34,882 bases of DNA. Source: Candidatus Uhrbacteria bacterium. Its GTDB lineage: Bacteria; Patescibacteriota; Patescibacteriia; 2-12-FULL-60-25. Positions 1-34,882 of this stretch are shown here, one piece after another. The notes beneath the pieces are model-generated. The model did no database searches and was not told the DNA's origin. It was given only the letters and a program-made list of their open reading frames with translations. The translations under genes and the position numbers were made by a program. The stretch is from assembly GCA_016203535.1 (NCBI GenBank), contig JACQMO010000010.1:1-34882 (forward strand). Reading direction: 5' to 3'. Positions within the stretch are counted from its first letter, which is position 1, and every line of letters begins with the position of its first letter.

Positions 1-254
1 AAATTTACCAGCTTGCCTTTATCGCCATTTACCTCTTTGCTTTTGGATTCCTTCAAAATCGGAAACGGCTTGCCCGCCATTTCGTTCGGGAACATCTCAT
101 TGGGCGTGCGAGCGTCAGGATTGATGAGAATATCAATTTTTTCTTCCGGCAAATCCCTATGCCAAACAAGGCCGTATTTCGTTTCCTTGATACGGCGAAG
201 CTCTTTTATCAGCTCCTCTCTTGACCAGTTGTCGTAGTTTATTTTTCTTGCCAT
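1..254 (-). CDS. Site-specific DNA methyltransferase, N-terminal part (type III Mod-like)
   Basis: This is the first 84 codons of a gene that runs off the left edge of the window. The N-terminus reads MARKINYDNWSREEL, then a KKxKYGLVW-like segment (ETKYGLVWHRDL), then PFPILKESKSKEV. From memory this matches the start of the adenine methyltransferases of type III (Mod) restriction systems, which carry a YGLVW block and an LPVLKEVKSKEI-like block before the catalytic domain. The catalytic DPPY and FxGxG motifs lie outside the window, so activity cannot be judged. An in-frame TGA a short way upstream supports ATG at 254. The surrounding DNA is clearly more AT-rich than the rest of the window, which fits a horizontally acquired restriction-modification locus. 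The family call is fairly secure; the subtype is less so. Confidence 0.7.
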   Translation of the reverse strand, partial: MARKINYDNWSREELIKELRRIKETKYGLVWHRDLPEEKIDILINPDARTPNEMFPNEMAGKPFPILKESKSKEVNGDKGKLVN

Positions 255-303
255 GGATTTCTGATCAAATCCTCAACGTAAACCTTTAATGCTTTTTCGA
301 TTC

Positions 304-618
304 TCAACTACTTTGGGATATGCATATTAAACGAGGGTCTCTCTTTTGATTCAACTCAAAAACTATTTTCATTACCGCCCTTTCTACATCGTCATCTGGT
401 AAAAAAGAGATTCTAAAGTCCTCAAGAGGATCACAGGTATTTGTCCTTATGTTATAGAATGTCCACTCTTGTTCATGTCTACTATCCTCTATAACCAGCC
501 AAGCTTTTGTAGGTCTCTCTTTTTCTATTCGTATTTCCGTACAATGCTGATCAAATTGTTGGTTCACTAGACGTTCAATTTCTTTGACTTGTTCGTCTGA
601 AAAATTTTTTCTTTGCAT
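304..618 (-). CDS. Hypothetical protein, 104 aa
   Basis: I do not recognise this protein. It is small, charged and has no signal peptide or membrane segment. It begins MQRKNFSDEQVKEIERLVNQ, a likely helix, and then appears mixed alpha/beta (AWLVIED, EWTFYNI, DFRISFL). I chose ATG at 618 rather than the upstream in-frame ATG at 690 because a GAGG lies 6 nt before it and the extra 24 residues look like translated spacer. It sits 49 nt upstream of the methyltransferase on the same strand, in the same AT-rich patch. It may therefore belong to the same acquired locus, for example as a specificity, regulatory or cargo gene, but nothing in the sequence proves a functional link. Confidence 0.6.
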   Translation of the reverse strand: MQRKNFSDEQVKEIERLVNQQFDQHCTEIRIEKERPTKAWLVIEDSRHEQEWTFYNIRTNTCDPLEDFRISFLPDDDVERAVMKIVFELNQKRDPRLICISQSS

Positions 619-747
619 ATATAACCTCACATTGCTCCTTTTTTTGGAAAAAATCAATAGAAACGATCTGAATTTCCCGCATTCGCACAAATGATGGGCT
701 TAAAAGATTGCTTTGTAGCTACTTCTCGGAATGAGGGAAGAATCTGT

Positions 748-778
748 TTCCCCGGTCAAGCCGGGGAATGACATGGTG
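748..778. repeat. GTCATTCC-type hairpin repeat downstream of mreB
   Basis: A perfect 8-bp stem, TTCCCCGG / CCGGGGAA (748-755 and 761-768) with a 5-nt loop, is followed on the plus strand by TGACA. On the minus strand it reads GTCATTCCCCGG and so on. It lies about 30 nt after the mreB stop codon and could act as a weak terminator, but it has no U-tract. It looks like one of several dispersed GTCATYCC hairpins in this window. Confidence 0.6.
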
Positions 779-799
779 GTGACGGTAATGACAAGGCGA

Positions 800-1804
800 T
801 TACGAACTAAAAATCGATCGTTTGTACGATTCCAAATTCTCCAACGCGATCCCTGTACCCTTGGCGACGCAGAGTTGGGGGTCGTCGGCGACGAAGGCGG
901 GGACGCCGGTGGCGTCGGCAAATAAGCGATCCAAATTCCGAAGCTGCGATGAACCGCCGGAGAGGACCATGCCTTTTTCCATCACGTCAGCGGAAAGTTC
1001 CGGCGGGGTGGCGTGGAGGACCTCTTTGATCTTTTCGACGATCCCCTGCAATTCGTGTTGCACAGCGTCGGTCACGTCGTCGCTTGTCACGGTGATCACG
1101 CGCGGGAGGCCGCTGATCATGTCGCGGCCTTTCACTTGCATCTCCAATTTCTTTTCCAAATATAACGCCGAGCCGATGCGGATTTTGATATCCTCTGACG
1201 TGCGCTCGCCGATCGCTAGGCCGTACTTTCGACGGACATGCTCCTGGATGGCGACATCCAATTTATTCCCACCGATCCGGACGGAATCCGACGCGACGAT
1301 CCCGCCCAGTGAAATCACGGCGATTTCGCTGGTCCCGCCGCCGATGTCTATGATCATGTGGCCACTGGCACTTCCGATCGGGATGTCCGCGCCAATCGCC
1401 GCCACGACCGGTTCCTTAATGATGTACGCGGCACGAGCGCCGGCGCTGATCGTCGCGTCGATCACTGCGCGCCGTTCCGTCGAGGTGATTCCGCCGGGAA
1501 CGGCGACCATCACTTCCGGCCGGAAAAAGCGCATGCCTCCGAGCGCCTTGTTCAAAAAATAGCGAAGCATCGCTTCGGTCGTACGATAGTCGGCGATGAC
1601 GCCGTCTTTCAGCGGACGCCGCGCGACGATCGTATCCGGCGTCCGACCGAGCATCTCTTTGGCTTCTTTCCCCACGGCAAGGACGCGCTTGTCGGCAAGC
1701 GAAATCGCCACCACCGACGGCTCATTGATGATGATCCCCTTCTTCGGGATGTACACCAACACCGTGGTCGTGCCCAAATCGATGCCGACTTTTTTTGCGA
1801 ACAT
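800..1804 (-). CDS. mreB: MreB, actin-like rod-shape protein
   Basis: MreB polymerises on the inner face of the membrane and guides peptidoglycan synthesis along the cell cylinder. At 334 aa it is the usual length. The actin/Hsp70 nucleotide fold is visible: phosphate-1 loop DLGTTT at 9-14, EPVVAAIGA at 131-139, phosphate-2 DIGGGTSE at 153-160, and the adenosine motif VLSGGSS at 280-286. The N-terminus (MFAKKVGIDLG) is the normal MreB start, and longer starts are not needed. No mreC, mreD, rodA or pbp2 gene adjoins it, unlike the classical mre operon. Short hairpin repeats lie on both sides. No Shine-Dalgarno is visible; the upstream DNA carries degenerate GACTT-type 7-bp repeats and a weak TTTATT-N16-TAGACT promoter candidate. 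The identification is very secure. Confidence 0.97.
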   Translation of the reverse strand: MFAKKVGIDLGTTTVLVYIPKKGIIINEPSVVAISLADKRVLAVGKEAKEMLGRTPDTIVARRPLKDGVIADYRTTEAMLRYFLNKALGGMRFFRPEVMVAVPGGITSTERRAVIDATISAGARAAYIIKEPVVAAIGADIPIGSASGHMIIDIGGGTSEIAVISLGGIVASDSVRIGGNKLDVAIQEHVRRKYGLAIGERTSEDIKIRIGSALYLEKKLEMQVKGRDMISGLPRVITVTSDDVTDAVQHELQGIVEKIKEVLHATPPELSADVMEKGMVLSGGSSQLRNLDRLFADATGVPAFVADDPQLCVAKGTGIALENLESYKRSIFSS

Positions 1805-1808
1805 GGAT

Positions 1809-1962
1809 GGAAAGTCAAAAGTCTATCAAGTCCGTCAAGTCAATAAAGCCAAACGAGCCGTCATTCGAGCGTATTCTATATTTCGAGGAAATGGATCCCA
1901 GCCTGCGCTGGGATGACAAATGTGGGGTTCCTCCGCTTCGGTCGGAATGACTGAAGAGAGAA
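1809..1962. repeat. Intergenic block of dispersed hairpins and heptamer repeat
   Basis: This gap between mreB and the DUF4012 gene holds no gene. From left to right it contains a degenerate AGTCAAA-type 7-bp repeat (1809-1850), a GTCATTCGAGCG half-motif (about 1859-1870), a perfect 8-bp hairpin ATCCCAGC/GCTGGGAT with a CTGC loop (1895-1914), and an imperfect hairpin TTCCTCCG/CGGTCGGAA (about 1928-1948). Each hairpin is bordered by a GTCAT or ATGAC word, as at 748-778. One of them may terminate transcription of the upstream glycan operon. Confidence 0.55.
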
Positions 1963-4026
1963 TCAGAATGAAATCTCGAACGTGCGGTCGGTTAATGAAT
2001 CCGTTGTGTATTCATACCGGGCGTCTCCCCACTTTTTGGAATCTTCGGAAGGCGTCGCGGACTCAAGCTTCTTATCGAAAGAGAGGTCGAGCGTCAAGGT
2101 CGCGTTGTCAACGCCGGGCTGTTTGGGCCAGTCGAGGTGGTAGATCGTTGACCGTTGACCGTTGACCGTAGGGGGGAGGCGGTAGGTAAATTTTAACTCG
2201 CCCGTTTTTCCCGGCTCGACGGACCAGAACGCGCCGTAGACAGTTTTCCCCAATTCCTTAAACACATCGACCGTGCCTGAAATAAATTTCCCGCCGGTTT
2301 TATTCAGGTCGTCCTTCATGGCGCCGTCGGACGAAATCAGTTCGCTCCCTTCGGGGACGTAGACGCGCGTATACGTGCGGTAGCGCGTGTACCGATAGTC
2401 GCCGAATCCTTTTGCCGTGTTGGTGTAGCGGAGCGTGACCGTCGCCTTTGGACCGGCCGGATCGGTCGCGTCGAGTTCATATCGAATTTCTTTTTTCATC
2501 GCGCCGTCGGTCTTGAGAGCGGCGAGGTTGGCATCCACGACCCACAGGAAATCTCCGTCCGTCGGTTTTGCGCGCGCCGACCACCCGCGCGATTCGAGGA
2601 CCGGCTGGAGATCCGCGTCGTGTGAATACGCCATGATCTGCTTGCGTTCAAGCGCCTGCGTCGCGACGTCCAACACCTCCGGCCAGCGCGCGGACGGCAG
2701 GGCAAACAACTTCTTCACGAGCTCCTGGCCGAGCTTCCCGATGATCTCCTTGCGCTGTTCGACCGGTATTCCCTCCTGATGGAACCCGACTTCCACGGCG
2801 AATTCGAGCTGCTCGAAAAAATTGTCGGACGTGAAGGTTTTTCCGTCCACCACGATCGGCCCGGTGAACGCGAGAAGCTCCCGGAAAAATCCGGGTTCGA
2901 AGGCGATGAAGGTCGTCGGACGATGCGGGAGCGGCGCATGGAGCTGGAGCTCGGCTTCGCGGACATAGAAATCAAGGACCCGTTCGGCCGACGTCGGAAA
3001 ATCCGGAGACCAGTTGGCGTCGCGCAGGAACCAGTTCGCGGCGCCGAGATAGCGCGCGAGCGGCTCCGGCGGGGTTTCCTTCCAGAAGGCAGATACCGGG
3101 TTATCGATGTTGTACACGTCCGTAAATGCGAATTCCGAAAGCTCCCCGGCGTCCCATGTCATTGTTCCGATCGTCCCGATGAATCCGCCGGACGGCCGAA
3201 TTTCGTCCGCGTTCTGGAGCGCCACGAGATACCGCCGCGGTTCGGGATAGCCGGACATCGGGAGCAGCGCCTCGAGAAGAGGGACGGCTTCGTCCAGCGC
3301 TTTTTTCATGACGGGAATCGCCTCTGCGAGCGGACGAAGCGCCGTTTGGATCGGAGACGCGAGACCGTCCTGCGGCACGCGGCTCCATAGGGTCAGCGCA
3401 AGGTCCATCTTGTCGCGCGCGAGACGGAGACGCGGAAGTTCGTTGGAAAATTTTTGGAGCAGCTCGCGTTTTTCCTCTTTGGATAAATCTTCAAACCGGC
3501 GCGTCGGCGCGATGCCGGCTTGAAGTCCCCCGCTCGTCTCGGCGCCGCTCCGGAGCGCGTCCAGAATCACGACTGCGATGTCGAGGATGTCCGCGGCGCT
3601 GTAGAGGGTTTGCGATCCGGCGGAGGCGGCATCTTCGAGCGCGCGGATTTGGAGTCCGAGCGCCGGCAGGTCGCGGAGCGACCCGAGTTTCTGGAGTTCA
3701 TCGCGGAAAGAGAGAAGCGATGCGCGCGCGGCATCGAGATCGGTTTTCGCACCCTCCACGTCCTGCGTCAGGAGCTTCTCGCGCGCCGCCGAAATGGAAC
3801 GCTCCGCCGTCCGTCCGGCGTTCCATGCCCTCGTGAGAGAAATGCCGGGCGGAATCAACATGAGAACGAGAAGGAGCGCGGCGCCCAACGCGATCCATCG
3901 CGCGACGTGTCGGTGGCGCGGTTCGGCGGGAATCGGCGTGTTCGGTTTTTCCTGCGACGGAGAAGAAGACGGCGGCAATTCCGGAAACGCCGGACAGATC
4001 AGAAAATTCGGGGTGTCGTTCGGCAT
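1963..4026 (-). CDS. DUF4012-family single-pass membrane protein
   Basis: A 687-aa protein with a proline-rich cytoplasmic N-terminus (1-40), one membrane segment (about 42-63) and a large external part. The DUF4012 signature YLVALQNADEIRPSGGFIG falls at about 265-283. DUF4012 proteins are common in CPR bacteria, actinobacteria and Chloroflexi and are often encoded beside glycosyltransferases; their biochemical role is unsettled, with a part in surface polysaccharide assembly suggested by context. Residues about 68-130 are rich in heptad-like Ala/Leu/Glu and may form a coiled coil. It is the last gene of a minus-strand operon, starting 13 nt after the preceding glycosyltransferase gene ends. 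A 7-bp DNA repeat (GTTGACC three times, 2147-2167) lies inside the coding region and encodes TVNGQRST. The family is secure and the function is not. Confidence 0.88.
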   Translation of the reverse strand: MPNDTPNFLICPAFPELPPSSSPSQEKPNTPIPAEPRHRHVARWIALGAALLLVLMLIPPGISLTRAWNAGRTAERSISAAREKLLTQDVEGAKTDLDAARASLLSFRDELQKLGSLRDLPALGLQIRALEDAASAGSQTLYSAADILDIAVVILDALRSGAETSGGLQAGIAPTRRFEDLSKEEKRELLQKFSNELPRLRLARDKMDLALTLWSRVPQDGLASPIQTALRPLAEAIPVMKKALDEAVPLLEALLPMSGYPEPRRYLVALQNADEIRPSGGFIGTIGTMTWDAGELSEFAFTDVYNIDNPVSAFWKETPPEPLARYLGAANWFLRDANWSPDFPTSAERVLDFYVREAELQLHAPLPHRPTTFIAFEPGFFRELLAFTGPIVVDGKTFTSDNFFEQLEFAVEVGFHQEGIPVEQRKEIIGKLGQELVKKLFALPSARWPEVLDVATQALERKQIMAYSHDADLQPVLESRGWSARAKPTDGDFLWVVDANLAALKTDGAMKKEIRYELDATDPAGPKATVTLRYTNTAKGFGDYRYTRYRTYTRVYVPEGSELISSDGAMKDDLNKTGGKFISGTVDVFKELGKTVYGAFWSVEPGKTGELKFTYRLPPTVNGQRSTIYHLDWPKQPGVDNATLTLDLSFDKKLESATPSEDSKKWGDARYEYTTDSLTDRTFEISF
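2147..2167. repeat. 7-bp tandem repeat, GTTGACC x3, inside the DUF4012 gene
   Basis: Three perfect head-to-tail copies of a heptamer. Because 7 is not a multiple of 3 the copies are read in different frames and give a non-repetitive peptide. Gain or loss of one unit would shift the reading frame near the C-terminus. Confidence 0.85.
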
Positions 4027-4039
4027 GTGTGGGATAAGT

Positions 4040-4846
4040 TTAGCACGTCCTCGGATGTTTCTCCCCGCGGTATTTCAGGAAGTAGAGGAATCCGCTCTTG
4101 ATGTGGGCGCGCGCGAGCGGGTTCAGGAACACCTGCCAGAACCGCTTCACCTCGCTTTCGCGCTGGTGGTAGTGGACGAATTCTGCGACCGGCGCATAAC
4201 ACACCTTCCAGCCGGACGACCACGCGCGCCGACAGAGGTCCGTGTCTTCGAAGTACATGAAAAACCGTTCGTCGAAATGCCCGATGTCGTCGAGCGCCTT
4301 CCGTCGGATGAGGATGGCCGCGCCGAAAAGGCCGTCCACGTCCTGCACGAGCGACGGATCCGCGTCGAGCATGAGGTACTGTTCGACCGCGCGTCGGCCC
4401 CACGGCGTGCGTCCGATCGACGTGCGGCGGGCGAGCGGGATGAGCGCGTGCGGGAACCGGTGGAACGTCCGCTGAAGCGTCCGGTCAGGATGGAGAAGTC
4501 GCGGGCCGATGAGTCCGTAGGAAGGGTTCGCGTCCCCGAACGCGACGAGCTTTTCCAATTCTCCCGCAAATACGGTGAGGTCGGGGTTGAGCAGCATGAC
4601 GTACTCTCCGGCGGCGCGGCGGAACGCGATGTTATTTCCGGCTCCGAACCCGACGTTGCCCGGCGCGTCGATCACCGTCACCCACGGGAACCGTTCGCGC
4701 ACCATGTCGCCCGTGCCGTCGCCAGCGGCATTGTCCACCAAAAAAAATTCGAACGGGAACGGGATCTGCGCCGCTTCGACGCCCTTGAGCAGCTGGCGGA
4801 TGAGGCCGGGTGTGCGGTAGCAGACGGTGACGAAGGAAACTTTCAT
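4040..4846 (-). CDS. Glycosyltransferase family 2 (rhamnosyltransferase-like)
   Basis: A 268-aa soluble GT-A fold enzyme that probably transfers a sugar from a nucleotide-sugar donor onto a growing surface glycan at the cytoplasmic face. It shows the GT2 nucleotide-binding start MKVSFVTVCYRT, VDN at 37-39, the metal-binding NPD (DxD equivalent) at 87-89, and EDTDL at 200-204 as the catalytic-base region. The WbbL/rhamnosyltransferase group has the same order of motifs, but the donor sugar cannot be read from sequence. I chose ATG at 4846 because family members start with MKVSFVTV; the in-frame ATG 18 nt upstream lies in repeat DNA. The DUF4012 gene follows 13 nt later, and a second GT2 gene precedes it across a 7-bp repeat block. 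Confidence 0.9.
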   Translation of the reverse strand: MKVSFVTVCYRTPGLIRQLLKGVEAAQIPFPFEFFLVDNAAGDGTGDMVRERFPWVTVIDAPGNVGFGAGNNIAFRRAAGEYVMLLNPDLTVFAGELEKLVAFGDANPSYGLIGPRLLHPDRTLQRTFHRFPHALIPLARRTSIGRTPWGRRAVEQYLMLDADPSLVQDVDGLFGAAILIRRKALDDIGHFDERFFMYFEDTDLCRRAWSSGWKVCYAPVAEFVHYHQRESEVKRFWQVFLNPLARAHIKSGFLYFLKYRGEKHPRTC

Positions 4847-4850
4847 GGGG

Positions 4851-4882
4851 AAGTCAAAAGTCAAAAGTGAAAAGCCAAAAGT
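4851..4882. repeat. 7-bp tandem repeat, AGTCAAA-type, four to five units
   Basis: Heptamer units AGTCAAA, AGTCAAA, AGTGAAA and AGCCAAA follow head to tail in the short gap between two glycosyltransferase genes. The same unit recurs at 17242-17273 and, degenerate, at 1809-1850. Confidence 0.85.
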
Positions 4883-4892
4883 GGAGAAACTT

Positions 4893-5945
4893 TCATATAA
4901 ACCACTTTCGGATATCGACGTCGGAGGTTTTTATCGCCGGTCGAAGTTTAAATCGTTTTGCGATCATCTTCGGAAACCCGATGAACGACGTGGCCTGGCC
5001 TTTCAACTGTGAAAAAGAGAAGAGTCCGGCGACCGCTTTCGCGATTTCGTACGGGAGCCACCACGACAGGTGGAGCATCAAATTCGCGAGCCGGTCGTTT
5101 TTCACGATCGTCCAGCCGTGATTGCGCGTGGAGAGGAAATTCACGAACGGCGAACGGAACCGGCGCGCCTGGAGCGCTCCGAGCCAGCTGCGATCCTGGG
5201 AGGACGGAACGCGGCGGTAATGCCACACGACCGCGTTCGGGACGACGTGCGCATCAAACCCGAGCGACCGGAGGCGCCACGCGAGATCCACGTCTTCTTT
5301 ATATGCGAAAAAATCCTCGTCGAAAAACTCCTCCCCCGTCTTCGCGGCGAGGAGCGCGGAGGCGCGATAGAGCACGCACGCCCCGCTCAACCCGAACACC
5401 TCAGGCGCGTCGTCGTATTGTCCGCGGTCGATCTCCCCCGCTCCACGGTCGACGACGCGTCGGGATTTGAAAATGCAGAGCCCCATGGAATCGATCTGGT
5501 CGGACCGCGTCGCTTCCGCCGTTTCCGGATCGATGTCCGCATTCACGAAGGCGCGGAGAAGTTTCGGTCCGCAGGAGCCGACGGACGGATGCGCCTCCAT
5601 ATATGCCGTGAGAATGCGGAGCGCGCCGGGTGAAAATTCCAGATCCGGATTCGCTACGAGCACGTATCGCCGGTCCAGGTCCTGATGCTCCCATCGCGAG
5701 AGGGCGAGGGTGATGGCCTGATTGTGTGCGCGGGCGAACCCCTGGTTGCGAGCGTTGCGGAGCAGCACCGCGTCGGGCCGCTGTTCCTGGAGCCACGTCG
5801 GCGTCCCGTCGTTCGACGCATTGTCCACGACCGTCACCGTGAACTCGCGCGTCTCCTGGTCGTCGAGCGACGCGAACAATCCCGGCAGGTACCACCGCGA
5901 GTTCCATGTGACGATATTTACGACGAGACGTTTGGCTTCATCCAT
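4893..5945 (-). CDS. Glycosyltransferase family 2
   Basis: A 350-aa GT2 enzyme, presumably adding a sugar in the same surface-glycan pathway as its neighbours. The nucleotide-binding strand VVNIVTWNS is at 8-16, VDNASNDG at 40-47, the DxD-equivalent NPD at 99-101, and EDVDL at 217-221. It resembles the preceding GT2 in architecture but has about 80 extra residues at the C-terminus, including an amphipathic stretch (LMLHLSWWLPYEIAKAVAGL) that may sit on the membrane. Its start codon lies 2 nt beyond the stop of the membrane glycosyltransferase gene, so the two are probably translationally coupled. The family assignment is secure; the donor and acceptor are unknown. Confidence 0.9.
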   Translation of the reverse strand: MDEAKRLVVNIVTWNSRWYLPGLFASLDDQETREFTVTVVDNASNDGTPTWLQEQRPDAVLLRNARNQGFARAHNQAITLALSRWEHQDLDRRYVLVANPDLEFSPGALRILTAYMEAHPSVGSCGPKLLRAFVNADIDPETAEATRSDQIDSMGLCIFKSRRVVDRGAGEIDRGQYDDAPEVFGLSGACVLYRASALLAAKTGEEFFDEDFFAYKEDVDLAWRLRSLGFDAHVVPNAVVWHYRRVPSSQDRSWLGALQARRFRSPFVNFLSTRNHGWTIVKNDRLANLMLHLSWWLPYEIAKAVAGLFSFSQLKGQATSFIGFPKMIAKRFKLRPAIKTSDVDIRKWFI

Positions 5946-5947
5946 AT

Positions 5948-7438
5948 CTACTCGACTATCTTCCTCTTCGGCGATACGTTAAACCCTAATCGTTTCCCCA
6001 ACATGAGCCGCGTCTGCGCGTCGATGGCCGGGACCGCGCCGAACAGGACGAAGGTGATCGGCAGAAGAAGCCACTGCAAGAGCGTAACGATGAACGCGCG
6101 GTGCACCGGCACATGGCTCGGACGGCGAGGCAGGAGCGTGAGCGAGAGCGCGGCCGAGATGAACACGCCGACCATGGCGAGGCGCATGAGCCACTGGAGC
6201 GTGAACGGCGTGTTCTGGAAAATCGCGAACTCGCGGAACCGTTCCGGCGCGACCCAGAACGGCAGGCGGCCGAGGATGAAAATAAGCATCGGCGCGGTCG
6301 CCCAAGTGTACATCCCTTCGAGCTGTTTCCAGAGGAAGCTGAACTTCACGCCGAACGGCATGGATGGGTCCCGCATGAACGCGCGCGCCATGAACGGAAA
6401 ATTTTCCACGCCCCACGCCCAGCGGCGGATCTGTTTGTAGAGCGCGACGAGCGCCTGCCAATAATTTCCGGTCATGACCGTGTCCATGGAAACGGGCAGG
6501 TACATCGGGACGACGCGGTATTCGCCATGGTACGCGATGAGCGCCTGCAGGAAGATCCGCGAATCCTCGCTCACGATGTCCTTCTGCCAAAATCCGACGT
6601 CCACGAGCATCTGCAGACTCATCGAGTGCGACGAGAACGTCATGGCGCCCTCGGGCCGCGACAGCTCGCCGAACAGCCAGAAGGTCGTGCCGTACATGGC
6701 GACGCGCACCGCTGCCGGGGATTCCCACAGGTTGTTGTTGTAGAGCGCGACGGGCTGGTACGACGCGCGCGTCGGATGCGGCACCGTGAGGTACAGCCGC
6801 GTGAGGCAGGAAAAATAGTGCGGATGGATGATGGTATCCACGTCGAAGCTCGAGACGATCACGTCGGCATACGGGATTCCGAGCTCATCGATCTTCGGCA
6901 GGATGGTGCGGCCGGAATAGTTCAGGTTCGACCCTTTTCCGGGAATCTCCTCCGGCAGGTCTTTCGGATGGAGTGTGGTCCAGAACCGAAAAAATTTCTG
7001 GCCGAATTCGTTTTCCAGCGCCGAGGCGACGGCGGCGAACCGTTCCGCGTCGCGTTCCTCCCCCGCGAGCACGACCATCATCCGGTCGGCGGGATACGCG
7101 GACGCAAGGAGGGTTTGGAGCGTGCCGCGGATGACGCCGATCTCTTCCTTATACGTCGGGAGGAAAATGAGATGCCGGACACGGTCGTAGCCGGACGTTG
7201 TTTCGGCGGCGGCCTGCCAGTTTTTCCGCGAATCCCGGCGGAACCGGAACCATGACGCGATGATGAAGGGGATGAAATAGGTCACGCGGAACAGCCAGTA
7301 CAGGTCGAACACGATGACGAAATACACCACCCAGAGCGGGCGGATGAACGACAAGACGACGGAGGCGATGAGCGTCGTCCAGACGAGGGCGCCGGGAAGA
7401 ATTTCCAGCGCGCGGAATTTCCAGCTTTTTTCCGTCAT
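5948..7438 (-). CDS. Membrane-bound GT2 with cellulose-synthase-type motifs
   Basis: A 496-aa processive-type glycosyltransferase in the inner membrane. Two N-terminal membrane segments (about 15-60) precede a cytoplasmic GT-A domain, and several more follow (about 375-480). The signature of cellulose/hyaluronan-synthase-like enzymes is present: PTYKEE (94-99), FDVDT as DxD (198-202), ED at 291-292 and QIRRW as QxxRW (336-340). Such enzymes polymerise a sugar and extrude the chain through their own membrane channel, so this may be the polymerase of the cluster. The start is ATG at 7438; the longer reading frame upstream overlaps tsaB and is spurious there. A short hairpin (GTCCCGC/GCGGGAC, about 7448-7466) lies between it and tsaB. 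The product polymer cannot be predicted. Confidence 0.88.
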   Translation of the reverse strand: MTEKSWKFRALEILPGALVWTTLIASVVLSFIRPLWVVYFVIVFDLYWLFRVTYFIPFIIASWFRFRRDSRKNWQAAAETTSGYDRVRHLIFLPTYKEEIGVIRGTLQTLLASAYPADRMMVVLAGEERDAERFAAVASALENEFGQKFFRFWTTLHPKDLPEEIPGKGSNLNYSGRTILPKIDELGIPYADVIVSSFDVDTIIHPHYFSCLTRLYLTVPHPTRASYQPVALYNNNLWESPAAVRVAMYGTTFWLFGELSRPEGAMTFSSHSMSLQMLVDVGFWQKDIVSEDSRIFLQALIAYHGEYRVVPMYLPVSMDTVMTGNYWQALVALYKQIRRWAWGVENFPFMARAFMRDPSMPFGVKFSFLWKQLEGMYTWATAPMLIFILGRLPFWVAPERFREFAIFQNTPFTLQWLMRLAMVGVFISAALSLTLLPRRPSHVPVHRAFIVTLLQWLLLPITFVLFGAVPAIDAQTRLMLGKRLGFNVSPKRKIVE

Positions 7439-7455
7439 GGGGCGTGCGTCCCGCC

Positions 7456-7845
7456 TCACGCGGGACGGGCCATGGTGATGTTCGGTTCGGTGTCGTAGAG
7501 CGGAGCGACGTACGATGCCGGATCGATCTCCCCCGCATCGAGCCGTCGCGCAAGCGAACGGAGGTCTGCAGCCTCGTCCCGCATCACGCCGACCAGTGGG
7601 ATGGAGAGAAACCGCGCGAGAAGATTGGCGACGAGCACGCCGCCGCGCACGGCGGAAAACGAACCGGGCCCCGCGACGACCGCGATCCCCGTGAGACGTC
7701 GACATCCCGCCGTTCCGATTCGCCGCGCGATCAGGGGGAGCAATGTTCCGCTGCGGCCGGCCGCGCGGCTCGTCCGGGCGCGTCCTCCGCCGAGCTCCGC
7801 GATCCGCACGTTTCCCGACTCCGACGTATCAATGAACAACCACAT
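7456..7845 (-). CDS. tsaB: TsaB-like protein of tRNA t6A synthesis, short form
   Basis: TsaB is the inactive ASKHA-fold partner of TsaD in making threonylcarbamoyl-adenosine at position 37 of ANN-decoding tRNAs. The N-terminal strand MWLFIDTSESG and the hallmark segment IAVVAGPGSFSAVRGG (54-69), equivalent to the usual VGPGSFTGLRIG, identify it. At 129 aa it is little more than half the usual ~230 aa: the N-terminal ASKHA lobe is present and the C-terminal lobe is missing. I recall similarly short forms in CPR genomes, so this need not be a pseudogene. It starts 12 nt after the HTH gene and ends 17 nt before the membrane glycosyltransferase, so it is part of the same transcript. Confidence 0.8.
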   Translation of the reverse strand: MWLFIDTSESGNVRIAELGGGRARTSRAAGRSGTLLPLIARRIGTAGCRRLTGIAVVAGPGSFSAVRGGVLVANLLARFLSIPLVGVMRDEAADLRSLARRLDAGEIDPASYVAPLYDTEPNITMARPA

Positions 7846-7857
7846 ACACCGTCGCGC

Positions 7858-8454
7858 TTAATCGATCTTGTTGATGAGCACGCTTTTCGGCGCTTCAAGG
7901 ATGGAATACAGGAACCGGTCCGTGATCTCCTTCCGGTAATTGAAATCCTGGAGCGGCATGCAGGTGAAATTGATCTCAAATCCCATTTCCTTTTCCAGCT
8001 GGTCGACGAGCTTGCGCGCCTGCTTCTGGTCGATCGTCCCGACAAGGAAAAGATCCACTGGTGAACCGGTCCGTCCGATGAAGGCGCCGAGGAGCGCGGC
8101 GTACTGCACGTCTCCGAGCGTGGTGATTTCCCGGTCCAGCCGTCGTTCCATGAGCACGTGCGCCTTCGTGATCAGCGTCCGGACCTCCGCGATGAGCGGG
8201 AACCCCTCGTTCATCTTGTAATATTTCCGTTTGAGTCCGGGATGCTTGGTTCCTGTTGCCGGGGCATCGGCCGCATTCACGAGACCGAGCTCGACCAGGT
8301 TCTCCAATTCACGACGGACGGCGTTGATCTGGGTCTCGATCAGGCGGGTCAGTTCGCGCACGAAAAACGCTTTTGCCGGATGGTGGACGAACAACGTCAG
8401 AAGCTTCGCCCGGGTTTTTGACCCAAATAGGTGTTCAAGCATAGCGGCCCCCAT
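7858..8454 (-). CDS. Winged-HTH regulator with nucleotidyltransferase-like C-domain
   Basis: A 198-aa probable DNA-binding regulator. Residues about 5-85 form a winged helix-turn-helix (SKTRAKLLTLFVHHPAKAFF, then RELTRLIETQINAVRRELEN, then a basic wing GLKRKYYKMN). Residues about 105-198 look like a minimal nucleotidyltransferase (MNT-like) domain: VQYAALLGAFIG, then VDLFLVG in place of the usual GSxARG...DxDL. The catalytic GS and the paired aspartates are not evident, so it is probably a binding rather than a transfer domain. ATG at 8454 has GAGG 6 nt upstream; ATG at 8442 is an alternative. The gene is first in the tsaB-glycosyltransferase run and divergent from the PP2C-like gene at 8543, so it may regulate one or both. 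Confidence 0.75.
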   Translation of the reverse strand: MGAAMLEHLFGSKTRAKLLTLFVHHPAKAFFVRELTRLIETQINAVRRELENLVELGLVNAADAPATGTKHPGLKRKYYKMNEGFPLIAEVRTLITKAHVLMERRLDREITTLGDVQYAALLGAFIGRTGSPVDLFLVGTIDQKQARKLVDQLEKEMGFEINFTCMPLQDFNYRKEITDRFLYSILEAPKSVLINKID

Positions 8455-8542
8455 ATCCTGCCTCGTGCCAACACTCTTGACAAGGGGCTGCAAACTTCTT
8501 TCGGAATGACTTAGGATAGAGGGGCTGAAAAGGAAAAACCCC

Positions 8543-10618
8543 ATGGTTGAGCAGCAATTCCGCATCGCGGAGATTGAGGTGGCCAAGAGTCCGACCGATG
8601 AAAAAATCATCGGAATTTTTCGATATGAAAGCGCCGGGCAGAAGAAAAAAGGCGCCTCGCTCCTGATCCTCGCGGAGATATCTTCAACGGTGTACGCGTA
8701 CGAACGACTCCTGGATGTGATCAATGAGTCGGCCGAGCAGGCGCGCCACCTGATCGCCGCCGTGGAGACGGATCCGGTCGCCCGGTTTGAAAAGCTGATC
8801 CAGCGGATCAACGAGGCAGTCGCGGGATTCCTCGAAGGCGAGCCGACGCCGCTCTCCTGGAACCGCGTAAACCTGTTCATCATGGAGCTGTCGCAGGACC
8901 ACATCTGCCTCACCGGGCGCGGGCGGCTCATGAATCTGTTCCTGCAGAAACAGGATGACGGGACCTACCGCACCTTCGACCTGTTCGGTTCGCTCGAGCA
9001 GCCGGCCGAAGTGGACCCCAAAAAGCCGTTCGCCGCGCTGATCTGCGGGGACATGAAACCGGGTGACATCCTCATGGCCGGAACGCTCAACCTCGAAAGG
9101 CTCCGGAACGAACTTCGGATCAAGGAACGGCTCACGACGATGCCGCCGGTATCGGCCGCGCTGGACATCAAGCAAGATCTGGAGCAGCACGGGATTCCGG
9201 ATGACTTCGTGGCGGCGATCGTGGCCTGTTGCGCGCTGGAAGTCCCCTCTCCGAAACAGGCGCCGGCGGCGGACGACGTGGAAAAGAGCACCGCCTCGAT
9301 CCAGAAACTCCGCGATGCCGAAAAGGACGCGACCCAACACCTCTCCCCTGTCTTTTCACCGGCGGCGACGGCGTCGGAACAAACGAACGAACGGCGCGTC
9401 ATGGCCGGTTTTTTCGGCCTGCTCGCTTCGCTCCGAGGAACGGTCAAACGGTACCGGTCAAAGGACATCGCGCTCATGGCGAGTCTCCGCGGGATGAACG
9501 CGGGGCACGGGAGCGTGTTCACAAAAAAACACAAGCGGATCCTTCTCGCGGGCGCGGCCGTCCTGCTTGCCGTGGCCGTCGGCGCGGGAATCTGGCGGAA
9601 CAACCAACGGCTCGCGCGGGAAGAGGCGGCGTGGACCGTGACGTACGACCAAGCCCGGGACAACCGCGATCGCGCGGAGTCCGATCTGGTCTATGCCAAC
9701 GACACGCGGGCGAAAAAATACATCGACGCGGCGGAGGGACTTCTGGCCGGATTGGACACGAAAACGCCCCAACGGAATGAAAAGATCGAAGCGCTCAAGA
9801 CGGACCTGGAGCGGCTGAAGGAGCGACTGCGAAAAACCCAGGCCGTCGAACCGGTCGAGCTGACGGCGCTCGCCGGTGCGCCGGACGGAGCGCTGGTCGC
9901 GCCCGTCCTTGCCGCGGGGGTCGGATACGCCGTGGACAACGCGGACAAAACCGTCCTGAAAATCGATACTGCAAACAAGACGACGAAACGCATCCCGCTC
10001 CCGTCCGGCGCGGGAACCGTCATCGCCGGATCGCTCGGCCAAAAATCCGTCGTATTCGCCACGTCGAACGGCGCGATGGTCGCGGTGGACTTGCAAACCG
10101 ATTCGGTGACGACGCTCTCGTCGCAGCCGCGCGCGTCAAGCACGACGGACGTGATCGTCTACGGCGGCCGCGCTTATTCGCTTGACGGGCCGAACGGGCA
10201 GGTCTGGCGCGCCCAGGGAACGGCCGGGGGGTTCGGGAGCGAACAGCCATACATCAAGGCGGCGACCACGGATCTCGCGGGAGCGGTCGGGCTGGCCATC
10301 GACAGCAACGTCTACGTGCTGAAGCCGGATGCCACCGTGGCGCGGTTCCTGTCGGGCGGACAGGAGGCGTTCGGCCTCGTCGCCATCGATCCGCCGCTTC
10401 GCGCGGCGTCCGCGATCTGGACCAACGCAGACGCCACCCGGCTCGCCATTGCGGATCCCGCCGGGAAACGCATCGTGATCTTCAACAAGGACGGGACGCT
10501 CAAGGCACAGCTTACATCAAAGGAATTTACCGGACCGCGCGATCTGGACGGCAACGAGGCGGAAAAGAAATTGCTCGTGATCGACGGAACGCGTCTGCTT
10601 CTTGTTTCTCTTCCTTAG
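8543..10618 (+). CDS. PP2C-like pseudophosphatase / TM / beta-propeller-like membrane protein
   Basis: A 691-aa protein of three parts. Residues about 1-235 resemble a PPM/PP2C phosphatase fold: LLILAEISS stands where ADGMGG is expected, then a GRGRL strand, PGDILMAGT in place of GDxLLLxTDG, and a final DDFVAAIVA. The metal-binding aspartates of the first motifs are missing, so it is probably inactive and may bind rather than dephosphorylate. One membrane segment follows at about 332-351, then a coiled-coil-like stretch (to about 435), then a C-terminal region (about 440-691) with repeated GYAVDN, VYVLKP and RLAIAD blades, as in a beta-propeller. The propeller would lie outside the cell if the N-domain is cytoplasmic. 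A weak AAGGA lies 10 nt before the start. The domain calls are fold-level guesses; the gene itself is certain. Confidence 0.8.
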   Translation: MVEQQFRIAEIEVAKSPTDEKIIGIFRYESAGQKKKGASLLILAEISSTVYAYERLLDVINESAEQARHLIAAVETDPVARFEKLIQRINEAVAGFLEGEPTPLSWNRVNLFIMELSQDHICLTGRGRLMNLFLQKQDDGTYRTFDLFGSLEQPAEVDPKKPFAALICGDMKPGDILMAGTLNLERLRNELRIKERLTTMPPVSAALDIKQDLEQHGIPDDFVAAIVACCALEVPSPKQAPAADDVEKSTASIQKLRDAEKDATQHLSPVFSPAATASEQTNERRVMAGFFGLLASLRGTVKRYRSKDIALMASLRGMNAGHGSVFTKKHKRILLAGAAVLLAVAVGAGIWRNNQRLAREEAAWTVTYDQARDNRDRAESDLVYANDTRAKKYIDAAEGLLAGLDTKTPQRNEKIEALKTDLERLKERLRKTQAVEPVELTALAGAPDGALVAPVLAAGVGYAVDNADKTVLKIDTANKTTKRIPLPSGAGTVIAGSLGQKSVVFATSNGAMVAVDLQTDSVTTLSSQPRASSTTDVIVYGGRAYSLDGPNGQVWRAQGTAGGFGSEQPYIKAATTDLAGAVGLAIDSNVYVLKPDATVARFLSGGQEAFGLVAIDPPLRAASAIWTNADATRLAIADPAGKRIVIFNKDGTLKAQLTSKEFTGPRDLDGNEAEKKLLVIDGTRLLLVSLP

Positions 10619-10639
10619 CAAGCGAAGCGAATAATAAAA

Positions 10640-10721
10640 AAGAACGGGTGACAGGGCGAGCGTCTTCTCGTCTCGACAGCAGTCGGGACGAAAGGCGCGA
10701 GCCCTGGCAGGACCCGTTCTT
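10640..10721. terminator. ACGGGT-family structured element, copy A (rplL terminator)
   Basis: A 10-bp outer stem (10640-10649 with 10712-10721) encloses the conserved internal loop GAC / GGCAGG, then an AGGGC/GCCCT helix, a tandem GA/GA mismatch, a 7-bp helix and a capped hairpin. It begins 6 nt after the rplL stop. On the minus strand the stem is followed by TTCTTTTTTATT, a good intrinsic terminator. It also lies 21 nt after the plus-strand gene, so it may serve both converging genes. Confidence 0.8.
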
Positions 10722-10726
10722 CCTTG

Positions 10727-11131
10727 TTATTTGAGCGTCGCTTTCCCGCCGGCCTCTTCGATCTTCTTCTTCATCTCTTCGGCTTCGGCTTTCGCGACGT
10801 CTTCCTTCACGACTTTCGGCGCGGCATCCACGATATCCTTGGCTTCCTTGAGTCCAAGGCCCGTGATCTCGCGGACGACCTTGATCACGCCGATCTTGTT
10901 GCCCCCTGCTTCCGTGAGCTCCACGGTGAAGGAGGACTTTTCTTCCGCGGCGGCGCCACCCGCAGCGCCACCGGCGGCGGCCATCATGACCGGGGCGGCG
11001 GCGGACACGCCGAACTTCTCTTCAAGGACCTTCACGAGTTCCGCGAGGTCCAGCACGGACAATTTTTCGACCGAGGACACTAGATCTTTGAACTTCTCCG
11101 GCACCTCGACCACCTTCGTTTCATCGCTCAT
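10727..11131 (-). CDS. rplL: 50S ribosomal protein L7/L12
   Basis: L7/L12 forms the flexible stalk that recruits translation GTPases to the ribosome, as dimers bound to the C-terminal helix of L10. The 134-aa sequence has the N-terminal dimerisation domain (to about 45, ending [13 protein letters not shown]), an Ala/Gly-rich hinge (about 45-65) and the conserved C-domain ([19 protein letters not shown], then [16 protein letters not shown]). It lies downstream of rplJ, the universal order, but the two are separated by a structured element (copy B). No Shine-Dalgarno precedes ATG at 11131; the AT-rich stretch just upstream might hold a secondary promoter. Copy A terminates the transcript. Confidence 0.98.
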
Positions 11132-11154
11132 ATACGGTATATTATTTTCGTAAT

Positions 11155-11231
11155 TAACGGGTGACGCGGCGAACGTCTTGAGTCATGCGAGCCAGCATGA
11201 CGAAAGACGCGAGCTGTGGCAGGACCCGTTA
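11155..11231. repeat. ACGGGT-family structured element, copy B (rplJ-rplL spacer)
   Basis: An 8-bp outer stem TAACGGGT (11155-11162) / ACCCGTTA (11224-11231) contains the same GAC / GGCAGG loop as copy A and the same CGTCTT helix, while the apical stem differs in sequence but still pairs (GTCATGC/GCATGAC). The last three bases of the 3' arm are the rplJ stop codon. No U-tract follows on the minus strand, so it would be an attenuator or processing site rather than a full terminator. Confidence 0.75.
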
Positions 11232-11726
11232 CACCACAGCGTTTTCTTTCTGTTTTCGGATCGCTTCTACTGCACGGACGAATGCGGAGACCGGGGCGTA
11301 CATGGTGCCGACCACCTGGCCGAGAAGCTCCTTCTTCGACGGCAGCTTGGACAGCGCGACGACCTTCTCCTGCCCGACCGGCGCGCCTTCGAAAATCCCG
11401 CCGACCAGCTGGAGCGGCGTCGTCTTCGCCATGTCTCCAAGGACTTTGGCCGGCGCGATCTCGTCTTCCAGACCGAACGCGACGCCGATCATCCCCGGCA
11501 GGGCCTTGGCGTCAATCTCGACGCCCGCGTCTTTCGCGGCCTTCGACAGAAGCGTTTTCTTCGTGACCACGTAGTCGACGTTCGCTTCGCGCATCTTCTT
11601 GCGCAACTCGTCGGCTTTCGCCACCTTCAGTCCCTGATAGTTGGCGAACACGACGGATTTCGCCTTCTTGAACTCCCGCGTGAGGAGCTCGATCGTATTC
11701 AATTTCTGTTCACGTGTTTTTGGCAT
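11229..11726 (-). CDS. rplJ: 50S ribosomal protein L10
   Basis: L10 anchors the L7/L12 dimers to 23S rRNA and autoregulates its own operon by binding the leader. The 165-aa protein has the rRNA-binding N-domain (KTREQKLNTIELLTREFKKA, VVFANYQGL, VVTKKTLLSKAA) and the C-terminal helix (about 135-165, VVGTMYAPVSAFVRAVEAIR) that carries L7/L12. The start at MPKTREQK fits the family. No Shine-Dalgarno is visible before it. An L10 leader and a good promoter lie upstream, and copy B of the structured element begins at its stop codon. Confidence 0.98.
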   Translation of the reverse strand: MPKTREQKLNTIELLTREFKKAKSVVFANYQGLKVAKADELRKKMREANVDYVVTKKTLLSKAAKDAGVEIDAKALPGMIGVAFGLEDEIAPAKVLGDMAKTTPLQLVGGIFEGAPVGQEKVVALSKLPSKKELLGQVVGTMYAPVSAFVRAVEAIRKQKENAVV

Positions 11727-11766
11727 AGCAACGAGGTTAATTGGCTATTTCGACCTTTATAACAAC

Positions 11767-11810
11767 ACCCTCAGGTCAGTGAGGGCGTAAAGAAAACCGA
11801 ACGGTTTTCT
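11767..11810 (-). terminator. Two hairpins in the rplJ leader, possible attenuator
   Basis: Reading on the minus strand, AGAAAACCG-TT-CGGTTTTCT (11810-11791) is followed by CCCTCA/TGAGGG (11785-11768) and then TGTTGTT. Either could be the termination arm of the L10 leader. The U-run is weak, so the mechanism is uncertain. Confidence 0.45.
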
Positions 11811-11815
11811 CTGTG

Positions 11816-11866
11816 CTCCTCGGCAGGATATTAAGCCCCTTTGGCGGAGCGCCTGCTGTCTTTGGA
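11816..11866 (-). ncRNA. Ribosomal protein L10 leader
   Basis: On the minus strand the transcript carries AGACAGCAGG, then a loop with a short GC hairpin, then TTAATATCCTGCCGAGG. The pairing of CAGCAGG with CCTGCCG and the flanking AGACAG and GAGG words are the hallmark of the L10 leader, where the L10(L12)4 complex binds to repress its own operon. It lies about 90 nt upstream of the rplJ start, downstream of a matching promoter. Confidence 0.85.
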
Positions 11867-11882
11867 CCAGGATGTTGACGGC

Positions 11883-11911
11883 AGACTACCGGATGCGTTG
11901 TCCCCCGTCAA
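11883..11911 (-). promoter_or_regulatory. Promoter of rplJ-rplL
   Basis: TTGACG (11906-11911) and TAGTCT (11883-11888) are separated by 17 nt on the minus strand. Transcription would start near 11876, giving a leader of about 150 nt that includes the L10-binding site. Confidence 0.65.
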
Positions 11912-11927
11912 GGGATGGAGATATACT
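11898..11927 (+). promoter_or_regulatory. Promoter of the cupredoxin lipoprotein gene
   Basis: TTGTCC (11898-11903) and TATACT (11922-11927) with an 18-nt spacer. Its -35 region overlaps the rplJ promoter on the other strand, so the two divergent promoters may compete. Confidence 0.5.
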
Positions 11928-11953
11928 GGATTCCTAAACCTAATGTCTCTCCT

Positions 11954-12760
11954 ATGAACAACACGTTTTCCCTCCTGGCGCTTCTGGCGATTGTCGGAGC
12001 CGGATGCCCGCTCGCCCCGCCGCCGTCCGTCCCTCCGAGACCGCCGACAACCACGCCGCCCGTGGCCCCTCCGTCCGCCGAGGGTGATACCGCGGCCGTG
12101 GCGCTCGAAGGCAAAAATGCGATCGCGCTCGATGAAGACCAGAAGGTCGGCGACAAGATCACCGTTTCAAGCGTCATGCTGGAAAAGCCGGGATACGTCG
12201 TCGTCCACGGTGAGACGAACGGAGGGCCCGGCGCCATCCTTGCGAACAGCGTTCTCCTGCCAGCCGGCGAATCCGTGAACGTCGAGGTGAAAACCGTGGT
12301 GAAGCCGAACATCTATTACTGGGCGATGCTCCATGCGGACAACGGCGACGGCGCGTACAATTCGGCCGATGACGCGCCGATCAAGGACGGACAAGGCAAC
12401 ATCGTCATGATGCGTTTCGAAGGGGCCGAAGCCGCCGAGGTGATGGAAAAGAAAGAGGATGAAACAACCGAGGTCAAGGTTGACGTCGAGGTGAAGATGG
12501 AAGCCAAGACCGTTGCGGCGGCGATCCAGAACTTTTCCTTCGGACCTGCGACCATCACGGTGAAAAAAGGCGACAAGGTGACGTTCACGAACAAGGATGG
12601 CGTGGGCCACTCCGCAACGGCTGACGGCGGCGCGTTCGATACGGGGATCATCTCATCGAACCAATCCGCAACCGTGGACACGTCCTCGCTCGCGCCGGGG
12701 AGCTACCCGTTCCATTGCACCCCGCATCCGAACATGAAGGGGACGATCGTCGTACAGTAG
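11954..12760 (+). CDS. Cupredoxin (plastocyanin-like) lipoprotein with DUF7282-like domain
   Basis: A 268-aa exported lipoprotein: signal peptide with lipobox VGAGC (Cys18), then a Pro/Thr-rich linker. Residues about 60-165 resemble the DUF7282 domain of archaeal and CPR surface proteins (GYVVVHGETNGGPGAILANS). A cupredoxin domain follows (about 180-268) with the blue-copper ligands in the right order: His219 in GVGHSAT, and Cys255, His258, Met261 in HCTPHPNM. It should bind one copper at the cell surface and carry electrons or store copper; no partner oxidase is visible nearby. I chose ATG at 11954 rather than 11915 because it gives a clean signal peptide. Confidence 0.88.
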   Translation: MNNTFSLLALLAIVGAGCPLAPPPSVPPRPPTTTPPVAPPSAEGDTAAVALEGKNAIALDEDQKVGDKITVSSVMLEKPGYVVVHGETNGGPGAILANSVLLPAGESVNVEVKTVVKPNIYYWAMLHADNGDGAYNSADDAPIKDGQGNIVMMRFEGAEAAEVMEKKEDETTEVKVDVEVKMEAKTVAAAIQNFSFGPATITVKKGDKVTFTNKDGVGHSATADGGAFDTGIISSNQSATVDTSSLAPGSYPFHCTPHPNMKGTIVVQ

Positions 12761-12768
12761 AAAACTGT

Positions 12769-12860
12769 AAACGCCTGCGGTGCATGCCGGATGAACAGTA
12801 AGACTTGGCCTAGCGGCCCGGAGCGCTGTTCAGGAGGTATGTGCCGCAGGCGTTTTTTTT
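12769..12860. terminator. Bidirectional terminator with a large structured loop
   Basis: A 17-bp stem (12769-12785 with 12839-12855, two G-U pairs on the plus strand) is followed by eight T residues that overlap the xseB stop. The loop is itself structured: GAACAG/CTGTTC (12793-12798, 12826-12831) and GGCC/GGCC inside. It lies between the converging cupredoxin gene and xseB. The ~53-nt folded loop is much larger than in an ordinary terminator. Confidence 0.75.
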
Positions 12861-13071
12861 ATTCTTCGTGGATTCTCTTCTTGATTTCCTTAATCGTGTT
12901 CTCCGCCTCGTCCAAGCGATTCTTCAGCGTCTCGGCGAGGGTCATCGCGCGCTCGAACTTCGCAAGCCCCTGGTCGAGGTCGCCGTTCCCCTGCTCAAAC
13001 CACGCGGCGATCTCCTCGAGTTCTTGAAACCCTTTCGCGACGTCTACTTTTTTGGTGTCTTTCTTCGGCAT
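12859..13071 (-). CDS. xseB: Exodeoxyribonuclease VII small subunit
   Basis: XseB is the small helical subunit that coats XseA in exonuclease VII, which degrades single-stranded DNA from both ends. The 70-aa sequence is normal for the family: VDVAKGFQELEEIAAWFEQG, then GLAKFERAMTLAETLKNRLDEAE, a helical hairpin. Its start overlaps the end of xseA by 28 nt, so the two subunits are likely coupled in translation. It is the last gene of the long minus-strand run that begins at 18085. Confidence 0.92.
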   Translation of the reverse strand: MPKKDTKKVDVAKGFQELEEIAAWFEQGNGDLDQGLAKFERAMTLAETLKNRLDEAENTIKEIKKRIHEE

Positions 13072-14165
13072 AGAATGGTTGAATCAGCTTCCCCGTCACG
13101 CACGACGATCGTAACCTGCCGGCCTGGCACGAATTCCGAAATGGTCCCGATGCCATGCCCCCGATCATCCCGGATCATCGCATAGCCGCGGGACAGGACG
13201 GCGTGAGGGTTGAATGATGCCATGAGACGCATCTGGGCTTCAAGGCGCTCGCGAAGCGCGCGTAGCCACAACGTCGGCGAAACGAATACCCGTTCCAAAA
13301 TACTCCGTCCGTCATCGAGCTGTCGGCGCAGCGCTTGTTCGATCCCGCCGGAAACCGTCGACAGCTCATAGAGGATGTCGCGGCGGTCCGGCACGAGGCG
13401 CCGCGCGCAATCCGTCGGCGTCGAGCCGCGGACGTCGGCGGCTTCTTCGGCAAGCGTCAGATCCCGCTCATGTCCGATCGCGACGAGCGTCGGAATGCGC
13501 GACGCGTGGATTGCGTGCACGACCCGTTCATCGTTGAACGCCATGAGCTCCTCAAGCGAACCGCCGCCGCGCGTAAGCACCAACACGTCGTACGCGTCTC
13601 CTCCGGCATTCGCCTGTTCGATGGCGCGGACGATGTCGTCGGGCGCGCGCTCTCCCTGCACAAGGACATGGGAAAGATCGATCTGAAGTCCGCCCCACCG
13701 TTCACCCAGCACGCGGATGAAATCCCCGTATGCCGCGCTCTCCCGCGATGCGACGAGTGCGATCCGTTCCGGAAACCGCGGGAGCGGCCGTTTGCGTGAT
13801 GGATCGAACAGCCCCTCCTGTTCCAGCCGCGCGCGCAACAGAGCGAGCGCTTTCTTGAGCGCGCCTTCCCCGGCAAGTTCGATCCGCTCGGCGGAAAGCG
13901 AAAACTTCCCGTATTTCGGATACACGCGCGGAACGCCGAACACCCGAACACGGAATCCATCCTCGATGGGGACGCGCAAATTCCAGACCGGCAGGAACAC
14001 ATTCACGAGCGCTTTGTCGTCCTTCAAATCGAAACTCACCCACTGCCCCTGCGAAACGCGATAGCCGGACACTTCACCCTCGACCGCGACCGACTCGCCG
14101 GTGAACGCCTCCTTCAGGAGGAGGTTTACGGTTTCGACGAATTCTGACACGAGGAGGATGCGCAT
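13044..14165 (-). CDS. xseA: Exodeoxyribonuclease VII large subunit, short form
   Basis: The catalytic subunit of exonuclease VII. The N-terminal OB-fold (about 1-95, VEGEVSGYRVSQGQWVSFDL) precedes the nuclease domain with FPERIALVASRESAAYGDF, LTRGGGSLEELMAFNDE, AIGHERDLTLAEEAADVRGSTPT, then the C-terminal signature LSRGYAMIRDD. At 373 aa it is shorter than the ~400-450 aa of most bacteria; the missing part is in the coiled coil between nuclease domain and C-terminus, where the XseB subunits dock. Conserved catalytic-region motifs remain, so it is probably active. It starts 7 nt after the CapA-like gene ends and overlaps xseB. Confidence 0.93.
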   Translation of the reverse strand: MRILLVSEFVETVNLLLKEAFTGESVAVEGEVSGYRVSQGQWVSFDLKDDKALVNVFLPVWNLRVPIEDGFRVRVFGVPRVYPKYGKFSLSAERIELAGEGALKKALALLRARLEQEGLFDPSRKRPLPRFPERIALVASRESAAYGDFIRVLGERWGGLQIDLSHVLVQGERAPDDIVRAIEQANAGGDAYDVLVLTRGGGSLEELMAFNDERVVHAIHASRIPTLVAIGHERDLTLAEEAADVRGSTPTDCARRLVPDRRDILYELSTVSGGIEQALRRQLDDGRSILERVFVSPTLWLRALRERLEAQMRLMASFNPHAVLSRGYAMIRDDRGHGIGTISEFVPGRQVTIVVRDGEADSTILCRRKTPKK

Positions 14166-14172
14166 GGGAGAG

Positions 14173-15249
14173 TCAGTTGACTGGAAGAATGATTTTTCCG
14201 TTCAGGATCTGATTTGTGAGCGATGGATCGGAAAGCGAAGACAACCTGCGCAGACGCGCGTCCCGTGATGCGCCCTCGAGGAGGCGTGGCTGGCTTTGGT
14301 CGATCCGGACCGGCAACAAATCGATCGCGACGTCGCGGTCCGAAAACGTGAGGAGCGCCGCGAGCCCTTCCCGCGTTTCTTCCGACCAATCCTGGTCGAA
14401 CACGAAATTCCCAAGCGAGTAGAGGATCGGCTTCCCGCGATACAGGCCGACCCCCTGCGTCCAATGCGGGTGGGCGCCGATGACCGCGTCCGCCCCATGG
14501 TCGATGAGCCACATCGCGCGTTTCTGCTGATCCGGCGTCGGCCGGTCGCGGTATTCTTCGCCCCAATGCATGAACGCGAGGACCAGATCGGCGGCGCGCG
14601 CCGCGTCCATGGCCTTCATCGCTCCTGTTTCATCAAACGCGCCCGTCACCGTGTTGAACCCCACGAGCGCGACGGAGCGGCCGTTCAAGCGCATGATGGC
14701 GAGGGACACGGCGCCCTCTTCGACCTCATCGCCGAACGCGACGATCCCGGACTGGCGGAGACGGTCGCGCGATTCCGCCGCGCCGATCCGTCCCTGGTCC
14801 CACGCGTGGTTGTTCGCCTGGGACGCGGCATCGAATCCAGCCGCACGGAGCGACGAAACGGATTCCGGAGCAAATGCGAAGTCGATCGACTTTTCCGGCG
14901 CGCGCCGGACGGCGGTAACCGGCCCTTCGAGGTTCATGAGACGCGCATGCGCGGACCGGAACAAAGGCTCCTCCATGATGCGGCGGAACGGATACAGGGC
15001 GTCGTTCGCCTTGCGGATCCGCGTCGCGACGGTGCGATCGAGCATCACGTCGCCGACGACGAACACCGTCACCGGTGCGTTCCGCGGGGGAGAAACCGGA
15101 AACGAATTCGTCGCCGCGCCCGGGCCGTCCGATACCGACGCGCCGGCGGACGCAAGGATGCGGAATGCCGCGACGATCCCGACGCCGGAGATCACGACCG
15201 ACAACACCGGGACAGCGACGAGCGCGGCTAGGGCGCGACGGTAAACCAT
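14173..15249 (-). CDS. CapA/PgsA-like metallophosphoesterase, membrane anchored
   Basis: A 358-aa protein of the PGA_cap family, whose members are calcineurin-fold proteins found with poly-gamma-glutamate capsule systems but also widely in bacteria that make no such polymer. A membrane anchor lies at about 10-33, then a linker, then the domain: VVGDVMLDRTVATRI (about 62-76), MNLEGPVTAV, ASQANNHAWDQG, GAHPHWTQG and YSLGNFVFDQ, which carry the metal-binding Asp, Asn and His residues. No capB/capC ligase genes are present, so capsule synthesis is not implied. ATG at 15249 overlaps the preceding gene by 22 nt and gives a proper anchor; the longer upstream frame is an overlap artefact. Confidence 0.87.
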   Translation of the reverse strand: MVYRRALAALVAVPVLSVVISGVGIVAAFRILASAGASVSDGPGAATNSFPVSPPRNAPVTVFVVGDVMLDRTVATRIRKANDALYPFRRIMEEPLFRSAHARLMNLEGPVTAVRRAPEKSIDFAFAPESVSSLRAAGFDAASQANNHAWDQGRIGAAESRDRLRQSGIVAFGDEVEEGAVSLAIMRLNGRSVALVGFNTVTGAFDETGAMKAMDAARAADLVLAFMHWGEEYRDRPTPDQQKRAMWLIDHGADAVIGAHPHWTQGVGLYRGKPILYSLGNFVFDQDWSEETREGLAALLTFSDRDVAIDLLPVRIDQSQPRLLEGASRDARLRRLSSLSDPSLTNQILNGKIILPVN

Positions 15250-15674
15250 ACGCGGATGAGCCACCAAAACAGGACGGCCCACAACACGTTTGAGAGAACG
15301 AGGTCCACGGGAAACCACGCATCCTCCTTGGTGCCGAACAGGCCGTGGCCTTCGAGCGGAAGCAGGATGCCGCCGGAAACGAGCGTGAGCACGAGCGACC
15401 ATCCGAGCAGCGGAAGCAGGTGGAATCCGGACACGAGACCAAGGACGACAAGGACGCCGTATCCGATCCCCGCGAGCGCGGAGATGAACAGATGGCTGAA
15501 CACCCCGAGGAGATATGCCTCTCGACGGCTGACGGGCTTGCCGAACACGCGCGGCCGCTCGAGATCGCGGATAAAATTTCCGGCGCCGAGATACGGCGCG
15601 ATGTAGGAAAAGAACAGCAAGATCGCCCCGGCGGAAACGCCGGCGCCGGCGGCGGGAAAAAGAAGATTCGTCAT
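15228..15674 (-). CDS. Small integral membrane protein, unknown
   Basis: A 148-aa protein with about four membrane segments (about 5-28, 54-82, 84-105 and 122-146) and a short basic loop (FIRDLERPRVFGKPVSRREA) after the first. I do not recognise a family. It overlaps the C39 peptidase gene by 4 nt (ATGA) and the CapA-like gene by 22 nt, so it is co-translated with both and probably works in the envelope. No charged catalytic motif is visible within the membrane segments. Confidence 0.75.
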   Translation of the reverse strand: MTNLLFPAAGAGVSAGAILLFFSYIAPYLGAGNFIRDLERPRVFGKPVSRREAYLLGVFSHLFISALAGIGYGVLVVLGLVSGFHLLPLLGWSLVLTLVSGGILLPLEGHGLFGTKEDAWFPVDLVLSNVLWAVLFWWLIRVWFTVAP

Positions 15675-16528
15675 GGGATCACGACGATCATGACGCGCGC
15701 GCCCGTCTTGACGGTGGCTTTCGATCCCGTCCAGTCATGCGTCGCATTCAGGATCGTGTCGAAGGTATAGGTATATCCCCTGCCTTTACGTGTGCCGGGA
15801 TCGTTTGTGATGAAGTGCGTCGGGGTATATCCGCGGATGACGAGCATGTGATAGTCCGGTCCGCCGTTCCGGAAATTCGGGTTGCCGAGAAGCTTCCCGG
15901 CTGCCGGGATGATCACCGGATACCCGTTCGCGATCACCCGTTTGATGTCGTCGGCGGTCGCAAACGGCTTCACCAACACGTTCCGGTATCCGAAATATTC
16001 CCGAAGCATGCGCGCCGTTTCTTCAGCCGTCGTGTCTTCGTAATACCCGAACGTCTCTTCCTCCCATGCCACGAGCTTCGTGATGTCATCATCCGCGCGG
16101 TCCGGAGGAATGACGCCGGTTTTTCCGTCGTAAAACGCGTCCACCATGAGGGACGACGCTTCCTCGCACGCTTCCTGATAGGGAAGATCCCAATTCGCGT
16201 GCGGCGCCTGCGACGTGAATGGCACGTCCAGATTCAGTTCCGTCGGGAGTGTGCCGGCGAACGCCAACGGATCCGTTTCCTTTTGCTTCGCGACCGGATT
16301 GGTTTCGAGGACGTAATTCTCGGATGCGGAAACGCCGCCCTCGACCGGCGACGGCGCGGAAGGGACGACCGCTTCGCCGGGTGCGATCGAAGGAACGTAG
16401 GCGCGCGCCGGCGGGAGCTTGGGTGCGTTCAAGGCATCCACGGCGTCGCGGATCGCGCCGCGGCTGGCGTATCCAAACAATGCCACGCTCACAATCGCAG
16501 CCGTAAGAAGAACCTGCATCCGTTTCAT
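15671..16528 (-). CDS. Exported C39-family (papain-like) peptidase
   Basis: A 285-aa exported cysteine peptidase. An N-terminal signal anchor (about 5-22) and a linker precede the domain, which starts LNLDVPFTSQAPHANWDLPYQ. The oxyanion Gln118 and catalytic Cys121 lie in PYQEACEEAS, His227 in GGPDYHMLVIRGY, and the third residue is probably Asp243 in TNDPGT. C39-like domains outside bacteriocin exporters are common as free secreted proteins and may cut peptides or proteins at the cell surface; the substrate is unknown. It follows the cyclophilin gene by 22 nt and overlaps the next gene by 4 nt. Confidence 0.88.
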   Translation of the reverse strand: MKRMQVLLTAAIVSVALFGYASRGAIRDAVDALNAPKLPPARAYVPSIAPGEAVVPSAPSPVEGGVSASENYVLETNPVAKQKETDPLAFAGTLPTELNLDVPFTSQAPHANWDLPYQEACEEASSLMVDAFYDGKTGVIPPDRADDDITKLVAWEEETFGYYEDTTAEETARMLREYFGYRNVLVKPFATADDIKRVIANGYPVIIPAAGKLLGNPNFRNGGPDYHMLVIRGYTPTHFITNDPGTRKGRGYTYTFDTILNATHDWTGSKATVKTGARVMIVVIP

Positions 16529-16550
16529 GCGGATCAGCGTACCGTATTTT

Positions 16551-17225
16551 TTATTGTTTGTCTTCTATCGTCACGGTGGTCATGACGTCTCCGACGCGGA
16601 GGTTCGTGACCACGTCCTGTCCGGAAATCACGCGCCCAAAAATCGAGTAGTTCGGATCAAGCGGGTAATCCTCCTTCATGATGAAGAATTGCGAGCCGTT
16701 CGTGTCCGGACCGGCATTCGCCATCGCGACGATCCCCTGTGTGTACGGGAGCTTCACCGGATCGTCCGCGAACTGGTAGCCGGGACCGCCGCGTCCGGTG
16801 CCTGTCGGGTCGCCACCCTGCGCCATGAACCCTTCGATAACGCGATGGAACGTCAGGCCGTCGTAATATTTCCGCTTCGCCAGATAGATGAAGTTGGACG
16901 CAGCGTTCGGGCCTTCCTCCGGAAGCATCTCGAACATGATGTCGCCTTTGGAAGTTTTGAGACGGGCGACTTTATTTGCGGTTTCCGCTTTCGGCAGGAC
17001 GCCAGGGAATGCGAGAGGTTCGTTTGTCATAGCAGTGGTGGTTGATGCTTGAGGTTCAGTTGAAGTGACCGTTTCCGGAGCGGGAGGAGCCGGCGGCGGG
17101 GTTGCGGGGGGCGTCGCCACGGGAATAACCGTGTCGAGTTTTTCAGGAGCCGGCGGCGTCGACGCGCACCCCGCACCGAACACGGCGAGAACAAAAAAAG
17201 ATGGAAGAAGGATCCGTGTCGTCAT
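16551..17225 (-). CDS. Cyclophilin-type peptidyl-prolyl isomerase, lipoprotein
   Basis: A 224-aa surface lipoprotein catalysing cis-trans isomerisation of proline bonds in exported proteins. The signal peptide ends in the lipobox FGAGC (Cys20); a Pro/Ala/Thr linker (to about 80) follows and then the cyclophilin domain with GLTFHRVIEGFMAQGGDPTG, GIVAMANAGPDTNGSQFFI and NYSIFGRV. The catalytic Arg (FHRV) and Phe/Gln (SQFFI) are present. I chose ATG at 17225, which has GAGAG 5 nt upstream; the ATG at 17237 coincides with the previous gene's stop and lies in repeat-flanking DNA. Its partners in the operon are also exported proteins. Confidence 0.92.
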   Translation of the reverse strand: MTTRILLPSFFVLAVFGAGCASTPPAPEKLDTVIPVATPPATPPPAPPAPETVTSTEPQASTTTAMTNEPLAFPGVLPKAETANKVARLKTSKGDIMFEMLPEEGPNAASNFIYLAKRKYYDGLTFHRVIEGFMAQGGDPTGTGRGGPGYQFADDPVKLPYTQGIVAMANAGPDTNGSQFFIMKEDYPLDPNYSIFGRVISGQDVVTNLRVGDVMTTVTIEDKQ

Positions 17226-17236
17226 ATTCACTCTCA

Positions 17237-18085
17237 TTAAACCTTTGGCTTTTGACTTTTCACTTTTGACTTAGCCGTATACGTACCCTTCGGCCGTTCG
17301 TCCTGAACAACGGCGCCGGGCAAAGTATTCAACGCGCGCTTCGTCCTGACAAGGTTGTCCACCATTTCAGCCACGGCGTGTTCGATCTCTTCGGCGTCTC
17401 GTTTCAGCCGCTCCGGTGTTTTTTCCATGTCTTCGTTCAGCCATCCGCCGGCCGTCCATCCGACGAATGCGCGCTTGCCGAAGAGGAATCCCTGCTGCGA
17501 CCAGAAGCTGAACATTTCTCCGGCCACGTGCTGAATCCCGTCCTGGCCGCCGGTGATGATGAACCCCGCGGCCTTCTCCCCGACCAAGTCCCGGCCGTAG
17601 AGCGCGTGCTGGTTTTCGAGACAGTTGAGGCGCTGCGCCATCTGATAGTAGAGCGAGGATGCGCTGCCCCAACGGAGCGGCGTCGCGAGAATAAACGCGT
17701 CGCACCATTCGACAAGCGAGTCATAGACGATCCCCATGCCGTCATCCGGATAGCGCTGTTGAATCCAGCACGGCCAGGTGCAGTACTCGCTCTTGATGGA
17801 ATAATTCGCCTCGCAGTGCCGAAAATTCAGGTCACGCAACTTGATAAGCCGAGTCTGGCAGCCATGATAGGTCTTGGAGCGGTGGAGCGCGTCCTGGAGG
17901 ATTTTCTCGGAAGCAGGAAGTCGCTCTTTCGGATCGTCCGTATTCGTGGTCGAGCAGGAAATGCCGAGGATACGCAGCGGCTTGCCCATTCGCTGTTTCC
18001 GTTCGGCTTCCAGCGCCTCCACCGTCTTGTGGAATTGTTTGGCGGAGGTGATCGCGGCGCCTTGATGGGTGAGTTTTTTAGGCAT
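17237..18085 (-). CDS. Flavodoxin-fold NAD(P)H-dependent FMN reductase
   Basis: A 282-aa flavoprotein of the FMN_red type. PLRILGISCSTTNTDD forms the first strand and phosphate loop (about 43-58); DAFILATPLRWGSASSLYYQ is the flavin-contacting segment typical of the family; AAGFIITGGQDGIQH and FVGWTAGGW follow. Such proteins reduce quinones, iron-sulfur proteins or azo compounds; here the electron acceptor is unknown. Several Cys (HCEANYSIKSEYCTWPCW) might bind a metal or FeS cluster as in iron-sulfur flavoproteins, but the spacing is not canonical. The last residues (SKVKSQKPKV) are encoded by a 7-bp DNA repeat and look like a non-native tail. No Shine-Dalgarno is seen. Confidence 0.8.
   Translation of the reverse strand: MPKKLTHQGAAITSAKQFHKTVEALEAERKQRMGKPLRILGISCSTTNTDDPKERLPASEKILQDALHRSKTYHGCQTRLIKLRDLNFRHCEANYSIKSEYCTWPCWIQQRYPDDGMGIVYDSLVEWCDAFILATPLRWGSASSLYYQMAQRLNCLENQHALYGRDLVGEKAAGFIITGGQDGIQHVAGEMFSFWSQQGFLFGKRAFVGWTAGGWLNEDMEKTPERLKRDAEEIEHAVAEMVDNLVRTKRALNTLPGAVVQDERPKGTYTAKSKVKSQKPKV
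17242..17273. repeat. 7-bp tandem repeat, CTTTTGA-type, four units, coding
   Basis: Heptamers CCTTTGG, CTTTTGA, CTTTTCA, CTTTTGA run head to tail and are the complement of the AGTCAAA units at 4851. Here they form the 3' end of the flavoprotein gene and encode its basic tail. Confidence 0.85.
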
Positions 18086-18096
18086 AATCGAATGCC

Positions 18097-18105
18097 AGCA
18101 TACCA
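18097..18105 (-). promoter_or_regulatory. Extended -10 promoter of the flavoprotein operon
   Basis: TGGTATGCT (18097-18105, minus strand) is an extended -10 box. Transcription would start about 5 nt before ATG at 18085. No good -35 is seen; the metK terminator lies just upstream. Confidence 0.4.
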
Positions 18106-18123
18106 TATCTCTTTAAACAAAAA

Positions 18124-18158
18124 CGCAACGGGTGACACGGAACGGGGGACCCGTTGCG
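18124..18158 (-). terminator. ACGGGT-family element, short copy E (metK terminator)
   Basis: A 10-bp stem CGCAACGGGT (18124-18133) / ACCCGTTGCG (18149-18158) starts 3 nt after the metK stop; on the minus strand it is followed by TTTTTGTTT. The plus-strand sequence ACGGGTGACACGGAACGGGG is nearly identical to the 5' part of copies C and D, so this looks like a shortened form of the same element working as an intrinsic terminator. Confidence 0.85.
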
Positions 18159-18161
18159 CAC

Positions 18162-19148
18162 CTACTCTTCCCACGGCATCCCCGCCTCCCCGGAAAACCC
18201 CCACATCGCCGCGTCGAAATTCAGTCCGGGTCGGAGCCATTCTTTCATTCGTTCGAGATGAAGGTCATCCGCGCCAAGGAGTGACGCGCAATCGCGGCCG
18301 CGTTCATCCTTAGCCCGAACCTGCGCGGGCCGCATTTCGCCCGGCAAATACGACGCTTGAACGAGCGCCGCGCGAGCGCCGTGTTTTACAAGTTTCCGCG
18401 CCGCGGCGCGCGCGAGCCACGTGCCGGCTTTTTCGGCGGAAAACGGATCACGGCCGGCGATGGATGGCATATGCGGGACGAGCGAGCCGTACGGTGAGAT
18501 TGTGGCATCGGAAGATCCCGTGGCCGCCGCGAGACCGCGGCGTTCGCATACACCCGTCGGATTGATGTCGAGCTTCGCGCCTCCGACGAACGGATCGAGT
18601 TCCGAGACTGTCCGACGTCGGACGTCGGACAATGGTTCATTTCCATGTTCAATGCGGATGATCACATATGGCGGACGTCCGACGTCCGCCATGACCGTAA
18701 TTTCGGCGTCCGGACCCAGCCAGAACCAGTCCGGGTCTCGCAGACGCTTGTCGTTTAGCCGTTTTGCGATCTGTCGCGCGAGCGCGGCCGTGGCCGGAAG
18801 CTGTTCCGGCGTCTCGTTCGTGGCATACCCCGTCACCGTGACCGGTGCGTCGCACGCAAGCCGCGCGGACGCAACCCGTTCGGGAGTCACCGGCTCTAGG
18901 GAGATGAACGGCTCCAGCTCATCCGCGACGCCGAGCGACCCTGCGGCGCGCTTCACGCATGCAGATACGTCAAAATCCGCGCTTGAGAGCACGTCGCCTG
19001 CAACGAATAATAATCCCCGACCGCCGGTCACGGTGAGCCGAATGCGAGAAGCAGGATCGCGGCGCAGGTATTCATCCACGAGCGCTTCGGCTATGAGCTC
19101 GCAGGCGTGGTCCGGCTGTCCCGGCAGGCGGCATGTCGCGGTTCTCAT
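18162..19148 (-). CDS. metK: Divergent S-adenosylmethionine synthetase (MetK-like)
   Basis: A 328-aa protein related to bacterial MetK, which joins ATP and methionine to make S-adenosylmethionine. Recognisable landmarks: LTVTGGRGLLFVAGDV (about 38-53), GYATNETPEQLP (about 114-125), NPTG near 200, and a GRDPFSAEKAGTWLARAAAR segment equivalent to GKDPTKVDRSAAYAARY. But key motifs are changed: the usual GHPDK is GQPDH (10-14), losing the catalytic His and Lys, and HGGGAFSGKDP is HMPSIAGRDP (about 225-235). It is also about 50 residues short. It may be a drifted but working enzyme or an inactive paralogue. It is expressed from its own promoter and ends at terminator E. Confidence 0.75.
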   Translation of the reverse strand: MRTATCRLPGQPDHACELIAEALVDEYLRRDPASRIRLTVTGGRGLLFVAGDVLSSADFDVSACVKRAAGSLGVADELEPFISLEPVTPERVASARLACDAPVTVTGYATNETPEQLPATAALARQIAKRLNDKRLRDPDWFWLGPDAEITVMADVGRPPYVIIRIEHGNEPLSDVRRRTVSELDPFVGGAKLDINPTGVCERRGLAAATGSSDATISPYGSLVPHMPSIAGRDPFSAEKAGTWLARAAARKLVKHGARAALVQASYLPGEMRPAQVRAKDERGRDCASLLGADDLHLERMKEWLRPGLNFDAAMWGFSGEAGMPWEE

Positions 19149-19156
19149 GAGCCCCG

Positions 19157-19185
19157 ACGGTAGCGTAAATACATAAAATTGTCAT
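19157..19185 (-). promoter_or_regulatory. Promoter of metK, near leaderless
   Basis: ATGACA (19180-19185) and TACCGT (19157-19162) with a 17-nt spacer on the minus strand. The start site would fall about 2 nt before the ATG at 19148. The -35 box is supplied by a GTCATCCC-type hairpin repeat (19180-19205). Confidence 0.5.
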
Positions 19186-19205
19186 CCCCCGATGAAATCG
19201 GAGAA
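19180..19205. repeat. GTCATCCC-type hairpin repeat
   Basis: GTCATCC followed by CCGAT-GAA-ATCGG, a 5-bp stem with a 3-nt loop, then AGAATGG. It resembles the hairpin repeats flanking mreB and sits just after the helicase gene stop. Confidence 0.5.
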
Positions 19206-19213
19206 TGGCATTT

Positions 19214-21310
19214 TTATCGTGGAGGGAGTTTTTTTACCGACATCGTCGACTTGAAAACCGTGGTCGTGCTTGTCCGCTCTCGTGGTGTGCTGCCGTACCT
19301 ATCCACGCGAATCGACTCTTCCTGATAAAAACTGTCTCCATCTCCGCTCCAGCGGGATTCCCGTCGCGCGGGCATTCCGCCGCCGAACCCTTCTCGGATT
19401 TCCATCCGCTCCATGAGATGCGGCGGCAACTCCTGCACGAAAAGCGACGGCGGCATGAAGGATAATCCGTCGCCGGCGCGCGTAGCCGAGTAGGTCAAAT
19501 ACAGCCGCCGACGCGCGCGGGTCACGGCCACGTAAAATAACCGCCGCTCTTCTTCCATCTGGCTTTCGTCGTCTTCGGCATAGCGGCTGGGAAAACAACC
19601 GTCCATGAGATGCATGATGAACACCGTGTCCCATTCGAGTCCCTTGGCCTGATGCACGGTCGAGAGGACCATTTTCTCATCGGTGGGAGCTCCGCCGGCC
19701 GCAGCCCGCCCGACCGCATCGTCGAAGAGCGCGACCTCGCCCAAAAATGCGTCCGCGTCCTGATAGCCCTCGGCGAACATAGCCAGTTGTTCGAGGTCGT
19801 CCAGACGATCGCGCCAGTCCGGATATTCGTGCTCGAGATACGCCGCATACGCCGAACCGGCGATGGCACGAACCATTTTTGCCGGCCCGTTCTCGGCACG
19901 CGCCGCGCGGAGCGTCGCGAGACAACTCTGCCATCCCTCGCGGCATCGTTCCGAAACGCCGGCGACGAACCCATCCTCCATCACATCATCAAGCGCCTCG
20001 GCCGTGCGCGCCTGCGCGATGAGACGCGACGCCGTGGCCGGTCCGATCCCCTGTTGCAAATTCAGGAGACGTAACCACGCCGGCTCGTCCTTCACGTTCT
20101 GAATGATGCGCAGGCACGCGAGCGTGTCCTTGATGTGCGCCCGGCCGAAGAAACGGACGCCGCCGCGGTAATCATACGGGATGTCCCGTTTCACGAGTTC
20201 CATTTCAAGCAGATGCGAATGCGCGGATGAACGGAACAGCACGGCCATGCCGCGCAACGCCGCTCCTTCGGAACGCAATTTCAAAATCTTGTCCGCGATG
20301 AAGCGCGCCTCCTGATGCGCGGTGCCGAGCGGAACGAGCACGGGCTTCGATCCCCGCGCCGCGATCCCGATGAGTTCCTTCTGGAACTGCTCCACGTTCT
20401 GGCGCAGGGAGTCGTTCGCAACATCCAGGATCTCGGGGGTTGAACGGTAATTGGTGAGCAGTTTGAACATCTTGGCGTCCGGCCATTCCTTCGGGAAACG
20501 CAAAATATTCTGAATGTCGGCGCCGCGAAACGCGTAAATGGATTGCGCGTCATCGCCCACGACGAGCGCGTTGCCGTGCCCTTCGGCGAGGCCGCGGACG
20601 ATCCGCGCCTGGAGCGCGTTCGTATCCTGATATTCGTCGACGAGGATGTGCTGAAATTTTTCTCGGAGTGCCATACCGATCTCCGGATGCGCGAGAAGCA
20701 GAAGCCAGTTGTGAAGCAGATCGTCGAAATCCATCGCCTGGGCCGCGCGTTTCCGCTCCGCGTAGAGACGCGCGAGTTCCTCGATTTCGGACGAGAGCGG
20801 CTCATGCTGGGGATACCGCTCGCCGAGCACGTCGGGAATGTTCCGGAGCGTGTTGCGCGTAAAGGAAATGATGTCCTGAAGCACGGCCGGCGACGGAAAG
20901 CGGCGGCTGGTCACGTCGTATTTCGCCTCTTTCATCACGGCCTTCATGAGCAAACGGCTGTCTTCTTGATCCAGGATGGTGAACGTCGGCGCATAGCCCG
21001 CGGATGACGCGGCCCTTCGGAGAATGCGGTGCGCGATGGAATGGAACGTCCCGGCCCACACGCCGCCCGCGTCTCCGCCGAGGAGCGCGCCCACGCGTTC
21101 GCGCATCTCGCGCGCCGCCTTGATGGTGAAAGTGAGGAGCAGGATGGACGACGGATCCTCGCCGCGCTCGATGAGATGCGCCACGCGATACATGATGGTG
21201 CGCGTCTTGCCGGAACCGGCGCCCGCTAAAACCAGGCACGGACCGTCGCCTTGCAGGACTACGTCGAGCTGTTCCTGGTTCAGCTCGCGGGTGTAATCGA
21301 TCTGTCGCAT
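19214..21310 (-). CDS. uvrD: UvrD/PcrA-type superfamily 1 DNA helicase
   Basis: A 698-aa 3'-5' DNA helicase acting in nucleotide-excision and mismatch repair and in clearing RecA or stalled polymerase from DNA. All SF1A motifs are visible: Q-motif ELNQEQLDVV, Walker A GAGSGKTR (30-37), the Ia region LLLTFTIKAAREM, Walker B VDEYQDTN, motif III GDDAQSIYAFRGA, motif IV NYRST, motif V VHQAKGLEWDTVFI, motif VI FYVAVTRAR. I chose ATG at 21310 (MRQIDYTRELN), the usual family start; upstream codons fall in the promoter and structured element C. No Shine-Dalgarno; the promoter abuts the start, so the mRNA is probably leaderless. The C-terminus is short beyond motif VI, as in many PcrA-like proteins. 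Confidence 0.95.
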   Translation of the reverse strand: MRQIDYTRELNQEQLDVVLQGDGPCLVLAGAGSGKTRTIMYRVAHLIERGEDPSSILLLTFTIKAAREMRERVGALLGGDAGGVWAGTFHSIAHRILRRAASSAGYAPTFTILDQEDSRLLMKAVMKEAKYDVTSRRFPSPAVLQDIISFTRNTLRNIPDVLGERYPQHEPLSSEIEELARLYAERKRAAQAMDFDDLLHNWLLLLAHPEIGMALREKFQHILVDEYQDTNALQARIVRGLAEGHGNALVVGDDAQSIYAFRGADIQNILRFPKEWPDAKMFKLLTNYRSTPEILDVANDSLRQNVEQFQKELIGIAARGSKPVLVPLGTAHQEARFIADKILKLRSEGAALRGMAVLFRSSAHSHLLEMELVKRDIPYDYRGGVRFFGRAHIKDTLACLRIIQNVKDEPAWLRLLNLQQGIGPATASRLIAQARTAEALDDVMEDGFVAGVSERCREGWQSCLATLRAARAENGPAKMVRAIAGSAYAAYLEHEYPDWRDRLDDLEQLAMFAEGYQDADAFLGEVALFDDAVGRAAAGGAPTDEKMVLSTVHQAKGLEWDTVFIMHLMDGCFPSRYAEDDESQMEEERRLFYVAVTRARRRLYLTYSATRAGDGLSFMPPSLFVQELPPHLMERMEIREGFGGGMPARRESRWSGDGDSFYQEESIRVDRYGSTPRERTSTTTVFKSTMSVKKLPPR

Positions 21311-21317
21311 GGCGGAA

Positions 21318-21346
21318 AGGTTACACGAGATGTTGGCGGGAACCAA
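21318..21346 (-). promoter_or_regulatory. Promoter of uvrD, near leaderless
   Basis: TTGGTT (21341-21346) and TAACCT (21318-21323) with a 17-nt spacer on the minus strand. Only 7 nt separate the -10 box from ATG at 21310. Confidence 0.5.
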
Positions 21347-21360
21347 CCGCAATGTCCTCC

Positions 21361-21445
21361 CACGGGTCCTGCCGCGGCCCACCCCCACGGTACTCGATCT
21401 GCTGATCTGCGTGCCGTGGGGGTCCCCCGTTCCGCGTCACCCGTG
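21361..21445. repeat. ACGGGT-family structured element, copy C
   Basis: An outer stem CACGGGT (21361-21367) / ACCCGTG (21439-21445), the conserved CCTGCC / GTC internal loop (complement of GGCAGG / GAC), a GCGG/CCGC helix and a strong 9-bp inner stem CCCCCACGG/CCGTGGGGG. It is inverted relative to copies A, B, D and E. Bases 21375-21454 are the exact reverse complement of 34803-34882. Confidence 0.85.
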
Positions 21446-21489
21446 CTGACGCATATTGTCATATCGACCTGCGAAAAAAATAACAAAAA

Positions 21490-21514
21490 GCCCGCCGAGG
21501 ACATCCCGACGGGC
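21490..21514 (-). terminator. Intrinsic terminator of the 174-aa unknown gene
   Basis: On the minus strand GCCCGTCG pairs with CGGCGGGC across an 8-9 nt loop, followed by TTTTTGTTATTTTTTT. It is a strong, conventional terminator. Confidence 0.85.
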
Positions 21515-21538
21515 ACGAACCCTCCTACGTCTTTTGAC

Positions 21539-22063
21539 TTACGCGGCGCGGCGTCTGGCGGCCGTTGCCGGTGATCCGATGATCCGGCCTTCGAGGATCC
21601 GCGAGAGCGCGCCTTCGCGGCGCATCCGCAGGCGGAACCGCTGCCATAGCTCGCGACCGAACTCGGTCGGCTGGTTGTTCCCGTGCCAAAGCCGCAAGCT
21701 GTTCAGACGATCCCGGGCGGTCGGCGTCCATCGCTGGGACCGCGAGGCGACGAACTGGTCGAGCGTGGTCCAGTATGCCAAGGCCTCCAGCCCTTCCGGC
21801 TCGATGACCCCTTCGTTCACGAGCCGCCGGAGGAGTCGGTCGATCGCCCGGTCTTCGTCGGCCTCGACCGCGCGTTCGAGCGGCGACCGTCGGACCTCCA
21901 CGGCCCTCATGATCAAACGAACATCGCTCTTGGGCGGGTCCGGAATCGCGAGATCCGGAGCTGCGTGGCGCTCGTTCAACGCGCATTTCGCGGCCAGCCG
22001 CTCCTTCGTATGACAGCGGCGCGCTCGCTCCAACTTTCGTTCACGGCGACTTTTTTTCGCCAT
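21539..22063 (-). CDS. Unknown basic protein, 174 aa
   Basis: I do not recognise this protein. The first 35 residues are very basic (MAKKSRRERKLERARR), followed by a Pro/Asp linker and an alpha-helical region (about 55-150) with many Arg, Glu and Leu, then an Ala/Arg-rich end. The basic tail suggests nucleic-acid or ribosome binding. The start at 22063 is firm: GGAGG lies 7 nt upstream. Unlike most genes here it has its own full promoter (TTGACA-N17-TTAACT), a strong ribosome-binding site and its own terminator, so it is an independent, probably well-expressed unit. No signal peptide or membrane segment is seen. Confidence 0.75.
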   Translation of the reverse strand: MAKKSRRERKLERARRCHTKERLAAKCALNERHAAPDLAIPDPPKSDVRLIMRAVEVRRSPLERAVEADEDRAIDRLLRRLVNEGVIEPEGLEALAYWTTLDQFVASRSQRWTPTARDRLNSLRLWHGNNQPTEFGRELWQRFRLRMRREGALSRILEGRIIGSPATAARRRAA

Positions 22064-22123
22064 CGATTGGCCTCCAGTCTGGTTATTGTCCATCCCCAGC
22101 GCCGAGCGCTTGGAGAAGGAATG

Positions 22124-22152
22124 AGTTAACCAGAAAATGGGGTTTTTGTCAA
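22124..22152 (-). promoter_or_regulatory. Strong promoter of the 174-aa unknown gene
   Basis: Consensus TTGACA (22147-22152) and TTAACT (22124-22129) with a 17-nt spacer on the minus strand, giving a 5' UTR of about 55 nt with a GGAGG. Confidence 0.75.
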
Positions 22153-22172
22153 GCCCCCTTACCACGCCGTTC

Positions 22173-23171
22173 TTATGAGCCAAACGCCTTCCTCCGATTT
22201 GCGGCGTGTTCTTCGAGGGTCCGCGCGTAATACGCCTTGCCCGTTTCGTCGGTAAGGAAATAGAAATACGGAGTGTCTTTCGGATCGAGCGCGGCGCGAA
22301 GCGAAGCGAGCCCGGGATTGGCGATGGGGCCCGGCGGCAAGCCGGTATGGGCATAGGTGTTATACGGAGACTCGTTCTTCACCTCGTCGAGCGTCAGTCG
22401 GCTTCGGCCGGTCTGGAGCACGTAGTTCAACGTGGCGTCCGACTGGAGCGCCATGCCGATCGAAAGTCGATTCATGAAAATTCCCGCGATGGTCGGCCGA
22501 TCCTCGTCATGGCGCGCTTCTTTCTCGACGATGGACGCGAGCGTTACGAGCTCGGAGAGCGATCGTTTCTGCGCCTGAAGCTTCGCCGGCATGTCCGCGG
22601 TTTTTTCCTGGAATTCCGCCAACTGCTTGCGGAACAATCCGTCGGGAAGTTCGTCCTTCCAGACACGGTAAGTGTCCGGAAACAGATACCCTTCGAGGGT
22701 CGTCTTCGGAGGCAGCGCGTTCAAAAAAGGAAATTCGGACGCGAACCGTTCCGCCAAAAAGTCGCTCGGCCGTGCGTCGACCCCCGCCTTCCCAAGTTCC
22801 GTCATGACATCAGCGATCGTCCACCCTTCGAGAATCCGGACCGTCGCCTCCTCACGCTCCGGACCGCGCGCCAGAAGCCGCGCGAGATCGCGGTAGTTCA
22901 ACCCGATTCGGAGATGGTACTCGCCTGCCCGTGGGGTGGCTGCCGCCGGATCCACCTGTGCGTAGATTCGATACAACAACGGCGAAGAGATAAGTTTCGC
23001 CTCCCGCAGCCGGTCGGCGATCGAGGAGACTGAAGCGCCGGGCGGGATCTCGATGCGAACACGCGGTGCGTCCGGAAGCGGTACGCGAACATAGACTTCG
23101 GGAAGCGCTCGGACGACTCCGATCGTCGCGGCGAGAAAAAGGATCCCGCCAAACCAAAAGAGCGCCTTCAT
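22173..23171 (-). CDS. mltG: MltG endolytic transglycosylase
   Basis: MltG (YceG) is a membrane-anchored lytic transglycosylase that cuts nascent peptidoglycan strands and sets their length. The 332-aa protein has one N-terminal membrane segment (about 4-22), a LysM-like part (about 38-105, IPPGASVSSIADRLREAKLI) and the YceG domain. The catalytic region LASIVEKEARHDEDRP (211-226) holds the essential Glu, and TLEGYLFPDTY, LQSDATLNYVL and SPYNTYAHTGLPPGPI are typical. It overlaps the PAP2 gene start by 4 nt (ATGA) and is the last gene of the gpmI run. Length and motifs are standard. Confidence 0.96.
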   Translation of the reverse strand: MKALFWFGGILFLAATIGVVRALPEVYVRVPLPDAPRVRIEIPPGASVSSIADRLREAKLISSPLLYRIYAQVDPAAATPRAGEYHLRIGLNYRDLARLLARGPEREEATVRILEGWTIADVMTELGKAGVDARPSDFLAERFASEFPFLNALPPKTTLEGYLFPDTYRVWKDELPDGLFRKQLAEFQEKTADMPAKLQAQKRSLSELVTLASIVEKEARHDEDRPTIAGIFMNRLSIGMALQSDATLNYVLQTGRSRLTLDEVKNESPYNTYAHTGLPPGPIANPGLASLRAALDPKDTPYFYFLTDETGKAYYARTLEEHAANRRKAFGS

Positions 23172-23734
23172 GCGTGGGTGTTCCTCCGCGCCGCGCGCTC
23201 GATGTCGCGCGTCCGAAGTTGTTCATGGCCGAAACGGACGAACGCGAACGACGCGACTCCCACCGCGATCCCTCCCAGGACGTCCGTCGGATAGTGGACC
23301 CCGGCGGCGATGCGGCTGACAGCGACGAGCACGGCGAGTAGGAGGGCGATGAGTCCCAATTTCCGGTTGGTGAAAAAGACGGCGCAGGCCATCGCGATCG
23401 CCGTGGCCGTATGCCCGGACGGAAACGCGGAGGTGAGCGGCTTCGGGATGAGGGACCGGATCGGGTACGCCGCATCGAACGGAAGCTGAACGGGCCGCCC
23501 GCGCAGCACAAACGCGGCGATGAATGCCGTCAGCGCGAGCGCCGTAAGCAGCGACCATCCGATCTCGATCGCGCCGTGGCGATAGGTCTTTTGCGGGATG
23601 AGGAGAAAGCCCGCGGCGATCGCCGCGAAGGCAAATATAAGCCAGCGCGCCCCGAACACCACGGCCGCAACCGCGAACGGTGATTCCAGCACCGCCTGCT
23701 GGATCAATGAAACAAATTGAGCTTCCGTCGTCAT
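23168..23734 (-). CDS. PAP2-family phosphatase (undecaprenyl-PP phosphatase-like)
   Basis: A 188-aa integral membrane phosphatase with about five membrane segments. The catalytic signature of the PAP2 family is present: PSGHT at 105-109 and SRIAAGVHYPTD at 140-151, with the active-site His in each; the first motif is degenerate (RGRP at 78-81 in place of KxxxxxxRP). Members of this size next to cell-wall genes often dephosphorylate undecaprenyl pyrophosphate to recycle the lipid carrier, which fits its overlap with mltG; phosphatidylglycerol phosphate is another possible substrate. It overlaps nth by 4 nt as well. Confidence 0.88.
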   Translation of the reverse strand: MTTEAQFVSLIQQAVLESPFAVAAVVFGARWLIFAFAAIAAGFLLIPQKTYRHGAIEIGWSLLTALALTAFIAAFVLRGRPVQLPFDAAYPIRSLIPKPLTSAFPSGHTATAIAMACAVFFTNRKLGLIALLLAVLVAVSRIAAGVHYPTDVLGGIAVGVASFAFVRFGHEQLRTRDIERAARRNTHA

Positions 23735-24372
23735 GGTTTCGGGGTCTTCCGTTCATACGCGCACCACTTCGCGACCGGGCAGCGCCAGCATTGCGGAGTC
23801 CGCGCGACGCAGATGTCGCGGCCGAAGCGGACCATAGAGCGGTTCACGTCGTTCCAGTTTTTTTGGGGGATGAGCGTGCGAAGGTCCTTCTCCATTTTTT
23901 CAGGATTGTTCGCGCGTGACCAGCCCAGCCGGCGGATGATGCGGAAGACATGCGTATCCACCGCGATCGCCGGGATGCCGAACGCATACGATAGCACACA
24001 GCTCGCCGTCTTCCGTCCGACGCCGGGAAGCGACGTCAATTCGTCCATGGTGCGCGGCACCTTCCCTCGGAACTCCTTCAGGATGTTCTGCGCGAGCCCC
24101 TTGATCGCCTTTGCTTTCGAACGGTACAGGCCGATGGTATTGATCCGTGCCGCAATCTCCGCAACCGACGCTCTTGCGAGCGATTCCCATGTCGGAAACC
24201 GCTTCCGAAAGGCAGGAAAAACGCGGAGCACCTGCACGTCCGTCGTCCGCGCACTCATCAGGACGCCCAACAAGGTGTCTTCTGCGGTTCCTAAATCCAT
24301 ATCCCCTTTTTGGGGATACCGCTTACCAAGGATCATAACGACCTTCGCGGCGATTTCAGGTGTCGGTGTCAT
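23731..24372 (-). CDS. nth: Endonuclease III
   Basis: A 213-aa DNA glycosylase/AP lyase removing oxidised pyrimidines in base-excision repair. The helix-hairpin-helix LPGVGRKTA carries the catalytic Lys121; Asp139 lies in VDTHVFRI. Four Cys with spacing C-x6-C-x2-C-x5-C at the C-terminus bind the [4Fe-4S] cluster, exactly as in E. coli Nth. ATG at 24372 is preferred over ATG at 24381 as the family start. It follows gpmI after 39 nt that consist of degenerate 7-bp repeats, and its last 4 nt overlap the PAP2 gene. Confidence 0.97.
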   Translation of the reverse strand: MTPTPEIAAKVVMILGKRYPQKGDMDLGTAEDTLLGVLMSARTTDVQVLRVFPAFRKRFPTWESLARASVAEIAARINTIGLYRSKAKAIKGLAQNILKEFRGKVPRTMDELTSLPGVGRKTASCVLSYAFGIPAIAVDTHVFRIIRRLGWSRANNPEKMEKDLRTLIPQKNWNDVNRSMVRFGRDICVARTPQCWRCPVAKWCAYERKTPKP

Positions 24373-24414
24373 ACGTCTCACGGCTCTCTGTTCACGGCTC
24401 GCGGTTCCCGCTCA
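24373..24414. repeat. Degenerate 7-bp tandem repeat between gpmI and nth
   Basis: Six heptamers in phase: ACGTCTC, ACGGCTC, TCTGTTC, ACGGCTC, GCGGTTC, CCGCTCA. They fill the whole gap between the two genes and just touch the gpmI stop. Confidence 0.7.
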
Positions 24415-25989
24415 CATGAGCGGCCTCCCCGTCATGTCCTCCGGAATCGGAAGCTCCATCATGTTCAGGATGGTCGGCGCGACGTCCGCGAGCATCCCGA
24501 CCGGCGGCGTGAGCGCGAGATCCCCGCCGATGACGTCGCCCGTCGGCGCCTTGAGCCCCTCATAACTCTTCCCGACCACGAGAAACGGAACGGGGTTGGT
24601 CGAATGCTCTTTGTCGATCTCTCCGGTGGTGAGGTTCTTTACCTCCTCCGCATTCCCGTGGTCCGCCGTGATCACCACCGTGCCCCCCACCGCGAGGGCG
24701 GCATCCACGATCTGCCCGATCGCCTTGTCCACGGTCTCGCAGGCGGTGACGGTCGCCGGTTCATTTCCCGTGTGGCCCACCATGTCCGGATTCGCAAAAT
24801 TGAGCGCGATGAAATCATACGTCCCCTTGGCAATCTCCTGCACGACCTTCTCGGCGATCTGCATCGCCGCCATTTCCGGCGCTTTGTCATACGTTGACAC
24901 CCGCGGGCTCGGGATGATGACCCGGTCCTCTCCTGGAAATTCCTCCTCGCGCATCCCGTTCAGGAAAAACGTCACGTGCGCATACTTTTCCGTTTCCGCG
25001 ATGTGGAGCTGCTTGAGCCCGGCGTCCGAAATCACCCGCGCGAGACAGGTGTCGATGAGCTGCGGCGGATACGCGACCTGCACCGGAAGGTCCTTTTCAT
25101 ACTCCGTAAAGGTGGCGAAAAAAAGGTTCGGGATGAACGACCGCGGGAACTTGTCGAAATTCGGCAGCACGAACGCTTTCGTGAGCTCGCGCGAACGGTC
25201 CGGCCGGAAGTTGAAGAAAATGCAGGCGTCGTTCTCGTTCACCGTGGCGACGGGCTTGCCGCCCTTCTGGATGACGGTCGGGATGAACTCTTCGTCATAG
25301 ACCGACTGCGCGTACGAGGCCGTGATGGCATCCACGGCGGACGTCGCGGTCGCATCGGCCTTTCCGAGCGCGATCGCGTCGTACGTTTTTTGGACTCGAT
25401 CCCACCGGTTGTCGCGGTCCATCGCGAAAAAACGCCCGGCAAGCGTCGCGACCTTCCCGACGCCGAGATCCGACATCTTCTGTTCGAGCGATCGGATAAA
25501 CCCCACGCCGCTGTTGAAAATCGTGTCGCGGCCGTCGAGGAAGGCATGGACGGCGACGCGGTCGAACTTCTGACGCTGACACAAATCGAGCAGCGCATAG
25601 AGATGCTCGTCCGCGGCATGGACCGCGCCCGGAGAAACGAGGCCCATCAAGTGCAGCGTGCTTTTCTTCGACTTCGCGTGGTTCACCGCGGCGAGCAGGG
25701 TCGGATGTTCGAAAAATTCCCCGTTCTCGATGGAAATCGAAATGCGGGGGTAACTTTGGTAAAAAATGCGGCCCGCGCCGATCGTCAGGTGTCCGACTTC
25801 CGAGTTTCCCATCTCGCCCCACGAAAGACCCACGGCTTCGGCGGACGCCCGGACCGTCATGGCGGGATAGGATTCGACCAGCTTTTGGAACACCGGCATC
25901 TTCGCCGACCGGACGGCATTCCCCTCCGCCGTCGGGGCAATACCGAAACCGTCCAGAACGATGAGAACGACGGGTTTTGGCCTCGACAT
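24412..25989 (-). CDS. gpmI: 2,3-bisphosphoglycerate-independent phosphoglycerate mutase
   Basis: A 525-aa dimanganese enzyme interconverting 3- and 2-phosphoglycerate in lower glycolysis; it acts in the same pathway as pyruvate kinase at 32080. It belongs to the alkaline phosphatase superfamily: metal ligand Asp13 in VLDGFG, phosphoserine nucleophile Ser63 in GEMGNSEVGH, HAFLDGRDT, FNFRPDRSREL, NPDMVGHTG and ADHGNAE are all in place. ATG at 25989 (MSRPKPVVLIVLDGFG) is the family start; the frame extending upstream covers the promoter. It is first in the gpmI-nth-PAP2-mltG run. Confidence 0.97.
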   Translation of the reverse strand: MSRPKPVVLIVLDGFGIAPTAEGNAVRSAKMPVFQKLVESYPAMTVRASAEAVGLSWGEMGNSEVGHLTIGAGRIFYQSYPRISISIENGEFFEHPTLLAAVNHAKSKKSTLHLMGLVSPGAVHAADEHLYALLDLCQRQKFDRVAVHAFLDGRDTIFNSGVGFIRSLEQKMSDLGVGKVATLAGRFFAMDRDNRWDRVQKTYDAIALGKADATATSAVDAITASYAQSVYDEEFIPTVIQKGGKPVATVNENDACIFFNFRPDRSRELTKAFVLPNFDKFPRSFIPNLFFATFTEYEKDLPVQVAYPPQLIDTCLARVISDAGLKQLHIAETEKYAHVTFFLNGMREEEFPGEDRVIIPSPRVSTYDKAPEMAAMQIAEKVVQEIAKGTYDFIALNFANPDMVGHTGNEPATVTACETVDKAIGQIVDAALAVGGTVVITADHGNAEEVKNLTTGEIDKEHSTNPVPFLVVGKSYEGLKAPTGDVIGGDLALTPPVGMLADVAPTILNMMELPIPEDMTGRPLM

Positions 25990-26010
25990 ACCGCGTGGGT
26001 TGTACCGGAT

Positions 26011-26039
26011 AGCATACGGACTGCGCGGAAACGGCACAA
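26011..26039 (-). promoter_or_regulatory. Promoter of gpmI
   Basis: TTGTGC (26034-26039) and TATGCT (26011-26016) with a 17-nt spacer on the minus strand; the 5' UTR would be about 15 nt. Confidence 0.5.
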
Positions 26040-26048
26040 GAACACGCC

Positions 26049-26077
26049 TTGACAAAACGCCTGTTTTTTGCTATATT
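26049..26077 (+). promoter_or_regulatory. Strong promoter of the 568-aa membrane protein gene
   Basis: Consensus TTGACA (26049-26054) and TATATT (26072-26077) with a 17-nt spacer. The 5' UTR of about 100 nt ends in GAGAAAGGA before ATG at 26185. It is one of the two best promoters in the window. Confidence 0.8.
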
Positions 26078-26184
26078 TTCTCATTCCGTTTTCGCCCGCG
26101 GTGGGATACGCTCACCCGGGAGGAAGTTCGGAAACGCCCTTCGACAGACCAACATCACATCCCGAATCCGGGAGAAAGGACGTC

Positions 26185-27891
26185 ATGACAACCTCGGCTC
26201 ACAAAGACGCGGAAGAGACGGGAGGAGTGATCCTCTCGAGCGACCAGCAACACGAGCTCCTCACCCAGATCCTGACCGTCGCCGGGGCGACCATGCCCCC
26301 GAGCGTCGAGGGGACCAAACCCGACCACCTCAAGGCCAACTTGAGCACGGCGGACATCGAAGCCCTCCTCCACCGGTTGCTCGCGGAGGAGGACAAGTTC
26401 GAGGGAGATCTCCGGGTGCTCGTGGATACCATCATCGACCTCGCGGTGGAGCTTCTGAAGGACAAGCAGAAGGCGGAAACGCCCTCGGTGAAGCCGGACG
26501 ACGCGCCCACGGTGACGAACGAGGATGCGGAGGTGAAGGCGGCCGTCGCATCTCCGGCTCCGGAGGAAACTCCGGTGTCACAGGACGAAGCGCTGTCCTC
26601 GCGGCTCGAAGTCAAGGCGAGCGCGGATCGCGGACTCCCGACGGCGGCAGAGCCGGAAGCGCCGGCGGAGAAGCCGGTCTTCGCGCTCGTCCGCGCCGAG
26701 AAGCCGCAGGCGGCCGAGGCGTCGGAGTTCCCGACGAAGAAGCCGATCGACACGGACAAGCTGCCGCCGGACGAACCGTCGATCGAGGCGGTGAATCTGG
26801 CCGGGAAGTCCCCGTCCCAGATGCCCACGACGCCGAATGGCCATCCGACGACGCCGTCGGGGGAAGACGAGGAAACGAGTCTTTTCAAGGCCGGACCGGA
26901 CGAGGCGTCGCCGCCGTCCATCCTGATTCCGGTGGAACAGGCCAGCGTGACCGACCCGACCGCCCTGGCGCATGCGACGCCGGCCATCGGGCCGTCATCG
27001 GCGCCGACGCCATCCGTCATCATCAAGCAACCGAACCCGAACCCGCTTCCGAGACCGAAACCGCCGCTCAAAAAGCGGCCGGCGCCGGACTCGGAAATGG
27101 GGATCCGCACGATCGCGCGTGAGGGCGGCCGGCCCTCGCCCACCGCCGACGAGCCGGAGATCATCGTGACGGAGGATGTTCTCACGCCATCGTTGGCTCC
27201 CAGATCCCAACCCCGCAGCAAGCACCTCCCCGCCAACCTGGTGGGGGAAATCGAGGCAGAAATGGAAGAGGCGAAGAAACAGAGGACCGGCGACAGCGCG
27301 CCCCCCGAACGCGCGTCCGACTCGATCTTCAACGTCAAGACGGGTGAGAAGATCGACCTGTCGCCGCCTCCGACCGACGTTCCGCCGCCCGAACAGGCGG
27401 CCGAACCGAACGCGGAGCCGGCGGCGAAACCCGATCCGACGACGAAGATGCCAGCGACCCCCGACTTCGCTCCCCTGCCGCCGCCCGCGCAACCCCCGGT
27501 CGGTCGCACGGGTGCGGCAAGGCGCGCGTTCGAGCGCGCGGTCGCGGTCGCCAAGCGAAACGCCTGGCCGATCGCGGTCGCTGCCGTCGTCCTCCTCGCC
27601 ATCATCGGCACGGCCGTGGCGAAGCAGTTCCTCGGCACGCCCGCCGCACCCGTAGCGGACGCACCGAAGGGACAGCCGGTCACGCCGGAGCTTCTCGCCA
27701 AGGTGGCCGAAGCTTCCGGCGGCAAGAAGTCCGGCACGCCGGACTGCTGGAAAACCGCGTGGGCGGACGCGCCGGGCAGCGGCCCCTACGTCGACTGCTC
27801 GGAGGCCCACCACCCGATCGCGAAGTTCACCCCGGACGGGAATCCGGAGTGCTACAGCGTGACCGAGTGCCGGGTGGTCATCCCGCAGTAA
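26185..27891 (+). CDS. Large disordered single-pass membrane protein, unknown
   Basis: A 568-aa protein that I do not recognise. Residues 1-110 are helical and acidic (SSDQQHELLTQILTVAGA, IEALLHRLLAEEDKF). About 115-455 is a long low-complexity region rich in Pro, Ala, Glu, Lys and Thr, surely disordered. One membrane segment lies at about 460-480 (AWPIAVAAVVLLAIIGTAVA), preceded by Arg/Lys, so the disordered part should be cytoplasmic. The 85-residue end is external and has four Cys (PDCWKTAW, VDCSEAHH, PECYSVTECRVV), perhaps two disulfides. The start is set by AAAGGA 4 nt upstream. It is monocistronic, with a strong promoter and a good terminator. The architecture suggests a scaffold or a sensor, but this is a guess. 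Confidence 0.75.
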   Translation: MTTSAHKDAEETGGVILSSDQQHELLTQILTVAGATMPPSVEGTKPDHLKANLSTADIEALLHRLLAEEDKFEGDLRVLVDTIIDLAVELLKDKQKAETPSVKPDDAPTVTNEDAEVKAAVASPAPEETPVSQDEALSSRLEVKASADRGLPTAAEPEAPAEKPVFALVRAEKPQAAEASEFPTKKPIDTDKLPPDEPSIEAVNLAGKSPSQMPTTPNGHPTTPSGEDEETSLFKAGPDEASPPSILIPVEQASVTDPTALAHATPAIGPSSAPTPSVIIKQPNPNPLPRPKPPLKKRPAPDSEMGIRTIAREGGRPSPTADEPEIIVTEDVLTPSLAPRSQPRSKHLPANLVGEIEAEMEEAKKQRTGDSAPPERASDSIFNVKTGEKIDLSPPPTDVPPPEQAAEPNAEPAAKPDPTTKMPATPDFAPLPPPAQPPVGRTGAARRAFERAVAVAKRNAWPIAVAAVVLLAIIGTAVAKQFLGTPAAPVADAPKGQPVTPELLAKVAEASGGKKSGTPDCWKTAWADAPGSGPYVDCSEAHHPIAKFTPDGNPECYSVTECRVVIPQ

Positions 27892-27922
27892 GGGCAACTC
27901 GCACCTTCGTTCTCAACCGACC

Positions 27923-27959
27923 CCGCATCACGTCCACGGACATGGTGCGGGGTTTTTCT
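27923..27959 (+). terminator. Intrinsic terminator of the 568-aa protein gene
   Basis: CCCCGCATCA pairs with TGGTGCGGGG (one G-U pair), with GTCC/GGAC continuing the stem, followed by TTTTTC. Confidence 0.85.
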
Positions 27960-28192
27960 TATCCCAAAAATTTCTCGAGCGTCGCCTCCATCTCCTTTTT
28001 CGCTGCACGAATCTTCATCGCGTACCAGACGCTTTGGACGCCGAAGATCAGGAAAAAGACGCTGACGAGATAGACGAAACTCGCTGGCCAGATGATGAAG
28101 AGGATGGCCCAAAGGATCAAACCGATTCCGAGAAACGTAAGCTGGCTCGAAACGTGATTGGCGAATGAGGAAAAGGCGTGGGGGCGTTTCAT
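27959..28192 (-). CDS. Small two-TM membrane protein, unknown
   Basis: A 77-aa protein with two membrane segments (about 17-36 and 37-58) joined by a tight turn, a short basic N-terminus (MKRPHAFSS) and a charged C-terminal helix (AAKKEMEATLEKFLG). This 2TM hairpin type is common among small bacterial proteins of unknown function. It is divergent from the pterin dehydratase gene and converges on the terminator of the 568-aa gene, with its stop at the U-tract. Confidence 0.6.
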   Translation of the reverse strand: MKRPHAFSSFANHVSSQLTFLGIGLILWAILFIIWPASFVYLVSVFFLIFGVQSVWYAMKIRAAKKEMEATLEKFLG

Positions 28193-28259
28193 AGGTTTGT
28201 GGCGGCAGGGCCTGCCGCATTCGCTTTGAGTTACCGGAATAGGATATCATTGATTGACT

Positions 28260-28607
28260 ATGGATACGACCCCACTCGAACAGCAACATTGCGTCCCGTG
28301 TGAGGGAGGGATCCCGCCGATGATGCGGGACGAGGCGATCAAGCTCGCCGCGGAAGTGAACCAATGGGAGCTCGCGCCGGACGCAAAGAGCATTTCGCGC
28401 GAATTCACCCTGAAGGATTTCAAAGAAGCGCTCGCGTTCGTGAACCGCGTGGGCGAGATCGCCGAATCCGAAGGGCACCATCCGGACATCCACTGGTGGT
28501 GGAACAAGGTGAAATTCGAGCTCTCGACCCACGCCGTCAAGGGACTTTCGAACAACGACTTTATTTTGGCGTCGAAGATCAACCGGTTGTTTGAATCTCT
28601 TTCCTGA
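28260..28607 (+). CDS. Pterin-4a-carbinolamine dehydratase (PCD/DCoH family)
   Basis: A 115-aa protein of the PCD family, which dehydrates 4a-hydroxy-tetrahydrobiopterin and in bacteria may also act on other pterins or in molybdopterin metabolism. The core motif EGHHPDIHWWWNKVKFELSTH (about 70-90) carries the active-site His pair and Trp; the first part, REFTLKDFKEALAFVNRVGEIAE, is the typical helix. No aromatic amino-acid hydroxylase is encoded nearby, so the physiological substrate is open. ATG at 28260 is preferred over the upstream TTG. The 3' end overlaps the HIT gene on the opposite strand by 29 nt. Confidence 0.88.
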   Translation: MDTTPLEQQHCVPCEGGIPPMMRDEAIKLAAEVNQWELAPDAKSISREFTLKDFKEALAFVNRVGEIAESEGHHPDIHWWWNKVKFELSTHAVKGLSNNDFILASKINRLFESLS

Positions 28608-28980
28608 TCCGTTCGGCGACCGCCGCGAGTTCTTCCGGCATCGCGTCCCGCGCGTTCGATTGCGCCAAGTCGCCCGGAGCCGAAATCGGCACGAGCTTGA
28701 TGTGCGCGTGCGGAACTTCCAGTCCCTCGATCACGAGCGCGACTTTCGCGCTACCCATCGCCCGGCGGATCGGTTCGATGAGATTCTTCGCGGCCGCGAG
28801 ATACGAACAGAATTCATCCTCCGGAAGATCGAACGGCGAATCGATCTCGCGTTTCGTCACGAGGAGCGTGTGTCCGGGTTGGATCGGACGGATGTCGAGG
28901 AACGCGAAAGACCAGTCGTCTTCCCAGACCTTGTGGCACGGAATCTCACCGGCGATGATTTTCGAAAAAATGGTTGGCAT
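28579..28980 (-). CDS. HIT-family nucleotide hydrolase/transferase
   Basis: A 133-aa HIT protein. The start MPTIFSKIIAGEIPCHKVWEDD, FLDIRPIQPGHTLLVTKRE and the C-terminal PHAHIKLVP are characteristic. The histidine triad is H-A-H-I-K: the central His, the nucleophile that is transiently bound to AMP, is kept, but the third His is Lys. Many bacterial members hydrolyse adenosine 5'-phosphoramidate or dinucleoside polyphosphates. It is divergent from the secreted protease gene, 26 nt away, and overlaps the dehydratase gene tail to tail. Confidence 0.9.
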   Translation of the reverse strand: MPTIFSKIIAGEIPCHKVWEDDWSFAFLDIRPIQPGHTLLVTKREIDSPFDLPEDEFCSYLAAAKNLIEPIRRAMGSAKVALVIEGLEVPHAHIKLVPISAPGDLAQSNARDAMPEELAAVAERIRKEIQTTG

Positions 28981-29006
28981 ATTTGAGGCATGATAACATA
29001 GGTTAA

Positions 29007-30152
29007 ATGAAAAAAATCGTTTTGAACGGGCTTTCCCTCATCGCGCTATCGGGCTTTTTTTTGAATCCGGCGGCGGCCCTGGCGGCCGAACGTCCCTTCC
29101 CCGTCCATCAGGCCGTCGCGCAAGTCCGCTGCGGGAACCGGCAGGGGTCGGGCGTCGTGGTGAATGCGGAAAAAGGATATGTGCTCACGAATGCGCACAT
29201 TCTTCTCAACCTGAACACGCTCATCCCCGACGCGTGCGACGTGGGGTTCATGAATGATCTGACCCTGAAGCCCACGATCTTTTACGAGGCGAAATTCGAC
29301 CGGTACGTGTTCGATGAAGAGCACAACAAGGACTTTGCCGTCCTGAAAATCGGCAAGGCGAAGCAGGCGCAAAAACTGCCGTCATTCCCGTTCTTGAAAA
29401 CGGACGAATTTTCGGCGGTCGGCGATCCGCTTGCGATCCTCGCGTTCCCTTCGAGCAACAAAGGCACGCAGCTCGCGACCGAAGGAACGATCAAGGGGCT
29501 CGAAAGCGGCATCGTAAAGACGGACGCGGTGATTTCCCCCGGGGCTTCCGGCGGCGCGGGACTCGACGCCGCGAACAACCTCATCGGCATCGCGACGCGG
29601 ATCCTCCTCCGGCAGGTGGACGGCGTGGAGGAGGTCGTGGATTACGAACTCGTGGACATCCGCGCGATCCTGACCTGGCTCGATACGTTCGGCGAGAACG
29701 TCCATGACCTGTACACCACGCACGCGGATTTCGACCGCTACCACGTGCCGACGGCGTTTTTCCAGGCGGGGAATCTGAGCTGTGTCCTGCTCGCGAAGAT
29801 CGCGGACACAAGCACGGTCTATTGTCTGCACGCCGACGGCACGCGGTCCGTGTTTCCGAACGACGCGACGTACCATTCCTGGTTCGGCGATTTTTCCGGC
29901 GTCCTGACCGTTCCGGTGGAACAACTCGCGGCCTACCGGCTGGTCTCGAACGTCACGATGAAGCCGGGAACGCTCGTCAAGATTCAGACGGATCCGAAAG
30001 TGTATCTCGTCTCGGACGTCCTCGGGACGCTCCGGTGGATTGAAAATGAGGATCGCGCGAAGGAACTCTACGGCGAGGGATGGGCCGGCTTCGTCAAAGA
30101 TGTCCCGGACACGTTTTTCATCAATTATCGCCTCGGAAGTCCGGTCCAGTAA
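29007..30152 (+). CDS. Secreted trypsin-like serine protease with CPR-type C-terminal domain
   Basis: A 381-aa exported protein: signal peptide (1-27, cleavage after ALA), a chymotrypsin-fold protease (about 33-225) and a C-terminal domain (about 255-381). The catalytic triad is His64 (TNAHIL), Asp109 (KDFAVLKI) and Ser181 (PGASGGAG). The C-terminal part contains VYCLHADGTRSVFPN, SWFGDFSGV, NVTMKPGTLVKIQTDPKVY, LRWIENEDRAKELYGEGW and FFINYRLG, a domain that I recall in many exported CPR proteins of otherwise different type, with no assigned function; it may be a surface-attachment or sorting module. Start ATG at 29007 has a weak AGG 4 nt upstream. The stop lies 3 nt from the converging pyrD. 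Confidence 0.88.
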   Translation: MKKIVLNGLSLIALSGFFLNPAAALAAERPFPVHQAVAQVRCGNRQGSGVVVNAEKGYVLTNAHILLNLNTLIPDACDVGFMNDLTLKPTIFYEAKFDRYVFDEEHNKDFAVLKIGKAKQAQKLPSFPFLKTDEFSAVGDPLAILAFPSSNKGTQLATEGTIKGLESGIVKTDAVISPGASGGAGLDAANNLIGIATRILLRQVDGVEEVVDYELVDIRAILTWLDTFGENVHDLYTTHADFDRYHVPTAFFQAGNLSCVLLAKIADTSTVYCLHADGTRSVFPNDATYHSWFGDFSGVLTVPVEQLAAYRLVSNVTMKPGTLVKIQTDPKVYLVSDVLGTLRWIENEDRAKELYGEGWAGFVKDVPDTFFINYRLGSPVQ

Positions 30153-30155
30153 CGT

Positions 30156-31292
30156 CTACGGCAGGGGGGAGTCGATCGGTTCGTTCGCATATTTGGATCC
30201 GATCGCCTGTGAGATGTGAGAAAAACCGTCTCGACGGAGAAGGGCCGTCACCCCCCGATTGATCTCTCCGATGAGTTGCGGCCCCTCAAAAATCATCCCG
30301 GTGATCAATTGAACCAACGACGCGCCTCGGATGATTTTCTCATAGGCGTCCTCCGCGGAAAAAATGCCTCCGCATCCGATGATGAGATAGCGTTTCCCGG
30401 CGCGGCGATAGATGTGGGAAATTATTTCATTCGAGGGCTCGCGGACGGGAACGCCGCTGATCCCGCCATGATCTTTCCCTTGGATTTCCGACGGTGCGAG
30501 ATGCGGGTTGTTCCTGTCCTTGACTAAATTCGATGGAATCCACCCGTGGATACGATGGCGCCCGGCAATATCGAGCAACGCATCCATGTGTTCAACGGTG
30601 ATCTCCGCCGGGAGTTTAATGAACACCGGCTTCTGTGTCTGAACCTCGTCCAACGCGGCCATGAGCGCATCAAAACGCATTGGATCGGTGAACGGTTCTC
30701 CTCCGTAGGCATTCGGACAGCTGATATTCACGGTCAAATAGTCGCCGATATCCGCGAGTGTTCGAGCCGCCTTCACGTAATCAGCGATCCCCGCCTCCAG
30801 GGAGAGAGTGTGGGGGCTGTTCGTTTTCGCGATGCTTGTGCCGATTGGAAAAATGAATTTTTTTCCTTGCAAACGTTTCGCGGCCGCGATGCAGCCGTCA
30901 TTCATCAGGCCGTAGTATACCAAGAGCGCCTTGGATTGCGGAAGGCGCCACACGCGCGGTTTGGGGTTTCCAGGGCACGGTTCGCCGGTCACAGAGCCGA
31001 TCTCTTCAAAACCAAACCCCACGGACGGCAGGATGTTCACCAACTGCGCGTTCTTATCGAATCCCGCCGCAAGTCCCACGGGATTCCGGAACCGAATGCC
31101 GAGAATCTCCTGCTCAAGCGCGGGATGCCGATACGCAAACATCGCCGACGTCAATGCTCTGGCGGTCGGATGGCGGCCGAGAAAAACACCGACCCTGACC
31201 ATGCGTTCATGCACCTCCTCCGGATCATGGCGGAAGAGTATCGGCTTCACGACGGTGCGGTATCCCGAGCGAAGAAATCGGGTTGCGTGCAT
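30156..31292 (-). CDS. pyrD: Dihydroorotate dehydrogenase, class 2-like
   Basis: A 378-aa flavoenzyme oxidising dihydroorotate to orotate in pyrimidine synthesis. The N-terminal helix region typical of membrane-associated class 2 enzymes is present (FRHDPEEVHERMVRVGVFLG), then NPVGLAAGFDKN, FEEIGSVTGEPCPGNPKPRV, GGISGVPVREPSNEII and IGCGGIFSAEDAYEKI as FMN-binding motifs. At the catalytic base it reads NISCPN with Cys192, whereas class 2 enzymes normally have Ser (NISSPN) and class 1 enzymes have Cys. No other pyr gene is nearby. ATG at 31292 gives the best length; the longer frame runs through the tRNA genes and is spurious. Confidence 0.92.
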   Translation of the reverse strand: MHATRFLRSGYRTVVKPILFRHDPEEVHERMVRVGVFLGRHPTARALTSAMFAYRHPALEQEILGIRFRNPVGLAAGFDKNAQLVNILPSVGFGFEEIGSVTGEPCPGNPKPRVWRLPQSKALLVYYGLMNDGCIAAAKRLQGKKFIFPIGTSIAKTNSPHTLSLEAGIADYVKAARTLADIGDYLTVNISCPNAYGGEPFTDPMRFDALMAALDEVQTQKPVFIKLPAEITVEHMDALLDIAGRHRIHGWIPSNLVKDRNNPHLAPSEIQGKDHGGISGVPVREPSNEIISHIYRRAGKRYLIIGCGGIFSAEDAYEKIIRGASLVQLITGMIFEGPQLIGEINRGVTALLRRDGFSHISQAIGSKYANEPIDSPLP

Positions 31293-31347
31293 AGGACTGA
31301 TCGATCGTTCAGCGAAAGGGTAGCACAAACAAAAGGGAATCTCACTG

Positions 31348-31394
31348 CCCGCCAGCAACAAACCCCGCTCAAGGCGGGGCTTATTGCTGGCGGG
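31348..31394 (-). terminator. Nested hairpin at the 3' end of tRNA-Asp
   Basis: An inner stem CCCCGC/GCGGGG (31363-31368, 31374-31379) followed on the minus strand by TTTGTT is a terminator for the tRNA transcript. It sits inside an outer perfect 11-bp stem, 31348-31358 with 31384-31394, whose 5' arm on the minus strand is the tRNA 3' end including CCA. Confidence 0.7.
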
Positions 31395-31465
31395 TGCGAA
31401 GGGATTCGAACCCTCGATCTTCTCCGTGACAGGGAGACGTGTTAACCGGGCTACACCACGCACCC
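31388..31465 (-). tRNA. tRNA-Asp (GTC)
   Basis: A full cloverleaf: acceptor GGGTGCG/CGCACCC, D stem GTGT/ACAC, anticodon stem TCTCC/GGAGA around the 7-nt loop CTGTCAC (anticodon GTC), T arm GAGGG-TTCGAAT-CCCTT. The discriminator is G73, the Asp identity base, and the 3' CCA is encoded (31388-31390). It lies downstream of the tRNA-like copy. Confidence 0.95.
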
Positions 31466-31491
31466 AGGCGTGAGTTCTTCTTTTCTCGTTG

Positions 31492-31567
31492 AGCGTGCGA
31501 AGGGATTCGAACCCTCGATCTCCCCGATGGCCATCGGGGCGTGTTAACCGGGCTACACCACGCACCC
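31492..31567 (-). tRNA. tRNA-like copy of tRNA-Asp with palindromic 8-nt-loop anticodon arm
   Basis: Identical to the neighbouring tRNA-Asp in the 5' acceptor strand, D arm, variable loop and T arm, but the anticodon arm is replaced by an 18-nt palindrome: stem CCCCG/CGGGG with the 8-nt loop ATGGCCAT. After U33 the next bases are GGCC, so the anticodon could be GGC (Ala), GCC (Gly) or a four-base GGCC. The 3' acceptor strand has one mismatch (CGCACGC), the discriminator is T, and no CCA is encoded. It may be a pseudogene or a non-canonical tRNA. Confidence 0.7.
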
Positions 31568-31586
31568 AAACTTCAAACGTGGCAGG

Positions 31587-31615
31587 AGGTTATCACGCTT
31601 TTTTTTGAACCGCAA
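31587..31615 (-). promoter_or_regulatory. Promoter of the tRNA pair
   Basis: TTGCGG (31610-31615) and TAACCT (31587-31592) with a 17-nt spacer on the minus strand; the start site would be about 13 nt before the first tRNA base. Confidence 0.5.
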
Positions 31616-31625
31616 GCATCCGAGG

Positions 31626-31653
31626 TTTACAGGAAAACTCGCCGTGTTACTGT
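31626..31653 (+). promoter_or_regulatory. Promoter of the EVE gene, short leader
   Basis: TTTACA (31626-31631) and TACTGT (31648-31653) with a 16-nt spacer; the start site would be about 10 nt before ATG at 31670. Confidence 0.45.
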
Positions 31654-31669
31654 ATCTTCAAGAATATCT

Positions 31670-32083
31670 ATGGCCTATTGGCTGCTCAAAACCGAGCCGG
31701 AAGTCTATTCGTGGGAACGGCTTGAACAGGACAAAAAGACGATGTGGGAAGGCGTCCGCAATTACCAGGCGCGGAACGCTTTGAAAGAGATGGCCGAGGG
31801 CGATCTCGTGTTTATCTATCACAGCGGCGAAGAAAAAATGATCATGGGCGTGGCGCGAGTCACGAAAGCCGCATACCCGGATCCCACGAGTTCAGAGGCA
31901 AAATGGCTCGTCGTGGATATCGAAGCCGTGAAGCCGCTCATGCGTCCGGTGAGTCTCGAAGAAATAAAAAACACGTATCTCCTGAACGTCATGCCGCTCG
32001 CGACGCAATCGCGTCTGTCCGTTCAGCCGGTGACCGAGCCGCAGTGGAATTTGATTTTAAAAATCGCGAAGACGGAGGTTTAA
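31670..32083 (+). CDS. EVE domain protein (YTH/PUA-like modified-base reader)
   Basis: A 137-aa single-domain protein. The opening MAYWLLKTEPEVYSWERLEQD and the following MWEGVRNYQARNAL, GDLVFIYHSG and IMGVARVTKAAYPD are the standard EVE motifs. EVE domains belong to the PUA/ASCH/YTH group and bind modified bases in DNA or RNA; in bacteria they are often found with restriction-like systems, but stand-alone copies such as this are also widespread. The start at 31670 is the family start. The gene converges on pyk and overlaps its last 4 nt. Confidence 0.93.
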   Translation: MAYWLLKTEPEVYSWERLEQDKKTMWEGVRNYQARNALKEMAEGDLVFIYHSGEEKMIMGVARVTKAAYPDPTSSEAKWLVVDIEAVKPLMRPVSLEEIKNTYLLNVMPLATQSRLSVQPVTEPQWNLILKIAKTEV

Positions 32084-33492
32084 ATTTTCACAATCTCAAT
32101 CTTGTTCGCCGTGCCGGGTTTGCCGGAGGGGGAGCCGGTCACGATGACTACGCGTTGGCCGTGTTTCAGCTTGCGTTCTTTTTTGAGATGTTCGATCGCC
32201 GCTTTCGCCATGAGTTCGGGCGTCTTTTTGCGTGGGAGGAGACGCGGTTCCACGCCCCATGCAAGACGCAGAAGGCGCTGCACGTGGGGGTCGAACGTCC
32301 AGGCAAAAATCGGCGCTTCGGGCCGGAATGAACTGACTTCTTGCGCCGTGCGTCCCGTTGCCGTGGCGATGACGACGGGCGCACCGCCGAGCGCTTCGAC
32401 GATCACGCGCACGGTCGCGCCGATCACTTCCGGCACGTCGCGCGGCGCGGTGAGATCCACCGCCTGAAGATCGTCGAATCGCGACGCCTCGGTGGCGGCG
32501 ATGGTGTCTGACATGATCTTCACCGCCTCGACCGGATGCGCGCCGGTCGCGCTCTCTCCGGAAAGCATCACGGCATCGGCGTGATCGATCACCGCATTCG
32601 CGACATCGGAAACTTCCGCGCGCGTGGGGCGCGGGTTTTTGATCATGGAATCCAGCATCTGCGTCGCAACGATCACGGGGACGGCGTGTTCGCGGCATGC
32701 CGCAATGATCTGTTTCTGGACGACCGGGACGCTCGCGGCTGGCGTTTCGATTCCCAAATCCCCTCGCGCGACCATCACGACGTCCACGAGCGGTAAAATT
32801 TCTGCGAACCGGTCCACCGCTTCCTGTTTTTCGATCTTGACGGCGATGCGGATCCGTTTCCCGGCCGGGCCGCGCCGATCCAGAAGCTGACGCAAGTCCT
32901 TCACGTCCTGCGGCGAACGGACGAAGGAGAGCGCGACGAAATCCACGCCGAGCGTCGTGCCGAACACGGCGTCGGCACGATCCTTCTCCGACAGCGCGGG
33001 CATCCGGAGCTTCGTGCCCGGCAGATTAAACCCTTTATGGGAGGTGAGCGTTCCTCCCTGGACCACCTCCGTGAAGATCCGGCGGCCTTCGACGCGTTCG
33101 ATTGTTACTTCCAACAATCCGTCATCCAAGAGAATCCGCTCCCCTTTCTTCACGTCCTGATGAAGCGTCTGGAGCGTGACGGGAATGTCGCCGGACAAGA
33201 GGTCGGATCCCGTGGCGAATACCGCGCGCTTTCCGGCGACCAGTTTCACGCCCTCTTTCGGAAGATCCCCGACGCGAATTTTCGGGCCTTGCAGATCCTG
33301 GAGGATCCCGAACGGTTGCCCCAGGCGTTTGCCGGCCAGGGCCAAATTTTTCACGATGCGCGCATGGTCTTCATGGGTCCCGTGCGAAAAGTTGAGCCGC
33401 GCCACGTCCATGCCCGCGCGTCCCAGCCGATAGAGGGTCGACGGATCACGGGAAACGGGGCCGATGGTGCAGACGATTTTCGTGCGTTTCAT
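32080..33492 (-). CDS. pyk: Pyruvate kinase
   Basis: A 470-aa enzyme for the last step of glycolysis, phosphoenolpyruvate + ADP to pyruvate + ATP. KRTKIVCTIGPVSRDP, MDVARLNFSHG, GILQDLQGPKIRVG, the catalytic Lys region VKIEKQEAVDRFAEI, the metal-binding VMVARGDLGIE and the signature PTRAEVSDVANAVIDHADAVMLSGE are all present. The C-terminal effector domain is complete (VIATATGRTAQEVSSFRP to VTGSPSGKPGTANKIEI). The gene starts 10 nt after htrA ends, so it is probably on the htrA transcript. No Shine-Dalgarno is visible. Confidence 0.98.
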   Translation of the reverse strand: MKRTKIVCTIGPVSRDPSTLYRLGRAGMDVARLNFSHGTHEDHARIVKNLALAGKRLGQPFGILQDLQGPKIRVGDLPKEGVKLVAGKRAVFATGSDLLSGDIPVTLQTLHQDVKKGERILLDDGLLEVTIERVEGRRIFTEVVQGGTLTSHKGFNLPGTKLRMPALSEKDRADAVFGTTLGVDFVALSFVRSPQDVKDLRQLLDRRGPAGKRIRIAVKIEKQEAVDRFAEILPLVDVVMVARGDLGIETPAASVPVVQKQIIAACREHAVPVIVATQMLDSMIKNPRPTRAEVSDVANAVIDHADAVMLSGESATGAHPVEAVKIMSDTIAATEASRFDDLQAVDLTAPRDVPEVIGATVRVIVEALGGAPVVIATATGRTAQEVSSFRPEAPIFAWTFDPHVQRLLRLAWGVEPRLLPRKKTPELMAKAAIEHLKKERKLKHGQRVVIVTGSPSGKPGTANKIEIVKI

Positions 33493-33502
33493 AGATCAGG
33501 AA

Positions 33503-34726
33503 CTATTTTTGAGGTTTAAATTCATCCAGCGTGACGCGCACATCTTTTTCCTCGCCGCGGCGGAGGATCCGAAGCGCCACTGTGTCGCCAGGAATATGCC
33601 GGCTGATCAACGAACTCAAACTGTGCTCATCGTTGATCGGCGTCCCGTCGAGCGACAAAATGATGTCATTCTCGGAAATCCCCTCCTTGTCCGCCGGAGA
33701 ACCCGGGATCACCGCGAGGTCGGACGGCTCCGCGCCGCGAGAAATGAGCACGCCGTGATCCACGGGCAGATTGTTTTTCTTCACGAGGTCGTCCGTGATG
33801 ATGAGATACCGGATGCCGAGAAAGGGCCGCGCGATACGTCCGAGCTTCTGGACCTGCTCGACGTCGCGCTTTACGAGGTTGGACGGAAGGGCGAATCCGA
33901 GGAGTTGGCCGGCGAAGGACACCGCGGTGTTCACGCCGACGACGCGGCCCTGCAAGTCGATGAGCGGCCCGCCGGAATTCCCGCGGTTGATTGCGGCGTC
34001 GGTCTGGATGGCTTCTTCGATAAGCTCCCCGTCGAAATCGTTCTCGGCGATGATGCGTCGGTTGAGTCCGGACACGATTCCCTTCGTGACGGTGTTGCGG
34101 AATTCGTCCAACGCGTTGCCGATCGCGACCACGGTCTGTCCGGTTTTCAAAGCGTCGGAATCCGCGAAGGTCAGATACGGATAGTTGTCCCCTTCGATAT
34201 CGAGGATTGCGAGGTCAAGAACCGGGTCGCGCGCGAGCACGGTTGCCGAAAGCGATGTCCCGTTCCGGAGGAGCACTTCGTATTGGGCGTTCGGATCTTC
34301 CACGACATGGCGATTGGTCACGATGAGGCCTCCGGCGGACACTAAAAAACCGGAACCGCCTCCGATTTTCTGCCGTCCTTCCGGCGCGGGCTCGGATTCG
34401 CCCAACGGAAATTCCTCCCCGAAAAACGGATTGACGGAGCGGCGCGAGGGAAGCTTCGACGCGTCAATCGTGGCGGCAATGGAAACGACCGCCGGGAGCA
34501 CCCGATCGAGGACGGCGATCAACTGGTCGTCCTCTGCCGTGGCAAAGCCATTCGCCGGCACCGGGGACGGAGGGGTGAGGACTGCGGATGTTCCGGACGT
34601 CGCGGACGGGACGAAAGATAACCGGAACGCGGGCGAAACGGCGCTTCCCAAGGCGCCGCCCAAAACTCCGGCGAGGAGTGAAACAAGAACGATCAAAGAA
34701 AGATGGGAACATTTGGACTTCATCAT
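33503..34726 (-). CDS. htrA: HtrA/DegP-type serine protease with PDZ domain
   Basis: A 407-aa envelope protease/chaperone that degrades or refolds damaged exported proteins. A signal anchor (about 9-31) and a linker precede the trypsin-like domain, with triad His140 (VTNRHVVED), Asp171 (DLAILDI) and Ser251 (NRGNSGGPL). One PDZ domain follows (about 305-400: FLGIRYLIITDD, AVIPGSPADKEGISENDIIL). I chose ATG at 34726 because an extended -10 box ends 14 nt upstream, so the more upstream ATGs at 34753 and 34783 would lie outside the mRNA. It leads into pyk. A second, different secreted serine protease is at 29007. Confidence 0.95.
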   Translation of the reverse strand: MMKSKCSHLSLIVLVSLLAGVLGGALGSAVSPAFRLSFVPSATSGTSAVLTPPSPVPANGFATAEDDQLIAVLDRVLPAVVSIAATIDASKLPSRRSVNPFFGEEFPLGESEPAPEGRQKIGGGSGFLVSAGGLIVTNRHVVEDPNAQYEVLLRNGTSLSATVLARDPVLDLAILDIEGDNYPYLTFADSDALKTGQTVVAIGNALDEFRNTVTKGIVSGLNRRIIAENDFDGELIEEAIQTDAAINRGNSGGPLIDLQGRVVGVNTAVSFAGQLLGFALPSNLVKRDVEQVQKLGRIARPFLGIRYLIITDDLVKKNNLPVDHGVLISRGAEPSDLAVIPGSPADKEGISENDIILSLDGTPINDEHSLSSLISRHIPGDTVALRILRRGEEKDVRVTLDEFKPQK

Positions 34727-34739
34727 AAAAAGCAACACA

Positions 34740-34748
34740 ACTATAGCA
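34740..34748 (-). promoter_or_regulatory. Extended -10 promoter of htrA, near leaderless
   Basis: TGCTATAGT on the minus strand is an extended -10 box; the start site would lie about 7 nt before ATG at 34726. The -35 region is weak. Confidence 0.5.
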
Positions 34749-34802
34749 TACATGCGGCGTCCCTTTTTTGCTTGCTTCCCCAACCATGAGGGAAGGTGGG
34801 AG

Positions 34803-34882
34803 ATGCGTCAGCACGGGTGACGCGGAACGGGGGACCCCCACGGCACGCAGATCAGCAGATCGAGTACCGTGGGGGTGGGCCG
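34803..34882. repeat. ACGGGT-family structured element, copy D (cut by window end)
   Basis: The first 80 bases of a further copy: GCACGGGT, the loop GAC, GCGG, the inner stem CCCCCACGG/CCGTGGGGG and part of the 3' side. It is the exact reverse complement of 21375-21454. The closing GGCAGGACCCGT side lies beyond the window. It is upstream of htrA. Confidence 0.85.

Follow-up and report, generated by a model that had tools for sequence, protein, structure and literature searches.

Integron attC sites fold as hairpins of a single DNA strand; their ends are conserved, their interior varies, and they have the R'' (RYYYAAC) and R' (GTTRRRY) boxes. Among structured RNAs, the skipping-rope RNA (RF02924) of bacteria has a variable stem. 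It also has a pseudoknot (PMC7779021). Short mobile repeats of bacterial DNA include MITEs and terminator-like repeats such as SPRITE (PMC10969869), and the Rickettsia palindromic elements (RPEs) enter unrelated genes in frame (PMC10969869). In-frame small palindromic elements have so far been described above all in Rickettsia.

The window described here, a stretch of 34,882 nucleotides from a Candidatus Uhrbacteria bacterium, contains five hairpins, A to E. These hairpins are most likely copies of a non-autonomous selfish palindromic DNA element that has been co-opted as a terminator at some sites (probability about 0.8). Together they represent a family of small, mobile, palindromic DNA elements that had not been catalogued before and is present in many small-genome bacteria. 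A search of open papers returned no earlier description of the family. Rfam gave nothing at gathering thresholds and nothing plausible at relaxed thresholds, where the skipping-rope RNA also had no match.

Copies in the window and their common frame

All five hairpins of the original prediction are present in the window (Table 1), as are the minus-strand U-tracts at copies A and E. Each copy has an outer GGGT/ACCC stem, an asymmetric loop, and a variable inner hairpin. The conserved frame can be written as GGGTGAC...GGCAGGACCC, and the core spans about 64-90 nt. The shared stem and loop are real, but the loop, earlier drawn as GAC against GGCAGG, is better described as GA against GCAGG with a C-G pair closing it. 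Copies A and B form class I, whereas C and D form class II. Copy C, which scores 110 bits with the covariance model, is identical to copy D over 80 nt (12 nt upstream and 68 nt downstream of the GGGT start). Because this identity continues to the contig end, the contig breaks inside a repeat, an example of how the element breaks genome assemblies. Copy E (GGGTGACACGGAACGGGGGACCC) is a deletion derivative of the C/D type, with its junction at a repeated GGACCC. Relative to dinucleotide shuffles, the folding z-scores are about -7.8 for A, about -7.0 for B, and -4 to -5.6 for C.

Table 1. Positions of the hairpin copies and neighboring features in the window.
Feature	Positions	Strand	Remarks
691-aa open frame	8543-10615	+	No Pfam match; ends shortly before copy A
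Copy A U-tract (minus-strand reading)	10630-10640	-	Terminator position of the rplJ-rplL transcript
Copy A, class I	10640-10721	+	Just past the rplL stop (10727, minus strand)
Copy A outer stem	10640-10649 / 10712-10721		AAGAACGGGT / ACCCGTTCTT
Copy A loop	10650-10651 / 10707-10711		GA / GCAGG
Copy A interior			Helix CAGGGC/GCCCTG, then inner hairpin with CGTCTT
Copy B, class I	11155-11231	+	Between rplJ and rplL
rplJ stop codon	11229-11231	-	Inside the outer stem of copy B
Copy E, class II	18124-18158	+	Internally deleted; outer stem retained
Copy E U-tract		-	After the divergent S-adenosylmethionine synthetase gene
Divergent S-adenosylmethionine synthetase	18165-19148	-	N-terminal and central domains barely above Pfam cut-offs, C-terminal domain below
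Copy C, class II	21361-21445	-	Intergenic, upstream of a UvrD-type helicase gene (minus strand)
Copy D, class II	34803-34882	+	Cut off by the contig end

The host genome (811 kb), a family-level relative of Candidatus Uhrbacteria UHB, carries about 24 copies in the two structural classes. The 12-mer GGCAGGACCCGT occurs exactly 15 times in this genome, against an estimated expectation of about 0.1, and 14 of the 15 occurrences are the 3' end of a complete hairpin. With covariance models, 11 copies of class I and 12 of class II are recovered, and several of these are absent from the seed alignments.

Both classes covary significantly. In the class I alignment, 90% of cells are paired and 16 pairs have double changes; in class II, the values are 93% and 8. 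None of 500 shuffles equals either alignment, and the class I pairing signal is lost when the partner column is slid. The loop is conserved among copies, and the family extends beyond the window genome. Thus, the three outcomes that the original prediction had named as fatal to it (no significant covariation, a freely varying loop, and no further copies in related genomes) did not materialize.

The conserved loop contains an A.G mismatch that swaps to G.A in concert; 130 of 132 distinct copies are concordant. GGGTGAC is combined with GGCAGG in 120 copies and GGGTGGC with GACAGG in 10, and two copies are mixed (Fisher p=4e-13, calculated on copies that are not fully independent). Both classes and several genomes contain the swapped form. 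Such non-canonical covariation points to selection of the strand with these letters as a folded strand, either RNA or single-stranded DNA. Strand-specific recognition is a plausible reading of the A.G/G.A pattern.

A folded RNA read in the plus direction had been proposed from an excess of G-U pairs on that strand. The excess is found in class I (15 G-U versus 2 A-C pairs), but the ratio is reversed in other genomes (3:13 in the Omnitrophota genome G408 and 3:11 in G415), and a general plus-strand bias is rejected outside class I. A folded single DNA strand is also expected to produce the same asymmetry, so the RNA reading is not established.

Distribution, insertion sites, and terminator positions

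When 84,980 species genomes were scanned with the pattern GGGTGACN{43,73}GGCAGGACCC, the matches listed included some chance matches and many true hairpins with unrelated interiors. The true hairpins among these matches are from Saccharibacteria, Omnitrophota, Uhrbacteria, and Daviesbacteria, as well as from Roizmanbacteria, Gottesmanbacteria, Deltaproteobacteria, and a few rumen Bacillota. A strict pattern matched 15 of 380 CPR genomes, whereas the reversed control pattern matched none. Single genomes carry up to 44 copies (Omnitrophota), with 19 in a Roizmanbacteria, 14 in a Deltaproteobacteria, and 11 in a Saccharibacteria genome. Among relatives of the window genome searched with the covariance models, convincing copies were found only in G005, G012, G015, and G007, and the same-genus relative G001 has none. 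Occurrence is therefore patchy within one genus and family. The element has probably been transferred between phyla. Phage carriage is not supported: IMG/VR viral contigs gave 42 matches, none of them a proper element, which is the chance level and doubles as a baseline.

Several features point to mobility. Cores are near-identical within a genome while their flanks are unrelated, and orthologous sites are occupied in some genomes and empty in others. In Saccharibacteria, copies lie in frame within genes for topoisomerase I and within the domains of IleRS, PBP transpeptidase, and amidase. The topoisomerase I gene contains two copies in G317, one at another place in G417, and none in G143. These inserts occupy three positions, keep the frame, and would be translated as flexible peptides such as GPAVASSPTHAGAGVPQATSPAD. 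Short remnants of the element are found at one topoisomerase I site in G409 and G417. The insert peptides are rich in Ala, Pro, and Ser, and core lengths are mostly 64, 70, or 76. Insertions inside genes occur in both orientations and in unrelated essential genes. The in-frame set was collected via open reading frames, which biases the absence of frame-breaking insertions; however, Pfam domains run on across the inserts and provide independent support for in-frame insertion. Gene context from simple ORFs is unreliable in GC-rich genomes and was used only with Pfam or homologue confirmation. No target-site duplication or precise empty site could be resolved, as the flanks of the available relatives are too diverged.

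The topoisomerase I genes of G191 (L353, ~958-1553) and G409 (L350, 624-3050) contain other in-frame inserts, for example RKSSSRGLPEVTTEDEGASPVTTG and FLKGVRSAAARGLAREPRGDG. These differ from the hairpin family, which suggests that Saccharibacteria may harbor several families of in-frame mobile repeats.

In nearly all relatives shown, rplL is followed by a plain terminator-like hairpin and a U-tract. The window genome (G000) and G012, which is of the same family, have the element exactly at this site with the A/U-tracts kept, and the G012 copy is of class I. Since the element replaces the rplL terminator and retains these tracts, copy A most likely terminates the rplJ-rplL transcript. Its presence in both genomes could reflect old vertical inheritance. 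Copy E is placed similarly. On the minus strand, A and E both combine a stable stem with a U-tract in the transcript, as expected of Rho-independent terminators, whereas the U-tract is missing from many other copies. Some intergenic copies probably act as transcription stop signals. Copy B is an insertion between rplJ and rplL, a gap that holds the element in no relative shown. In the same-genus relative G001 (L325), the open frame does not begin at the usual rplL start but extends further upstream, reading through a tandem repeat of GAGGCTCCGAAAGTTGAA.

The original prediction had also named, as one option, a mobile hairpin that came to serve as a terminator. This option is now well supported by dispersal, patchiness, occupied and empty sites, in-frame insertions, and the terminator positions of A and E.

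Palindromic flanks, mobilization, and alternative explanations

The palindrome extends beyond the core. The two arms of a copy pair with each other much better than arms exchanged between copies do; at the fourth position outward, pairing is 100% versus 35% in G415 and 100% versus 41% in G408. Arms at single sites reach 14-18 bp (e.g., L010 and L244), and those in Saccharibacteria are about 5 bp. They differ from copy to copy even within one genome, while the core is constant, and no terminal sequence is common to different genomes. Two routes could produce this pattern: entry into palindromes that already exist, such as terminators, or an insertion that duplicates the flank in inverted orientation. 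In samples of about 100 kb per genome from two genomes, no coreless palindromes were found. Some cores are embedded in longer inverted repeats that recur around several copies, which looks like one repeat family carried within another. These repeats are AGTTGAAAATGACGG... in the Deltaproteobacteria genome G412 (L275, L284, and L288) and CTGTCGAATAC...GGCCGC in G408 (L236, L237, and L254).

Two candidate enzymes were considered, and neither provided the mobilizing gene. The Y1 transposase (PF01797) is encoded in many carrier genomes outside the window's own family and is absent from the carriers G000, G012, G409, G317, G417, and G414. A core pair is near only 1 of 28 Y1 loci. Reverse transcriptase (PF00078) is missing from seven carriers, the window genome plus G005, G012, G015, G408, G412, and G417, so a retroelement that uses this enzyme is not supported. 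The RAYT (REP-associated tyrosine transposase) genes of G408 and G412 are each flanked by a palindromic repeat of their own, AAAAGTACCGGGTACTTTT in the former (L298, 1277-1330 and 2105-2158) and TACC...GGTACCTGGTACC in the latter (L306, 1142-1172 and 2011-2041).

How such an element could spread may be outlined as follows. The GGGTGAC...GGCAGGACCC frame folds into the outer stem and asymmetric purine loop, and the inner hairpin can diverge freely provided pairing persists. An enzyme acting in trans would recognize a folded single-stranded intermediate through the loop and would insert copies at sites that are palindromic beforehand or are made so. Copies would persist at sites where the damage is small, namely directly behind stop codons, at terminators, or in frame within genes. 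At a terminator, as with A and E, transcription would still stop because the hairpin is joined to a U-tract that is already there. A more specific version is tentative and rather doubtful. Here, the hairpins would represent a mobile class whose folded single strand is recognized by a conserved purine loop that is asymmetric and contains a covarying G.A pair, and a recombinase of unknown type would move it between phyla, inserting it into palindromes or creating them.

The strong covariation, including that of the non-canonical pair, might instead reflect a cis-regulatory or terminator RNA family under functional selection, whose conserved loop binds a host protein at mRNA 3' ends. Several intergenic Saccharibacteria copies located 6-40 nt after a same-strand stop codon are consistent with this explanation, as are the U-tracts at A and E. 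However, this reading is unlikely: occurrence is patchy within one genus and family, and copies are inserted in both orientations inside unrelated essential genes. Moreover, the transcript terminated at A and E corresponds to the strand opposite to the conserved one, and Rfam gave no match. The presence of very stable hairpins within essential genes would also fit an intron-like element cut from the message, or one that the ribosome bypasses during translation. Neither mechanism needs an open frame, yet frames stay open in the recognized genes (a set found via open frames), making this explanation very improbable.

Mobility of a conventional kind has also been weighed. If the family were a MITE, moved by the transposase of an insertion sequence whose terminal inverted repeats match its own, the palindromic arms would be those repeats, and the recurrence of some arms as long-inverted-repeat families in G412 and G408 agrees with this idea. 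It is nevertheless quite unlikely, given that arms vary by copy around a constant core, that Saccharibacteria arms are so short, and that genomes share no terminal sequence. Mobilization as REP elements by RAYTs would fit the Y1 genes in many carriers. This reading is highly improbable: six carriers lack Y1 altogether, and the RAYTs examined in detail are flanked by different repeats, with the single core pair near a Y1 locus as the exception. A non-autonomous selfish palindromic element thus remains the preferred interpretation.

Comparison with known systems

The proposed selfish palindromic element stands out by a frame that is invariant and strand-specific and that occurs in several phyla, including bacteria with reduced genomes. 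One invariant frame across phyla offers comparative power for finding the responsible enzyme. The element also presents selfish DNA as a source of new peptides and terminators in essential genes of CPR bacteria.

Like MITEs and SPRITE, the family consists of short non-autonomous mobile repeats, some of them terminator-like. In contrast to those repeats, its constant part is the center rather than the ends, and its palindromic arms differ between copies. REP/REPIN-RAYT systems share with it the dispersed extragenic hairpins, patchy occurrence, and many copies. However, several carriers lack a cognate RAYT flanked by the repeat, which excludes the family from this group, and the element is also found in frame inside genes. 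Integron attC sites are similar in combining conserved ends with a variable interior in a single-strand hairpin. Unlike attC sites, the element is scattered among core genes and not in cassette arrays, and its flanks, read directly, fit neither the R'' nor the R' box.

The closest behavior, likened by description and not by sequence, is that of the RPEs. Both are small dispersed palindromic repeats that are intergenic as well as in frame inside unrelated genes, where they encode peptides; in-frame palindromic inserts in protein genes are found here in Saccharibacteria topoisomerase I, IleRS, PBP, and amidase. The hosts differ, and RPEs are about 150 bp long, compared with a core of 64-90 nt. 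The family described here is further distinguished by a single conserved asymmetric-loop frame across phyla, combined with copy-specific palindromic arms.

Follow-up and report, generated by a model that had tools for sequence, protein, structure and literature searches.

Does the hairpin that lies between rplJ and rplL in a Candidatus Uhrbacteria genome belong to these two ribosomal protein genes, as a regulator of their expression, or is it one copy of something more widely scattered? The window (the whole stretch of DNA analysed, 34,882 nt of contig JACQMO010000010.1) holds the following features.

10636–10641, − strand (transcribed strand; A6 on +): T6 tract, a terminator-like tail directly after copy A
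10640–10721, + strand: copy A, type 1, after rplL (core 10644–10717; outer stem extended by AAGA/TCTT)
10727–11131, − strand: rplL, ribosomal protein L7/L12 (Pfam PF00542, Ribosomal_L12, and PF16320)
11155–11231, + strand, the consensus strand: copy B, type 1, in the rplJ–rplL spacer (core 11157–11229, ACGGGT...ACCCGT; identified by folding, own-genome copies and a model match)
11229–11726, − strand: rplJ, ribosomal protein L10 (Pfam PF00466, Ribosomal_L10, E 2.4e-21), its stop codon inside the outer stem of copy B
18128–18154, + strand: shortened derivative keeping the outer stem, ACGGGTGAC...GGACCCGT
21362–21444, − strand: type 2 copy upstream of a UvrD-like helicase gene (exact pattern; Pfam UvrD on ORF 19214–21388)
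34813–34882, + strand: type 2 copy that runs off the contig end

The hairpin between rplJ and rplL

Of the 103 nt that run from the rplJ stop to the ATG of rplL, copy B, a 77-nt palindrome, takes up the greater part, and the rplJ stop (TTA on the + strand, 11229–11231) is part of its outer stem; on both points the first-pass annotation was accurate. The structured element that it placed there is real and folds better than shuffled sequence on either strand. Over 91 nt, the + strand reaches −43.2 kcal/mol (z −5.95, equalled by 0 of 200 shuffles) and the transcribed − strand −36.7 kcal/mol (z −3.69, equalled by 2 of 200). The consensus strand of copy B runs antisense to the rplJ–rplL operon. On the − strand the outer stem forms with a probability of 0.94–1.0 when 5-nt flanks are included and of 0.44–0.47 with flanks of 100/60 nt, as it competes with other pairings once the transcript context is lengthened.

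The U-run that follows the stem of an intrinsic terminator is missing at copy B: on the − strand GTTAATTACGAAAATAATA comes next, without five consecutive T, and neither an A5+ nor a T5+ run flanks the element. As an insertion, copy B would have brought no termination signal with it, and transcription presumably reads through. The rplJ product has 165 aa, against 166 aa in a same-genus genome, and is thus full length, so that the insertion of copy B left rplJ untruncated.

The first-pass annotation had gone on to propose a processing, re-initiation or transcript-stability role at this junction, and had offered unstructured spacers in related genomes as what would speak against it. The rplJ–rplL loci compared came from 30 of 53 genomes with rplL (own genome included), i.e. 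from 29 relatives, and presence of the element was judged by eye from the sequence letters. An element of the copy B family occurs in the rplJ–rplL spacer of none of the 29 relatives. The spacer measures 64 nt or less in 22 of them, the rplL start being uncertain in two (L197, L210), and the short spacers have mostly near-zero folding energy where this was computed. Many other, unrelated places carry the element too, genes among them. A junction-specific role for copy B is therefore not supported; what finds support in the annotation is the structured element, the stop codon in its outer stem and the view that copy A closes the operon. In one relative (L201) the spacer holds another palindromic repeat.

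A dispersed family of paired inner stems and fixed ends

With copy B as the query, a DNA search of the 811-kb own genome found copies on many contigs, the best of them 87 % alike; copy A is only 76 % alike, so copies A and B do not derive from a recent local duplication. The ends of the family are ACGGGTGAC...GGCAGGACCCGT, and both copies are members. The pattern GGGTGAC-42..72-GGCAGGACCC has 14 matches in the own genome and none for a reversed control. Between the fixed ends lie an inner stem (P2) specific to each copy and a variable terminal hairpin (P3), the whole unit measuring approximately 60–95 nt. Two interior types can be told apart: type 1, to which copies A and B belong, and type 2, comprising 21362–21444 and the copy at the contig end. 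By a covariance model built from 14 type 1 copies, the full type 1 copies of the own genome number 11, of which 10 were model sequences and one, C28:24149, is new; the relative G012 has 6 (3 in the model), and G007 and G030 have one each. Copy B matches with E 3.2e-16, a value to be read with copy B itself among the 14 model-building sequences.

The last 80 nt of the window (34803–34882) are the reverse complement of 21375–21454. As the contig thus stops inside a type 2 copy that shares these 80 nt exactly with another, the assembly probably broke at this repeat. In the shortened derivative at 18128–18154, the GGACCC near the 3′ end could stem from a deletion in a type 2 copy, between its two GGACCC words. 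Truncated copies are also present at two further loci (L005, L013).

Elsewhere in the window, on the − strand at 31388–31567, a tRNA-Asp lies beside a second tRNA whose anticodon ARAGORN leaves unsettled (ggcc, expanded loop); the two share identical stretches of 27 and 29 nt.

Changes within the stems are strongly coordinated. In the alignment of 14 copies, compensatory change is seen at 17 of 26 pairs and 93.9 % of cells are paired, with a covariation score of 0.544 compared with 0.208 when shuffled and at most 0.142 with partners slid, values that are favoured by the structure having been derived from the same alignment. An alignment-free comparison, anchored on the end motifs, used 160 distinct copies from the own genome, the relatives and the wide-scan loci (the matches listed). 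Here P2 positions 1–6 pair in 69–96 % of copies against 38–71 % in shuffled sets, none of 1000 shuffles reaching the observed level, even as 102 different P2 hexamers occur among the 160 copies. Pairing extends beyond the core, to P0 positions 3–5. These copies were picked by exact end motifs, so conservation of the motifs is not evidence by itself. In many carrier-locus copies the terminal hairpin opens with a C-run and is preceded by a run of 3–5 G that is just as long (GGGGGACCCCC...GGGGG); with the two lengths equal, the C-run has two possible G-run partners.

Orthologous sites occupied in two species give a view of how the stems change. In 28 such pairs (31 sites, hence not independent) both species carry the element in the same orientation, between flanks that are 67–83 % identical (94 % in one pair). 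In 21 of the 28, each arm of P2 has changed at no fewer than two of five positions while at least four of the five still pair; the type of terminal hairpin often differs too. Such change on both arms would reflect either conversion between copies, or re-insertion, or arm-to-arm copying.

The family is patchily distributed. The pattern occurs in 8 of 57 genomes, own included (control 0), and a stricter version in 5 of 379 genomes of the phylum. A wide scan of named genome contigs returned at least 116 stretches with the pattern; among the matches listed (80 titles) most are from Saccharibacteria, with others from Omnitrophota, Gottesman-, Roizman-, Doudna-, Uhr- and Nomurabacteria, and also from Elusimicrobia, Nitrospirae, Delta- and Gammaproteobacteria and Bacillota. 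Nearly all of these are metagenome-assembled genomes, so that some host labels may be wrong. Two Streptomyces matches (L053, L095) look like chance, and were retained in the 160-copy pairing, in-ORF and orthologous-site sets. Each of 19 named carrier genomes has 1–17 pattern matches (control 0). The exact pattern had no match in the viral collection (viral_contigs), and carriage by viruses was accordingly set aside. The sites compared included no two close strains that form an exact empty/occupied pair.

Many copies lie inside genes. Among the matches listed (124 exact copies), 51 fall within ORFs of at least 250 aa, 24 of them sense and 27 antisense, and occupy five of the six possible frames; at this limit the count may still hold some spurious antisense ORFs, and a looser limit of 70 aa gave a figure inflated by spurious ORFs (77 of 150). 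By Pfam assignment, an ORF for topoisomerase I contains three copies, two of them inside one domain match, and an ORF for a class I tRNA synthetase likewise three, two inside the match and the third with two end-motif mismatches. ORFs for CysRS, TGT and QueA have one copy each, that of TGT inside the domain match. Other insert-bearing genes, read from their protein letters, are presumably MiaA, TypA, TruB and PrmC.

For the TGT gene, 30 loci from 49 genomes with TGT were taken and 2 without one half dropped. Among the 28 genomes compared, one has the full element (G072), one an outer-stem remnant (L236) and 23 neither; three loci (L223–L225) carry other inserts at the same loop. In L223 and L225 this is a different GC-rich palindromic insert, in frame, which indicates that the loop accepts more than one repeat family. 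At another locus (L280, 2037–4303 of G063 C24), three small ORFs lie near one another with an element near each predicted N-terminus, and two of the three have an N-terminal methylation (pilin-like) motif.

Copy A and the end of the operon

Copy A sits between rplL and a convergent + strand ORF that ends at 10618. Its fold (z −7.80 on the + strand, −6.38 on the − strand) beats that of copy B, and its outer stem stays at a probability of 1.0 in longer context, the last counted pair having 0.69. Downstream of rplL the − strand presents what an intrinsic terminator requires, a G+C-rich stem and at once a T6 tract. A simple terminator scan, whose model restricts the loop to 3–8 nt, did not flag copy A.

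After rplL, relatives mostly show an ordinary short stem and T-run, and this is also so in the same-genus genome G001 (L197). In one of the 29 relatives, G012, which belongs to another genus, a type 1 element stands where the usual terminator would be, and T6 comes after it on the rplL strand. When the loci of the 11 own and 8 relatives' type 1 copies are compared, the rplL site is the only one in common. These 19 copies (own genome, G012, G007 and G030) have an A5+ run within 18 nt on the 5′ side in 9 cases and a T5+ run on the 3′ side in 5, where the background is 0.022 for each. Given the T6 tract, the counterpart in G012 and the A-runs flanking 9 of the 19 type 1 copies, copy A looks like a co-opted terminator of rplL, and the first-pass view that it ends the operon would hold if termination proceeds as this anatomy suggests.

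Other palindromic repeats follow rplL in L205 and L210. The one in L205 starts TGTCATTGCGAGGAG and resembles TGTC/CGTC-tagged REPs. A second palindromic element within the window, at 12769–12855, has 30-nt arms that are 80 % complementary, followed by a T-run, and lies after a + strand gene ending at 12760. One 92 % copy and two partial copies of it are present on other contigs of the own genome. It is a dispersed repeat different from the family of copies A and B, and likewise terminator-like.

Origin of the family and its relation to known repeats

The reading that we hold with good confidence is that of a dispersed palindromic family resembling the Rickettsia palindromic elements (RPE), of which copy B is an insertion and copy A a replacement of the rplL terminator. 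The family would spread or turn over in the manner of RPE, its elements landing between genes or, with the reading frame kept, in gene loops that tolerate them. At the rplJ–rplL junction copy B would be one such insertion, with no conserved role there, and copy A, with T6 on the rplL strand, would have replaced the intrinsic terminator of rplL. As copy B is one copy of a scattered repeat also found inside essential genes, the hairpin at rplJ–rplL is probably no special switch for these ribosomal genes, and it presumably has no effect there; it might still influence rplL expression in the source species. Mobility is what this reading presumes, and some observations weigh against it: no mobilising enzyme was identified (Y1 transposases were searched), close strains gave no exact empty/occupied pair, and orthologous sites in the same orientation in several species could mean long retention under selection.

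That copy B is instead a cis-acting RNA selected at this position, which processes or stabilises the rplJ–rplL transcript or sets rplL output in a manner coupled to rplJ translation, would agree with the stable fold of the transcribed strand, the stop codon in the outer stem, and the intact end motif and paired stems of copy B. Set against the element-free and mostly short, unstructured spacers of all 29 relatives, an antisense consensus strand, an outer stem only partly formed in longer context and the many unrelated sites with the same element, we regard it as very improbable. Selection could also act on the family as a whole, were it a functional RNA (a regulatory or small-RNA class) retained at each site and not mobile, its covariation arising from selection on the RNA. 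The strong compensatory change, the fixed internal-loop motif, the spread over many phyla, and the occupation of the same orthologous positions in several species are all compatible with this, as is the strand preference, the GGGTGAC strand folding better in 132 of 160 copies. Yet copies inside ORFs are about equally sense and antisense and use five of six frames, occurrence is patchy, and truncated and stem-only derivatives exist. Nor is there a clear overall bias of G–T over A–C mismatches, which were compared as a guide to the acting strand (11 to 2 in P2, 8 to 7 in P0, 42 to 45 over all single mismatches). This alternative too is unlikely. At the curated scores of Rfam 15 no known RNA family matches: the whole window gave only tRNAs, 17 carrier loci gave RNase P and tRNA and nothing else, and the 900 nt around A and B gave at best a weak match to a plant microRNA family, which scored 31.4 bits where the cut-off is 150.

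Movement by RAYT (Y1, IS200/IS605-like) transposases, the elements then being REPs, would account for short palindromes in many copies per genome, both intergenic and intragenic, and 6 of the 19 named carrier genomes do have Y1_Tnp genes. The other 13 do not, however, the own genome (88 % complete) has no Y1_Tnp match, and over 57 genomes Y1_Tnp is present in 2 of 8 carriers against 23 of 49 non-carriers. With no association between Y1 transposases and carriers, and with the GTAG tag missing at the ends, a mobiliser of this kind was rejected and seems the remotest of these explanations. A composite unit, two elements around a gene, was likewise dismissed: seven clustered regions revealed no transposon with shared cargo, and ten ORFs from them are, by Pfam, housekeeping genes, pilin-like or without a match. 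A further possibility, less likely than not, is that these are selfish hairpins that cross phyla independently of RAYT, with the inner stem of each copy rewritten time and again, both arms together, while the ends and the internal-loop motif stay fixed. If this were true, hairpin-templated copying or conversion would both spread and edit the elements, and some copies would have been recruited as terminators.

On the RPE-like reading, the repeat family is of more interest than the rplJ–rplL junction. Behaviour of the RPE kind would then extend to Patescibacteria, Saccharibacteria above all, to Omnitrophota and to other groups, many of them with very small genomes. The family offers natural experiments in the tolerance of protein loops, in repeat-derived terminators and in hairpin change on both arms. 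A structured spacer in such genomes also calls for caution before it is named an operon-specific regulator.

Among known systems, intrinsic terminators share with copy A the G+C-rich stem directly before T6, just after rplL, but differ in that the family has a long stem with conserved internal loops, and copy B and many other copies are without a U-run. SPRITE of S. pneumoniae, a name given in PMC10969869, is the terminator-like repeat set beside them in this comparison. MITEs, as described in PMC10969869 and PMC2229807, are similarly small non-coding repeats with paired ends and many copies. Here no related transposon was found, nor a target duplication at the sites compared, which included no exact empty/occupied pair, and the interior changes in a paired manner. 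CGTC-tagged REPs are described in PMC3733652 as 20–40 bp long, with an unpaired CGTC (or TGTC/CCTC) end tag, an 8–9 bp stem that starts with complementary A/T, and a loop of 4–5. Together with the GTAG-tagged REPs of the same source they resemble the family as dispersed palindromes near gene 3′ ends, some within genes that include those for tRNA synthetases and DNA synthesis or repair, and the CGTC type is, in that text, also without a known transposase. They are short and have an unpaired tag, whereas the present elements are two to three times longer (approximately 60–95 nt), with paired ends (ACGGGT/ACCCGT) and several stems. No GTAG stands beside the stem in the copies inspected, and the Y1 tyrosine transposase that goes with the GTAG-REP/RAYT system was found neither in the own genome nor in 13 of the 19 named carriers.

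RPE come closest. In passages of PMC10969869, PMC2229807 and PMC3733652 they are palindromic, form long stem-loops, measure 105–150 bp, and lie intergenically as well as in frame in unrelated conserved genes; their mobilising enzyme is given as unknown, several families may share one genome, and structured repeats in essential genes are attributed mainly to Rickettsia and to some other groups. The copies described here likewise lie between genes and, in frame, within conserved genes that are unrelated to one another. They differ from RPE, which were compared by description only, in size and apparently in sequence, in their hosts (Patescibacteria, Omnitrophota and others), and in an inner stem that varies from copy to copy yet stays paired. 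Literature searches for the motif or for such repeats in these phyla brought up no description of it. The family thus appears to work like RPE, beside which it is set by their descriptions and not by sequence homology, and is best read as a new, RPE-like member of the dispersed palindromic repeats.

What the first reader, a model, noticed from the sequence alone, without database searches (positions are those of the whole stretch)
31492..31567. tRNA-Asp copy whose anticodon arm is an 18-nt palindrome with an 8-nt loop
Two tandem tRNA genes are identical across D arm, variable loop and T arm, but the upstream one has CCCCG-ATGGCCAT-CGGGG in place of the Asp arm. Its loop is 8 nt, one more than normal, and after U33 reads GGCC. 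Tandem duplication followed by exact replacement of one arm is unusual. An 8-nt loop is known from +1 frameshift-suppressor tRNAs. Lack of CCA, a U discriminator and one acceptor mismatch argue for a pseudogene or another role, such as a mobile hairpin inserted in a tRNA copy.
Basis: partly seen in the sequence, partly recalled or inferred. Interest (0 to 1): 0.7.

Follow-up and report, generated by a model that had tools for sequence, protein, structure and literature searches.

The report
Broken tRNA copy left by a nuclease-linked element
A disabled second copy of a tRNA gene in a tiny uncultured bacterium (Candidatus Uhrbacteria) is best read as the footprint of an apparently undescribed kind of mobile DNA, found across its phylum, that breaks a tRNA gene, sits next to a small GIY-YIG nuclease gene and leaves an intact replacement tRNA beside it.

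Summary
Window 31492-31567 (-) is a tRNA-Asp copy whose anticodon arm is exactly replaced by CCCCGATGGCCATCGGGG. As RNA it folds as a 7-bp stem with a 4-nt loop, so it is not a frameshift-suppressor loop. It is not a curiosity of this contig. In Candidatus Uhrbacteria and across Patescibacteria, tRNA copies with the anticodon arm swapped for a 16-20-nt hairpin recur: 29 copies of 8 isotypes, plus 6 in a second set. The stems are always 7-9 bp and covary strongly. Each copy lies beside an intact tRNA of the same isotype. Upstream copies keep the 5' half; downstream copies keep the 3' half. Many flank a small GIY-YIG nuclease gene. Of the best homologues of the nuclease at this genome's own tRNA-Arg, 28 of 29 (class) and 24 of 28 (phylum) lie within 300 bp of a same-strand tRNA, mostly with fragments of that tRNA alongside. 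Asp versions with the nuclease still present exist (L242, L233, G012). A congener has the same neighbourhood with a lone tRNA-Asp. Best reading: the nuclease-less left end of a tRNA-invading, tRNA-rescuing element. Cleavage, mobility and the hairpin's job are untested. Closest known analogue: the fungal mitochondrial mORF.

The parts
31492..31567 (-). Disabled tRNA-Asp copy (left, promoter-proximal copy): 5' half + hairpin + 3' part
   Evidence: ARAGORN '???', Rfam tRNA 42.4 bits; counterparts in G013, G025, G030 and, with a GIY-YIG gene, in L233 and L242
31540..31567 (-). Retained 5' half (tRNA positions 1-28), identical to the intact copy
   Evidence: (T1-72 match at -102); identical to the linked intact copy in 4 genomes, including the changed acceptor of G025
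31522..31539 (-). Replacement hairpin CCCCGATGGCCATCGGGG in place of the anticodon arm
   Evidence: fold -10.5 kcal/mol; pairing kept with compensatory changes across relatives
31492..31521 (-). Retained 3' part (variable loop, T arm, damaged acceptor; no CCA, U73)
   Evidence: alignment
31466..31491 (-). 26-nt spacer between disabled and intact copy; too short for a separate promoter, so the two copies are probably co-transcribed (inference)
31388..31465 (-). Intact tRNA-Asp(GTC) with encoded CCA, the rescue copy
   Evidence: (67.0 bits)
31348..31393 (-). Terminator-like hairpin downstream of the intact tRNA
   Evidence: read from sequence
31590..31595 (-). Putative -10 (TGATAA) upstream of the disabled copy, resembling the TGATAC upstream of lone tRNA-Asp genes in relatives
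   Evidence: read from sequence; compare leaders; not tested

Best explanation
The copy is the left end of a tRNA-invading mobile element that has lost, or never carried, its nuclease gene at this locus. In the complete form, a small GIY-YIG nuclease gene and a full intact copy of the same tRNA occupy the interior of a host tRNA gene. The host gene's promoter and 5' half stay upstream, and its 3' half and terminator are left downstream, or only one side survives. The anticodon arm (sometimes the D or T loop) of the disabled flanks is replaced by a self-complementary hairpin. The intact copy keeps the cell alive. SHOWN: the anatomy, its recurrence, the association with GIY-YIG genes, presence/absence at one locus within the genus, and conserved pairing of the hairpin. 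INFERRED: that the nuclease cuts intact tRNA genes, that repair copies the element in (homing), and that the hairpin removes the cut site and/or stops the dead copy from folding with or acting like the live tRNA.
For: 1) Direct Asp counterparts with the nuclease: L242 = 5' half + GTCCGATGTGACATCGGAC + GIY-YIG ORF + intact tRNA-Asp; L233 = pseudo-Asp(GGCCGCACTGCTGCGGCC) + GIY-YIG + pseudo-Asp + intact tRNA-Asp; G012 = 5' half + GIY-YIG + intact tRNA-Asp. Pfam GIY-YIG 52-65 bits. 2) The window's own genome has the nuclease-bearing form at tRNA-Arg(gcg) (G000:C19). 3) Less biased count: 9 of 22 small GIY-YIG genes on four contigs of three genomes lie within 300 bp of a same-strand tRNA; random placement gives 0.31 on average and never reached 9 in 20000. 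4) Best homologues: 28/29 in the class and 24/28 in the phylum are tRNA-adjacent, 24 and 17 with fragments of that same tRNA. 5) Upstream copies keep 5' halves, downstream copies keep 3' halves; in three Ala loci the outer gene is split inside the anticodon loop, T36/37 or T34/35. 6) G001, same genus, has the same neighbourhood with a lone tRNA-Asp. 7) Hairpin arms: 18 distinct sequences, 98.6% of cells paired, 22 double-changed cells, 0/500 shuffles.
Against: No GIY-YIG gene lies in the window contig, so the link rests on comparison. Three relatives in genus g13 also have the Asp pair without a nuclease, and four genomes have a Thr pair without one, so the nuclease-less form is common and may have its own function. 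The intact inner tRNA equals the presumed target, so self-protection is unexplained. Cleavage and mobility were never observed. The best-homologue counts start from a tRNA-linked query, and about half of the small GIY-YIG genes in three genomes are not tRNA-linked.
Confidence: 0.66

Rival explanations
1. The hairpin-armed copy is a functional, host-kept leader RNA: a tRNA-shaped, anticodon-less domain at the 5' end of the tRNA transcript that steers folding, processing or dosage of the following tRNA, independent of any mobile element.
For: The Thr-Tyr tRNA operon keeps a hairpin-armed pseudo-Thr after the same TPR-protein gene in four genomes of two genera, with a compensatory A-T to G-C change in the hairpin and no nuclease. 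The 5' half tracks the intact copy even where that copy changed (G025 Asp). The tandem transcript can pair the pseudo copy's 5' acceptor strand with the real 3' acceptor strand.
Against: Absent in the congener G001 at the same locus and in most tRNA-Asp loci of the family. Downstream copies lack a 5' end and cannot be leaders. The nuclease association would be unexplained.
Confidence: 0.15
2. Small mobile palindromes (REP- or RPE-like) insert into or replace loops of structured RNA genes; the tRNA pair is an ordinary duplication whose spare copy tolerated a palindrome, and GIY-YIG elements are a separate matter.
For: The same apex hairpin also sits inside terminator stems. L186 shows pure hairpin insertions in D and T loops.
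Against: The replacement is exactly the anticodon arm in many independent copies, with many different hairpin sequences, which is not one palindrome family inserting at random. Copies are otherwise often identical to the live tRNA, and the nuclease linkage is strong. Terminator apices may simply be convergent stable hairpins.
Confidence: 0.13
3. A functional tRNA with an 8-nt anticodon loop: a +1 frameshift suppressor or a recoded Ala/Gly tRNA.
For: The cloverleaf is otherwise intact; ARAGORN reads ggcc.
Against: The loop bases pair; no CCA, U73, acceptor mismatch; Ala(GGC) and Gly(GCC) exist elsewhere. Relatives carry different hairpins in the same place with no kept anticodon.
Confidence: 0.02
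4. Attachment-site remnant of a tyrosine-recombinase island that integrates at the anticodon arm.
For: tRNA anticodon arms are classic attB sites (general knowledge); split 5' and 3' halves flank inserts.
Against: Inserts are only a few hundred bases and hold a GIY-YIG gene and a whole tRNA. The window around the pair holds ordinary genes in the same order as in G001. No integrase was noticed among the loci read; this was not systematically searched.
Confidence: 0.04

Closest known systems
Mobile ORFs (mORFs) of fungal mitochondrial genes (Allomyces atp6; Glomus atp6/atp9/cox2/nad3), PMC3630166
   Same: A homing-type nuclease gene (LAGLIDADG or GIY-YIG) inside an essential gene; the insert brings a replacement for the interrupted part and the native part is displaced alongside
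   Different: Host gene here is a tRNA in bacteria; a whole copy is supplied rather than a C-terminus; hairpins replace arms of the displaced halves; activity not tested here
rRNA insertion sequences of CPR bacteria with LAGLIDADG homing endonucleases, PMC11270868
   Same: Same group of bacteria; nuclease-bearing inserts in essential RNA genes
   Different: Those are mostly intron-like and are in rRNA; here no intron was found (Rfam) and function is rescued by a second gene copy, not by splicing
Free-standing phage nuclease SegB acting near phage tRNA genes, PMC13096335
   Same: A homing endonuclease tied to tRNA genes and segmental amplification (abstract); tandem copies are seen in L168 and L174
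   Different: Phage; no hairpin-armed or split host tRNA described in the abstract read
Small Slx1/UPF0213-type GIY-YIG proteins
   Same: Closest solved sequences to the own-genome nuclease include UPF0213 (1zg2) and SLX1 (6seh), besides Tako8
   Different: Those are not linked to tRNA genes as far as known; similarity is weak (E 0.004 to 0.05)
Rickettsia palindromic elements and REP sequences (from memory, not tested)
   Same: Small palindromes that turn up in RNA genes
   Different: Here the palindrome exactly replaces one tRNA arm and its sequence is not fixed

Membership tests
mORF-type nuclease element that replaces part of its host gene | Nuclease gene of a homing family within or beside the interrupted host gene | tested here: met
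   GIY-YIG ORFs within tRNA loci; not present at the window locus itself
mORF-type nuclease element that replaces part of its host gene | Displaced native part plus a supplied functional part | tested here: met
   Disabled halves flank an intact tRNA; at the window: disabled copy + intact copy
mORF-type nuclease element that replaces part of its host gene | Element-free allele in a close relative | tested here: met
   G001 same neighbourhood, lone tRNA-Asp; one relative only
mORF-type nuclease element that replaces part of its host gene | Supplied part is of foreign origin | tested here: inconclusive
   Inner and outer copies are usually identical; L229 differs, 91% and 97.5% over the halves
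mORF-type nuclease element that replaces part of its host gene | Nuclease cuts the element-free allele | not testable with these tools
   Needs protein and DNA assay
tRNA group I intron | Intron structure in the anticodon loop | tested here: not met
   No intron family match at the window locus; the feature is a separate gene copy
+1 frameshift-suppressor tRNA | Open 8-nt anticodon loop on a mature, chargeable tRNA | tested here: not met
   Loop pairs; acceptor damaged, no CCA
REP/RPE-type mobile palindrome | One conserved palindrome sequence dispersed at varied sites | tested here: inconclusive
   A shared motif exists, but arm hairpins differ widely and sit at one structural position

The most novel reading that the evidence does not exclude
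A phylum-wide class of minimal mobile elements in Patescibacteria that live only in tRNA genes and work by hairpin exchange: a Slx1-like GIY-YIG nuclease acts on the hairpin arms that tRNA genes form in DNA, swaps or inserts palindromic hairpins there, and is tolerated because each event is coupled to an intact duplicate of the tRNA. The window copy would be the minimal, nuclease-less form.
Probability: 0.2. Interest if true: 0.9.

Novelty: new variant of a known kind. Interest (0 to 1): 0.72.

Why it matters
tRNA genes are the best-known landing sites for mobile DNA, but an element that breaks a tRNA gene, supplies a spare and marks the wreck with a structure-conserved hairpin was not found described in the literature searched. 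If confirmed, it explains split, nested and hairpin-armed tRNA copies in Patescibacteria, gives an assignable role to many unannotated small GIY-YIG genes, and warns that tRNA counts and odd anticodons in these genomes include disabled copies. It also makes a clean question testable: how a nuclease aimed at an essential gene avoids cutting the rescue copy beside it.

Tried and rejected
Frameshift-suppressor or missing Ala/Gly tRNA. Assembly error (independent assemblies). A tRNA group I intron at the window locus; the split tRNA-Thr elsewhere in the genome also gave no intron match. A single dispersed palindrome as the whole story: the arms have too many sequences. Homologues of the own-genome nuclease in phage records: none. 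Correlation of palindrome number with GIY-YIG number per genome: none apparent by eye in 8 genomes. A tight phylum-wide pattern for hairpin arms found only 3 of 287 genomes; it was too strict to estimate frequency.

Full report
OBSERVATION. On the minus strand, tRNA-Asp(GTC) lies at 31465-31388 and, 26 nt upstream of it, a second tRNA at 31567-31492 that ARAGORN cannot assign. Both pass Rfam's tRNA threshold, at 67.0 and 42.4 bits. The upstream copy repeats the first 28 nt and the variable loop and T arm, but TCTCCCTGTCACGGAGA has become CCCCGATGGCCATCGGGG. It has a mismatch in the acceptor stem, U73 and no CCA. As RNA the new arm is a 7-bp hairpin with a 4-nt loop, so the 8-nt loop is not an open anticodon loop. 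The genome has separate tRNA-Ala(GGC) and tRNA-Gly(GCC) genes.

RELATIVES. Three species of another genus in the family carry the same pair, hairpin copy then intact tRNA-Asp, with CCCCGGTGTCCACCGGGG or CCCCGGTGGACACCGGGG. The closest held relative, G001 of the same genus, has the same neighbourhood (S1-type protease gene, tRNA-Asp, EVE-domain gene, pyruvate kinase), but a lone tRNA-Asp. So the copy varies between species in one genus and recurs in other genera.

THE PATTERN BEHIND IT. The hairpin motif is found in 14 of 41 family genomes, against none for the reversed pattern. It occurs in terminators and in tRNA copies. Reading those loci showed a rule. A disabled copy upstream of the intact tRNA keeps its 5' half; a disabled copy downstream keeps its 3' half, often with CCA and a terminator. 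Examples are Ala(GGC) in G027, Arg(GCG) in G013, and Pro(CGG) and Arg(GCG) in the window's own genome. A scan of all loci held gave 29 copies with the anticodon arm replaced, covering Ala, Arg, Asp, Gly, Ile, Pro, Thr and Val. All arms are 16-19 nt with 7-9-bp stems; five further rows had ordinary arms. Six more came from the phylum-wide sample, with arms of 18-20 nt. Among 18 distinct 18-nt arms, 98.6% of cells are paired and 22 show changes on both sides, with 0 of 500 shuffles reaching that. The hairpin is therefore kept as a structure while its sequence drifts. At the Thr-Tyr operon this holds after the same upstream gene in four genomes of two genera. At other loci the D or T loop is broken by hairpins instead.

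THE NUCLEASE. Between or beside these copies there is often a small ORF with a GIY-YIG domain. In the window's own genome a complete example sits at tRNA-Arg(gcg) on contig C19: 5' half + TCCCGACGTGACGTCGGGA, intact tRNA, terminator, GIY-YIG ORF, then the hairpin again at the contig end (Pfam 50.6 bits). On four contigs of three genomes, 9 of 22 small GIY-YIG genes lie within 300 bp of a same-strand tRNA, where chance gives 0.31 and never reached 9 in 20000 placements. With the own-genome protein as query, 126 of 286 genomes of the class and 84 of 192 of the phylum sample have homologues. Of the best loci, 28 of 29 and 24 of 28 have a same-strand tRNA within 300 bp, and 24 and 17 of them carry fragments of that very tRNA. 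These counts start from a tRNA-linked query, so one search is the less biased estimate.

ASP EQUIVALENTS. L242 reads 5' half, GTCCGATGTGACATCGGAC, GIY-YIG ORF, intact tRNA-Asp. L233 reads pseudo-Asp, GIY-YIG, pseudo-Asp, intact tRNA-Asp, each pseudo copy with GGCCGCACTGCTGCGGCC. G012 reads 5' half with D-loop hairpins, GIY-YIG, intact tRNA-Asp. The window is the same layout without the nuclease. In three tRNA-Ala loci of other families (L213, L218, L229) the outer gene is split inside the anticodon loop. The insert, bounded by TCCCGAT/ATCGGGA-like ends, holds the nuclease and a whole tRNA.

MECHANISM. Shown: anatomy, recurrence, linkage, one presence/absence pair, structural conservation. Inferred: the nuclease cuts the element-free tRNA gene; repair from an occupied copy brings in the element; the intact copy rescues the cell; the hairpin abolishes the cut site or keeps the dead copy from pairing with the live tRNA. 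The last idea is suggested by the tandem fold, where the first copy's 5' acceptor strand pairs with the second's 3' strand. Unexplained: why the rescue copy is not cut, and why nuclease-less pairs persist.

COMPARISON. The closest known arrangement is the fungal mitochondrial mORF, where a homing nuclease inserts into an essential gene with a replacement end and displaces the native one (PMC3630166). Patescibacterial rRNA inserts with LAGLIDADG nucleases are known (PMC11270868). No paper on tRNA-gene elements of this form was found in the library searched. That library lacks most subscription journals, so absence there is weak evidence.

VERDICT. The feature is a member of an apparently undescribed, phylum-wide arrangement, probably a mobile element; the exact mechanism is open.

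Noticed in passing
L094:1315-1580 and L149:2700-3292 (G000 contig C28): The genome's only tRNA-Thr(GGT) found appears split by a roughly 190-nt insert right after the GGT anticodon; the insert begins after U and ends in G like a group I intron, but Rfam gives no match. Just upstream are two overlapping ORFs that by eye look like a frameshifted LAGLIDADG-type nuclease; Pfam found only a weak helix-turn-helix.
   Followed up: partly
L188 (G030), around 1570-1820: tRNA-Ile nested inside another copy of tRNA-Ile that is split exactly in the anticodon loop (T1-36 and T37-77), with imperfect inverted repeats at the insert ends and no nuclease gene.
   Followed up: partly
L144 (G025): tRNA-Ala(GGC) followed by three tandem copies of hairpin + 3' half + CCA, two of them with the same terminator repeated, without a nuclease gene.
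   Followed up: no
L079, L085, L095-L099, L104, L107, L112 and others: Many terminators in the family share the apex CCCGRTGNNCAYCGGG inside variable outer stems, the same hairpin as in the tRNA copies.
   Followed up: partly
L168, L170, L174, L175: The GIY-YIG reading frame runs into the downstream disabled tRNA and appears to stop at the TAG of its D-arm region (read by eye).
   Followed up: no
L007 (after tRNA-Phe) and L017 (after tRNA-Met), G000: Short antisense fragments of the tRNA's own 3' end lie just downstream of the terminator.
   Followed up: no
L089, L090, L111: Sequence resembling the T-box GGGTGGAACCGC element next to the same hairpin; Rfam at gathering threshold found nothing.
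   Followed up: partly
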